Below, one piece after another: positions 1 through 39,806 of a stretch of 39,806 nt of DNA. The notes below the pieces were generated by a model, which ran no database searches, was not told the DNA's origin, and saw nothing but the letters and a program-made list of their open reading frames with translations. The stretch's first letter is position 1; each line of letters begins with the position of its first letter. The position numbers were made by a program, and so were the translations under genes. Source of the stretch: an uncultured Bacteroidota bacterium (GTDB taxonomy: Bacteria > Bacteroidota > Bacteroidia > Flavobacteriales > Flavobacteriaceae); NCBI GenBank assembly GCA_903889745.1, contig CAISYO010000201.1, positions 1 to 39,806 of the forward strand, read 5' to 3'.

Positions 1-1380
1 TACATCAAATAGATTTGCAAATCCATTCTTTATGGTACCGTCTGCATTTAATATGATAATACGATGCACCTTTGTAATAACCCATTTATTTCTTATTATT
101 TCAAAATCAGAAGCATGTAATTCATTAGCAACACTTAATTTATATTTTTTTAACGCATTATTCCAGTTGGGTTGCGTGTCGTCTATATTTATGGCAATGA
201 AATTATAATTTGGATATTTTACTTTTAAATCATTTATCTTTTGATGCGCTACTGCCAAATGCGATTCGGCATGTGTAGTCCAAAAATATAAAACGGTGGG
301 TTTATTTATTTTAGAAGATAATGTAACTTTTTGATTATCAGAATCAACTAATTCAATTTCAGGTAATTTATTACCCACTTTCAAGTTTTGTACCGAATTA
401 TATATCGTTCTAATTTCTTTTTCAAGTTGTGCATCAGTAGATAATTGTAAGTAGCGCTCAATAAATTGCGTATTGTTATACATATTTTGATCCTCTAATA
501 AATACATTAGAGCCACATTGTTAAGCACTACATTTTTAACTTTTTCGTTTTTGATAATAGAATTTGTAATGTTTAACTTTTCAATATTATTTTCAATCGA
601 ATTTTCGTCAAAATCTCCTTTGTTTTTTTCATGAGCCATATTGGTTAGCATCATGCTTATATATTTTATAAACGGCGAATAATTTGTAAAATCATCATTT
701 TCAAAATTAACTTCCTTTCGATGCGAGTAATAATCTGAAGGTAATGCCTTTCTAATGCTTTCACCCGTTCTAAATTGATGTGCATACGGATATATTTCTT
801 TTTTGGTAATATGATGAAAATCAAGACTCGCTTTTGCAACTGCATCAAAGGATTTGTCCCAACCAATTTCTGCTTTGCGTTTTAAATAAAATGATTTCCG
901 AATGGCAAAACTAGAATCAATATTTTTTATGAATTGTTTTACATTGCGATCAAAAACATCATACATTGTGGCTTTATCGGCTTCATTTTTTAGGTACATT
1001 TCCATTAAAAAATTGTTTTTTTCATCACCACGACCACAAAAAACAATAGAGTTGTCAAAATCAAAAGCATTCACTCGAACCATTAAGCTATCGTTTTTAT
1101 CAAAATATACATATTGATACTCAGGTTCGTGCTTAAATGTATATAAACCAGGCGCTAACGAATCAAATTTATGCATGAAACGATTATTTTTGTCTAAAAA
1201 AATCGTATCAATAACCGCATTATCTTTTAAGAAAAGTACATAATTCGTTTGAGGGTTTTGCACTTCACCACCAAAATAAGCAACATAATCTGTTGCTTCA
1301 AACTCCTTTTTACAAGAGGTGAAACAAGAGAAAAGCACTATATATAGGGGTAAAGTGTATTTAATGTAATTTTTAACCAT
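1..1380 (-). CDS. Thioredoxin-fold (TlpA-like) lipoprotein, 3' end truncated by window edge
   Basis: An open frame of 460 codons starts at the ATG at 1380 and runs off the window at position 1 without a stop. The N-terminus has a short charged start, a hydrophobic stretch and cysteines at about residues 19 and 23 (LFSC, FTSC), which fits a lipoprotein signal. The middle third is a poorly conserved helical region. The last ~130 residues resemble a TlpA/AhpC-type thioredoxin fold, with a V-G-x-x-L-P-E-I-E-L entry and a YFWTT strand. The usual WCxxC redox site reads THAESH, so both cysteines are missing and disulfide exchange is unlikely. This is inferred to be an outer-membrane- or periplasm-anchored Bacteroidota protein of unknown role. 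It diverges from the ABC-F gene. The family call is moderately sure and the function is not. Confidence 0.75.
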   Translation of the reverse strand, partial: MVKNYIKYTLPLYIVLFSCFTSCKKEFEATDYVAYFGGEVQNPQTNYVLFLKDNAVIDTIFLDKNNRFMHKFDSLAPGLYTFKHEPEYQYVYFDKNDSLMVRVNAFDFDNSIVFCGRGDEKNNFLMEMYLKNEADKATMYDVFDRNVKQFIKNIDSSFAIRKSFYLKRKAEIGWDKSFDAVAKASLDFHHITKKEIYPYAHQFRTGESIRKALPSDYYSHRKEVNFENDDFTNYSPFIKYISMMLTNMAHEKNKGDFDENSIENNIEKLNITNSIIKNEKVKNVVLNNVALMYLLEDQNMYNNTQFIERYLQLSTDAQLEKEIRTIYNSVQNLKVGNKLPEIELVDSDNQKVTLSSKINKPTVLYFWTTHAESHLAVAHQKINDLKVKYPNYNFIAINIDDTQPNWNNALKKYKLSVANELHASDFEIIRNKWVITKVHRIIILNADGTIKNGFANLFDV

Positions 1381-1403
1381 GCAAAAGTTATTAATTTCAA
1401 AAA

Positions 1404-1411
1404 CAAATGTA
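1404..1411 (-). promoter_or_regulatory. Bacteroidota -7 element (TACATTTG) for the TlpA-like gene
   Basis: The minus strand reads TACATTTG, a full match to TAnnTTTG, 24 nt upstream of the start codon at 1380. No clear TTG -33 element was seen at the usual 17-23 nt spacing, so the call rests on the -7 match and its position. Confidence 0.4.
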
Positions 1412-1438
1412 TAGGTTATATTTGAACCTACTTGTTAA

Positions 1439-3154
<1,716 letters not shown>

Positions 3155-3160
3155 TATATT

Positions 3161-3195
3161 CCCGTTGCTAGTTTTAGTAACGGGATTTTTTTTAT
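3161..3195 (+). terminator. Intrinsic terminator after the ABC-F gene
   Basis: CCCGTTGCTA and TTAGTAACGGG form a 10-bp stem with one G-U pair and a 4-nt loop (3161-3184), followed directly by a T-rich run. It starts 7 nt after the stop codon. Confidence 0.9.
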
Positions 3196-3202
3196 AATAC
3201 GA

Positions 3203-3232
3203 TTGCTATTAGAAATTTAAATTCTAAATTTG
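3203..3232 (+). promoter_or_regulatory. Bacteroidota promoter for pyrR-pyrB
   Basis: TTG at 3203-3205 and TAAATTTG at 3225-3232 are separated by 19 nt, matching the flavobacterial TTG-N(17-23)-TAnnTTTG promoter. The predicted transcript begins only about 10 nt before the ATG at 3248. This excludes the upstream TTG (3230), which lies inside the -7 box, as the start codon. Confidence 0.65.
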
Positions 3233-3247
3233 TACAAACAACTAACT

Positions 3248-3787
3248 ATGGGTCAAAAAGTTTTGCTCACTTCAAAAGAAGTACACATCATCTTGCATCG
3301 ATTAGCTTGCCAACTAATTGAAAATCATTTAGATTTCTCAAATACTATTTTAATTGGTCTACAACCTAGAGGTAAATTCCTAGCCGAAAGAATCAAACAG
3401 ATTCTAGAAACAGAATATAAAGTAACTGCAATCCAATTGGGATTTTTAGATATTACTTTTTTTAGAGATGATTTTAGAAAAAGCGAAAAACCATTAGAAG
3501 CGAATAAAACCCAAATCGATTTTTTAGTAGAAGATAAAAAAGTCGTTTTTATTGACGATGTATTATACACAGGTAGAAGTATTAATGCCGCCTTAACCGC
3601 CATTCAATCGTTTGGCCGACCTTCTGAAGTAGAACTTTTAACCTTAATTGACAGAAGATTTAGCCGTCATTTACCCATTCAGCCTGATTACAGAGGCAGA
3701 CAAGTAGATGCTATAAATAATGAAAAAGTATTAGTTAAATGGCTTGAAAACGATGGAGAAGATGCCGTTTATTTGGTAACAAAATAA
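3248..3787 (+). CDS. pyrR: PyrR-type pyrimidine regulator / uracil phosphoribosyltransferase
   Basis: About 179 residues, the normal PyrR length. The protein has a type I phosphoribosyltransferase fold with the PRPP-binding loop VVFIDDVLYTGRS at about residues 99-111. It also has the typical IGLQPRG segment and the C-terminal DRRFSRHLPIQPDYRG block. In Firmicutes PyrR binds pyr mRNA and attenuates transcription, and it has weak UPRTase activity. In Bacteroidota the regulatory role is less certain. Linkage to pyrB 91 nt downstream supports a pyrimidine function. The ATG at 3248 (MGQKVLL) was chosen because a longer reading from a TTG at 3230 would begin inside the promoter. No PyrR-binding RNA hairpin with a terminator was recognised between pyrR and pyrB. 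Confidence 0.9.
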   Translation: MGQKVLLTSKEVHIILHRLACQLIENHLDFSNTILIGLQPRGKFLAERIKQILETEYKVTAIQLGFLDITFFRDDFRKSEKPLEANKTQIDFLVEDKKVVFIDDVLYTGRSINAALTAIQSFGRPSEVELLTLIDRRFSRHLPIQPDYRGRQVDAINNEKVLVKWLENDGEDAVYLVTK

Positions 3788-3804
3788 TATTTTAGAATGC
3801 AGAT

Positions 3805-3872
3805 TTTCGGATTTTCAGACATCCGAAACAAATTCATCAGAAAATCAGAATATCCGAACAATCAGAATATCC
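3805..3872. repeat. Short repeat words in the pyrR-pyrB spacer
   Basis: ATCAGAATATCC occurs at 3844-3855 and 3861-3872 (17-nt period). An 8-bp inverted repeat, TTTCGGAT / ATCCGAAA (3805-3812 and 3821-3828), precedes them. Fragments of the same words (TTTTCGG, TTTTCAG, ATCCGAA) fill the rest of the spacer in both orientations. There is no T-run after the hairpin, so it is not a simple terminator. Confidence 0.6.
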
Positions 3873-3878
3873 AAAGCA

Positions 3879-4808
3879 ATGAAAGAATTATCAGTAAATC
3901 ATTTAATCGGAATTAAACACATTACCAAACAAGATATCGATTTAATCTTTGAAACTGCCGATCAGTTTAAAGAAGTAATCAATCGCCCTATTAAAAAAGT
4001 GCCTTCTTTACGTGATGTAACTATTGCCAATATTTTCTTTGAAAACAGCACGCGAACAAAACTTTCTTTTGAATTAGCACAAAAGCGATTGTCTGCTGAT
4101 GTTATTAGTTTTTCGGCAGCACAGTCTTCTGTTAAAAAAGGAGAAACTTTAATTGATACCGTAAACAATATCTTATCAATGAAAGTAGATATGGTAGTCA
4201 TGCGCCACAGTAGTCCAGGAGCGGCTCATTTTTTATCTCAAAATGTAAAGGCAAGTATTGTAAATGCTGGAGATGGTGCTCATGAACATCCTACTCAAGC
4301 GTTATTAGATAGTTTTACGATTAGAGAAAAATTAGGCGATGTTGGCGGAAAGAAAATTGTAATTGTGGGAGATATTTTGCACTCACGAGTAGCTCTATCA
4401 AATATCTTTGCCCTTCAAATGCAAGGTGCAGAAGTTAAAGTATGCGGACCAAAAACGTTAATTCCTAAGCACATTGAATCACTTGGAGTAACAGTTGAGC
4501 CAAATTTACGTAAAGCATTAGAATGGTGTGATGTAGCTAATATGTTACGCGTTCAAAACGAACGTTTAGATGTGAGTTATTTCCCTACTACTAGAGAATA
4601 TACTCAGCAATATGGAGTAACGAAAGAGCTATTAGATTCGCTTGACAAAGAAATTGTAATCATGCACCCAGGACCCATCAACAGAGGTGTTGAAATTACT
4701 TCTGATGTAGCTGATTCGCAACAATCGGTGATTTTAGATCAAGTAGAAAATGGTGTAGCGGTGCGCATGGCGGTTATTTATTTATTAGCCAGTAAAATTA
4801 AAAACTAG
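3879..4808 (+). CDS. pyrB: Aspartate carbamoyltransferase catalytic subunit
   Basis: 309 residues, the usual length of the catalytic chain. It makes N-carbamoyl-L-aspartate from carbamoyl phosphate and aspartate in cytosolic pyrimidine synthesis. The carbamoyl-phosphate site STRTK is at 57-61 in FFENSTRTKLSFE. HPTQ lies at 137-140 and the aspartate-side HPGPINRG at 263-270. The first half is the carbamoyl-phosphate domain and the second the aspartate domain. All key residues look intact. It follows pyrR on the same strand, so the pair is probably co-transcribed. No regulatory chain gene (pyrI) is next to it. Confidence 0.96.
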   Translation: MKELSVNHLIGIKHITKQDIDLIFETADQFKEVINRPIKKVPSLRDVTIANIFFENSTRTKLSFELAQKRLSADVISFSAAQSSVKKGETLIDTVNNILSMKVDMVVMRHSSPGAAHFLSQNVKASIVNAGDGAHEHPTQALLDSFTIREKLGDVGGKKIVIVGDILHSRVALSNIFALQMQGAEVKVCGPKTLIPKHIESLGVTVEPNLRKALEWCDVANMLRVQNERLDVSYFPTTREYTQQYGVTKELLDSLDKEIVIMHPGPINRGVEITSDVADSQQSVILDQVENGVAVRMAVIYLLASKIKN

Positions 4809-4835
4809 TACTTTAGTGCTTATTCAAAATAGATT

Positions 4836-5168
4836 ATGAAAGTAGATCAAAAAGGACATACCACCATCATCAAAGACACACAAAATAATGTGGAAGCCTT
4901 TGTAGGTAAACTCATGAATGAATATCATGTGTTTCAAAGTCAGAATTTAATTTTGGATGTTTCGCACAACATAACCCTTGCTAATGCCGATTTAGTTCAT
5001 TTTAAAGATTTAGCAAAAACACATGCTAAAGCTAAAAAATCAATGATTATTGTTACTGATGTTGTAGATTTTGATAAAGTGCCTACTTATTTAAACGTAG
5101 TTCCTTCGGTTTTAGAAGCGCACGACATGATTGAAATGGATGAAATTGAACGCGATTTAGGATTTTAA
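4836..5168 (+). CDS. Small conserved STAS-like protein upstream of ribonuclease Z
   Basis: 110 residues, soluble, with no signal peptide or membrane span. The alternating pattern (ILDVSHN, then a helix with ADLVHFKDLAKTHAKAKKSMIIV, then VVPSVLEAHDMIEMDEIERDLGF) resembles a STAS / anti-sigma-antagonist fold. No phosphorylatable serine motif of the SpoIIAA type stands out. The acidic tail EMDEIERDLGF looks conserved from memory of flavobacterial homologues, where this protein sits directly before RNase Z and is sometimes mis-named after it. It starts 27 nt after pyrB and ends about 78 nt before rnz. Function unknown. Confidence 0.75.
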   Translation: MKVDQKGHTTIIKDTQNNVEAFVGKLMNEYHVFQSQNLILDVSHNITLANADLVHFKDLAKTHAKAKKSMIIVTDVVDFDKVPTYLNVVPSVLEAHDMIEMDEIERDLGF

Positions 5169-5175
5169 TTTAGTA

Positions 5176-5239
5176 GGGAGTTGGTAGATGGGAGTTAGAA
5201 GTTTTTTACCCATTACCCAAAACCCATCACCCAATACCA
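5176..5239. repeat. Heptamer arrays: GGGAGTT words and ACCCAAT words
   Basis: 5176-5196 holds three GGGAGTT-like units. 5208-5239 reads ACCCATT, ACCCAAA, ACCCATC, ACCCAAT, ACC in strict 7-nt phase. The second block has four CCC tracts with 4-nt loops, a G-quadruplex motif on the minus strand. It ends 7 nt before the rnz start codon, so it would be in the mRNA leader. Confidence 0.85.
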
Positions 5240-5246
5240 GAATAAA

Positions 5247-6152
5247 TTGAAACTACAAATACTCGGCTGTTACGCTGCTACTCCCAGAACCATAACCAAT
5301 CCCACTTCACAAGTGTTAGAAATGAAAAACCATTTGTTTCTAATCGATTGTGGCGAAGGAACGCAAGTGCAATTACGCAAACACAAAATCAAGTTTTCTC
5401 GCATTAATCATATTTTTATATCGCATTTACACGGCGATCATTTTTATGGGTTAATTGGTTTGATTTCCACCTTTATGTTGCTCAATCGCGAGAACGATTT
5501 ACATGTGTATGGTCCTAAAGGAATTAAAGAAATCATTTTATTACAATTACGTGCTTCAGGTTCGTTTACTGGTTACAATTTGTATTTCCACGAACTAGAA
5601 TCGAAAGAAAGCGAAGTTGTTTTTGAAGATGACACGGTAGTTGTAAAGACTATTCCATTAAATCATAGAGTGTATACTAATGGGTTTTTGTTTCAAGAAA
5701 AACTAGGAAAACGCCATTTGAATATAGAAGCTGTTGCCAAATACAAAATTGAAAAAGTATATTTTGATAAAATAAAAGCAGGAGGTAGCGTTACCTTAGA
5801 TTCGGGAGAAGTAATTGGCAATGAGTTACTTTCATTACCACCAGATCCAACTAAAAGTTATGCGTTTTGTAGTGATACGCAATATGATGAATCGATTGTT
5901 CCCTTCATTAAAGAAGTTGATGTATTGTATCACGAAGCCACTTTTTTAGATTCGGAAGCACATTATACGGAAAAAACCAAACACGCTACGGCAAAAGAAG
6001 CGGCTCAAATTGCGAAGTTGGCCAATGTAAAGCAACTGATTTTAGGACATTATTCCACGCGATATGGTTCTATTGAACCGTTTAAAACAGAAGCACAAAC
6101 GATTTTTGAAAACGTACTTTTAGCCGACGATGGCAAAGAATTTGAGTTTTAA
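5247..6152 (+). CDS. rnz: Ribonuclease Z (tRNA 3' processing endonuclease)
   Basis: 301 residues of the metallo-beta-lactamase fold, tRNase Z short form. It cleaves tRNA precursors 3' of the discriminator base. The zinc motif SHLHGDH is at 59-65 (H60, H62, D64, H65). Further metal ligands are expected in CSDTQY and GHYSTRYG, both visible in the last third. The N-terminus KLQILGCYAATPRT is the family start, so the TTG at 5247 is the likely initiator. The next in-frame ATG would remove the first strand and the glycine-rich turn. A TTG start just after a C-rich repeat array may mean low expression. It is probably co-transcribed with the preceding small gene. Confidence 0.92.
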   Translation: MKLQILGCYAATPRTITNPTSQVLEMKNHLFLIDCGEGTQVQLRKHKIKFSRINHIFISHLHGDHFYGLIGLISTFMLLNRENDLHVYGPKGIKEIILLQLRASGSFTGYNLYFHELESKESEVVFEDDTVVVKTIPLNHRVYTNGFLFQEKLGKRHLNIEAVAKYKIEKVYFDKIKAGGSVTLDSGEVIGNELLSLPPDPTKSYAFCSDTQYDESIVPFIKEVDVLYHEATFLDSEAHYTEKTKHATAKEAAQIAKLANVKQLILGHYSTRYGSIEPFKTEAQTIFENVLLADDGKEFEF

Positions 6153-6157
6153 TTTTT

Positions 6158-6261
6158 TTAACACATAGACACATAGAAGAGTATAAATGAAAAGCTTTAT
6201 AGGTTTCATTTTACAAAGAAAACAAAGAATAATTCGTGATAATTAGTGAAATTCGTGTTTT
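6158..6261. repeat. Word repeats: ACACATAG and AATTCGTGAT types
   Basis: The spacer contains ACACATAG-ACACATAG (6160-6176 region), then ACAAAG twice, then AATTCGTGAT / AATTAGTGAA / ATTCGTG in a 10-nt period (about 6231-6258). It lies between rnz and the HAD gene. No promoter or terminator is obvious in it. Confidence 0.65.
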
Positions 6262-6282
6262 TTAAATTTTTAGAGTAAACCA

Positions 6283-6939
6283 ATGATACAAACTGTAATT
6301 TTTGATATGGATGGCGTAATTGTAGATACCGAACCGGTGCATCATTATGCGTATCACCAACATTTTAAACAATTAAACATCGAAGTTACTCCCGAAATGT
6401 ATACTTCATTTACCGGAAATTCTACGCGTAATATTTTTCAGAAATTAAAAGCACAATTCAATTTAGTAGAAGAGGTGGAAGATTTAATTTTAACCAAACG
6501 AAATCTTTTTAATGACGCTTTCGATTCAAAAGAAGATTTGTATTTAATTGATGGTGTTGAAGATTTAATTACGGATTTACACGCCAACGGGATGCAATTA
6601 ATTGTAGCTTCTTCAGCGTCAAATGTTACGATTAACCGAGTGTTTACCCGTTTTAATTTGCACCAATATTTTACCCATATTGTTTCGGGTGAAGATTTTC
6701 CAAAGTCAAAACCACATCCTGCCATTTTTGAACATGCAGCAAGTTTATCGATCGCTCCAAAAGAGAATTGCATCGTAATTGAAGACAGTACCAACGGAAT
6801 TCAAGCTGCCGTTTCCGCAGGAATTTTTTGCGTAGGCTACAATAGCTTTCACTCTAAAAATCAAGATTTATCTAAAGCTAACAAGGTCATTCAACACTTT
6901 AACGAATTGAATTTTGAGCGGGTTAAAAATTTAACTTAG
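6283..6939 (+). CDS. HAD-superfamily hydrolase, beta-phosphoglucomutase/phosphatase-like
   Basis: 218 residues with the HAD subfamily IA layout. Motif [13 protein letters not shown] is at 7-18 (nucleophile D8, acid D10). A helical cap follows at about 18-85. Motif II is a serine in IVASSASN, motif III a lysine in FPKSKPHP and motif [10 protein letters not shown]. Such enzymes dephosphorylate small phosphorylated metabolites or act as phosphomutases on sugar phosphates. The [11 protein letters not shown] start and SSASN are typical of the beta-phosphoglucomutase/YcjU-like group. The substrate cannot be told from the sequence. Its stop codon overlaps the stop codon of the converging photolyase-like gene. 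Confidence 0.87.
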
Positions 6940-8384
6940 TCTTGAAACGTGTGTTTGTCAACAATTCGTTTGCTGTCACTTTTTACCGATTCGTCTTTTC
7001 GCATGGACCAAAAGAAATCGCTTGAAAATTTTCGTGCTTCTTCTAAATTCACAATTGGATACGGATAATCTCTCCCTATTTCAAAATCATACAGCATTTG
7101 TTCAATAGGAGTTAATTTCCAGGGTTCGTGAATAAACGCTGCAGGAATATTAGCTAATTCAGGTACCCATTTTTTGATAAAAGTGCCATCAGCATCGTGT
7201 TCGTATGAATTTTTCACCGGATTATAAACACGTAACGTATTAATTCCAGTCACACCCGCTTGCATTTGAATTTGAGGATAATGGATACCGGGTTCAAAAT
7301 CTAAAAATTGTTGTGCCAAGTGCGGACTGCAATTTTGCCAAGGTTGGAACAAATGATGCGTGTAAAATGAAACCACCAAAGCACGCATTCTAAAATTCAA
7401 ATACCCCGTCGTGTTCAAACAACGCATACACGCATCAACCAATGGCACACCCGTTTTTCCTGTTATCCAAGCTTTGTGATATTTTTCATTGACGTTTTGA
7501 TTCAAATTGCGATACCCCTTGTTAACCGCAATGAATTCCATGGTGCTTTCCATTTCAAACTTTTGGATGAAATGAGCTTGCCAACGCAATCGCGACGCAA
7601 AATTGGATATCTGGCGTTTGAATTTTCCTTGTTGATGCACTTCCCAAGCTTTGGTGTATACTTCTCGTATTGACAAATTACCCCAAGCGATATAAGGCGA
7701 TAATCGGCTGCAGCCTTTTCTGCCTAATTCGGGTTTTGAAATGTGATTGCTGTAATTTTGAACCCGTTCTTCAAAGAATGATTTCATATAGCGTAACGCA
7801 GTCGGAACGCCTCCTTTCTGAAAATTAGGATCAGCTATGGTTTTTATAGACGGTATTTCAAAGTGATTTTCTAATTCTTCAATCTCAATATATTTTACAA
7901 AACTTCGGGGAGTTGGATGAAAAGGTAAACAATCTTTATCCATATAATCATACCAATCTTCTTTCCACTTTTTCCGATTTTTTATACCACGAATCACTCC
8001 ATTAGTAACATATTCGTTCCAGATAATTCCTTTCTCTTTGAAGAATTGCGCAACGGCTAAATCTCGTTCAAAGGTCAGTTGAATACCAGTTTCTTGATGT
8101 GAGTAAACAGCTTTAATCGAAATTAATTCGGATAGTTTTTTAAAAATAGGGACGGCTTCACCGCAAACAATCAAAATTTGGATGTGATATTGTAAAAGTT
8201 CTTTTTGTAACGCTTCTAAAGATTGTTTAATGAAATCAAAATGGCGCTGACTATAATGGTAATCTTTTAGTATCGAGGGTTCAAAAATATAAAGCAATAA
8301 CGTTTTTCCCGAAGCTGATAAGGCTTCATGCATGGCTTCATGATCGTGCAAACGCAAATCTCTCTTGAACCAAACAATTTTCAT
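6936..8384 (-). CDS. Divergent photolyase/cryptochrome-family flavoprotein
   Basis: 482 residues. An N-terminal photolyase antenna domain ([15 protein letters not shown] at 3-17) is followed by a helical FAD-binding domain ([15 protein letters not shown], then [13 protein letters not shown] and [15 protein letters not shown]). It differs from the neighbouring class I photolyase in the active-site segment. Where that protein has NWQWAAG...DAAPYFR, this one has YPQIQMQAG...NTLR, so the WQW tryptophans near the flavin are absent. It may be a repair enzyme with a different electron path or a light sensor. It is the last gene of the SRPBCC-SDR-photolyase cluster, 58 nt after phr, and converges on the HAD gene with a 4-bp overlap. 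A second, ordinary photolyase is encoded next door. Confidence 0.85.
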
Positions 8385-8396
8385 TTTAATAGGTTT

Positions 8397-8425
8397 GTGG
8401 TTTATTGTTAGTAGTTTATTGTTTT
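8397..8425. repeat. GTTTATTGTTAGTA 14-nt double-heptamer repeat
   Basis: The spacer between the two photolyase genes holds GTTTATTGTTAGTA followed by GTTTATTGTTTTAA. The 14-nt period is twice the 7-nt period seen in other spacers. Confidence 0.5.
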
Positions 8426-8442
8426 AAACAAACTTAAATTAA

Positions 8443-9729
8443 TTAACCAACTGCTTCTTTGTATACTCTTAAGCAGCGTTCACGAGCTTCCTTGTGGTCA
8501 ACAATTGGTTTTGGATACCTATTGGTTTCCAATTCAGGAATCCATTTTTTAATGTATTCCAAGTCTTTATCAAATTTCTTAATTTGCTCTGTGGGATTGA
8601 AGATTCTAAAATACGGTGCCGCATCAACACCAGAACCTGCTGCCCATTGCCAATTACCCACGTTACTCGCCATTTCGTAATCCAACAATTTTTGGGCAAA
8701 GTAGGTTTCGCCCCAACGCCAATCAATGAGTAAATGTTTGCATAAAAAACTCGCCACAATCATTCGCACGCGATTGTGCATGTGACCCGTTGCTTTTAAT
8801 TCGCGCATGCCCGCATCGACAAAAGGATAACCGGTTTTTCCTTCGCACCATTTCTGAAACAAATCTTCGTTATTATCCCATTGAATCGCATCATATTTCG
8901 GTCTGAAACTTCCATTTTTGGTATGGGGAAAATGCCATAAGATTTGCATGAAGAATTCGCGCCAAATCAATTCGTTCCAAAACGTTTCGTTCTTTTCAGC
9001 AATCGCTTTTGCAATCATTTTACGAATGGAAACCGCACCAAAGCGTAAATAAATTCCTAAATAAGAAGTTTTATTTACCGCAGGAAAATTTCGTGTGGCT
9101 TCATAATTCTGAATTAAAGTTGTGGAAACATCAAAAGGCGTGACTTTTATGCTTGATGATTTAAAACCAATATCGTTCAACGATAAAAAAGGGTAGGAGT
9201 GTTGTGCAATTTTATCCAATTTTTCTTCCGATGGATAATGAGCTAATTTAATCTTCTTGAAGTTTTCTTTCCATTTTTTTGAATAGGGCGTAAACACCAC
9301 ATAAGGCGTTCCGTCATCTTTTACGACTTCGCTTTTTTCAAAAATAACTTGATCTTTTGAGGTCAAGAATGAAATTTCTTTACTTACAAATAACTGATTT
9401 AATTCTTTATCTCGATTGCGTGCATAAGGTTCGTAATCGTGATTGGTATACACTGCCGAAATTTTATTTTCAGTAATCAGTTTTTCAAATACTTCGATTG
9501 GCTTGCCGTGAAATACCGCTAACGATTTTCCAACGGTATTCAATCTCGCCTGAATTTTTTCTAATTGGGCATGAATAAACGAAACCCGAGCATCCTCTTT
9601 TGGAAGTTGCGATAAAATATGCTCATCAAAAATAAAAACAGGAAGCACTTCTTCAGCACTATTCAAAGCATGAAAAAGACCTACGTTATCTTCAATTCTT
9701 AAATCGCGTCTAAACCAAAAAATGTTCAT
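8443..9729 (-). CDS. phr: Class I CPD-type deoxyribodipyrimidine photolyase
   Basis: 428 residues. It repairs UV-induced pyrimidine dimers with blue light, using FAD and an antenna cofactor. The N-terminus NIFWFRRDLRIEDN is diagnostic. The FAD domain shows TSYLGIYLRFGAVSIR, WNELIWREFF, GKTGYPFVDAGMREL, MHNRVRMIVASFL and NWQWAAGSGVDAAPYFRIFNP, so the tryptophan and asparagine features of active photolyases are kept. The ATG at 9729 (MNIFWFRR) is preferred over an upstream in-frame TTG at 9747, which lies inside a TTCAAGT heptamer repeat and adds only MKQNKN. It is the third gene of the minus-strand cluster, 38 nt after the SDR gene. Confidence 0.94.
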   Translation of the reverse strand: MNIFWFRRDLRIEDNVGLFHALNSAEEVLPVFIFDEHILSQLPKEDARVSFIHAQLEKIQARLNTVGKSLAVFHGKPIEVFEKLITENKISAVYTNHDYEPYARNRDKELNQLFVSKEISFLTSKDQVIFEKSEVVKDDGTPYVVFTPYSKKWKENFKKIKLAHYPSEEKLDKIAQHSYPFLSLNDIGFKSSSIKVTPFDVSTTLIQNYEATRNFPAVNKTSYLGIYLRFGAVSIRKMIAKAIAEKNETFWNELIWREFFMQILWHFPHTKNGSFRPKYDAIQWDNNEDLFQKWCEGKTGYPFVDAGMRELKATGHMHNRVRMIVASFLCKHLLIDWRWGETYFAQKLLDYEMASNVGNWQWAAGSGVDAAPYFRIFNPTEQIKKFDKDLEYIKKWIPELETNRYPKPIVDHKEARERCLRVYKEAVG

Positions 9730-9742
9730 GTTTTTATTTTGT

Positions 9743-9763
9743 TTCAAGTTTAAGGTTACAAGT
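9743..9763. repeat. TTCAAGT heptamer array (3 units)
   Basis: TTCAAGT, TTAAGGT, TACAAGT in unbroken 7-nt phase in the short spacer between the SDR and photolyase genes. On the gene strand it reads ACTTGAA. Confidence 0.7.
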
Positions 9764-9767
9764 TGTT

Positions 9768-10466
9768 TTATCCGTTAACCAATAAAGTAGACATACCGCC
9801 ATCTACATGAAACACTTGTCCTGAAATCCAACTGCTTTTATCGCTTAATAAAAAAGTTGCCATCTGTGCGCTGTCTTCAGGTGTTCCAAATCGTTTCAAT
9901 GGATGACGCTCAGCAGATTTCTCTTGTTTGGTTTCGTTGTTCAAGAATTTATCAGCTAATGGTGTATCGGTTAAAGAGGGTGCAATTACGTTGACTCTAA
10001 TCTTAGGTGCATATTCTGCCGCCAAGGCTTTTGCAAATCCTTCAATAGCTCCTTTTGCAGCCGCAACACTAGTATGAAAAGGCATTCCCATTGTTGCTGC
10101 AACACTACTGAACAAAACAATACTCGATTGTTCGCCAGCGGTTAAATTAGGTAATACTGCCTGAATAACTTTGACCAAACTAATAAAATTAATCTGTAAA
10201 TCAGCTTCAAAAGCTTCAGGTTTTAAGCCTCTAAACGGACGCAAATTAATACTTCCTGGGCAATACACTAATCCATCAATAACAGCAGGTAGTTGAGAGG
10301 TGTCCAAACTATCAGTTGTTGCATCAAAGGGAATATGGGTAACGTTTAATCCCGCTAAATTTTCATTGGTTCTTGAAGCTACAAATAGCTTATTATCATT
10401 TTGAAGTTCTTTCGCAATGGCTAACCCAATGCCATAAGAACCGCCTATTAATAGTATATTTTTCAT
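9768..10466 (-). CDS. Atypical short-chain dehydrogenase/reductase (SDR)
   Basis: 232 residues with a Rossmann fold. The nucleotide-binding GGSYGIG is at 8-14, the catalytic-region serine is in LFSSVAATMG (120-121), K138 is in AAAKGAIEG, and the C-terminal PLKRFGTPED...ISGQVFHVDGG block is typical of SDRs. The usual YxxxK tyrosine is replaced by valine at 134, so standard oxidoreductase chemistry is doubtful. SDRs of this kind occur beside photolyase genes in other bacteria. One idea is a role in making or handling a pterin or flavin cofactor, but nothing in the sequence proves it. The gene is 3 nt from the SRPBCC gene upstream and is clearly co-transcribed with it. Confidence 0.85.
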   Translation of the reverse strand: MKNILLIGGSYGIGLAIAKELQNDNKLFVASRTNENLAGLNVTHIPFDATTDSLDTSQLPAVIDGLVYCPGSINLRPFRGLKPEAFEADLQINFISLVKVIQAVLPNLTAGEQSSIVLFSSVAATMGMPFHTSVAAAKGAIEGFAKALAAEYAPKIRVNVIAPSLTDTPLADKFLNNETKQEKSAERHPLKRFGTPEDSAQMATFLLSDKSSWISGQVFHVDGGMSTLLVNG

Positions 10467-10469
10467 TGT

Positions 10470-10937
10470 TTATCCTTTAAATTCTCCAAATAATTCAATT
10501 AATTTTTTTCTTCTGTAATTAAAAATTTCATCTAGTTTTGGCTTCACCAAAAAAGGATGCACTAATTGCCCTAAAATCCCCATAGGTACTTTATAATCGA
10601 CAATATCTTCCATTTCTACACCACCCGGAATTTCTTTGATAAAATGTTTGTGATGCCATAATGCATAAGGGCCAAAGCGTTGTTCATCTACAAAATAGTG
10701 TTTGTCTACTACATGCGTTATTTCGGTGACCCATTTCGTAGGAATGCCTAAAACAGGCGTCACAATGTATTGGATAATTTGTCCTGGAAACATTGGTCTG
10801 TCAGCTCCTGACAAAATTTTAAATCCCATATATTCAGGCGTAATTTTTTGTAAATTTTTTGGATCCGATAATAATTCCCAAGCTTCATCTAAGGATATAG
10901 GTAAATTTTGTTTGGTGTGTAAACGGTATATTTTCAT
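10470..10937 (-). CDS. SRPBCC (START-like) ligand-binding family protein
   Basis: 155 residues with the helix-grip pattern of the SRPBCC superfamily: LPISLDEAWELLSDPKNLQKITPEYMGFKIL at the start, a central beta-sheet (KWVTEITHVVDKHYFVDEQRFGPYALWHHKH) and a long C-terminal helix (LDEIFNYRRKKLIELFG). Close relatives are often labelled 'cell division inhibitor' from old annotation, without good evidence. The fold binds a small hydrophobic ligand. No signal peptide is present, so it is cytosolic. It is the first gene of the photolyase cluster and probably carries the cluster promoter (a near-match TAACTTTA lies about 20 nt upstream on the minus strand). Confidence 0.85.
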   Translation of the reverse strand: MKIYRLHTKQNLPISLDEAWELLSDPKNLQKITPEYMGFKILSGADRPMFPGQIIQYIVTPVLGIPTKWVTEITHVVDKHYFVDEQRFGPYALWHHKHFIKEIPGGVEMEDIVDYKVPMGILGQLVHPFLVKPKLDEIFNYRRKKLIELFGEFKG

Positions 10938-11046
10938 GATTCTTAATTTGATGTAAAGTTATTAAATTTGTTTAACATAGAAATTAAAAGATTAAACAAA
11001 ATAATCTATTTAAGTAATAATTAACATTTGGATGAAATACAATTTG

Positions 11047-11054
11047 TAATTTTG
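11047..11054 (+). promoter_or_regulatory. Bacteroidota -7 element (TAATTTTG) for the DUF2911 gene
   Basis: TAATTTTG fits TAnnTTTG, 20 nt before the ATG at 11075. A TTG at 11028-11030 lies 16 nt upstream, slightly short of the usual spacing. Confidence 0.5.
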
Positions 11055-11074
11055 GAACACTAAACAAATAAATC

Positions 11075-11926
11075 ATGAAAAAAATAAGTATTTTATTGGC
11101 GCTTTTGTTAGCCAATTTTTATGTTACAGCACAAGTTAAAACTCCTCAAGCGAGTCCATTGGCTAAAATTGATCAAGTGGTAGGATTGACAAATATTCAA
11201 ATTGAGTATTCTCGTCCTAGTGCAAAAGGGAGAACCGTTTATGGCGATTTAGTTCCTTTTGGTAAACTTTGGAGAACAGGTGCCAACGGAAATACTACCA
11301 TTTCTTTTAGTGAAGATACTAAAATAGCAGGTAAAGAACTTAAGAAAGGAAAATATGCATTGTACACTACGCCAAAAGCAGACAGTTGGGATGTGATTTT
11401 TTACTCTGAAACCAATAACTGGGGATTACCAGAAGAATGGAATGATGAAAAAGTGGCTTTAAAAGTAACTGTTAAACCAGAAACTACTACAAAATCGGTG
11501 GAGTCGTTTTCTATTTTTCTAAATAATTTAACCAATGATGCTGGGGTGATTGAATTATCATGGGAGCGCACATTGGTAAGTATTCCATTTACGGTTCCTA
11601 CACAGGAGGCTGCAATGAAGAGTATCGAGAAAACGTTAGCAGGTCCTGCTGCAGGTGATTATTTTGCAGCAGCACAATATTTTTACCAATCAAATAATGA
11701 TTTAAATAAAGCGTTAACGTGGGTAAATACTGCAATAAGCTTGTTGCCTAAAGATAAAGATGTACCATATTGGTATTTGCGTTTAAAATCACTAATTCAA
11801 GCGAAATCAGGTGATAAAAAAGGAGCTATTGCAACTGCTAAAGAATCGTTGGCTTTAGCAACTAAAGCGGGTAATGGCGATTATGAAAAAATGAATAAAG
11901 ACAGTATTGCTGAATGGTCTAAATAA
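11075..11926 (+). CDS. Secreted DUF2911 domain protein
   Basis: 283 residues. A Sec signal peptide (MKKISILLALLLANFYVTAQ) is cleaved at about residue 20. It is followed by the DUF2911 domain (about 25-165), recognisable by SPLAKIDQVVGLTNIQIEYSRPSAKGR, FGKLWRTGANGNTTI and GKYALYTTP. The C-terminal ~100 residues are helical and TPR-like (DLNKALTWVNTAISLLP ... GDKKGAIATAKESLALA). DUF2911 proteins are common in Bacteroidota and have no assigned function. The signal peptide places it in the periplasm or outside. It has its own promoter and terminator, so it is probably a single-gene unit. Confidence 0.92.
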   Translation: MKKISILLALLLANFYVTAQVKTPQASPLAKIDQVVGLTNIQIEYSRPSAKGRTVYGDLVPFGKLWRTGANGNTTISFSEDTKIAGKELKKGKYALYTTPKADSWDVIFYSETNNWGLPEEWNDEKVALKVTVKPETTTKSVESFSIFLNNLTNDAGVIELSWERTLVSIPFTVPTQEAAMKSIEKTLAGPAAGDYFAAAQYFYQSNNDLNKALTWVNTAISLLPKDKDVPYWYLRLKSLIQAKSGDKKGAIATAKESLALATKAGNGDYEKMNKDSIAEWSK

Positions 11927-11948
11927 TTCATGCAGTCTTTAAAATATA

Positions 11949-11980
11949 AATCCAGAACGTTTGTTCTGGATTTTTTTTAT
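11949..11980 (+). terminator. Intrinsic terminator between the DUF2911 and symporter genes
   Basis: AATCCAGAAC and GTTCTGGATT form a perfect 10-bp stem with a GTTT loop (11949-11972), followed by a T run. The complementary strand has fewer Us after the stem, so it mainly serves the plus-strand gene. It could also act for the converging symporter gene, which ends at 11977. Confidence 0.9.
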
Positions 11981-13686
11981 GCTTTTGAGTTGATGATTTT
12001 TTGAAATAGAAAAGATAGCACTATGGTCAACAATACACCTATTAAATTTAACCATAAATAACCCAGCTTTTCACTTTCATTGGATTCAAACAAAATATAC
12101 TTCAGAAAAATTAGAATTACAATGGCTTGGCTAATCAAACCGCTGTAGAACGCTGCCTTTCCCTTGATGTAGTGAAAATAAAATCCAATGAGAAAAATAC
12201 CTAAAACTGTTCCGTAAAATATGGATCCAATGATGTTGACCAATTGAATTAAATTCTCAAATAGCGAACTCACACAAGCAAAACCAATAGCTATAATTCC
12301 CCAAAACAAGGTAAAATATTGGGTGGCAACCACATATTGTTTTTCTGATTTTACGGTTACATTGCGTTTGTATAAATCAATTGACGAAGTAGCTGCTAAA
12401 GAGTTTAATCCCGAAGCACTTGAAGACATGGCAGCACTGATAATTACAGCGAGCAACAATCCCAACAGTCCTTTAGGCAAGTAATTCATAATGAAATATA
12501 AAAACACATAGTCTTTGTCATTGGTTTCAGCGCTATTATCTGCTTTAGAAATGATTTCTTTGGCATCATTACGCAATTCTTTTTCTTCCAATGAAAGTGC
12601 AATCATCTTTTTTCGAAGCGTAGGATTGTCATAAGCATTGTGCTTTAACTGTTCGATGTAAATCTGATTGACAACTTTTTTATCAATATTGATTTGGTTG
12701 AGTTCTGCTTCAAGTGCTTCATATTCCTTTTTTTGATCCGATTGCAGCACCTTCTCAACATTGGTTGGATTAAAATGCAATGGTGCATCATTAAATTGGA
12801 AGAATACAAAAACCAAAACTCCAGTTAATAGAATAAAGAATTGCATCGGTACTTTTAAAAGACCATTCATGATGAGTCCCATTTGGCTTTCTTTGATTGA
12901 CTTTCCTGAAAGGTAGCGACCTACTTGTGATTGATCGGTTCCAAAATAAGAAAGCATTAAGAAAAAACCACCTGTAATTCCACTCCAAACGGTATAGCGG
13001 GTTTCTGGATTATAGGAAAAATCTAAAATATCCATTTTACCATTGGCACCCGCAATATGCAGTACATTTGAAAAATCAACATCTTCTGGTAAATAGGCTA
13101 AAATAACAAAAAAGGTGATGAACATGCCCGACATGATGACAAACATTTGTTGCTTTTGGGTAACATTCACTGCTTTTGTACCGCCTGTAACCGTGTAGAT
13201 AATTACTAATACGCCAATAAAAATGTTTAAGAACGTTAAATTCCAACCCAGTAATGCCGATAAAATAATGGATGGTGCATATATGGTAATTCCTGTTCCT
13301 AGTCCTCTTTGAATTAAAAACAAAACAGCTGCTAAAGTGCGGGTTTGAACATTAAAGCGTTGCTCTAAATATTCATAAGCAGTATAGACTTTTAGACGGT
13401 GGTAAATAGGAATGAACGTATAGGCAATAACAATCATGGCTATTGGTAAACCAAAATAAAATTGCACAAATCCCATGCCGTCGTGATAGGCTTGCCCGGG
13501 TGTCGATAGGAAAGTAATTGCGCTGGCTTGGGTTGCCATTACAGATACTCCAACCGTAAACCAAGGGGTTTCATTGTTGTCTAATAAGTAATCTTTTACC
13601 GTAGCGCTTCCTTTGGTTTTTATAACCCCATACACTACAATAAAAAATAGGGTAGTAGATAATACAATCCAATCTAAAATTTCCAT
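11977..13686 (-). CDS. Sodium:solute symporter (SSS family)
   Basis: 569 residues with about 13 hydrophobic segments and the SSS core. VSVMATQASAITFLSTPGQAYHDG covers the TM1-region sodium site, followed by FGLPIAMIVIAYTFIPIYHRL and SYFGTDQSQVGRYLSGKS. ISAAMSSSASGLNSLAATSSIDLY is the other half of the sodium site. A hydrophilic, coiled-coil-like insertion of about 85 residues (roughly 305-390, rich in E, K and Q) interrupts the membrane core. The substrate is unknown; sugars, acids and sialic acid are typical of the family. The start lies 1 nt after the stop of a 34-residue membrane-protein gene, which suggests coupled translation. PIG-L deacetylase and other membrane genes lie upstream in the same direction. 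Confidence 0.92.
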   Translation of the reverse strand: MEILDWIVLSTTLFFIVVYGVIKTKGSATVKDYLLDNNETPWFTVGVSVMATQASAITFLSTPGQAYHDGMGFVQFYFGLPIAMIVIAYTFIPIYHRLKVYTAYEYLEQRFNVQTRTLAAVLFLIQRGLGTGITIYAPSIILSALLGWNLTFLNIFIGVLVIIYTVTGGTKAVNVTQKQQMFVIMSGMFITFFVILAYLPEDVDFSNVLHIAGANGKMDILDFSYNPETRYTVWSGITGGFFLMLSYFGTDQSQVGRYLSGKSIKESQMGLIMNGLLKVPMQFFILLTGVLVFVFFQFNDAPLHFNPTNVEKVLQSDQKKEYEALEAELNQINIDKKVVNQIYIEQLKHNAYDNPTLRKKMIALSLEEKELRNDAKEIISKADNSAETNDKDYVFLYFIMNYLPKGLLGLLLAVIISAAMSSSASGLNSLAATSSIDLYKRNVTVKSEKQYVVATQYFTLFWGIIAIGFACVSSLFENLIQLVNIIGSIFYGTVLGIFLIGFYFHYIKGKAAFYSGLISQAIVILIFLKYILFESNESEKLGYLWLNLIGVLLTIVLSFLFQKIINSKA

Positions 13687-13687
13687 A

Positions 13688-13792
13688 CTAGTTGTATATT
13701 TCCATTAGTAAATAGAAAATTAAAATATATAAAGCATTTAGAATCAAAACGATGCTATAGCTTTTTTTCCATTTATGTTTTTGTTCTTCCAT
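13688..13792 (-). CDS. 34-residue single-span protein, probable symporter accessory peptide
   Basis: ATG at 13792 (MEEQKHKWKKSYSIVLILN...) and TAG at 13690-13688. The peptide has a charged, basic N-terminus of about 12 residues and one hydrophobic span (SIVLILNALYILIFYLLM), ending EIYN. One nucleotide separates its stop from the symporter ATG, so translation is very likely coupled. Small single-span proteins directly before SSS symporters are known accessory subunits in other bacteria (for example YjcH-type DUF485 before ActP, though that family is longer). This peptide is below usual gene-calling limits. The call rests on position, hydrophobicity and coupling. Confidence 0.65.
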   Translation of the reverse strand: MEEQKHKWKKSYSIVLILNALYILIFYLLMEIYN

Positions 13793-13803
13793 AAAGTTTT
13801 TGT

Positions 13804-13854
13804 TTCAAGTTTAGCTTCGCTCTGTTAGGATGCACCTCGGGTCAAGTTTTTAGT
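13804..13854. repeat. TTCAAGT-type words interrupted by a GC-richer segment
   Basis: TTCAAGT (13804-13810) and GGTCAAGT / TTTTAGT (13840-13854) flank about 29 nt of mixed, GC-richer sequence (AGCTTCGCTC ... CACCTCGGG) that looks inserted into the array. It lies between the small symporter peptide gene and the PIG-L gene. Confidence 0.5.
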
Positions 13855-13869
13855 TAAAAATCAAATTCA

Positions 13870-16317
13870 TTAGTTGTCCAGCGCAATCATATTGGCTAGT
13901 AATCGATAGGCACCACCCACACCTTCGGGTAATTCTCTAAAGAAACTTAAGCCAGTATAGATGTAATTTCCTTTTCCAAACTTAGCAATTAACAAACTTC
14001 CTTTCTTTTCAGTTTCGCCTTCATCATGTGATGCTAAAATAGGAATAAATTCGTTACCCCATTTGTTCGGATAATATAACCCTTGTTCTTGTACCCAGCC
14101 AGTGAAATCGTTTTCAGTAATCTTATTTGGATAATGTAATACTTTATGATCAGGTGCCAAAAAGGTAACCTTAGCCTTTTCATTGGTCACACGATCGTTA
14201 GAAAGCTTTAATTCAAATGGCGCTATTTCTTTAGTTACTAAATTATTAGTAGTGTTGTATTGAACAATTACATTACCACCATTTTTAACGTATTCAAACA
14301 ATATTTTATTCTTAAATTTCAATTCGTCAACTACATTAAACGCACGAATTCCTAACAGTACAGCGTCAAATGGGGCGAGTTTTTCAAGGGTAATTGCTTC
14401 GGGTTGTATCAAAGTTACAGTATATCCTAAATTCTCTAAACTTTTAGGAACTTCATCGCCTGCACCCATAATATAAGCAATCGTTTTTGCTTTGGTCTCA
14501 TTAGACAATTTTACCAGCTTGGCTTCTGAAGGAACTAAAATAGTTTGCTTTGGAATATGCGTATATTGAATAGTAATTAATTCAGCATCAATAGTTTGGT
14601 TGTCTATCTCAACCAGTGCTTTGAGCATAGTCGTTACCTCTTTTTTACCAGGGAATACTTTAAAGGTGAATTTTTGATCTTCATTTTTAGCTGCAATAGT
14701 AAACGGTATTACCGTTGGACTCACACTCCAATCTTCGGGAAGTTGTAACGATAATTTTCCTGAAACACCTGCACGATGGGCTTTTACTACCACGGTAATT
14801 TCTTTGGGTTGTGCGTTGTTAAAAATCACAACTTTAGGAGCAATGGCAGTAGTTACACTAGGTAAAACTGTAAACGGAACATACGTTTCTCCGTCGTCGG
14901 GATTGTTGAATTTATAACTGATGTTTTTTACAAATTCAATTTGAGTACCTTCAATTTCTAGCGTGAATACAACCGGATAATTACTGGAAATTTCAGGTAG
15001 TATTCTCAAGGATTTATCGGATACATGATACATTCCTTCTGATTTTTTTTCTTTAAGCCAAAACAGATTGGAATAATCGGTAGTGCTTGCTATAGCGCAA
15101 TCTTTGAACTGAAAATTGAGCTTTTCATTGTTTTTTAAAACCACATTTTTAGTGGCATCTTGAATATTCAGCGCACTTACACTTATTAATTTAACGGTTG
15201 AAGCACTTCTATTGATTACTTCAATAGAAAGGTTAAACTTGCTGTCTTTTGTAGTAGTTTCGGTATCGGCAACTGCTTCCATAAATAAGCCACTGCAGGC
15301 TTCAATAATTTTCAGAATTTGTTTGCTTTTTATGGCTTTCCAATGGCTGTCTTTCAGCTTTTGAATCAAATTGTAGGCGGCTACTAAATTAGGAATATGT
15401 ACCGATGGGTTTTCAAAGTTGAAGTTTTTCTCCACCGTATAGAGTAGGGTTCCAATTTCTTTTCCGCCTGCTACGCGATTCCAAGTGGTGTCAATGCCTT
15501 CAAATATCGAACTGTTTTTCGGTAAATCACCTTTTAGTAATTCTAAATATTCGGTTTCTTCTCCTCGTGATCCTAATGTTCCAAACCCTTGGCATTTATG
15601 CTGACTTCGGCTTAATGCGGCAATTTCATTATTGCTTTTTCCTTTCAGTGGATAATATACATTGGATTTAATCGCCACTAAATTGGATTTATCGGCAGCA
15701 TCAAAGGCTTCCTGACTACCATAAAACCACCACGAAGTATTAAAAAATACTCTTTTTGGTTGATAAGGTGTTATTGCATAGGCTTCTAAACTCAACTGTG
15801 CCGATGCGGTATGATGGCCGTGAGTAGATCCTGGGGTGTTGTGTGCAAACCGATTGATGATGATGTCGGGGCGATAGGTTTCAATTACTTGCAGCACATC
15901 TTTTAATACTTCCTTTTTGTTCCAAATGGCATAGGTTTCATTCGGTTCTTTTGAAAAACCAAAATCATTCGCGCGGGTAAAAAACTGTTCGCCACCATCA
16001 ATTCTTCGTGCGGCTAATAATTCTTGGGTACGAATGGCGCCTAATTTCTCTCTAAGTTCGTTGCCTATTAGATTTTGACCACCATCGCCTCTAGTTAAAG
16101 ATAAATAGGCAGTTTGCGCATGATAATGATTCGAAAAATAAGTAATTAATTTGGTGTTCTCATCATCAGGATGCGCTGCTACATACAATACTTTGCCTAG
16201 AAAGTTGAGTTTTTGTACTTGCTCATAAATTTCTACTGAATTTAGTTTCTGTGGTGCCTGCGCCCATAAGGTAGTCGAGCAACAAAGGAGTACGAGTAAC
16301 GAATATTTTTTTAGCAT
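13870..16317 (-). CDS. Large secreted PIG-L family deacetylase
   Basis: 815 residues. A signal peptide (MLKKYSLLVLLCCSTTLWAQ) is followed by a PIG-L/LmbE zinc deacetylase domain (about 30-280) with AHPDDE at 48-53 and HGHHTAS near 166-172, the metal and catalytic motifs. The middle (about 340-600) is beta-rich and contains an NEW3-like segment (GVSGKLSLQLPEDWSVSP). The C-terminal ~200 residues resemble a glutamine-amidotransferase/ThuA-like fold (LLGIRAFNVVDELKF, YVKNGGNVIVQYN). PIG-L enzymes remove acetyl groups from N-acetylglucosamine-like moieties. Signal peptide and size suggest action on an exported glycan or glycoconjugate. The nearby SSS symporter could import the product, which is inference from context. 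It is 12 nt downstream of the MscS gene and ends 78 nt before the small peptide gene. Confidence 0.92.
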   Translation of the reverse strand: MLKKYSLLVLLCCSTTLWAQAPQKLNSVEIYEQVQKLNFLGKVLYVAAHPDDENTKLITYFSNHYHAQTAYLSLTRGDGGQNLIGNELREKLGAIRTQELLAARRIDGGEQFFTRANDFGFSKEPNETYAIWNKKEVLKDVLQVIETYRPDIIINRFAHNTPGSTHGHHTASAQLSLEAYAITPYQPKRVFFNTSWWFYGSQEAFDAADKSNLVAIKSNVYYPLKGKSNNEIAALSRSQHKCQGFGTLGSRGEETEYLELLKGDLPKNSSIFEGIDTTWNRVAGGKEIGTLLYTVEKNFNFENPSVHIPNLVAAYNLIQKLKDSHWKAIKSKQILKIIEACSGLFMEAVADTETTTKDSKFNLSIEVINRSASTVKLISVSALNIQDATKNVVLKNNEKLNFQFKDCAIASTTDYSNLFWLKEKKSEGMYHVSDKSLRILPEISSNYPVVFTLEIEGTQIEFVKNISYKFNNPDDGETYVPFTVLPSVTTAIAPKVVIFNNAQPKEITVVVKAHRAGVSGKLSLQLPEDWSVSPTVIPFTIAAKNEDQKFTFKVFPGKKEVTTMLKALVEIDNQTIDAELITIQYTHIPKQTILVPSEAKLVKLSNETKAKTIAYIMGAGDEVPKSLENLGYTVTLIQPEAITLEKLAPFDAVLLGIRAFNVVDELKFKNKILFEYVKNGGNVIVQYNTTNNLVTKEIAPFELKLSNDRVTNEKAKVTFLAPDHKVLHYPNKITENDFTGWVQEQGLYYPNKWGNEFIPILASHDEGETEKKGSLLIAKFGKGNYIYTGLSFFRELPEGVGGAYRLLANMIALDN

Positions 16318-16329
16318 GCTAAATGGTAT

Positions 16330-16866
16330 TTAATCAAAAAATTCTTTTTCTTCTGTAATTCTATAAATTACCGAAATTCCTTTTTGCATCAATAGGTTGT
16401 TAGGATAGGTAATCATTTCACCATCACTTGATTGCAAAATAATATAAAACGCTTTTACATCCATAATTTCACCTTCCACCGGAAAATCTTTATCGTGAAT
16501 CTTTATTTTATCACCAATTTTAAACGGATAGGAAAAAAAGATGATGATTCCGGCCGAAATATTACTCAATATAGACCATTGGGCAAACGATGCCACACCC
16601 ACTACGGCAAATACCGAAGAGGTAATCAATAAGATTTGGTCTTTCTTTACCCCCCAAATGATGATGATCGAACTAAAGGCTAAGATGTTGATGAGTAAAT
16701 GAATGTACTTAACAACCAAATTAGTACGGTGTTCTAATATCGAATTGCTTTTGGCATATTTGCGTACGATTTTTGTACTGCTTATTCTAAATATAAAATA
16801 TAAAACGAGTACGATTAACGTACCAATTTCTTCATGTAAATACGGATTTTCAACTAACTTAAACAT
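16330..16866 (-). CDS. Small MscS-type mechanosensitive ion channel
   Basis: 178 residues, shorter than E. coli MscS. About three membrane spans occur in the first 95 residues. The last one, with small residues (SVFAVVGVASFAQWSILSNISAGIIIFF), matches the pore helix TM3. A short MscS beta-domain follows (FKIGDKIKIHDKDFPVEGEIMDVKAFYIILQSSDGEMITYPNNLLMQK). The large C-terminal cage domain is mostly missing. Such channels open on membrane tension to release solutes. Its start overlaps the end of maf by 8 nt, so the two are translationally linked. Confidence 0.9.
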   Translation of the reverse strand: MFKLVENPYLHEEIGTLIVLVLYFIFRISSTKIVRKYAKSNSILEHRTNLVVKYIHLLINILAFSSIIIIWGVKKDQILLITSSVFAVVGVASFAQWSILSNISAGIIIFFSYPFKIGDKIKIHDKDFPVEGEIMDVKAFYIILQSSDGEMITYPNNLLMQKGISVIYRITEEKEFFD

Positions 16867-17443
16867 AGGCTATTAATTTTTGAAACAGTAATTCGGTAGG
16901 TAATCCCACCACATTGGTATAGGAACCTTCAATTTTTGAAATGCCAATTAACCCAATCCAATCTTGTATGCCATAACTTCCGGCCTTGTCAAAGGGTTGG
17001 TATTGGTCTAAATAATACTGAATGGCGGCATCAGATAGTGCAGCAAAGGTAACTTTCGTAACACAATGAAACACTTCGGTTTTTTCTATGGATTTCAAAC
17101 AAACCGACGTAATGACTTCGTGGGTTTGATTCGATAATTTTTGTAACATCGCAAAGGCATCGGCGGCATCTGTTGGTTTGCCTAATGCTGTGCCGTTGAG
17201 CCAAACAATAGTATCAGAGGTTACTAATACATCGTTTTCTGCCAATTCGTTTTCAAAGGCATTTGCTTTTAGTTCGGCTAAATAATTGGTAATCTCTTCC
17301 GCTTTTAAATGATTGGGATATACTTCCTCAATTTCTTTTAATCGAATAGTAAACGGTATAGCCAAGTCTTTAAAAAACTGCTGCCTTCTGGGTGAACCCG
17401 AAGCTAATATGATGTTTTTATGGTGTACAATTTCTTTAAGCAT
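16859..17443 (-). CDS. maf: Maf family nucleotide pyrophosphatase
   Basis: 194 residues, the normal Maf length. The N-terminal signature ILASGSPRRQQFFKDL is at 12-27. The conserved ELKANAF, LVTSDTIVWLNG (metal-binding aspartate), GKPTDAADAFAMLQKLS and DKAGSYGIQDW...SYTNVVGLP blocks are present. Maf proteins hydrolyse non-canonical or uridine/thymidine nucleoside triphosphates to monophosphates as house-cleaning enzymes. The KAGSYGIQ form fits the dTTP/UTP (YhdE-like) group. It overlaps the UbiA-like gene upstream and the MscS gene downstream by 8 nt each, forming a compact operon. Confidence 0.93.
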   Translation of the reverse strand: MLKEIVHHKNIILASGSPRRQQFFKDLAIPFTIRLKEIEEVYPNHLKAEEITNYLAELKANAFENELAENDVLVTSDTIVWLNGTALGKPTDAADAFAMLQKLSNQTHEVITSVCLKSIEKTEVFHCVTKVTFAALSDAAIQYYLDQYQPFDKAGSYGIQDWIGLIGISKIEGSYTNVVGLPTELLFQKLIAYV

Positions 17444-18353
17444 GTTGTATGGAGTAAATTATAACGGCAATGGAAAACAGACTAGTAATCAATACAAATT
17501 GGAGTACGCGATTCAATACTATAAATTCTTTAGCGCTCGTACTGTTGATTAATTTGAGTCCTACAAATAAAAGCGGCCCTAGCATAGTAATTAAAATATA
17601 ATACAAGGCCAGGTTTAATTCAAACAAATAGTTCTTGCAGTAATACAGTATCATAGCAAGAATAAGTATTACGAATCCACCTGTTATTATTTTTGTTTTT
17701 AGCAGCCCTAATCGTGTGGCAAGGGTAGTATTGCCTACCATTTCATCGTTTTGTTTGTTTTTTAAGTCGTTAACCAGTTCTTTGAGTAGTACCAAAAAGA
17801 AACTAAAAATAGCATAATCAATAAGAATGCCAAATACTTCACCCATGCGCACTTTATTAGTTGCATCAGTAGCCGGAAAAACATCAAACAAAGCAATAGT
17901 TACAATGCTAATAGCTACTAACAGCGCAGTGATGCCATTGTTGATAAACGGAATTTGTTTTAAGTTGGTAGCTTGAATATAGAGTAGGGTAGCGACCAAT
18001 ACAAAAAGGGAAGCAAAAGTAGGTTTGTAAATTACATTGGACAAGTAAAAACCAATTCCCACACCGACAATGGTTAAACCAATGTACCAATTATAAGCAC
18101 TTGTTTCAGTAATTGTATTACCTACCAATCTACTTTGTGGACGAATGATCTCATCCTCTTCCTGATTTACAATGTGTTGCATCACGGCTCCACCTGCAGC
18201 AATACAAACCGTTGACAACACTAAAAGTAAGTAGTTGAAATCGGTTAGCGCTAAATCAATATAGGATTGCGTTAAAAATAAATACCGAAATACCAATAGC
18301 ATCGTGGCAAGCAAGAGTAGGTTTTGGTATTTTATGAGTTTTAAGTATTTCAT
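17436..18353 (-). CDS. UbiA-superfamily prenyltransferase-like membrane protein with altered Asp motifs
   Basis: 305 residues with about eight to nine hydrophobic spans and the overall UbiA pattern. Family members transfer prenyl groups using Mg-bound prenyl diphosphate. They need an NDxxDxxxD motif after TM2 and a second Asp-rich motif. Here motif one reads QHIVNQEEDEIIRP (59-72), so two usual acids are Gln and Asn and only the last Asp is kept. Motif two reads KELVNDLKNKQND (191-203), also weakened. Flavobacterial relatives that I recall are annotated geranylgeranylglycerol-phosphate geranylgeranyltransferase. The present protein may have changed or lost activity. It leads the UbiA-maf-mscS-PIG-L run and overlaps maf by 8 nt. 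Confidence 0.82.
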   Translation of the reverse strand: MKYLKLIKYQNLLLLATMLLVFRYLFLTQSYIDLALTDFNYLLLVLSTVCIAAGGAVMQHIVNQEEDEIIRPQSRLVGNTITETSAYNWYIGLTIVGVGIGFYLSNVIYKPTFASLFVLVATLLYIQATNLKQIPFINNGITALLVAISIVTIALFDVFPATDATNKVRMGEVFGILIDYAIFSFFLVLLKELVNDLKNKQNDEMVGNTTLATRLGLLKTKIITGGFVILILAMILYYCKNYLFELNLALYYILITMLGPLLFVGLKLINSTSAKEFIVLNRVLQFVLITSLFSIAVIIYSIQHA

Positions 18354-18363
18354 TTATTTTTGT

Positions 18364-18391
18364 TTCAAGTTTCAGGTTTCAGGTTCAAAGT
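18364..18391. repeat. TTCAAGT/TTCAGGT heptamer array
   Basis: TTCAAGT, TTCAGGT, TTCAGGT, TCAAAGT: four consecutive units in exact 7-nt phase, just upstream of the UbiA-like gene. Confidence 0.75.
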
Positions 18392-18401
18392 TTACTTATT
18401 C

Positions 18402-18612
18402 CATTTCAACATTCGTTGTTCCTTGTTCAATTTAATCCATTTAATCTTTTAATCTGTGGCTAATAAAATTAACGTTTAGTTTGACCTACTGTTAAGCCTC
18501 TCTTATATGGTTAATTATGTAACACAAAGTCACACAAAGTCAATCACAAAGTTTCACAAAGTTCTTCCAACATCTAACATCCATCTTCCTTCATCCATCA
18601 TCCCTCATTCCT
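18402..18612. repeat. Mosaic of word repeats between the UbiA-like and KdsC-like genes
   Basis: No gene is seen here. In order: CATTCGTTGTTCCTTGTTCA (complement of an array at 20283-20322); TTAATC-type words ending AATCTGTGGC; TTGACCTACTG (also at 20329-20339); the left arm of a 78-nt inverted repeat (18489-18566) with ACACAAAGTC decamers; then CATCTAACATCCATC-type words up to 18612. A short ORF across this region is only translated repeat. Confidence 0.75.
18489..18566 (+). repeat. Left arm of a 78-nt imperfect inverted repeat
   Basis: Matches the reverse complement of 19981-20058 without gaps and with about 7 mismatches. It starts CTGTTAAGC and contains two ACACAAAGTC units followed by CACAAAGTTTCACAAAG. 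The two arms bracket the KdsC-like and DUF2520 genes. Confidence 0.85.
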
Positions 18613-18614
18613 CA

Positions 18615-19142
18615 TCAATCAAACTTCGCATCAAAATGCTCCATCCATTTGCCTTGTACTTTCATGACTTGTTCAATGACATCGCGCACAGCGCCTTTTC
18701 CGCCTTCAATGTGTGAAACATAGTTGGAGATGCCTTTGATTTCTGGAACTGCATTTTGTGGACAAGTTGGTAGGCCTACTAATTGCATTACGTGATAATC
18801 TGGAATGTCATCGCCCATATACAATACGTTTTCTGGAGCAATGCCATAGATATCGGTGAATTCCTTGAAGGTTTCTACTTTATTGGGTACGCCCAAATAG
18901 ATATCGGTGATGCCTAAATTGCGTAAGCGCACTCGCACTCCTTCATTACTTCCGCCCGAAATAATACAGACAGTGTAGCCATTTTCAAGTGCAGCTTTCA
19001 TAGCATAACCGTCTCTAATGTTCATGTTGCGCAACATTTCACCAGTTGGCGTTACATGTATGGTGCCATCGGTTAATACCCCATCGACATCAAAGACGAA
19101 GGTGGTAATTTGGTTCATGATTTCTTTATAACTTTTTGACAT
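18615..19142 (-). CDS. KdsC-type HAD phosphatase (KDO 8-phosphate phosphatase-like)
   Basis: 175 residues, the usual size of cap-less C0 HAD phosphatases of the KdsC family. Motif I FVFDVDGVLTDGT has D18 and D20. GYAMKAALENGYTVCIISGG contains motif II. K near 'VPNKVETF' and the motif IV region NVLYMGDDIPDYHVMQLVGL follow. KdsC releases phosphate from KDO 8-phosphate in LPS core synthesis. Related enzymes act on KDN-9-P or other sugar acids, so the substrate is not certain. The start at 19142 (MSKSYKEIMNQITTF) overlaps the end of the DUF2520 gene by 17 nt, showing tight coupling. Confidence 0.88.
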   Translation of the reverse strand: MSKSYKEIMNQITTFVFDVDGVLTDGTIHVTPTGEMLRNMNIRDGYAMKAALENGYTVCIISGGSNEGVRVRLRNLGITDIYLGVPNKVETFKEFTDIYGIAPENVLYMGDDIPDYHVMQLVGLPTCPQNAVPEIKGISNYVSHIEGGKGAVRDVIEQVMKVQGKWMEHFDAKFD

Positions 19143-19884
19143 GTTGTATCGATTGTGTGAGTAATTGATAAATTGTTTTGTATTCGGGATTTTCTATGAA
19201 ATCTAAATGTTTTTCTATCGTTTTGGTGTCGTTTCTTAAAGCTGGACCCGTTTGTGCCGCACTAGGTGCAAGGGACTCAATTTTACGAGCGGTTTCCTGG
19301 ATTAACGGATGCAGTACCTCAAACGGTATGTGGTGTTCCGTACAAATTTCGTGCCCAATGTGGTACAAATGATTCACAAAATTACAGACAAACACAGCGG
19401 CAACATGTAAACTCTTGCGTTGTTCAGAAGAAAGGGAAACTACTTTTTGCGCAATGCAATGCCCTAATTTTTCTAAAAGTTGGTAATCTTCTTCGTGTTG
19501 CACTTCGATGCAAATAGGAATTTCAGCAAAATCAATTGCCTTGCCTTTGGTAAAGGTTTGTAACGGATAAAACACGCCCTTTCTATTGTTGTCTTGCAAC
19601 ACGGAAATTCCCGAAGACCCAGAAGTATGCACTACCAGTCTGTTGTTAAACGGCAATTGTGCGGCTACCTCTGCAATAGCATCATCTGACACCGCTATAA
19701 TATAAACGTCTGCTTCGGTGATTTTTTGATAGTCATTCGTGATTTTATCCATTGGAAGCAATGCCGCTAAGTGACTTGGATTACGAGCTACCGCTTGCAC
19801 CAAATCTACTTCTTGAGCCTGCAAAAACACTTGTATTAAGTGTTGCGCTACATTCCCGGAACCAATGAGTACGACTTTTATCAT
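19126..19884 (-). CDS. Rossmann-fold DUF2520 protein
   Basis: 252 residues from the ATG at 19884. The N-terminal Rossmann domain has GSGNVA at 8-13 (MIKVVLIGSGNVAQHL) and VYIIAVSDDAIAEVA, like ProC and F420-NADP reductases. The C-terminal all-helical DUF2520 domain contains EQRKSLHVAAVFVCNFVNHLYHIG. The family probably binds NAD(P) but has no proven reaction. The frame is open upstream to 20061, but that extension translates intergenic heptamer repeats (recurring LPTP and THTK-like residues) and does not resemble the family. The start was therefore set at MIKVV. It is co-transcribed with the KdsC-like gene. Confidence 0.9.
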   Translation of the reverse strand: MIKVVLIGSGNVAQHLIQVFLQAQEVDLVQAVARNPSHLAALLPMDKITNDYQKITEADVYIIAVSDDAIAEVAAQLPFNNRLVVHTSGSSGISVLQDNNRKGVFYPLQTFTKGKAIDFAEIPICIEVQHEEDYQLLEKLGHCIAQKVVSLSSEQRKSLHVAAVFVCNFVNHLYHIGHEICTEHHIPFEVLHPLIQETARKIESLAPSAAQTGPALRNDTKTIEKHLDFIENPEYKTIYQLLTQSIQHVKKL

Positions 19885-19922
19885 GGTGCTAAAATAGTGA
19901 TTTTTGGGGAAAAAGACAAGAG

Positions 19923-19985
19923 GGGAGATGGGAGTTGGGAGATGGGAGATGGGAGTTGGGAGTTGGGAGTTGGGAGTTGGGAGAG
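19923..19985 (+). repeat. Nine-unit GGGAGTT/GGGAGAT heptamer array with G-quadruplex motif
   Basis: Nine consecutive units begin GGGAG and end TT, AT or (last) AG, with no length variation over 63 nt. Nine GGG tracts separated by 4-nt loops meet the canonical G-quadruplex pattern on the plus strand. It lies 38 nt upstream of the DUF2520 start codon. Confidence 0.95.
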
Positions 19986-20058
19986 CTTTGTGAAACTTTG
20001 TGTGTGACTTTGTGTGACTTTGTGTTACATAATAAACCAAATAAGAGATGCTTAACAG
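19981..20058 (-). repeat. Right arm of the 78-nt imperfect inverted repeat
   Basis: Reverse complement of 18489-18566 (about 90% identity, ungapped). On the plus strand it has TGTGACTTTG decamers. It directly abuts the G-rich array at 19923-19985. Confidence 0.85.
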
Positions 20059-20342
20059 CATGACAAACGAGACGTGAAAGTATTTAGTATTACGATTTAC
20101 AATCGAATACTTACCTTATATGAACTTTAACTTACTTCTACGCAATACAACTTAAATTAACTTATATGACTTATATGGTAAATAATTATTTAACCACAAA
20201 GTACACAAGGAAGGCACAAAGTTCACTATAATGTGATGCTTCCTTACGTCAGCATGACAATATAGACGTTGATTTCTCTATGAACAACGAACAACGAATT
20301 GGGAACAACGAATGTTGAAATGTAAACTTGACCTACTGAAAA
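20059..20342. repeat. Mosaic of word repeats upstream of pheT's 3' end
   Basis: This gene-free stretch holds: AGCATGACAAACGAGACG and the similar AGCATGACAATATAGACG (20057 and 20253 regions); a 58-nt AACTT-decamer block (20119-20176) shared with 23913-23970; CACAAAGTACACAAGG and GGCACAAAG (20195-20222); and CGAACAA heptamers (20283-20320). TTGACCTACTG is at 20329-20339. No terminator or promoter was recognised. Confidence 0.7.
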
Positions 20343-22772
20343 CTACCTCAAGCTCGCACCCAACTGGCTTTCAAAATTACTTTGAAGCTTGCTCATGATT
20401 TTATCAATTTGCGTGTCGGTTAGGGTTTTTGAATCGTCTTGTAAAATGAAACTTACGGCATACGATTTTTTTCCTTCGGGTAGGTTAGCGCCTTGGTACA
20501 CATCAAACAGATTAACGTCTTTCAATACGCCTTTTTCGGTTTGTTTTGCAATAGTAAAGATTTGTTCAAACGCTACGTTTTCATCTACTAATAAAGCAAA
20601 ATCACGACGAACTTCTGGGTATTTAGGAATGTCGGTGAATTTGATTTTAGTAGTGATGTATTTCTGTAATTTGTCCCAATTAAAATCAGCAAACACTACT
20701 TCTTGTTTGACGTCGAAGTGTTTTAGGATTGATTTTTTGATGGTTCCAAATTCTACAATGATTTCTTTTCCAATGGCTAAGGCTAATCCTTCGGCAAACA
20801 CATCATTAGCAAATGGTAAACTGTTTACTTTTTGATCAATGCCTAATCGGATTAGTACCGCCATCACATATCCTTTTACTAAAAAGAAGTCTGATTTTTC
20901 TTGGGGTTTTGTCCAACTTTCAGCGCTTCTATTTCCGGTAACGGTTAACGTAAGGTGTTTGTCTTCTTGGTAGCCGTCTGTTGTTTTATGATAGGTTTTA
21001 CCAATTTCAAACAATTTTAAATCGCTTCTTCTGCGGTTGTTGTTGAATGCTACTGCTTCTAAAGCTGAAAACAATAAGGATTGACGCATTGCTGCTAAAT
21101 CGTTACTCAACGGATTCAACATGATTACGTTTTGATTGGCATCTAACTGACTCGACAACGCAATGTAATCGGGAGTAGTTAGTGAATTGGCCATCATTTC
21201 ATTGAAGCCTAAAGCACACAATTGGTTTGCAATGGTATTTTGTACGTTGAACTCTGCAGTGCGTGGCGAATTTGATACTGTAGCATTTAATTTACCTGGT
21301 AGGGCTACATTGTTATATCCATACACTCTTAAAATTTCTTCAATGACATCAATTTCACGGGTAACATCTACACGGTATGACGGAATGGTTAAGCCTAAAC
21401 CGGCATCGGAAATAGAGTTTACTTTAATGTCTAATGAAGCCAATATTTTTTTAATGGTCTCTGGTTTAATTTCTTCACCAATAATGCGGTTTACTTTTTG
21501 GAAATGAATGAATACGCTAAAATCTTCTATTTTCTTTGGATACACATCAATAATGTCTGATGTGATTTCTCCACCCGCCACTTCTTGAATTAATAAGCCA
21601 GCACGCTTTAAGGCATATTCGGTAATGGAAGGATCAATTCCTCGCTCAAAACGGAAAGAGGCATCGGTACTTAAGGTATGTCTTTTAGCGGTTTTGCGCA
21701 CGGCAACCGGATTAAAATAGGCACTTTCTAAGAAAACAGTAGTTGTTTCTTCTGAAACACCTGATGTTTTTCCGCCAAACACCCCTGCAATACACAACGG
21801 TCCGTTTGCATCACAAATCATTAAGTCTTCTTCGTGCAAGGTGCGTTCAACGTCGTCTAGCGTTACAAATTTAGTTCCTGCAGCAACGGTTTTGATGATT
21901 ACTTTGTTGCCTTCAATTTTTGCGGCATCAAAGGCGTGTAATGGTTGTCCTAATTCGTGCAATACATAATTAGTAACATCGACTACATTGTTTTTTGGGG
22001 TTAACCCAATGGCTTTTAATTTATTTTGCAACCAACTTGGCGACGGTTTAACGGTGATTCCAGAAATGGTAACCCCACAATAACGCGGTGCTAATTTACT
22101 GTCTTCTACTTTTACGTCTATTTTTAAGGTGCGTTTTTCTACTTTGAATTTACTCACAGATGGCGTAATCAACTCAGAGGATGTACCTCGTTGCAACAAA
22201 CCTGCTCTTAAATCGCGCGCTACGCCCATGTGCGACATGGCATCGGCACGGTTAGGGGTAAGGCCTATTTCAAATACCTCATCGGTTTCAATATCAAATA
22301 CTTTGGCAGCGGGAGTTCCGGGTACTAATGTATCAGCTAAGATCATAATACCGTCGTGACTTTCGCCTAATCCTAGTTCGTCTTCGGCACAAATCATACC
22401 GTGGCTTTCTTGTCCGCGAATTTTTCCTTTTTTAATTTCGAATGCGTTTCCTTCTTTGTCAAACAATTTAGTCCCTATAGTAGCTACGGGTACTTTTTGC
22501 CCTACTGCTACATTAGGCGCTCCGCATACAATTTGTACAGGTGCGTTGCCATCGCCTAAATCTACTGTGGTGATTTTTAATTTATCGGCATCAGGGTGTT
22601 TTTCACAGGTAAGTACATGACCTACTACCACGCCTTGTAACCCGCCTTTTAAACTTTCAAAGGTATCAACACCTTCCACTTCCAAACCTAAGTCGGTAAG
22701 TATGTCGGCAATCTCTTCAGATTTTAAATCGGTTTTAATGAACTGTTTTAACCAATTGTATGATATACGCAT
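20343..22772 (-). CDS. pheT: Phenylalanyl-tRNA synthetase beta subunit
   Basis: 809 residues, the normal length of bacterial PheT, which pairs with PheS to charge tRNA-Phe. The N-terminus MRISYNWLKQFIK is typical. A tRNA-binding OB domain (about 40-150, VVVGHVLTCEKHPDADKLKITTVD ... VCGAPNV) comes first. The B3/B4 domain follows with TNYVLHELGQPLHAFD and the editing-site region. Next are B5 (VFIHFQKVNRIIGEEIKPETIKKIL), a synthetase-like core (RREIDVIEEILRVYGYNN type) and the C-terminal ferredoxin-like anticodon-binding domain ending SKLQSNFESQLGASLR. pheS is not adjacent. The gene is preceded by a good -7 element and flanked on both sides by word-repeat spacers. Confidence 0.97.
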   Translation of the reverse strand: MRISYNWLKQFIKTDLKSEEIADILTDLGLEVEGVDTFESLKGGLQGVVVGHVLTCEKHPDADKLKITTVDLGDGNAPVQIVCGAPNVAVGQKVPVATIGTKLFDKEGNAFEIKKGKIRGQESHGMICAEDELGLGESHDGIMILADTLVPGTPAAKVFDIETDEVFEIGLTPNRADAMSHMGVARDLRAGLLQRGTSSELITPSVSKFKVEKRTLKIDVKVEDSKLAPRYCGVTISGITVKPSPSWLQNKLKAIGLTPKNNVVDVTNYVLHELGQPLHAFDAAKIEGNKVIIKTVAAGTKFVTLDDVERTLHEEDLMICDANGPLCIAGVFGGKTSGVSEETTTVFLESAYFNPVAVRKTAKRHTLSTDASFRFERGIDPSITEYALKRAGLLIQEVAGGEITSDIIDVYPKKIEDFSVFIHFQKVNRIIGEEIKPETIKKILASLDIKVNSISDAGLGLTIPSYRVDVTREIDVIEEILRVYGYNNVALPGKLNATVSNSPRTAEFNVQNTIANQLCALGFNEMMANSLTTPDYIALSSQLDANQNVIMLNPLSNDLAAMRQSLLFSALEAVAFNNNRRRSDLKLFEIGKTYHKTTDGYQEDKHLTLTVTGNRSAESWTKPQEKSDFFLVKGYVMAVLIRLGIDQKVNSLPFANDVFAEGLALAIGKEIIVEFGTIKKSILKHFDVKQEVVFADFNWDKLQKYITTKIKFTDIPKYPEVRRDFALLVDENVAFEQIFTIAKQTEKGVLKDVNLFDVYQGANLPEGKKSYAVSFILQDDSKTLTDTQIDKIMSKLQSNFESQLGASLR

Positions 22773-22795
22773 TTTTGTATCGATTTTAAAAAAAG

Positions 22796-22803
22796 CAAAG
22801 ATA
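22796..22803 (-). promoter_or_regulatory. Bacteroidota -7 element (TATCTTTG) for pheT
   Basis: The minus strand reads TATCTTTG, matching TAnnTTTG, 24 nt upstream of the pheT ATG at 22772. No clear TTG -33 was seen. Confidence 0.5.
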
Positions 22804-22809
22804 CTTTTA

Positions 22810-23014
22810 AAAATTAGAAATTAAAAAGTAAAAATTAAAAAGTATTCAGTGGTCGGTGTGGAGTGTGTAGTTGGGAGTTTGTAGATGGGTGATGGGAGAG
22901 GGAAGTTGGGAGTTGGGAGTGGGGAGTTGGGAGTGGTCATTGAAAAAAAAGTAAAAAGTAAAAAGTAAAAAGTAAAAGTGTTCAGTCACAGTGGTCAGTG
23001 GTCAGTCTCAGTGT
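22810..23014. repeat. Composite heptamer array: AAAAAGT, GGGAGTT, AAAAAGT, GGTCAGT
   Basis: Successive blocks: AAAAAGT-like words (22821-22844), GTGGAGT/TGGGAGT words with many GGG tracts (22871-22936, G-quadruplex motif), four exact AAAAAGT units (22946-22973), then GTTCAGT, GGTCAGT, GGTCAGT and relatives (22980-23014). All fit N4AGT. It fills the spacer between the DUF2452 gene's 3' end and pheT. Confidence 0.9.
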
Positions 23015-23037
23015 TACGAAATATGAGTTAAGATTGT

Positions 23038-23436
23038 TTACTCGACAATAACCCATTTTTTATCACTATTGAGGTGGAAGGAACCCAGGTGTTCTCGGGA
23101 ACATTCAAAGGGTGCAATTAATGATAAAAAGTTGATTCCGTCTGCTCCACGATAGAGGTGGTATATTTCACCAATAACGGGCTCAAAGGCGAATTTTGCA
23201 CTGTACACTAATTCGTTGTATTCATACTCTTTCATTAATTTATCGTATTGAATCTTGAGTTCGTTGAACTTATTTTCAAATTCTTTATTAACACTTCTAA
23301 TGCCTCTACTTTTAAAAGCTACAACATCTTCAATTTGAATTACAGGAGCACCAACACTGGTGGCATAACTCATCAGGCTTGCGTTGTAACCTTCTGTTTC
23401 AGAATACACAACATTATCTGGTTTTTTAGATTCCAT
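23038..23436 (-). CDS. DUF2452 domain protein
   Basis: 132 residues from the ATG at 23436 (MESKKPDNVVYSETEGYN). Family features are KPDNVVYS...YNASLMSYATSVGAPVI, a central helix (VNKEFENKFNELKIQYDKLMKEYEYNELVYSAKF) and a C-terminal beta segment EPVIGEIYHLYRGADGINFLSLIAP. Homologues are sometimes called GTP-binding proteins, but no GTPase motifs are present. Function is unknown, and it is soluble with no signal. A longer reading to 23550 would run through the DUF2805 gene in another frame and is not credible. The 4-nt gap to DUF2805 shows a two-gene operon. Confidence 0.85.
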   Translation of the reverse strand: MESKKPDNVVYSETEGYNASLMSYATSVGAPVIQIEDVVAFKSRGIRSVNKEFENKFNELKIQYDKLMKEYEYNELVYSAKFAFEPVIGEIYHLYRGADGINFLSLIAPFECSREHLGSFHLNSDKKWVIVE

Positions 23437-23440
23437 GAAC

Positions 23441-23746
23441 TTACCTTTTAGAAATTTTATTGTTGGTGATGGCGCGCTGTCTAGTGCATTTGAATCGGTC
23501 GATATCGGCACTTCGTTTAGCGCTGTGTTTGGTTTTGCAATTCTCGACACGGGTGCGCCACAATTTATAACTGCTCCATTTAAGCTCTTTTTTCATCAAG
23601 GCTTTTACGTCGGCTTCTACTAAACCAAACTGGAAAGTAATGGCATCAAAAGGCGTGCGGTCTTCCCATGCCATCTCAATGATTCTATCGATTTGGATTT
23701 CGGTTAGGGGTTCGTTGGTATCGGGTGCGCTGATGATGGGCTTCAT
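23441..23746 (-). CDS. DUF2805 / TIGR03643 family protein
   Basis: 101 residues. The block LTEIQIDRIIEMAWEDRTPFDAITFQFGL, followed by VKALMKKELKWSSYKLWRTRV and a basic tail (RFKCTRQRAITNNKISKR), is characteristic of this family. The first part looks like a helix-turn-helix-type segment and the tail could bind nucleic acid. The family often co-occurs with photolyase/cryptochrome genes in other bacteria, and this window has two such genes 13 kb away. Function unknown. It is the first gene of an operon with DUF2452. Confidence 0.88.
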   Translation of the reverse strand: MKPIISAPDTNEPLTEIQIDRIIEMAWEDRTPFDAITFQFGLVEADVKALMKKELKWSSYKLWRTRVENCKTKHSAKRSADIDRFKCTRQRAITNNKISKR

Positions 23747-23777
23747 TTTGTTTATTAGTTATAATAAAAAGATTAAA

Positions 23778-23785
23778 CAAAAGTA
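23778..23785 (-). promoter_or_regulatory. Bacteroidota -7 element (TACTTTTG) for the DUF2805-DUF2452 operon
   Basis: The minus strand TACTTTTG is a full TAnnTTTG match, 32 nt before the ATG at 23746. Confidence 0.5.
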
Positions 23786-23832
23786 CGTATAATTTTGGAT
23801 AAAAAAAAATTTTGATGATGGGTGATGAGAGT

Positions 23833-23895
23833 GGTCAGTTATCAGTGGTCAGTGTTCAGTTGTCAGTGGGGAGTTTGGAGATGAGAGTAGGGAGT
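23833..23895 (+). repeat. Nine-unit heptamer array that switches from GGTCAGT to GGGAGT words
   Basis: GGTCAGT, TATCAGT, GGTCAGT, GTTCAGT, TGTCAGT, GGGGAGT, TTGGAGA, TGAGAGT, AGGGAGT: 63 nt in unbroken 7-nt register. Eight of nine units end AGT. This is the clearest evidence that the two word types belong to one structure. Confidence 0.9.
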
Positions 23896-23912
23896 ATAGA
23901 CTAATATTCTTT

Positions 23913-24032
23913 TATGAACTTGAACTTACTTCAGCGCCTTCTAACTTGAACTAACTTATATGACTTATATATTTAAAAATTGATTTTGAACAAGGAATGA
24001 TGAACAAGGAATAACGAATATTGAAAGGGAAA
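23913..24032. repeat. AACTT decamer block and GAACAAGGAAT words
   Basis: 23913-23970 is an ungapped partner (about 84% identical) of 20119-20176, built of 10-nt units such as AACTTATATG. It is followed by TGAACAAGGAAT twice (14-nt period, 23987-24012) and AACGAATATTGAAAG (near 24013), which resembles 20309-20323. The rest of 23747-24151 shows only a weak possible promoter (TATATTTA, about 24125) for GapN. Confidence 0.75.
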
Positions 24033-24151
24033 AAGGATAATTAATAATGGGTGGTTGGTGCCAGTAATAGAAATTAAACAGTTGTTAAATATCTCATTTT
24101 CAATTCATTTTTTGAGTATTTTTTTTATATTTAGGCATTAAAATAAATTAA

Positions 24152-25723
24152 ATGAACAATTACAATAGTAACATCACACCAAAGAAAGCAGATAAATATT
24201 TGATTAATGGGGAAATTATAACTTGGAATGGAGCCTTTAATCAGGTGTATTCAACCATATCTTCTACAGAAAAATACGCACCTACCTTCTTAGGTGAAGT
24301 TCCTGATTTAACCGAAAAAGAAGGATTAGAAGCCGTTGAAGCAGCTAATAACGCTTTTGATAATGGTCAAGGTATTTGGCCAACCATGAAAGTTAGTGAT
24401 CGCATAAAATGTGTAGAAAACTTTGCGCACCAAATGAAAGCAACTCGAACAGAGGTGGTGCATTATTTGATGTGGGAAATTGGAAAATCATTGCCCGATA
24501 GTGAAAAAGAATTTGACAGAACGGTCGATTACATTTTTGAAACTATTAAAAGTTATAAAGAATTAAATGCCAGAAACGCTCATTTTTCAAATGTTCAAGG
24601 AATTAATGCAATGATTCGCAGAAGTCCGCTTGGCGTAGTTTTATGTTTAGGTCCTTATAACTATCCATTAAACGAAACCTTTACCTTGCTTATTCCGGCA
24701 CTTATTATGGGAAATACGGTGGTATTCAAACCTGCAAAATTAGGAGTGTTACTTATTGAACCTTTATTAGAAATTTTTAACAAATCATTTCCAAAAGGAG
24801 TCATCAATATTGTTTTTGGTCGTGGAAGGGAATTAGCTGCACCAGTAATGAAATCTGGATTGGTTAGCGTATTATCATTAATTGGTAATAGCAAAGCTGC
24901 AGTGGCACTTCAAGATTTACATCCAAATAAAAATAGGTTACGTTTAATTTTAGGTTTAGAAGCTAAAAATCCTGCTATTATTTTAGCGGATGCCAATATG
25001 GATTTAACAGTTTCAGAATGTATATCGGGAAGTTTATCATTCAATGGGCAACGCTGTACTGCTTTGAAATTAATTTATGTGCATGAAGCGGTAAAAGACG
25101 AATTTTTAGAAAAGTTCTGCGAAAAAGTCGACAATCTAGTTTATGGAAATCCGTGGGAAAAAGACGTTTTTTTAACGCCACTACCCGAAAAAGAAAAACC
25201 GCAATACATAAAAGAACTCATTGATGATGCGCTGCAAAAAGGAGCTAAAATAATGAATGCCAAAGGAGGAGTCGTTACCGATAATTTCATTTATCCTGCC
25301 GTAATTTATCCTGTTGATGCTAGTATGCGCTTGTTTCATGAAGAGCAATTTGGCCCCGTCGTGCCAATAATCGCATTTAAAGATATAGCTACACCTTTGC
25401 AAAACATGTCAGATTCCAATTATGGACAACAAGTGAGTTTGTTTGGAAAAAACAGCGAAGTTATAGCACCACTGATTGACGCTTTAATTAATTTGGTATG
25501 TAGAGTCAATTTAAACAGTTCGTGCCAAAGAGGTCCTGATGTATTTCCTTTTACTGGACGAAAAGACTCTGCTGTAGGAACTTTAAGTATTCATGATGCG
25601 TTGCGTTCTTTTTCGATACGAACATTCGTAGCATCAAAAGACAATGCCTACAACAATGAAATTTTGCAAGAGCTACTGGATAGTAAAAAATGTAATTTTA
25701 TCAACACTGATTATATTCTATAA
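24152..25723 (+). CDS. gapN: Non-phosphorylating NADP-dependent glyceraldehyde-3-phosphate dehydrogenase (GapN type aldehyde dehydrogenase)
   Basis: 523 residues of the aldehyde dehydrogenase fold. Catalytic residues are present: N170 in GPYNYPLNE, the base E270 in GLEAKNPA and the nucleophile C302 in [10 protein letters not shown]. The cofactor loop VFKPAK and the C-terminal [10 protein letters not shown] and [18 protein letters not shown] blocks match GapN-like enzymes. These oxidise glyceraldehyde-3-phosphate directly to 3-phosphoglycerate while making NADPH. The EAKNPA form and the RCTALK site favour GapN over general aldehyde dehydrogenases, but substrate use cannot be proved from sequence. 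It is a single-gene unit with a clear terminator. Confidence 0.88.
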
Positions 25724-25740
25724 ACAGTATGAAACACAAA

Positions 25741-25772
25741 AAACATGAGATTCTTTATCTCATGTTTTTTTA
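25741..25772 (+). terminator. Intrinsic terminator after gapN
   Basis: AAACATGAGA and TCTCATGTTT form a perfect 10-bp stem (25741-25750, 25758-25767) with a 7-nt loop, followed by Ts. It begins 17 nt after the stop codon. Confidence 0.9.
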
Positions 25773-25807
25773 TGCTTACTACATAACGTATTTTAAAGAT
25801 CTGAAGT

Positions 25808-25954
25808 TTATTTCTTCTTACTCTCTTCCTTGATGTCTACTTTAGGATAATTTTCTTCCTTTTGCTTTTTACCCGAATAATAAATATTCCAATTGGTTAA
25901 ATAAACATAAGCAAGAAAAATGATTCCACCTATGATAAAAAAGCCTATACTCAT
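25808..25954 (-). CDS. 48-residue single-span membrane protein
   Basis: ATG at 25954 and TAA at 25810-25808. The N-terminus (MSIGFFIIGGIIFLAYVYL) is one membrane span, followed by a charged, Lys/Glu-rich tail (KKQKEEN...KVDIKEESKKK). Its ATG overlaps the TGA of the upstream 56-residue gene (ATGA), a classic sign of coupled translation. I do not recognise the family. The coupling and the soluble-tail/membrane-span layout argue for a real gene. Confidence 0.62.
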   Translation of the reverse strand: MSIGFFIIGGIIFLAYVYLTNWNIYYSGKKQKEENYPKVDIKEESKKK

Positions 25955-26121
25955 GTCGTTCTTCTTTGACGGATTGCTATTGCGAATAATAAAATGGTTC
26001 CTGGCCAGTGTGCAGAATACAAGGCTTCATCATAATTTCCGAATAAAGCCAATGAAATTGAATACAACATGCAAATGAAGGCTAGAATAATGGGATACCA
26101 TTTCAAAATAAATAATTTCAT
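25951..26121 (-). CDS. 56-residue two-span membrane protein
   Basis: ATG at 26121 and TGA at 25953-25951. Two hydrophobic segments (YPIILAFICMLYSISLALFG and GTILLFAIAI) are joined by a short polar loop with NYDEALYSAHWPG. The protein ends in a basic RQRRTT tail. It overlaps the next small gene by 4 nt (ATGA). The pair fills most of the spacer between the gapN terminator and the DUF6150 gene. I do not recognise the family. It lies on the strand opposite to both neighbours, so it is not a leader of either. Confidence 0.62.
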   Translation of the reverse strand: MKLFILKWYPIILAFICMLYSISLALFGNYDEALYSAHWPGTILLFAIAIRQRRTT

Positions 26122-26402
26122 ACTTTTTTTATTAATTAATTTTTAATAACACTCTAATTTTAGTAAAAATTTTTTTAATATTCAAAGAATATACGCAAAG
26201 TTTACACAATATTAATTTTCAATTCATAAAATGGAAGGGAATATATGCTGAAAAAATATAATTGAATACCAACCAACCATAACCATCTCTTTGATCTAAG
26301 CGTAATAAAAGACTTTTCGTTTCAATGCGCTAAATGAAATGACGGAGGAGGGGGAAATCAAAAATGGAACGGTTTTTGTAAATTTAATTAAAACTAATTG
26401 AT

Positions 26403-26735
26403 ATGAAATATATTTTAATTATTGCGTTTGTATGTGTAAGTAGCTTCGCAAATGCTCAAAAAGTGTTTAGTACGCAATATGCGAACCAAGCAGAAATTAA
26501 AGTTTTTGTGGTGAAATATGAAAACCAAGCGGACTTAAAAGTCTTTAAGGTGAAGTATGAAAACCAAGTGGGTGAGAATAATGGTAAGTGGTTTTTTTCT
26601 ACATATGAAAACCAGGCGAAAAAGAAAATTCATTTTGTGGATTACGAAAATCAAGCGGATTTAAAAATTTTCTTTGTAGCCTATGAAAATCAAGCAGGTT
26701 GGAGAAACAATGAAAAGAAGTATTTGATGTATTAG
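26403..26735 (+). CDS. Secreted DUF6150-type repeat protein
   Basis: 110 residues. A signal peptide (MKYILIIAFVCVSSFANAQ) is followed by six repeats of about 13 residues of the form V-F-x-V-x-Y-E-N-Q-A-D-L-K, from about residue 20 to 96. The third repeat is longer (VGENNGK). The protein ends WRNNEKKYLMY, a tail typical of the DUF6150 proteins that I recall from Bacteroidota. The repeats alternate hydrophobic and polar residues and probably build beta strands in a small sheet or solenoid. Exported, function unknown. The 39-nt DNA repeats are partly conserved. The likely promoter is a near-match (TAAATTTA, about 26380). Confidence 0.85.
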   Translation: MKYILIIAFVCVSSFANAQKVFSTQYANQAEIKVFVVKYENQADLKVFKVKYENQVGENNGKWFFSTYENQAKKKIHFVDYENQADLKIFFVAYENQAGWRNNEKKYLMY

Positions 26736-26742
26736 GGGTTTA

Positions 26743-26762
26743 GATAATTGATAATTGATAAT
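26743..26762. repeat. GATAATT heptamer triplet
   Basis: GATAATT, GATAATT, GATAAT in exact 7-nt phase, between the converging DUF6150 and bestrophin genes. Confidence 0.7.
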
Positions 26763-26767
26763 AGAAA

Positions 26768-27631
26768 TTATAAAATTTCTTCGACGTGTTTTTTAATGTT
26801 GGAAGCGATTTTTGTCATGGGTAGGTCGTTTGCATCACCTCCGAATGGATCCTCAATTTCTTCGGCAATGAGTTCTAAACTGGCTAAAACATAGAAAATG
26901 AAAATAACCACCGGAATTACGTAATAGCCTAAGCTGAATACAAATCCAAACGGTAAAGTCATCACAAAAAAGAAAATGAATTTTTTAATAAATGAGCTAT
27001 ACGAGTAGGGTATAGGTGTATTTTTTATTCGTTCGCAAGCACCACATATATCGGTAAACGATTGTAATTCGGCATTGATTAGATAACACTGATCGCCTGT
27101 AATTTTTCCTGATTTATACAAATCAGTTACTTTTTGAAATAACATTTTTGCCACTTGGTTCGGACGGTGTTTGTGATGATCTATTTCTAAATCTAGTCCT
27201 TCAAATAACATTTGGCTTACTTCTTCATTGAGTAAATGTTTTGAAAGTACGGAAGAATAGGCAGGAATCACTTTTCTGAAATAAGTTCTGTCGTTTTCCT
27301 CTTTTAAATAAGTTGATAGTTTGAGCGCTAAGTTGCGGCTGTTGTTTACTAATCCTCCCCATAGTTTACGTCCTTCCCACCAACGATCGTAGGCGGTATT
27401 GGTGCGATAAGCTAAAAGCAACGACAATACAAACCCTACAGTTGTATGCATTACCGTTAGGTTTTTTACGTGGCTGTTTTCGGAAAGTTTCCAATATTCG
27501 AGTTCTAAATAGGCAATGCCCGCTGCATAAAGGCCAATAAAGATCATCATTGGAATCAATTGTCTGAAGGTATCCGATTTGTGGAAACGAAAAATAAAGG
27601 TAATCCAGTCTTTAGGGTTGTATTGTATCAT
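26768..27631 (-). CDS. Bestrophin family ion channel
   Basis: 287 residues, the usual bacterial bestrophin length. The first membrane region and the AYDRWWEGRKLWGGLVNNSRNLA block are diagnostic. The neck and late membrane segments (FFVMTLPFGFVFSLGYYVIPVVIFIFYVLASLELIAEEIEDPFGGDANDLPM) contain the conserved EIEDPFGxDxNDLP loop. Bacterial bestrophins form pentameric channels, which for the known Klebsiella protein conduct cations. Ion choice here is unknown. It starts 23 nt after recG and is probably co-transcribed with it. Confidence 0.95.
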   Translation of the reverse strand: MIQYNPKDWITFIFRFHKSDTFRQLIPMMIFIGLYAAGIAYLELEYWKLSENSHVKNLTVMHTTVGFVLSLLLAYRTNTAYDRWWEGRKLWGGLVNNSRNLALKLSTYLKEENDRTYFRKVIPAYSSVLSKHLLNEEVSQMLFEGLDLEIDHHKHRPNQVAKMLFQKVTDLYKSGKITGDQCYLINAELQSFTDICGACERIKNTPIPYSYSSFIKKFIFFFVMTLPFGFVFSLGYYVIPVVIFIFYVLASLELIAEEIEDPFGGDANDLPMTKIASNIKKHVEEIL

Positions 27632-27653
27632 TTTTGTTTATTTTTTTATGGTT

Positions 27654-29756
27654 TTAGCTAATGTAATTCCAAATGGTTTTCTTTTTACTGATTTCAATAA
27701 AAGCTTCTCTTAATTTGCTATGTTGTGGTTTTTCCATTGGGGCATCGTCTTTTAATAATTTTATGGCATGGTATCTTGCCAATTGTAAGATGTCTTTGTC
27801 TTTGACTAAATCGGCAATTTGCAGGTTCAAAACGCCGCTTTGTTGTTTTCCCATAATATCGCCAGGTCCTCGTAGTTTTAAATCGACTTCCGATATTTCA
27901 AAGCCATCATTGGTACGTACCATGGTTTCCATTCTAATTTTGCTGTCGTTGCTGAGTTTATGACTGGTAATTAGAATGCAATAACTCTGTTCGGCGCCAC
28001 GACCTACACGACCTCGTAACTGATGCAATTGGGAAAGCCCAAAGCGCTCTGCACTTTCTATGATCATTACAGAAGCATTAGGAATGTTTACACCTACTTC
28101 AATAACCGTTGTGGCAACCATAATGTTTGTTTTACCAGCTGCAAATCGACGCATTTCTTCGTCTTTGTCGGCAGGTTTCATTTTTCCGTGTAAAATGGAA
28201 ATCGAATATTGCGGTAGCGGAAAATCGCGAGAAATACTTTCGTATCCGTCCATTAAATCTTTGTAATCCATTTTCTCCGATTCTTGAATTAATGGGTATA
28301 CTATGTAGATTTGGCGACCTTTTGCAATTTCATCTTTTATGAATTTCCATACTTGTAGTCGATTGGAATCGTAGCGATGAACGGTTTGAATGGGTTTTCT
28401 ACCAGGTGGCAATTCATCAATCACTGAAATATCAAGGTCACCATATAAACTCATGGCTAAGGTTCGTGGAATAGGTGTTGCGGTCATGACCAAAACATGA
28501 GGTGGGATAGCGGCTTTTCTCCACAATTTACTTCTTTGCTCGACACCAAAACGATGCTGTTCATCTATAACGGCTAAGCCTAAATTATGGAATTGCACTT
28601 TATCTTCTAATAATGCATGGGTACCAATAATGATGTCTAAACTCCCGTTTTCGAGTGCTTCATGTATGATTTTTCTATCTGAAGTTTTAGTTGAACCAGT
28701 TAGTATTTTTATGTTAATATTCAGTTCTTTAGCTAATTCTGAAATTCCGTTAAAATGTTGGTTGGCTAATATTTCCGTAGGTGCCATTAAGCAACTTTGA
28801 AAACCGTTATCTTTTGCTAAAAGCATGCACATTAACGCTACTATGGTTTTTCCTGAACCTACATCGCCTTGCAGTAATCGATTCATTTGAGCATTTCTTC
28901 CTAAATCGTTTCTAATTTCTTTTAGCACACGTTTTTGCGCATTAGTTAACTCAAACGGCAAATGATTGGTATAAAAATCAGTAAAGTTATCGCCTACTTT
29001 TTCAAACGGCATTCCTTTGATTTTATGTTTGCGAATGAGATTTTTAGTAATGAGTTGCAATTGAATAAAAAACAATTCTTCAAACTTCAATCTAAATTGT
29101 GCTTTCGCTAATAGGTCTTGACTTTTTGGGAAATGAATATTAAATAAAGCGGCATTTTTTGGAATTAACTTTAATTCGTCTAAAAGATAGTTCGGTAAGT
29201 TTTCAGAAAACAAAGCCTGCGTTTCCACAAACAATTGCTGCATTATTTTATTGATGACTTTATTTGAGATGCCTTTATTGGCTAGCTTTTCGGTACTTGG
29301 ATACACGGGTTGCATGGCAGAACGAAGACTAGCTTTATGTTCGTCTAACAGTTCCATTTCGGGATGTGCCATGTTATAAGTAGCACCAAATTGCGTTACT
29401 TTTCCAAAAATCACATACGGAACATTGATTTTAATGCTGTCTCGAATCCATTTTTGACCTTGAAACCATACGAGTTCCATTTGCCCTGTATCATCTATGA
29501 AAGTAGCGACTAATCGTGAACGTCCTTTACCTTGTTCAACTGTTTTGATATTAATGATTTTACCCACAACTTGCACTTCCGAATTACTGTTTTGGAGTTC
29601 GTTTATCTTGTAATAACGGGTTCGGTCAATGTATCTGTTTGGAAATAAATGCAATAAATCGGCATACTTATGAATGCCTAACTCTTTACGCAACAGATCA
29701 CCACGTTGGGGGCCAACGCCTTTGAGGTATTCTATGGGAGTTTCGAGTAGGCTCAT
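27654..29756 (-). CDS. recG: ATP-dependent DNA helicase RecG
   Basis: 700 residues, the normal RecG size. It remodels stalled forks and Holliday junctions in recombination and repair. The N-terminal wedge/OB domain begins MSLLETPIEYLKGVGPQRGDLLRKELG (the helix-hairpin-helix-like start of RecG). The helicase core has Walker A LQGDVGSGKT, motif II VIDEQHRFGVEQR, motif III ATPIPRTLAMSLYGDLDISVIDELP and motif VI QLRGRVGRG. The C-terminus has the family block VDLKLRGPGDIMGKQQSG. All key residues are intact. Upstream lies a word-repeat spacer, and bestrophin follows in the same direction. Confidence 0.97.
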   Translation of the reverse strand: MSLLETPIEYLKGVGPQRGDLLRKELGIHKYADLLHLFPNRYIDRTRYYKINELQNSNSEVQVVGKIINIKTVEQGKGRSRLVATFIDDTGQMELVWFQGQKWIRDSIKINVPYVIFGKVTQFGATYNMAHPEMELLDEHKASLRSAMQPVYPSTEKLANKGISNKVINKIMQQLFVETQALFSENLPNYLLDELKLIPKNAALFNIHFPKSQDLLAKAQFRLKFEELFFIQLQLITKNLIRKHKIKGMPFEKVGDNFTDFYTNHLPFELTNAQKRVLKEIRNDLGRNAQMNRLLQGDVGSGKTIVALMCMLLAKDNGFQSCLMAPTEILANQHFNGISELAKELNINIKILTGSTKTSDRKIIHEALENGSLDIIIGTHALLEDKVQFHNLGLAVIDEQHRFGVEQRSKLWRKAAIPPHVLVMTATPIPRTLAMSLYGDLDISVIDELPPGRKPIQTVHRYDSNRLQVWKFIKDEIAKGRQIYIVYPLIQESEKMDYKDLMDGYESISRDFPLPQYSISILHGKMKPADKDEEMRRFAAGKTNIMVATTVIEVGVNIPNASVMIIESAERFGLSQLHQLRGRVGRGAEQSYCILITSHKLSNDSKIRMETMVRTNDGFEISEVDLKLRGPGDIMGKQQSGVLNLQIADLVKDKDILQLARYHAIKLLKDDAPMEKPQHSKLREAFIEISKKKTIWNYIS

Positions 29757-29757
29757 G

Positions 29758-29915
29758 TTTAGTATTCAGTGTTCAGTTTTTAACATTTTTTTGAAACACA
29801 TAGTCACATCAGTAATACTAACTGTAGATTTAGAGCGTTTCACTTTTCAGAGTTAACATAGCAAATCTGTGTGAATCCGATAAATCTGTGTCATCTGTGT
29901 TCTAAAACCAAAAGC
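29758..29915. repeat. Word repeats: ATTCAGT heptamers, ACACATAGTCACAT, AATCTGTGTC decamers
   Basis: ATTCAGT, GTTCAGT (29762-29775 region) directly precede the recG start. ACACATAGTCACAT follows. AAATCTGTGTGAATCCG, TAAATCTGTGTCATCTGTGTTC (29863-29902) repeat at roughly a 10-nt step. The spacer separates the divergent recG and M1 peptidase genes. Confidence 0.7.
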
Positions 29916-29966
29916 GAAGATACTAGATAATTTGTTAATTTAGAAACGCAAAAAATTGAAAATGTT

Positions 29967-29974
29967 TATATTCG
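29967..29974 (+). promoter_or_regulatory. Variant -7 element (TATATTCG) for the M1 peptidase
   Basis: TATATTCG differs from TAnnTTTG by one base (C for T) and lies 16 nt before the ATG at 29990. No suitable TTG was found upstream. Confidence 0.3.
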
Positions 29975-29989
29975 TGCCAAATTAAATCC

Positions 29990-32062
29990 ATGAAGATGTT
30001 TCGTATACTTTTGGTCTTGTTTTTTATTCCTTTAACTTTTGCCCAACAAATTGATAAAGTTGATTTTTTGAAATGTGATGCATTAGTACTTCCCAACGCT
30101 TCTGACAAATCAATTTCTGGAACCATTACTTATGAATTTAAAGTAAAGAAAGCAATTGACACCATTAAAATTGATGCTAAGAATATGAGTTTTACCGATG
30201 TTATGATAAATGGAATACAAGTTGCATTTAAAAATAACTCTAAAGAGTTGGTTCTATATGAAGGCTTTAAAAAAGGTAAAAACAAATTAACGTTTCAATA
30301 CAACGCAAAACCCAAGCAAACGCTCTATTTTACAGGAACGGATGATAATTATCAAATTTGGACTCAAGGCCAAGGCAAATACACCAGTCATTGGTTGCCT
30401 AGTTTTGATGATGTGAATGAAAAAGTTGTTTTTAATTTATCGATTAAATTTCAAAATGGATATAATGTAATTTCAAATGGTGTTTTTAAAAATGTAAATC
30501 ATAAACGAAATGGTTATGAAAATGGTTTTTCGACATACAATTTTCAAATGCAACAACCCATGTCGTCATATTTAGTAATGTTTGCGATTGGTAAATTCGA
30601 AAAACAAACTGCAACCACTAAATATGGAACGCCTTTAGAATTCTATTTGGACAAAAATGATTATTTAAAATTTGAACCTACGTATCGCTATTCTAAAGAA
30701 CTATTCGATTATTTGGAACAAGAAATAGGCGTGAAGTATCCTTGGGGTATTTACCGTCAGGTTCCGGTTCGCGATTTTTTATATGCGGGTATGGAAAATA
30801 CGACTTCGACTATTTTCTCTCAAGATTTTGTGGTGGATAGTATAGGTTTTAATGATCGAAATTATGTCAATGTCAATGCACATGAGTTGGCCCATCAATG
30901 GTTTGGTAATTTTATTACGGCGCAATCAGGAAAACACCATTGGTTGCAGGAAGGTTTTGCTACTTATTATGCGTTATTAGCTGAACGTCATTTGTTTGGT
31001 GATGATTATTTTTATGAGAAATTAAATGAGTATGCTGAACAATTAATCCGAGTTTCCAAAACCGATACGATACCTGTGATGAACGAAAAAGCAAGTTCGT
31101 TATCGTTTTACAAAAAAGGGGCTTGGGCGTTGCATGTGTTACGAGAAGATATAGGGGTGAAGCTATTCCAAAAAGCGGTTAAAAAGTATTTGAAGAAATA
31201 CCAATATAAAAACGTGAATACCGATGATTTCTTGAGAATTGTAAAAGAAATTTCGGGTTATGATATAGATAATTTTAAAAAGGTTTGGTTAGAAACGGCA
31301 GGATTTGATCGTACTTTGGCTCAAAAGTACTTGAATAAAAATAACTTTATTCAAGATTTTTCAACGCTCAGAAAAAGTAAAAAGTCCTTATCTGAATTAG
31401 TAGCAATAATGCAATCTGATGCCTATTATCCGATTAAGCAATATGTGGTTTTCCAAACTCAAAGTTTACCTTATGAGGAACGTAAAATACTATTGGATGC
31501 CGCATTAGCTACAAACTCTATTCCTGTAAGACAAATGGTAGCCGAGACAATGCAAGTCATACCACCCGATTTTAAAGCGGCTTATGAATCGTTATTATTA
31601 GACGATTCCTATATAACTAAAGAGATTGCACTCAATCATTTGTGTGATAATTTTCCAGAGGAGCGCTTACGTTATTTAGAACAAACTAAAGAAATTGTGG
31701 GAAATAACGATATGAGTTTTCGATTGAATTGGTTGGCATTAGCCATTAATTCTGAAAATGTTTCTAAGCAAGTCAAAATTCCATCCTATAATCAACTAGT
31801 AGATTTTGCTTCAGATAAATACGAAAGTTCGGTCAGACAAAATGCGTTAGAATTGTTATTACAACTCAATCCAAATGATGAACAAGTGATTGAATTGTTG
31901 TTCAAAGCTACGGTACATCACAAATGGCAGTTTACTAAATTTTGTAGAGATACTATTCGAGAAAATATAAAAAACACAGCATTTAGAAGTCGAGTTGAAG
32001 AGTTGTCCAAAACGGCTGATGAAAATAGGGCTGCTTTGTATATGAAGTTTTTAAAAGAGTAA
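29990..32062 (+). CDS. M1 family zinc metallopeptidase (aminopeptidase N-like)
   Basis: 690 residues. A signal peptide (MFRILLVLFFIPLTFAQ) directs it to the periplasm or outside. An N-terminal beta domain contains the substrate N-terminus site GMEN at 267-270. The zinc site HELAH is at 298-302, with the third ligand E321 in WLQEGFATYY. A C-terminal HEAT-like helical region (about 440-690) follows and shows no sorting domain. M1 enzymes cut N-terminal residues from peptides, so this one probably supports peptide use in the cell envelope. Catalytic residues are complete. The start could also be the third codon (ATG, MFRIL). It stands alone between a word-repeat spacer and a converging gene. Confidence 0.95.
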   Translation: MKMFRILLVLFFIPLTFAQQIDKVDFLKCDALVLPNASDKSISGTITYEFKVKKAIDTIKIDAKNMSFTDVMINGIQVAFKNNSKELVLYEGFKKGKNKLTFQYNAKPKQTLYFTGTDDNYQIWTQGQGKYTSHWLPSFDDVNEKVVFNLSIKFQNGYNVISNGVFKNVNHKRNGYENGFSTYNFQMQQPMSSYLVMFAIGKFEKQTATTKYGTPLEFYLDKNDYLKFEPTYRYSKELFDYLEQEIGVKYPWGIYRQVPVRDFLYAGMENTTSTIFSQDFVVDSIGFNDRNYVNVNAHELAHQWFGNFITAQSGKHHWLQEGFATYYALLAERHLFGDDYFYEKLNEYAEQLIRVSKTDTIPVMNEKASSLSFYKKGAWALHVLREDIGVKLFQKAVKKYLKKYQYKNVNTDDFLRIVKEISGYDIDNFKKVWLETAGFDRTLAQKYLNKNNFIQDFSTLRKSKKSLSELVAIMQSDAYYPIKQYVVFQTQSLPYEERKILLDAALATNSIPVRQMVAETMQVIPPDFKAAYESLLLDDSYITKEIALNHLCDNFPEERLRYLEQTKEIVGNNDMSFRLNWLALAINSENVSKQVKIPSYNQLVDFASDKYESSVRQNALELLLQLNPNDEQVIELLFKATVHHKWQFTKFCRDTIRENIKNTAFRSRVEELSKTADENRAALYMKFLKE

Positions 32063-32081
32063 AGTTATTAAACACAGATTT

Positions 32082-32606
32082 CTAAAAAACCCTTTTTAAT
32101 TCTTCTTTAATAAAACTGATTGCGATAGCACTTGGGGCTTCAACTTCTGTTAATTCAAGCATGATGGCTTCTCTCATTTTATCGGCATCGGCCACTTCTT
32201 CTCTTAGTGCCTGTTTTCTGATCATTTGTATGGTACTGTTTTTTGCTTTTAAGATAATATGCCACGTTTCAGCAGTAAGGTATATTTGTTGCGATAAGTT
32301 ATGTTCAAATTCAGTTTGAATCTGATGCGTTAATAAAGTAGCATAATCGTCTTTGCTTTTTCCTATTGGCGCCACACGCAATAATAAATGAGTAGGATTG
32401 ATGCGTTCTAACAATAATACTATTCGTTCATAGGCTTGCAAGCGAATGGGTAGTGCTTGCTTTTGATTTTCTCTTAGCAATTCAAACTTGCGTTTGCTTT
32501 CTTCACTGTTATAGAATTTTTGCATCATTACAAAAGCTACTCCTCCAGTAATTAAAGCTGGTAAGGTATAAGCTGCTATTTCAAGTAATTTATCTTCGAT
32601 GATCAT
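32082..32606 (-). CDS. Conserved membrane-anchored protein (DUF7935-like)
   Basis: 174 residues. The N-terminus has one hydrophobic span (IAAYTLPALITGGVAFVMMQKFY, about 11-33). A basic, amphipathic helical cytoplasmic region follows (SKRKFELLRENQKQALPIRLQAYERIVLLLERINPTHLLLRV). The remainder is helical and charged. This arrangement matches a conserved Bacteroidota family that I recall as DUF7935, with no known function. It ends 20 nt from the converging M1 peptidase stop, and no terminator hairpin lies between them. Confidence 0.72.
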   Translation of the reverse strand: MIIEDKLLEIAAYTLPALITGGVAFVMMQKFYNSEESKRKFELLRENQKQALPIRLQAYERIVLLLERINPTHLLLRVAPIGKSKDDYATLLTHQIQTEFEHNLSQQIYLTAETWHIILKAKNSTIQMIRKQALREEVADADKMREAIMLELTEVEAPSAIAISFIKEELKRVF

Positions 32607-32710
32607 TTTAAATACGATTTAAATATATTGCAAATTAAGAGTAAAAAAATTAAATATCAAATTAGTACAAAGGTAGTTTGTATTCTTGTTCTAATGGTTA
32701 ATAACTTCTT

Positions 32711-32741
32711 TTGTAATAACCCCTTTCATAATGTATTTTTG
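32711..32741 (+). promoter_or_regulatory. Bacteroidota promoter for the UvrD helicase gene
   Basis: TTG at 32711-32713 and TATTTTTG at 32734-32741 are 20 nt apart, matching TTG-N(17-23)-TAnnTTTG. The gene starts 28-37 nt downstream, depending on which ATG is used. Confidence 0.65.
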
Positions 32742-32777
32742 TAAAATAGATTAAATCACCTATTGACTATGAAAGAA

Positions 32778-35108
32778 ATGCAACGGTATATTAGCCAATT
32801 AAACGAAGCGCAACAAGCACCTGTTCTCCAGAAGGAAGGCCCCATGATTGTTATTGCGGGAGCGGGTTCTGGTAAAACACGTGTATTAACCGTTCGTATT
32901 GCTAATTTAATGAGTCTGGGTGTTGATGCTTTTAATATTTTGGCCTTAACATTTACCAACAAAGCAGCACGTGAAATGAAAAAACGTATTGCTGATATTG
33001 TGGGAACAAACGAAGCTAAGAACCTTTGGATGGGAACTTTTCACTCGGTTTTTGCGAAGATTTTACGAAGCGAAGCCGATAAATTAGGGTACCCTTCAAA
33101 CTTTACCATTTATGACACTCAAGATTCTGTTCGATTATTAGGGGCTATCATTAAAGAGATGCAATTGGATAAAGATATATACAAACCCAAACAAATTTTA
33201 GGTCGGATTTCTTCTTATAAAAATTCGTTGATTACGGTTAAAGCTTATTTCAATAATCCCGAATTGCAAGAAGCTGATGCAATGAGTAAAAAACCGCGTA
33301 TGGGCGAAATTTATCAAAATTATGTGGAGCGATGTTTTAAATCGGGTGCCATGGATTTTGATGATTTATTATTGAAAACCAATGAATTATTGAATTTGTA
33401 CCCTGATGTTTTAGCGAAATATCAAGACCGTTTTCGCTATATATTAGTTGATGAGTACCAAGATACCAATCATTCGCAGTATCTAATTGTCCGTGCGTTA
33501 TCTGATCGTTTTCAAAATATTTGCGTGGTAGGTGATGATGCTCAAAGTATTTATGCTTTTCGAGGTGCCAACATCAACAATATTTTAAATTTTCAGAAGG
33601 ATTACGAAAATGTGCAATTGTATCGTTTGGAACAAAATTATCGTTCGTCAAAAAATATTGTAGAAGCAGCGAATAACGTTATTGATAAGAATAAAACCAA
33701 GTTGGATAAAATTGTTTGGACATCTAATGCTGATGGTCCAAAAATTAAAGTACACCGAAGTTTAACCGATGGTGAAGAAGGTCGTTTTGTAGCCGCTACT
33801 ATTTTTGAGCAAAAGATGCAAAATCAAATGCTTAATGGCCAATTTGCTATTTTGTATCGTACCAATGCGCAATCTCGTGCCATGGAAGATGCCTTGCGTA
33901 AACACGATATTCCGTATCGAATATATGGAGGTTTGTCTTTTTATCAACGAAAGGAAATTAAGGATGTTTTGGCTTATTTACGTTTGGTAATTAATCCGAA
34001 AGATGAAGAAGCATTGGTGCGTGTGATTAATTATCCAGCTCGAGGAATAGGTGACACCACGGTAGAAAAATTAACGGTTGCAGCCAATCATTACAAGCGT
34101 TCTATTTTTGAAGTAATGGAACACATTGATAAGATTGATTTGAAGCTGAATTCGGGTACAAAAAATAAAATCTCTGATTTTGTTACGATGATTAAAAGTT
34201 TTCAAGTGATTAATGAAAATCAGGATGCGTTTTTCTTAACTGATCATGTAGCTAAGAAAACCGGATTGGTTCAAGAATTGAAAAAAGACGGAACGCCTGA
34301 AGGCATTGCTAAAATTGAAAACATCGAAGAGCTACTCAACGGTATCAAAGACTTCACCGAAGGGCAAAAGGAAATCGATGGCGCTAGAGGTGCTTTAGAC
34401 GAGTTTTTAGAAGATGTAGCTTTGGCAACCGACTTAGATAAAGACACTGGGGACGATGACCGAGTAGCCTTAATGACCATTCACTTGGCAAAAGGATTAG
34501 AATTTCCACATGTGTTTATTGTAGGATTAGAAGAAGATTTATTTCCTAGTGCAATGAGTCTAAATACCCGAAGCGAATTAGAAGAAGAGCGACGTTTGTT
34601 CTATGTTGCTTTAACTCGTGCTGAACATCAAGCGTATTTAACTTATGCGCAATCGCGCTATAGATGGGGAAAATTAGTCGATAGCGAACCTTCGCGTTTT
34701 ATAGAAGAAATTAACGATGAATATTTAGAATATTTAAACCCAGTGGATTCGGGTTATCGCTACAAACCAGTTATGGATATTGATGTTTTTGGGGATATTG
34801 ATAAATCGAAATTACGATTAGCTAAACCTACTGCTGGAACACCACCAAAGAGCCCTTTAGCCCCCGAAGGCGGAATCAATATTCCAAATATTAGAAAACT
34901 TAAACCAGTTTCTAGTAATACAGGAGGTTCCAATATATCCGATTCAAATTTAGCGGTTGGAAATATCGTTATGCATGAGCGTTTTGGAAAAGGACAAATT
35001 GTAAGCATGGAAGGCTTTGGAGCCGACAAAAAAGCGGAAATACGTTTTGATATTGGTGGCTTGAAGAAGCTGCTGTTGCGCTTTGCAAAGTTGAATGTGA
35101 TTGGGTAA
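32778..35108 (+). CDS. uvrD: UvrD/PcrA superfamily 1A DNA helicase
   Basis: About 776 residues, the normal size. It unwinds DNA 3' to 5' in nucleotide-excision and mismatch repair and removes recombination protein from DNA. Walker A AGAGSGKTR is at about 27-35. TFTNKAAREMKKRI (motif Ia), YILVDEYQDTNHSQY (motif II), VVGDDAQSIYAFRGA (motif III), YRLEQNYRSS (motif IV), VALMTIHLAKGLEFPHVF (motif V) and RRLFYVALTRAEHQAYL (motif VI) are all present. The C-terminal segment VGNIVMHERFGKGQIVSMEG is the Tudor-like domain of UvrD/PcrA. ATGs at 32769 and 32778 are both possible. 32778 (MQRYISQLNEAQ) was chosen because relatives start like this and a purine-rich stretch precedes it. Confidence 0.93.
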   Translation: MQRYISQLNEAQQAPVLQKEGPMIVIAGAGSGKTRVLTVRIANLMSLGVDAFNILALTFTNKAAREMKKRIADIVGTNEAKNLWMGTFHSVFAKILRSEADKLGYPSNFTIYDTQDSVRLLGAIIKEMQLDKDIYKPKQILGRISSYKNSLITVKAYFNNPELQEADAMSKKPRMGEIYQNYVERCFKSGAMDFDDLLLKTNELLNLYPDVLAKYQDRFRYILVDEYQDTNHSQYLIVRALSDRFQNICVVGDDAQSIYAFRGANINNILNFQKDYENVQLYRLEQNYRSSKNIVEAANNVIDKNKTKLDKIVWTSNADGPKIKVHRSLTDGEEGRFVAATIFEQKMQNQMLNGQFAILYRTNAQSRAMEDALRKHDIPYRIYGGLSFYQRKEIKDVLAYLRLVINPKDEEALVRVINYPARGIGDTTVEKLTVAANHYKRSIFEVMEHIDKIDLKLNSGTKNKISDFVTMIKSFQVINENQDAFFLTDHVAKKTGLVQELKKDGTPEGIAKIENIEELLNGIKDFTEGQKEIDGARGALDEFLEDVALATDLDKDTGDDDRVALMTIHLAKGLEFPHVFIVGLEEDLFPSAMSLNTRSELEEERRLFYVALTRAEHQAYLTYAQSRYRWGKLVDSEPSRFIEEINDEYLEYLNPVDSGYRYKPVMDIDVFGDIDKSKLRLAKPTAGTPPKSPLAPEGGINIPNIRKLKPVSSNTGGSNISDSNLAVGNIVMHERFGKGQIVSMEGFGADKKAEIRFDIGGLKKLLLRFAKLNVIG

Positions 35109-35113
35109 GGAAT

Positions 35114-35142
35114 TTAAAGTTTCAGGTTTAATGTTTAAAAGT
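35114..35142. repeat. TTCAGGT-type heptamer array
   Basis: TTAAAGT, TTCAGGT, TTAATGT, TTAAAAGT just after the uvrD stop codon: four units ending GT in 7-nt (last 8-nt) phase. Confidence 0.65.
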
Positions 35143-35149
35143 TAATTCT

Positions 35150-35272
35150 ATGAATATTGGTTACAATTTAATGATTAGTTTTTTATGTTTTTTAGCAGTT
35201 TTTGCCTTATACAAGTATGATATTTGGTGGCTGAAGAATAAACTAAAAAAAACAACCATTAAACGATTATGA
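35150..35272 (+). CDS. 40-residue single-span membrane protein
   Basis: ATG at 35150 and TGA at 35270-35272. It has an N-terminal hydrophobic span (NLMISFLCFLAVFALYKY) followed by a basic tail (WWLKNKLKKTTIKRL), typical of small inner-membrane proteins with an inside-positive C-terminus. It begins 42 nt after uvrD. Its stop codon overlaps the ATG of another tiny ORF (ATGA at 35269-35272), suggesting a coupled pair. I do not recognise the family. Confidence 0.55.
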   Translation: MNIGYNLMISFLCFLAVFALYKYDIWWLKNKLKKTTIKRL

Positions 35273-35360
35273 TAAAACAGTTCCCCCAATTAAAAATTTG
35301 GGTTTAAAAATTATGCTTTTTTTGATGGGATTAATTTTTTTATCTAAAGCATTTATTTGA
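35269..35360 (+). pseudogene. Possible ~30-residue membrane peptide gene, frameshifted at a C5 tract
   Basis: ATG at 35269 overlaps the previous stop (ATGA) but the frame closes after 12 codons (TAA at 35305-35307). One extra C in the CCCCC run at 35283-35287 would join it to a frame reading PPIKNLGLKI MLFLMGLIFL SKAFI and ending TGA at 35358-35360. That gives a hydrophobic 30-residue peptide. The restored product looks like a real small membrane protein. The present sequence is therefore a sequencing error, a slip-variable gene or a decayed one. If real, translation could also begin at the ATG at 35313. Confidence 0.4.
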
Positions 35361-35393
35361 CAAAATGAATCTAGTACGAAGTAATTTACATAA

Positions 35394-35453
35394 TCAGGTT
35401 TCAGGTTCTTTTTGTTAACTTGAAACATGAAACGAAAAAAAACTTGAAACAAA
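35394..35453. repeat. TTCAGGT words and their complement forming a hairpin
   Basis: TCAGGTTTCAGGTT (35394-35407) is followed 9-10 nt later by AACTTGAAACATGAAAC (35417-35433), and again by AACTTGAAAC (35441-35450). GTTTCAGGTT and AACTTGAAAC can pair over 10 bp with one G-U. It lies immediately upstream of the Sua5/YciO gene, in its likely leader. Confidence 0.65.
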
Positions 35454-35459
35454 ATTAAT

Positions 35460-36080
35460 ATGGCAGAATTCATAAAAATATACGAAGATAAACCTAGCGA
35501 AGCGGCTATTAAAAAGGTAGTTGATGTTTTAAAAAACGGCGGTTTAGTAATTTACCCAACCGATACCGTTTATGGTTTAGGATGTGATATTACCAATTCT
35601 CGTGCCTTAGAAAGATTAGCTAAATTGAAAGGAATTAAACTGGAAAAAGCGAATTTTTCTTTTGTGTGTTCTGGTTTGAGTCATCTTTCCGATTATGTAA
35701 AGCAAATTGACACTGCTACTTTTAAAATATTAAAACGGGCGCTACCTGGTCCTTATACGTTCATTTTGCCAGGTAATAATGATTTGCCAAAAGAATTCAG
35801 AAAGAAACAAACGGTAGGTATTCGTGTTCCTAATAACAATATTGCGCTACAAATTGTAGAAATGCTTGGAAATCCAATAGTATAAACTTCTATTCATGAT
35901 GAAGATGATGTTATAGAATATTCTAGTGATCCTGAATTAATTTTTGAAAAATGGAATAATAAAGTTGATGTAGTTATCGATGGAGGTTATGGTGACAATG
36001 TAGCCTCAACCATTATTGATTTAACAGGACACGAACCTGAAGTTATTCGAGAAGGCAAAGGGAGTTTGGATATATTATAA
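35460..36080 (+). pseudogene. Sua5/YciO/YrdC family (threonylcarbamoyl-AMP synthase-like) gene with an in-frame stop
   Basis: The reading frame from ATG 35460 encodes MAEFIKIYEDKPSEAAIKKVVDVLKNGG..., with the YrdC signature VIYPTDTVYGLGCDI and KRALPGPYTFIL, TVGIRVPNN. It stops at TAA 35883-35885 after 141 codons. The same frame continues without gap as TSIHDEDDVIEYSSDPELIFEKW... to a second TAA at 36078-36080, giving 206 codons in all, the full YciO-like length. A family serine (GNPIVSTS) probably stood at the stop, so one base change (TCA to TAA) explains it. Sua5/TsaC makes the t6A tRNA precursor and is usually essential. Loss would need another copy, or the stop may be a sequencing error. 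A strong terminator follows. Confidence 0.85.
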
Positions 36081-36114
36081 AAAAAACGCTTTCAATTGAA
36101 AGCGTTTTTTTTAT
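36081..36114 (+). terminator. Intrinsic terminator, near-perfect palindrome
   Basis: AAAAAACGCTTTC and GAAAGCGTTTTTT pair with AATT at the tip (36081-36110) and a further TT follows. The A/T flanks on both sides allow function on both strands, so it could also end the converging OmpA gene. Confidence 0.9.
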
Positions 36115-36122
36115 TTCTGTAT

Positions 36123-36959
36123 TTATTTCTTTTCGAAATTTTTCATTTCTTTTTCAATCATATCATAAAATTGATCAATTTTAGGCATGATGATTATGCG
36201 GGTTCTTCTGTTTTTAGCTCTGTTAGCAGGTGTATCATTTGCTACAAGTGGAATATAAGAACTTCTTCCTGCAGGAATTAATTGTTTTGGATTAACACCT
36301 AAATCTGTTTGAAGTACTCTTACAATAGAAGTTGCACGTTTAACGGATAAATCCCAGTTGTCTAATAATACTGCATTTTTAATTGGAAGATTATCTGTGT
36401 GACTTTCTACCATACATTCAAAATCTGGTTTGCTGTTGACTACTTTTGCAACTTTAGCTAATACTTCTTTTGCTCTGTCGCTCACTTCATAACTGCCCGA
36501 TTTGAATAATAAATTATCGGCAATAGAAATCATAACAACTCCTTTTTCAACATTGATGTTAATGTCTGGATCGTCGATGCCAACTTCACGTTTTAAACTA
36601 GTTACTAGAGCTAAGGTAACACTATCTTTTTTAGTTAAAGCGTCTTGCAAGCGATTAATTTTTAAATCTTTTTCTTTTAAACTTTCAAGAGATTTTTCTA
36701 AATTTTCAGAGTTTTTAGCTGTTAAAACTGTTAACTCTTTTGAACTACTAATTAATTCAGAATTATTTTGTTTTAAGTAATCCACTTGACCTGCTAATGC
36801 TTCTTTTTCAGATAAACATACATTTAACTTCACAGTAGCCGTGTTTAACAATTCTTGAATTTCTTTGTTTTTAGTTTCTAATAACGCAAATTTCTTTTTA
36901 GAAACGCACGAGGTTAAAGAGATAGAAACTAAAGTGATGATTAACATTACTTTTTTCAT
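36123..36959 (-). CDS. OmpA-family peptidoglycan-binding lipoprotein
   Basis: 278 residues. The lipoprotein signal is MKKVMLIITLVSISLTSC with C18. A long heptad-type coiled coil spans about 22-120 (ETKNKEIQELLNTATVKL, SLESLKEKDLKINRLQDALTKK). The C-terminal OmpA domain (about 135-265) contains VESHTDNLPI, NWDLSVKRATSIVRVLQ and ANRAKNRRTRIIIMP, the residues that grip diaminopimelate in peptidoglycan. It probably tethers the outer membrane to the wall. It has its own -7 element and converges on the Sua5/YciO gene. Confidence 0.94.
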   Translation of the reverse strand: MKKVMLIITLVSISLTSCVSKKKFALLETKNKEIQELLNTATVKLNVCLSEKEALAGQVDYLKQNNSELISSSKELTVLTAKNSENLEKSLESLKEKDLKINRLQDALTKKDSVTLALVTSLKREVGIDDPDININVEKGVVMISIADNLLFKSGSYEVSDRAKEVLAKVAKVVNSKPDFECMVESHTDNLPIKNAVLLDNWDLSVKRATSIVRVLQTDLGVNPKQLIPAGRSSYIPLVANDTPANRAKNRRTRIIIMPKIDQFYDMIEKEMKNFEKK

Positions 36960-36976
36960 GTGATTGATTATTTTTA

Positions 36977-36984
36977 CAAAGTTA
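36977..36984 (-). promoter_or_regulatory. Bacteroidota -7 element (TAACTTTG) for the OmpA-like gene
   Basis: The minus strand TAACTTTG matches TAnnTTTG, 18 nt upstream of the ATG at 36959. Confidence 0.5.
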
Positions 36985-37027
36985 TAAAGAAGTTTAAGGA
37001 AATAAAAATTTTTAGCATAAACTCTTG

Positions 37028-38023
37028 TTAAAACAATTCTGCAAACACCTTGCCATTTTTTAAAAAATAGCGCACAACAATACTGTTTATCATGAAATAA
37101 TTGGATTTTTGATTGGTTGTACGTTTGTTATAATACACTTTTGCTAGCTTATAAAAAGCAAAATGAGCGTGTATAATTGCCAAACAATGCTTGAATTTTC
37201 CTTTGAAGATAAATTGGACACCCGCTAATCCGTCTAAGACTAACCGAATGAAAAGTATCGGTAATAGTTGGTTTTTCGGAAGATTCTTAGTTAACATTAA
37301 TAATGAATTTCTAAAATTCAAGTAGGTTTTCATTGGGTTTCCCTCGTTTAGTGTAGCGCCCCCAACATGGTATACAACTGATTTTGAAGTATATTTTATT
37401 TTGTATCCTAGATTAAATGCTCTCCAACACAAATCAATTTCCTCTTGGTGTGCAAAGAAAGAGTCGTCAAACCCGTTTAATTTTCGATACACTTCTTTTC
37501 TAATAAAAAAACAGGCTCCGGTTGCCCAAAATATTTCGATTTCATCCTCATACTGCTGTTTGTCTTCTTCAACGGTATCGAAAATTCGACCACGGCAAAA
37601 TGGATATCCAAATTTATCTATAAAACCGCCAGCCGCTCCAGCATATTCAAAATGGGTTTTCTTTTTGTAATCTAATACTTTAGGTTGAATGATAGCAACT
37701 TCAGGTTGGTCATCAAATATGTTTAAAATAGGAGTAAGCCAATTTTCAGTCACTTCAATATCAGAATTCACTAAAGCATAATATTTTTCCTCTACAAACT
37801 GTAAAGTTTGATTATAGCCTGTTGCAAAACCAAAGTTTCCGGTATTTTGAATAATTTTCACTGAAGGAAATTGACTTTTAATCACTTCAATTGAATTGTC
37901 AGTAGAAGCATTGTCAGCTACATAAATGTTTGCTTCATCAGAAAAAGCAAGTACCGAAGGCAAAAACTGTTCAAGTAATTTGGCTCCGTTCCAATTTAAT
38001 ATGACTACTGCTATTTTTTTCAA
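37028..38023 (-). CDS. Family 2 glycosyltransferase (rhamnosyltransferase-like)
   Basis: 331 residues with a GT-A fold. MKKIAVVILNWNGAKLLEQFLPSV is the nucleotide-binding start, followed by VADNASTDNS (37-44), NFGFATGYNQ (63-72), and LVNSDIEV with the metal-binding D-region at 85-90. The acceptor-side blocks are IFWATGACFFIRKEVYRKLNGFDDSFFAHQEEIDLCWR (with the ED-type catalytic base). These are typical of WbbL/RfbF-like enzymes that add sugars to cell-surface glycans. No membrane spans are obvious, though the C-terminus (LPILFIRLVLDGLAGVQFIFKG) is hydrophobic and may sit on the membrane. Acceptor and sugar are unknown. Confidence 0.92.
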   Translation of the reverse strand: MKKIAVVILNWNGAKLLEQFLPSVLAFSDEANIYVADNASTDNSIEVIKSQFPSVKIIQNTGNFGFATGYNQTLQFVEEKYYALVNSDIEVTENWLTPILNIFDDQPEVAIIQPKVLDYKKKTHFEYAGAAGGFIDKFGYPFCRGRIFDTVEEDKQQYEDEIEIFWATGACFFIRKEVYRKLNGFDDSFFAHQEEIDLCWRAFNLGYKIKYTSKSVVYHVGGATLNEGNPMKTYLNFRNSLLMLTKNLPKNQLLPILFIRLVLDGLAGVQFIFKGKFKHCLAIIHAHFAFYKLAKVYYNKRTTNQKSNYFMINSIVVRYFLKNGKVFAELF

Positions 38024-38034
38024 TTGATTTTTGT

Positions 38035-38064
38035 TTCAGGTTTAATTTGTTTCAAGTTTCAAGT
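38035..38064. repeat. TTCAGGT / TTCAAGT heptamers between GT2 and HsdR-N genes
   Basis: TTCAGGT (38035-38041), a 9-nt variant, then TTCAAGT, TTCAAGT (38051-38064) followed by TATATGACTT, which resembles the decamer word at 20165 and 23960. Confidence 0.75.
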
Positions 38065-38095
38065 TATATGACTTTTAAAATATCTTCAGCATTCA

Positions 38096-38539
38096 TTATT
38101 CATGTGCTGGTAATTCGTTTAAAAATATATATTTCTCATTCTCAAAATCCATTTGGCAAAAATAATGATTTAGTCCATTGGTTACCATTAAATATTTTGC
38201 TTTCAAAACTAAATTATAACGGGCAATTTGATCAAATGTGTTTTGGGAAATTGGAACCTCTGGTGCTTTGCATTCAATGAGTAAAAATATCTCTCCATTA
38301 GGCTGAAATACAACTACATCATATCGTTTACTTAAATTATTAATTTTAATTAATTTTTCAACATTAATATATGATTTTGGAAATTTTTTATCTTGTAATA
38401 AAAACTGAACCGTATGCTGACGTACCCATTCTTCTGGTGTAAGCAGTATAAATTTTTTTCTGATTTCATCAAAGATAGCTACTTTATTTTCACTATTTTT
38501 GAACCGAAAGGAATAAACTGGAAAGTTCAACTTTTTCAT
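38096..38539 (-). CDS. HsdR N-terminal domain (PD-(D/E)XK nuclease-fold) protein
   Basis: 147 residues, only the nuclease-like fold. The core RYDVVVFQPNGEIFLLIECKAP carries D74, E89 and K91, the PD-(D/E)XK catalytic pattern. The preceding RQHTVQFLLQD and the helix ISQNTFDQIARYNLVLKAKYLMVTNG complete the HSDR_N_2-type domain. Lack of a helicase domain and of methylase genes means this is not a restriction system. Stand-alone copies next to holA are a regular arrangement in Bacteroidota. A role in DNA repair or replication is possible but unproven. It diverges from holA across a heptamer array. Confidence 0.88.
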   Translation of the reverse strand: MKKLNFPVYSFRFKNSENKVAIFDEIRKKFILLTPEEWVRQHTVQFLLQDKKFPKSYINVEKLIKINNLSKRYDVVVFQPNGEIFLLIECKAPEVPISQNTFDQIARYNLVLKAKYLMVTNGLNHYFCQMDFENEKYIFLNELPAHE

Positions 38540-38564
38540 GAAACAAAAATAGTTATTTTATAGT

Positions 38565-38597
38565 AACTGCCAACTGCTACTGACCACTGAATACTAA
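38565..38597. repeat. AACTGCC/ACTGACC heptamer array upstream of holA
   Basis: AACTGCC, AACTGCT, ACTGACC, ACTGAAT, ACT in 7-nt phase. Its complement is the ATTCAGT/GGTCAGT word seen upstream of recG and pheT. It ends 4 nt before the holA start codon and therefore overlaps the expected ribosome-binding and leader region. Confidence 0.85.
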
Positions 38598-38600
38598 AAT

Positions 38601-39605
38601 ATGGATCAAGTAATTCAAATTACGAAAGATATCAAAGCGGGTAATCTGAAACCCATTTATTTTTTAATGGGAGAAGAACCTTATTATATTGATAAATTGA
38701 CCGAATTTATCGAGCAAAATGTCTTACAGGAACACGAACGTGATTTTAATCAATCCATATTATATGGTCGTGACGTTACCATGGAAGATGTTATAGGTAC
38801 TGCTAAACGGTTTCCTATGATGGCTGATCGGCAAGTTGTAGTTGTGAGAGAAGCACAAGAATTATCAAGAACCATTGATAAATTAGAGGCTTATGCCGAA
38901 AATCCACAACCAACCACAGTTTTGGTTTTTGCTTACAAATATAAAACCTTAGATAAGCGTAAAAAGATTACTAAATTATTAGATAAAGTAGGAGTAGTCT
39001 TTGAAAGTAAAAAGCTTTATGAAAATCAAGTTGGTGATTGGATTAAAAGGGTATTATCTGGACAAGGTTATTCTATTGACAATAAAGCAGTAGCTATGCT
39101 GGTTGAATTTTTAGGAACAGACTTGTCTAAAATTAATAATGAATTAGAAAAATTAAAAATCATACTTCCAAAAGGCCATACTTTCACTCCAAACGATATC
39201 GAAGAAAATATTGGGTTTAGTAAAGACTTTAATAATTTTGAGTTGCGAAAAGCCATTGGAGAAAAAAATCAGGTGAAAGCGTATCAGATTATTGATTATT
39301 TTGCTCAGAATCCGAAAGACAATCCGCTGGTTGTAACGACTGGTTTGGTGTTTGGCTTCTTTTCCCAATTGTTGCAATATCATGGATTAAAGGATAAATC
39401 CCAAATGAATGCGGCTAAGGTATTGAAAGTAAACCCTTATTTTGTAAAGGATTATGAAGTAGCTTTTCGAAATTATCCCATGAAAAAAGTAAGTGCAATA
39501 GTTGCGGCTCTTCGAACCTTAGATGTCAAAAGCAAAGGAGTTGGCGCTGCTTCTACCTCGCAACATGATTTATTAAAAGAATTATTAATTACAATTTTTA
39601 ATTAA
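38601..39605 (+). CDS. holA: DNA polymerase III delta subunit
   Basis: 334 residues, typical of HolA. It is the clamp-loader subunit that opens the beta sliding clamp. The N-terminal AAA+-like region is IYFLMGEEPYYIDKLTEFIEQNVLQEHERDFNQSILYGRDVTMEDVI, followed by RFPMMADRQVVVVREAQEL. The middle LGTDLSKINNELEKLKI and the C-terminal helical collar region (KDNPLVVTTGLVFGFFSQLLQYH) match the family. As usual for HolA, no ATPase motifs are intact. It lies next to the HsdR-N protein gene. Confidence 0.95.
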   Translation: MDQVIQITKDIKAGNLKPIYFLMGEEPYYIDKLTEFIEQNVLQEHERDFNQSILYGRDVTMEDVIGTAKRFPMMADRQVVVVREAQELSRTIDKLEAYAENPQPTTVLVFAYKYKTLDKRKKITKLLDKVGVVFESKKLYENQVGDWIKRVLSGQGYSIDNKAVAMLVEFLGTDLSKINNELEKLKIILPKGHTFTPNDIEENIGFSKDFNNFELRKAIGEKNQVKAYQIIDYFAQNPKDNPLVVTTGLVFGFFSQLLQYHGLKDKSQMNAAKVLKVNPYFVKDYEVAFRNYPMKKVSAIVAALRTLDVKSKGVGAASTSQHDLLKELLITIFN

Positions 39606-39683
39606 TTTCTGAAGTATAAAAAATTTAAAATTTGTAACTTCGCAAACCTAAATTTTTCGAATCTTTAGTAAATAAAATGAATT

Positions 39684-39806
39684 ATGGGAATGAATAAAAA
39701 TACAGTTTTAGCTTGGGCAACTTTCATTATGATTTTAATGGGATTATTATTGATTGGCCTAGGGATTTACAGATATGCCGATGTAGCAGGTTGGGGATTT
39801 TCAGCA
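39684..39806 (+). CDS. CAL67264-type small membrane protein, truncated by window edge
   Basis: 41 codons are visible from the ATG at 39684 (a second ATG at 39690 gives MNKNTVLAWA). The sequence has one clear membrane span (TFIMILMGLLLIGLGIYRY) followed by ADVAGWGFSA, a pattern I recall from a small flavobacterial membrane protein family often found after holA. The 3' end is outside the window. A possible -7 element with the TAnnTTYG variant (TAACTTCG, 39635-39642) lies 41 nt upstream. Confidence 0.7.
   Translation, partial: MGMNKNTVLAWATFIMILMGLLLIGLGIYRYADVAGWGFSA

Follow-up and report, generated by a model that had tools for sequence, protein, structure and literature searches.

Heptamer arrays in the spacers of the window

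The window, a stretch of 39,806 nucleotides from a flavobacterial contig, contains arrays of 7-nt words in the spacers next to its genes (Table 1). The arms were detected mostly by TRF or by a lag-7 scan; the short arrays at 9743 and 38565 were read by eye. By these means together, arrays were found at, or a few bases from, every coordinate given in the initial annotation. The G-rich strand faces outward in 15 of the 16 arms, based on outward G versus C counts. TRF does not list the array at 5172-5203 separately (lag-7 score 9.6); it forms a G-left/C-right pair with 5206-5238. The short arm at 9741-9765 is flanked by a photolyase/cryptochrome-like gene (8443-9747, minus strand) and an SDR gene (9768-10466, minus strand) and overlaps a called TTG start. 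For the gene at 19126-(-), the longest ORF translates the array at 19923-19983 as ...PTPNSQLPTP..., so the true start is likely downstream; position 19896 was taken as the border in the polarity count.

Table 1. Arms of the heptamer arrays in the window. G and C are outward counts.
Positions	Strand	Location	Words and remarks	Detection
5172..5203	+	3' arm of gene 4836-5168(+)	GGGAGTT/GGTAGAT words; begins 3 nt past stop; G 14, C 0	
5206..5238	-	5' arm of RNase Z gene 5247-6152(+)	outward GGGTGAT/GGGTAAT	TRF, lag-7 scan
9741..9765	+	short arm	GTTTCAAGTTTAAGGTTACAAGTTG	by eye; absent from TRF and lag-scan lists
18362..18392	+	5' arm of 17436-18353(-)	GTTTCAA/GTTTCAG	TRF, lag-7 scan
18566..18614	-	3' arm of KdsC-like gene 18615-19142(-)	outward GATGTTGGATG words; 0 nt to stop	TRF, lag-7 scan
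19923..19983	+	5' arm of gene 19126-(-)	(GGGAGTT/GGGAGAT)n; 38 nt to downstream ATG at 19884	TRF
20282..20298	-	44 nt from pheT stop	GAACAAC; weakly polar (G 4, C 3)	TRF
22807..22977	+	mosaic arm upstream of pheT(-)	AAAAAGT, CAGTGGT, GGGAGTT, AAAAAGT words	lag-7 scan
22989..23006	+	adjoins mosaic 22807-22977	CAGTGGT x2.6; sole inward arm of 16, nearer border 23038	TRF
23816..23903	+	mosaic arm	9/13 units end in AGT, one phase	lag-7 scan
26743..26765	+	3' arm of DUF6150 gene 26403-26735(+)	GATAATT x3	TRF
29758..29780	+	5' arm of recG(-)	TTTAGTATTCAGTGTTCAGT; 1 nt to start codon	lag-7 scan
35113..35145	+	3' arm of UvrD/PcrA helicase gene 32763-35108(+)	GTTTCAGGTTTAATG words	lag-7 scan
35417..35452	-	5' arm of Sua5/YrdC-domain gene 35460-35885(+)	TTTCAAG words, read outward; weakly polar (G 5, C 4)	
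38049..38065	+	5' arm of glycosyltransferase 37028-38023(-)	GTTTCAA; weakly polar (G 3, C 2)	TRF
38565..38592	-	5' arm of DNA polymerase III delta gene 38601-39605(+)	outward ATTCAGTGGTCAGT	by eye

Across the 24 window spacers (5085 bases), the lag-7 self-match was 0.360, compared to 0.2995 in dinucleotide shuffles (z 9.9). Lags 14 (z 6.4) and 21 (z 4.4) were also elevated, as was lag 6 (z 4.4); a lag-7 peak was looked for in the window's coding sequence and none was found. Six arrays scoring at least 12 were present in the spacers at lag 7, none at lags 4-6 and 8-9, and none at lag 7 in one shuffle. In 80 named loci from relatives, 69 of them titled Flavobacterium, lag 7 was the strongest among lags 2-30 (z 13.5), with 79 lag-7 arrays versus 3 in one shuffle. 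The initial annotation had proposed such a comparison with shuffled controls genome-wide. The MAG to which the window belongs was covered by 69 spacers on 11 readable contigs of 20 sampled; it yielded 5 arrays versus 0 in shuffled sequence, but the mean lag-7 excess was weak (z 1.3).

Step, position and polarity at gene borders

We searched the pattern K-N3-K-N3-K within 40 nt of 863 3' and 1007 5' borders that were not chosen by word. At step 7, there were 88 matches versus 5 shuffled at 3' borders, and 65 versus 5 at 5' borders. Step 8 gave 30 versus 2 and 27 versus 5, and steps 5, 6, 9, and 10 were at background level. A 6-nt step had been seen in an earlier border set (20/3 and 14/12); the cleaner set gave 5/4 and 8/7, which is background, so no such step is claimed. 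The combination of a fixed step and changing content is genuine: it is found again across the genus and in a second family of its class (f22). A minority of arrays steps by 8. In a survey of the phylum with one pattern, 83 of 148 genomes matched; several had equal or more matches to the reversed control, so the pattern is not specific everywhere. A typed heptamer query had no match in plasmids.

The unifying feature of the arrays is their geometry: they abut gene ends, and the G-rich strand is mostly outward at stops and starts. This border-linked orientation and position is the main rule, and it was missed in the initial annotation. The median distance from array to border is 5 nt. Upstream of the stop, the lag-7 match is at baseline, and it climbs from the stop's third base. 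An origin of stop codons from arrays by read-through was rejected, because the lag match does not reach into the coding sequence. CAGT clusters lie inside called ORFs in 12 of 83 cases (5 of 25 in family f22).

At the word-unselected borders, the ratio of outward to inward core matches was 59:10 at stops and 39:10 at starts. The higher ratios of an earlier count, 95:18 and 72:18, also drew on the window and on 11 stretches from genome G019 picked near CAGT hits; this repeat count excludes them. With one vote per border, the ratios are 35:6 (3') and 27:6 (5'); with related borders collapsed, they are 25:6 and 11:4, the latter being thin. For GATT versus AATC, read outward, the ratio was 21:0. 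Among CAGT arrays at most 20 nt from a border, 48 of 50 were outward (11 of 12 in family f22). With CAGT-chosen loci included, the outward to inward ratio was 134:20 up to 25 nt from the border, 32:8 at 26-60 nt, 17:11 at 61-120 nt, and 11:8 beyond 120 nt. Adjacent opposite arms were arranged G-left/C-right in 21 of 21 cases (15 unrelated sites), and one of these pairs sits more than 200 nt from both borders.

Scoring of whole arrays in four larger samples gave 29 G>C to 10 C>G, with p < 0.05 in G019 only. The comparison of whole words shows the polarity less cleanly than the core counts: 415 same-orientation and 329 reverse-complement matches among 8301 pairs, compared to 198 for shuffled words in a slightly larger pair set. 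CAGT arrays keep register with the stop codon: a single phase out of 7 holds 20 of 39 arrays (p 5e-8), and 24 of the 39 stops are TAG; in family f22, 8 of 12 arrays are in one phase and 8 of 12 stops are TAG. Spacers between divergent genes are poor in arrays: they make up 250 of 1022 spacers and hold 13 of the 88 arrays scoring at least 12 and 6 of the 50 scoring at least 15. This scarcity requires selection.

Word content and differences between relatives

The initial annotation had proposed N4AGT as the unit of most arrays, and it does describe two mosaics in which AGT stays in phase with a changing N4. In 22807-23006, 11 AGTs fall into the best phase of 28 units (20 AGTs in total; shuffle maximum 7 in 1000), and the first two thirds of the mosaic at 22807-22977 share one 7-nt frame. 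In 23816-23903, all AGTs are in a single phase (shuffle maximum 5) and N4 varies (GGTC, TATC, GTTC, TGTC, GGGG, TGAG, AGGG). The unit is not general, however: the commonest step-7 core at word-unselected borders is GATT with 21 matches, versus 1 for CAGT. N4AGT was rejected as a universal unit; it fits some arrays only, and AGT is not the common denominator. Many unrelated words occur within one genome, and two arms in one spacer may differ in word (L230, L216, L199). Word dialects by genome are modest (41 of 328 same-genome pairs versus 71 of 947, p 0.0085).

A second claim was that a changing content is not what ordinary slippage gives. In the CAGT arrays of family f22, the next core is kept in 64 of 80 bases, and the triplets between cores agree in 39 of 120 bases, versus 0.65 if a single unit had decayed uniformly (p 2.5e-13). 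Step-7 GATT arrays show a triplet agreement of 0.43 versus 0.64 expected (p 9e-6; 17 seeds only, relatives not collapsed). These free triplets bear the claim out; it fails for all border seeds pooled, where triplets are no freer than expected under uniform decay (0.50 versus 0.50), and for the Flavobacterium CAGT arrays (0.48 versus 0.40). Many arrays therefore need nothing beyond slippage and mutation. By column statistics, the split into core and variable positions is weak (0.685 versus 0.64; 74 of 126 above their own null). A general split, strong only in family f22 and GATT arrays, was rejected.

In a few orthologous spacers, blocks were swapped and the flanks kept. Blocks were replaced between L036/L034 and L028 on one side and L032/L027/L025 and the window on the other; one arm was swapped and the other kept in L049 compared to L045/L055, and in L103 compared to L104. 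Such swaps argue against slippage of one ancestral unit. Relatives also differ in length by 7 and 14 nt (for example, a 14-nt indel in L026 versus L025/L027), which indicates that slippage occurs too. The C termini of genes at 3' arrays are not eroded: the end differs from the family mode in 9 of 49 cases, compared to 102 of 377. Gene-end erosion was dropped, as altered C termini are not in excess.

Published heptamers and the origin of the arrays

STRR are intergenic heptamers of cyanobacteria, and the 7-nt intergenic unit is common to them and to the arrays described here. In 200 kb of one cyanobacterial plasmid, we found 7 lag-7 arrays; the 6 of them that were listed lie 71-376 nt from the nearest border. 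The initial annotation named no system of this kind in Flavobacteriaceae; named relatives do exist, since GGGAATC-type heptamers of Xanthomonas and Nostoc (PMC4692102) and TAACTGA heptamers of Beggiatoa (PMC4679880) have been published. Our literature search, with most subscription journals outside its scope, turned up neither an outward rule that is independent of the word nor border arrays in Flavobacterium.

Rehm et al. 2015 (PMC4692102) describe GGGAATC and GGGGA(C/T)T heptamers in Xanthomonas and Nostoc PCC7120 as mostly intergenic, favoring the antisense strand up to 50 bp upstream of an ORF or the sense strand up to 50 bp from a stop, which some of them overlap. Convergent pairs number 70 and 75 in two xanthomonads, and the heptamers are under-represented between divergent ORFs. 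The arrays described here likewise have a 7-nt unit located mainly in spacers, a G-rich strand that is antisense upstream of starts and sense downstream of stops, convergent inverted pairs (all opposite pairs), and a scarcity between divergent genes (at score >=12). However, the genomes described in PMC4692102 have one G-tract word type each, studied for quadruplexes, whereas the Flavobacterium arrays use many words, carry a G3+ quadruplex motif in 0 of 164 border arrays, and add an 8-nt step, stop-codon register, and block swaps.

MacGregor 2015 (PMC4679880) reports TAACTGA direct repeats in Beggiatoaceae, cyanobacteria, and five Bacteroidetes, mixed with related 7-mers and read as possible RNA regulator sites. 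The sets are mostly directed toward the start codon (147 of 170 in BOGUAY); sets in Microcystis depart from this rule. In F. litoralis, 12 precede starts in forward orientation and one, reversed, directly follows a stop; this arrangement is the outward rule seen here. The reverse complement of TAACTGA is, up to rotation, CAGTTAT, comparable to our CAGT arrays, and all 12 CAGT arrays at most 20 nt from a 5' border are directed toward the start codon as well. As described in PMC4679880, that study followed a single word; here, the exact unit is not the rule, as TAT accounts for 10 of 131 triplets between CAGT cores, with one TATCAGT unit in the window. Mrazek et al. 2007, as cited in PMC4679880 and PMC4692102, found heptanucleotides to be the commonest class of long 5-11 nt simple sequence repeats in most prokaryote genomes and proposed slippage with a 7-nt polymerase footprint; the citing passages do not mention an orientation rule.

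We tentatively propose, with a probability of about 0.4, that the arrays form a single class of 7-nt-step repeats, whatever their word, which abut gene ends with the G-rich strand mostly outward and have likely grown in spacers by repeated short realign-and-copy cycles (slippage plus template switching) on the outward 3'-ended strand. Observed directly were the step, border adjacency, polarity, changing spelling, swaps, length changes, and the lack of a lag-7 signal in the coding bases ahead of the stop; the copying steps are inferred. A 3' end exposed in a spacer by a gap, nick, or break would be extended outward from the remaining gene edge; the nascent end would slip back, or jump on short homology, often a 4-nt core, and copy another 7-nt step, and the added strand would be C-poor. 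The opposite arm may come from fold-back copying or from a second extension off the other edge, either of which would make only G-left/C-right pairs possible. Products entering coding sequence would be removed by selection. A Ku gene (PF02735) was detected in 5 of 40 relatives, including G017, and not in the window's MAG (G000) or in array-bearing G019, G021, G025, G029, G033, and G037; Ku-dependent end joining is therefore not required.

Several observations count against short-step copying. The C termini of genes with 3' arrays are not eroded, the pooled triplets fit uniform decay, the collapsed 5' polarity is thin, arrays are scarce between divergent genes, and whole-array polarity in the four samples is as given above. 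The fading of single-arm polarity away from borders is equally predicted by selection, and the array distances in the cyanobacterial plasmid and the orientation in Microcystis speak against copying at borders. In a bolder version, which we regard as unlikely, Flavobacteria and their kin would add C-poor 7-nt words to 3' DNA ends exposed at gene edges, in a telomere-like manner but with no fixed template. Each cycle would re-anneal on a short core and add a fresh step, borders would gain their own outward arms, often in stop-codon register, and the oriented heptamers of Xanthomonas, Nostoc, and Beggiatoa would stem from the same process.

The main rival is selection on orientation: slippage with a 7-nt optimum would act anywhere in spacers, and outward G-rich arrays would be kept because G-rich RNA entering the gene (leader or antisense) would be harmful. 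We consider this possible, if doubtful. The 7- and 14-nt indels, the pooled triplet agreement, the peak of polarity near borders, and the depletion between divergent genes agree with it, as do 5' flanks that lack arrays, since their outward strand is itself poor in C (first 10 nt: C 0.088, G 0.146). The bias is absent from array-free 3' flanks (G 0.113, C 0.135), although 3' arrays are no less polar than 5' arrays; in addition, kept cores with free triplets in family f22 and block swaps are not one unit slipping, and the uniform arm order includes a pair far from borders. It is not very likely that the arrays are functional sites where a protein recognizes a short core at 7-nt intervals, in RNA or DNA that leaves the gene, as an exit or insulation signal. 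Outward arrays at both ends would give any transcript leaving the gene the same word sense, family f22 and GATT arrays keep the core and free the triplets, and S1/Csp/Csr binding was proposed for TAACTGA (MacGregor 2015, PMC4679880). One genome, however, holds many unrelated words, words are swapped at orthologous borders, and even with CAGT-chosen loci counted in, arrays occur at only a minority of borders (138 of 1717 and 104 of 1941).

The order of all opposite arms is that of a stem, and almost perfect hairpins occur in some spacers (e.g., L100:4085-4161, z -10.4), but arms acting as bidirectional terminators or stabilizers in RNA or DNA seem quite improbable. Array spacers fold modestly better than matched controls (median z -2.2 versus -1.0, p 0.03; 84 and 168 spacers), z is below -3 in 37% of them versus 26% of controls, and paired arms may use different words. 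Perfect hairpins were rejected as the general form on this modest excess, and the many single outward arms without a partner indicate that hairpins are not the whole story. G-quadruplex formation as the driving or selecting force, considered for GGGAATC-type repeats, is highly improbable. The geometry in Xanthomonas and Nostoc matches (PMC4692102), and the window's GGGAGTT arrays, which fall outside the 164-array set by position or score, have GGG tracts by sequence; nevertheless, even a G2+ motif occurs in only 8 of the 164, and polarity still holds for GATT and GTTT words. Judged by motif, quadruplexes as a general cause are contradicted here.

Although 7-nt repeats are so common in bacteria, the published words are each discussed by their own spelling, as quadruplex (PMC4692102) or RNA-binding site (PMC4679880). 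The geometry was known from Xanthomonas and Nostoc for quadruplex-forming words; here, it holds for many words, mostly without a quadruplex motif. Within a single genus, words of different spelling share step, position, and polarity, and the explanation therefore moves from the word to a process or a gene-edge constraint. This also makes the question testable, as block swaps of oriented arrays among related species naturally document the rewriting of spacer DNA between genes.

Seven-nucleotide periodicity in the spacers

The 7-nt arrays that the initial annotation had named in the window, as one family mostly of the form N4AGT, are present in its spacers, as seen with TRF, with a lag-7 scan, and by eye. 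The spacers (n = 24) match themselves at lag 7 with a z of 9.9 against dinucleotide shuffles, and echoes occur at lags 14 and 21; the self-match scan gave no peak at lag 7 in the coding sequence of the window. The metagenome-assembled genome to which the window belongs (MAG; 2.28 Mb, 331 contigs) shows a small mean lag-7 excess across 11 readable contigs (z 1.3), but five arrays score at least 12 versus none in the shuffle; the density of arrays therefore differs along the genome.

Flavobacterium is the closest relative, with RecG of the window being up to 95% identical to named Flavobacterium records. Among 997 spacers from 80 named loci around recG (69 titled Flavobacterium), lag 7 was the highest of lags 2 to 30 (z 13.5). 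Lag 7 gave 79 arrays, compared to 3 in the shuffle; the corresponding counts were 37 and 4 for lag 8, and 10 and 2 for lag 6. At four loci of relatives (L102, L104, L093, and L086), arrays of CTAAGNNN with an 8-nt step start at or near the recG stop codon (e.g., TAAGTTACTAAGCTTCTGAG); these are a step-8 sister of the heptads. Two others (L049 and L050) carry short ATTGCC-like runs with a step of 6 ahead of the recG start. Further features of the window are listed in the table. The second repeat type flanks heptad arms in inverse orientation, and blocks resembling it, CACAAAGT, occur in spacers of loci L027 and L036.

Features of the window, by position
Position	Feature	Remark
18522-18562 and 19995-20025	Second repeat type, ACACAAAGTC / ACTTTGTGTG	Step near 10
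19126-20061(-)	Longest ORF, crosses the GGGAGTT array	Reads ...PTPNSQLPTP...; start called within the array likely wrong
19884	ATG, proper border of the gene at 19126	Sign of the arm unaffected by the change
22989	Sole inward arm	Prolongs a long arm belonging to the other border
26476-26568	39-nt direct repeat, 2.4 copies	Within DUF6150 gene
29757-29775 and 38575-38600	CACTGAATACTAAA word	Directly upstream of each start codon (recG; DNA polymerase III delta gene)

On the Gloeothece plasmid NC_014533 (loci L245 and L266-L268), 103 spacers contain seven arrays at lag 7; lags 4-6 and 8-12 gave no arrays. The six lag-7 arrays that were listed are separated from their closest called gene by 71-376 nt, in contrast to those in Flavobacterium. 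In some genomes of the phylum (G163, G151, G171, and G186), the reversed control pattern was matched more than 200 times, so heptads of other spelling may abound there.

Orientation of the arrays at gene borders

The arrays adjoin gene ends at a median distance of 5 nt. Read outward, i.e., on the strand running 5' to 3' away from the gene, their words have more G than C, whether the gene end is a stop or a start codon. Of the 16 arms in the window, whose borders were assigned by hand, 15 are outward (G>C); in four arms the difference is just 1 or 2 bases. Gene ends were called with a simple ORF finder (ATG start codons; minimum length 90 aa in most of the scripts, 60 or 80 aa in others), so some starts and short genes are miscalled.

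Our main count used borders chosen without regard to words, from the recG loci and the MAG contigs (863 3' ends and 1007 5' ends, identical 30-mers collapsed). Within 40 nt of these borders, threefold repeats of a 4-mer core with step 7 were found 88 times at 3' ends and 65 times at 5' ends, versus 5 and 5 in shuffled sequence; step 8 gave 30 and 27 versus 2 and 5, and steps 5, 6, 9, and 10 remained at background. The ratio of outward (G>C) to inward (C>G) core hits was 59:10 (3') and 39:10 (5'), or 35:6 and 27:6 with a single vote for each border. Collapsing related borders left 25:6 and 11:4, and the addition of four further genome samples (1387 3' and 1584 5' borders) brought the collapsed votes to 41:10 and 22:6; relatives are not independent, and duplicates were only partly collapsed in these, the half-spacer, and the stop-codon counts. 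Compared to an earlier version, this recount weakens the evidence at 5' ends and no longer shows a 6-nt step; we kept our odds, because the outward rule rests on the 3' side and on the sets chosen by CAGT. Flanks free of arrays showed no bias at 3' ends and a mild bias at 5' ends.

For the first CAGT set, 12 genomes belonging to the genus or the family were searched with CAGTN3CAGTN3CAGT, ignoring gene context (80 regions from longer match lists, orthologues left uncollapsed). The set comprised 83 clusters, of which 12 lay in called ORFs and 3 lacked a flank. The other 68 were intergenic, with 57 outward versus 11 inward; among the 50 situated within 20 nt of a border, 48 were outward. In another family of the class (f22; three genomes, 20 regions), 25 clusters comprised 19 intergenic, five in ORFs, and one without a flank. 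Here 15 of the 19 were outward, including 11 of the 12 within 20 nt of a border.

In a tally that includes CAGT-selected loci, the outward-to-inward ratio falls from 134:20 at 25 nt or less to 11:8 beyond 120 nt. Neighboring arms of opposite sense are ordered G-left/C-right in 21 of 21 cases (15 sites once grouped by flank). Whole-array scoring of four larger samples gave 29 outward and 10 inward, a lower polarity arising in part because a single lag-7 segment can cover both arms. Half-spacer votes in 54 spacers collapsed by flank were 30:8 outward for left halves and 25:13 for right halves; eight of these spacers were outward on both sides, none inward on both, and 14 mixed.

Stop codons and change of content between relatives

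At the 3' borders that carry arrays (n = 138), coding bases match at lag 7 no more than baseline, and the match climbs once the third base of the stop is reached. TAG stops make up 56 of these 138, compared to 369 of 1717 overall (CAGT-chosen loci included); when compared within gene families at the recG loci, the excess is 17 versus 11.0 expected (z 2.3). The CAGT arrays are in a fixed phase relative to the stop codon, with 20 of 39 in the first set sharing one of the seven phases; in the other family, 8 of 12 share a single phase, which is not that of the first set.

Array content changes between relatives. In one divergent spacer with kept flanks, the window and L025, L027, and L032 have a non-array allele in common; a GATGTTG-type array is found instead in L034 and L036, and an AGGTAAA-type array in L028, whose left flank has diverged furthest among the alleles compared. 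At the recG stop, L045 and L055 have GGTTGCG words versus GGTGATT-type words in L049, and the remaining spacer, opposite arm included, is nearly identical. In a 13-member orthologous group, most members have a start-side AATC arm, and the stop-side arm is of GATTT, GAGTTAT, or AAGTC type. Among the many gap lengths that separate relatives are some of 7 and 14 nt. In f22, CAGT core bases are retained in the next unit in 64 of 80 comparisons, and the intervening triplets agree in 39 of 120, far below uniform decay; GATT arrays behave alike. This pattern was absent in the pooled set and in the Flavobacterium CAGT set.

Possible origins of the outward geometry

The arrays could arise if an outward 3'-ended strand were copied in 7-nt steps by a hypothetical enzyme. 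Such copying would place the step, the polarity at both ends, the order of arms, their independence, and the block swaps under a single scheme. The lack of Ku in most relatives and the lack of erosion at gene ends count against it, and slippage combined with selection on orientation follows close behind outward copying as an explanation. Quadruplexes are ruled out as a general cause here, as 0 of 164 border arrays contain a G3 quadruplex motif, and hairpins account for a minority of the arrays.

The outward geometry, here found with many words, is that reported by Rehm et al. 2015 (PMC4692102) for the Xanthomonas repeat GGGAATC and the Nostoc repeat GGGGA(T/C)T, and it fits most of the TAACTGA description in MacGregor 2015 (PMC4679880). 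Spelling does not set the geometry of the arrays.
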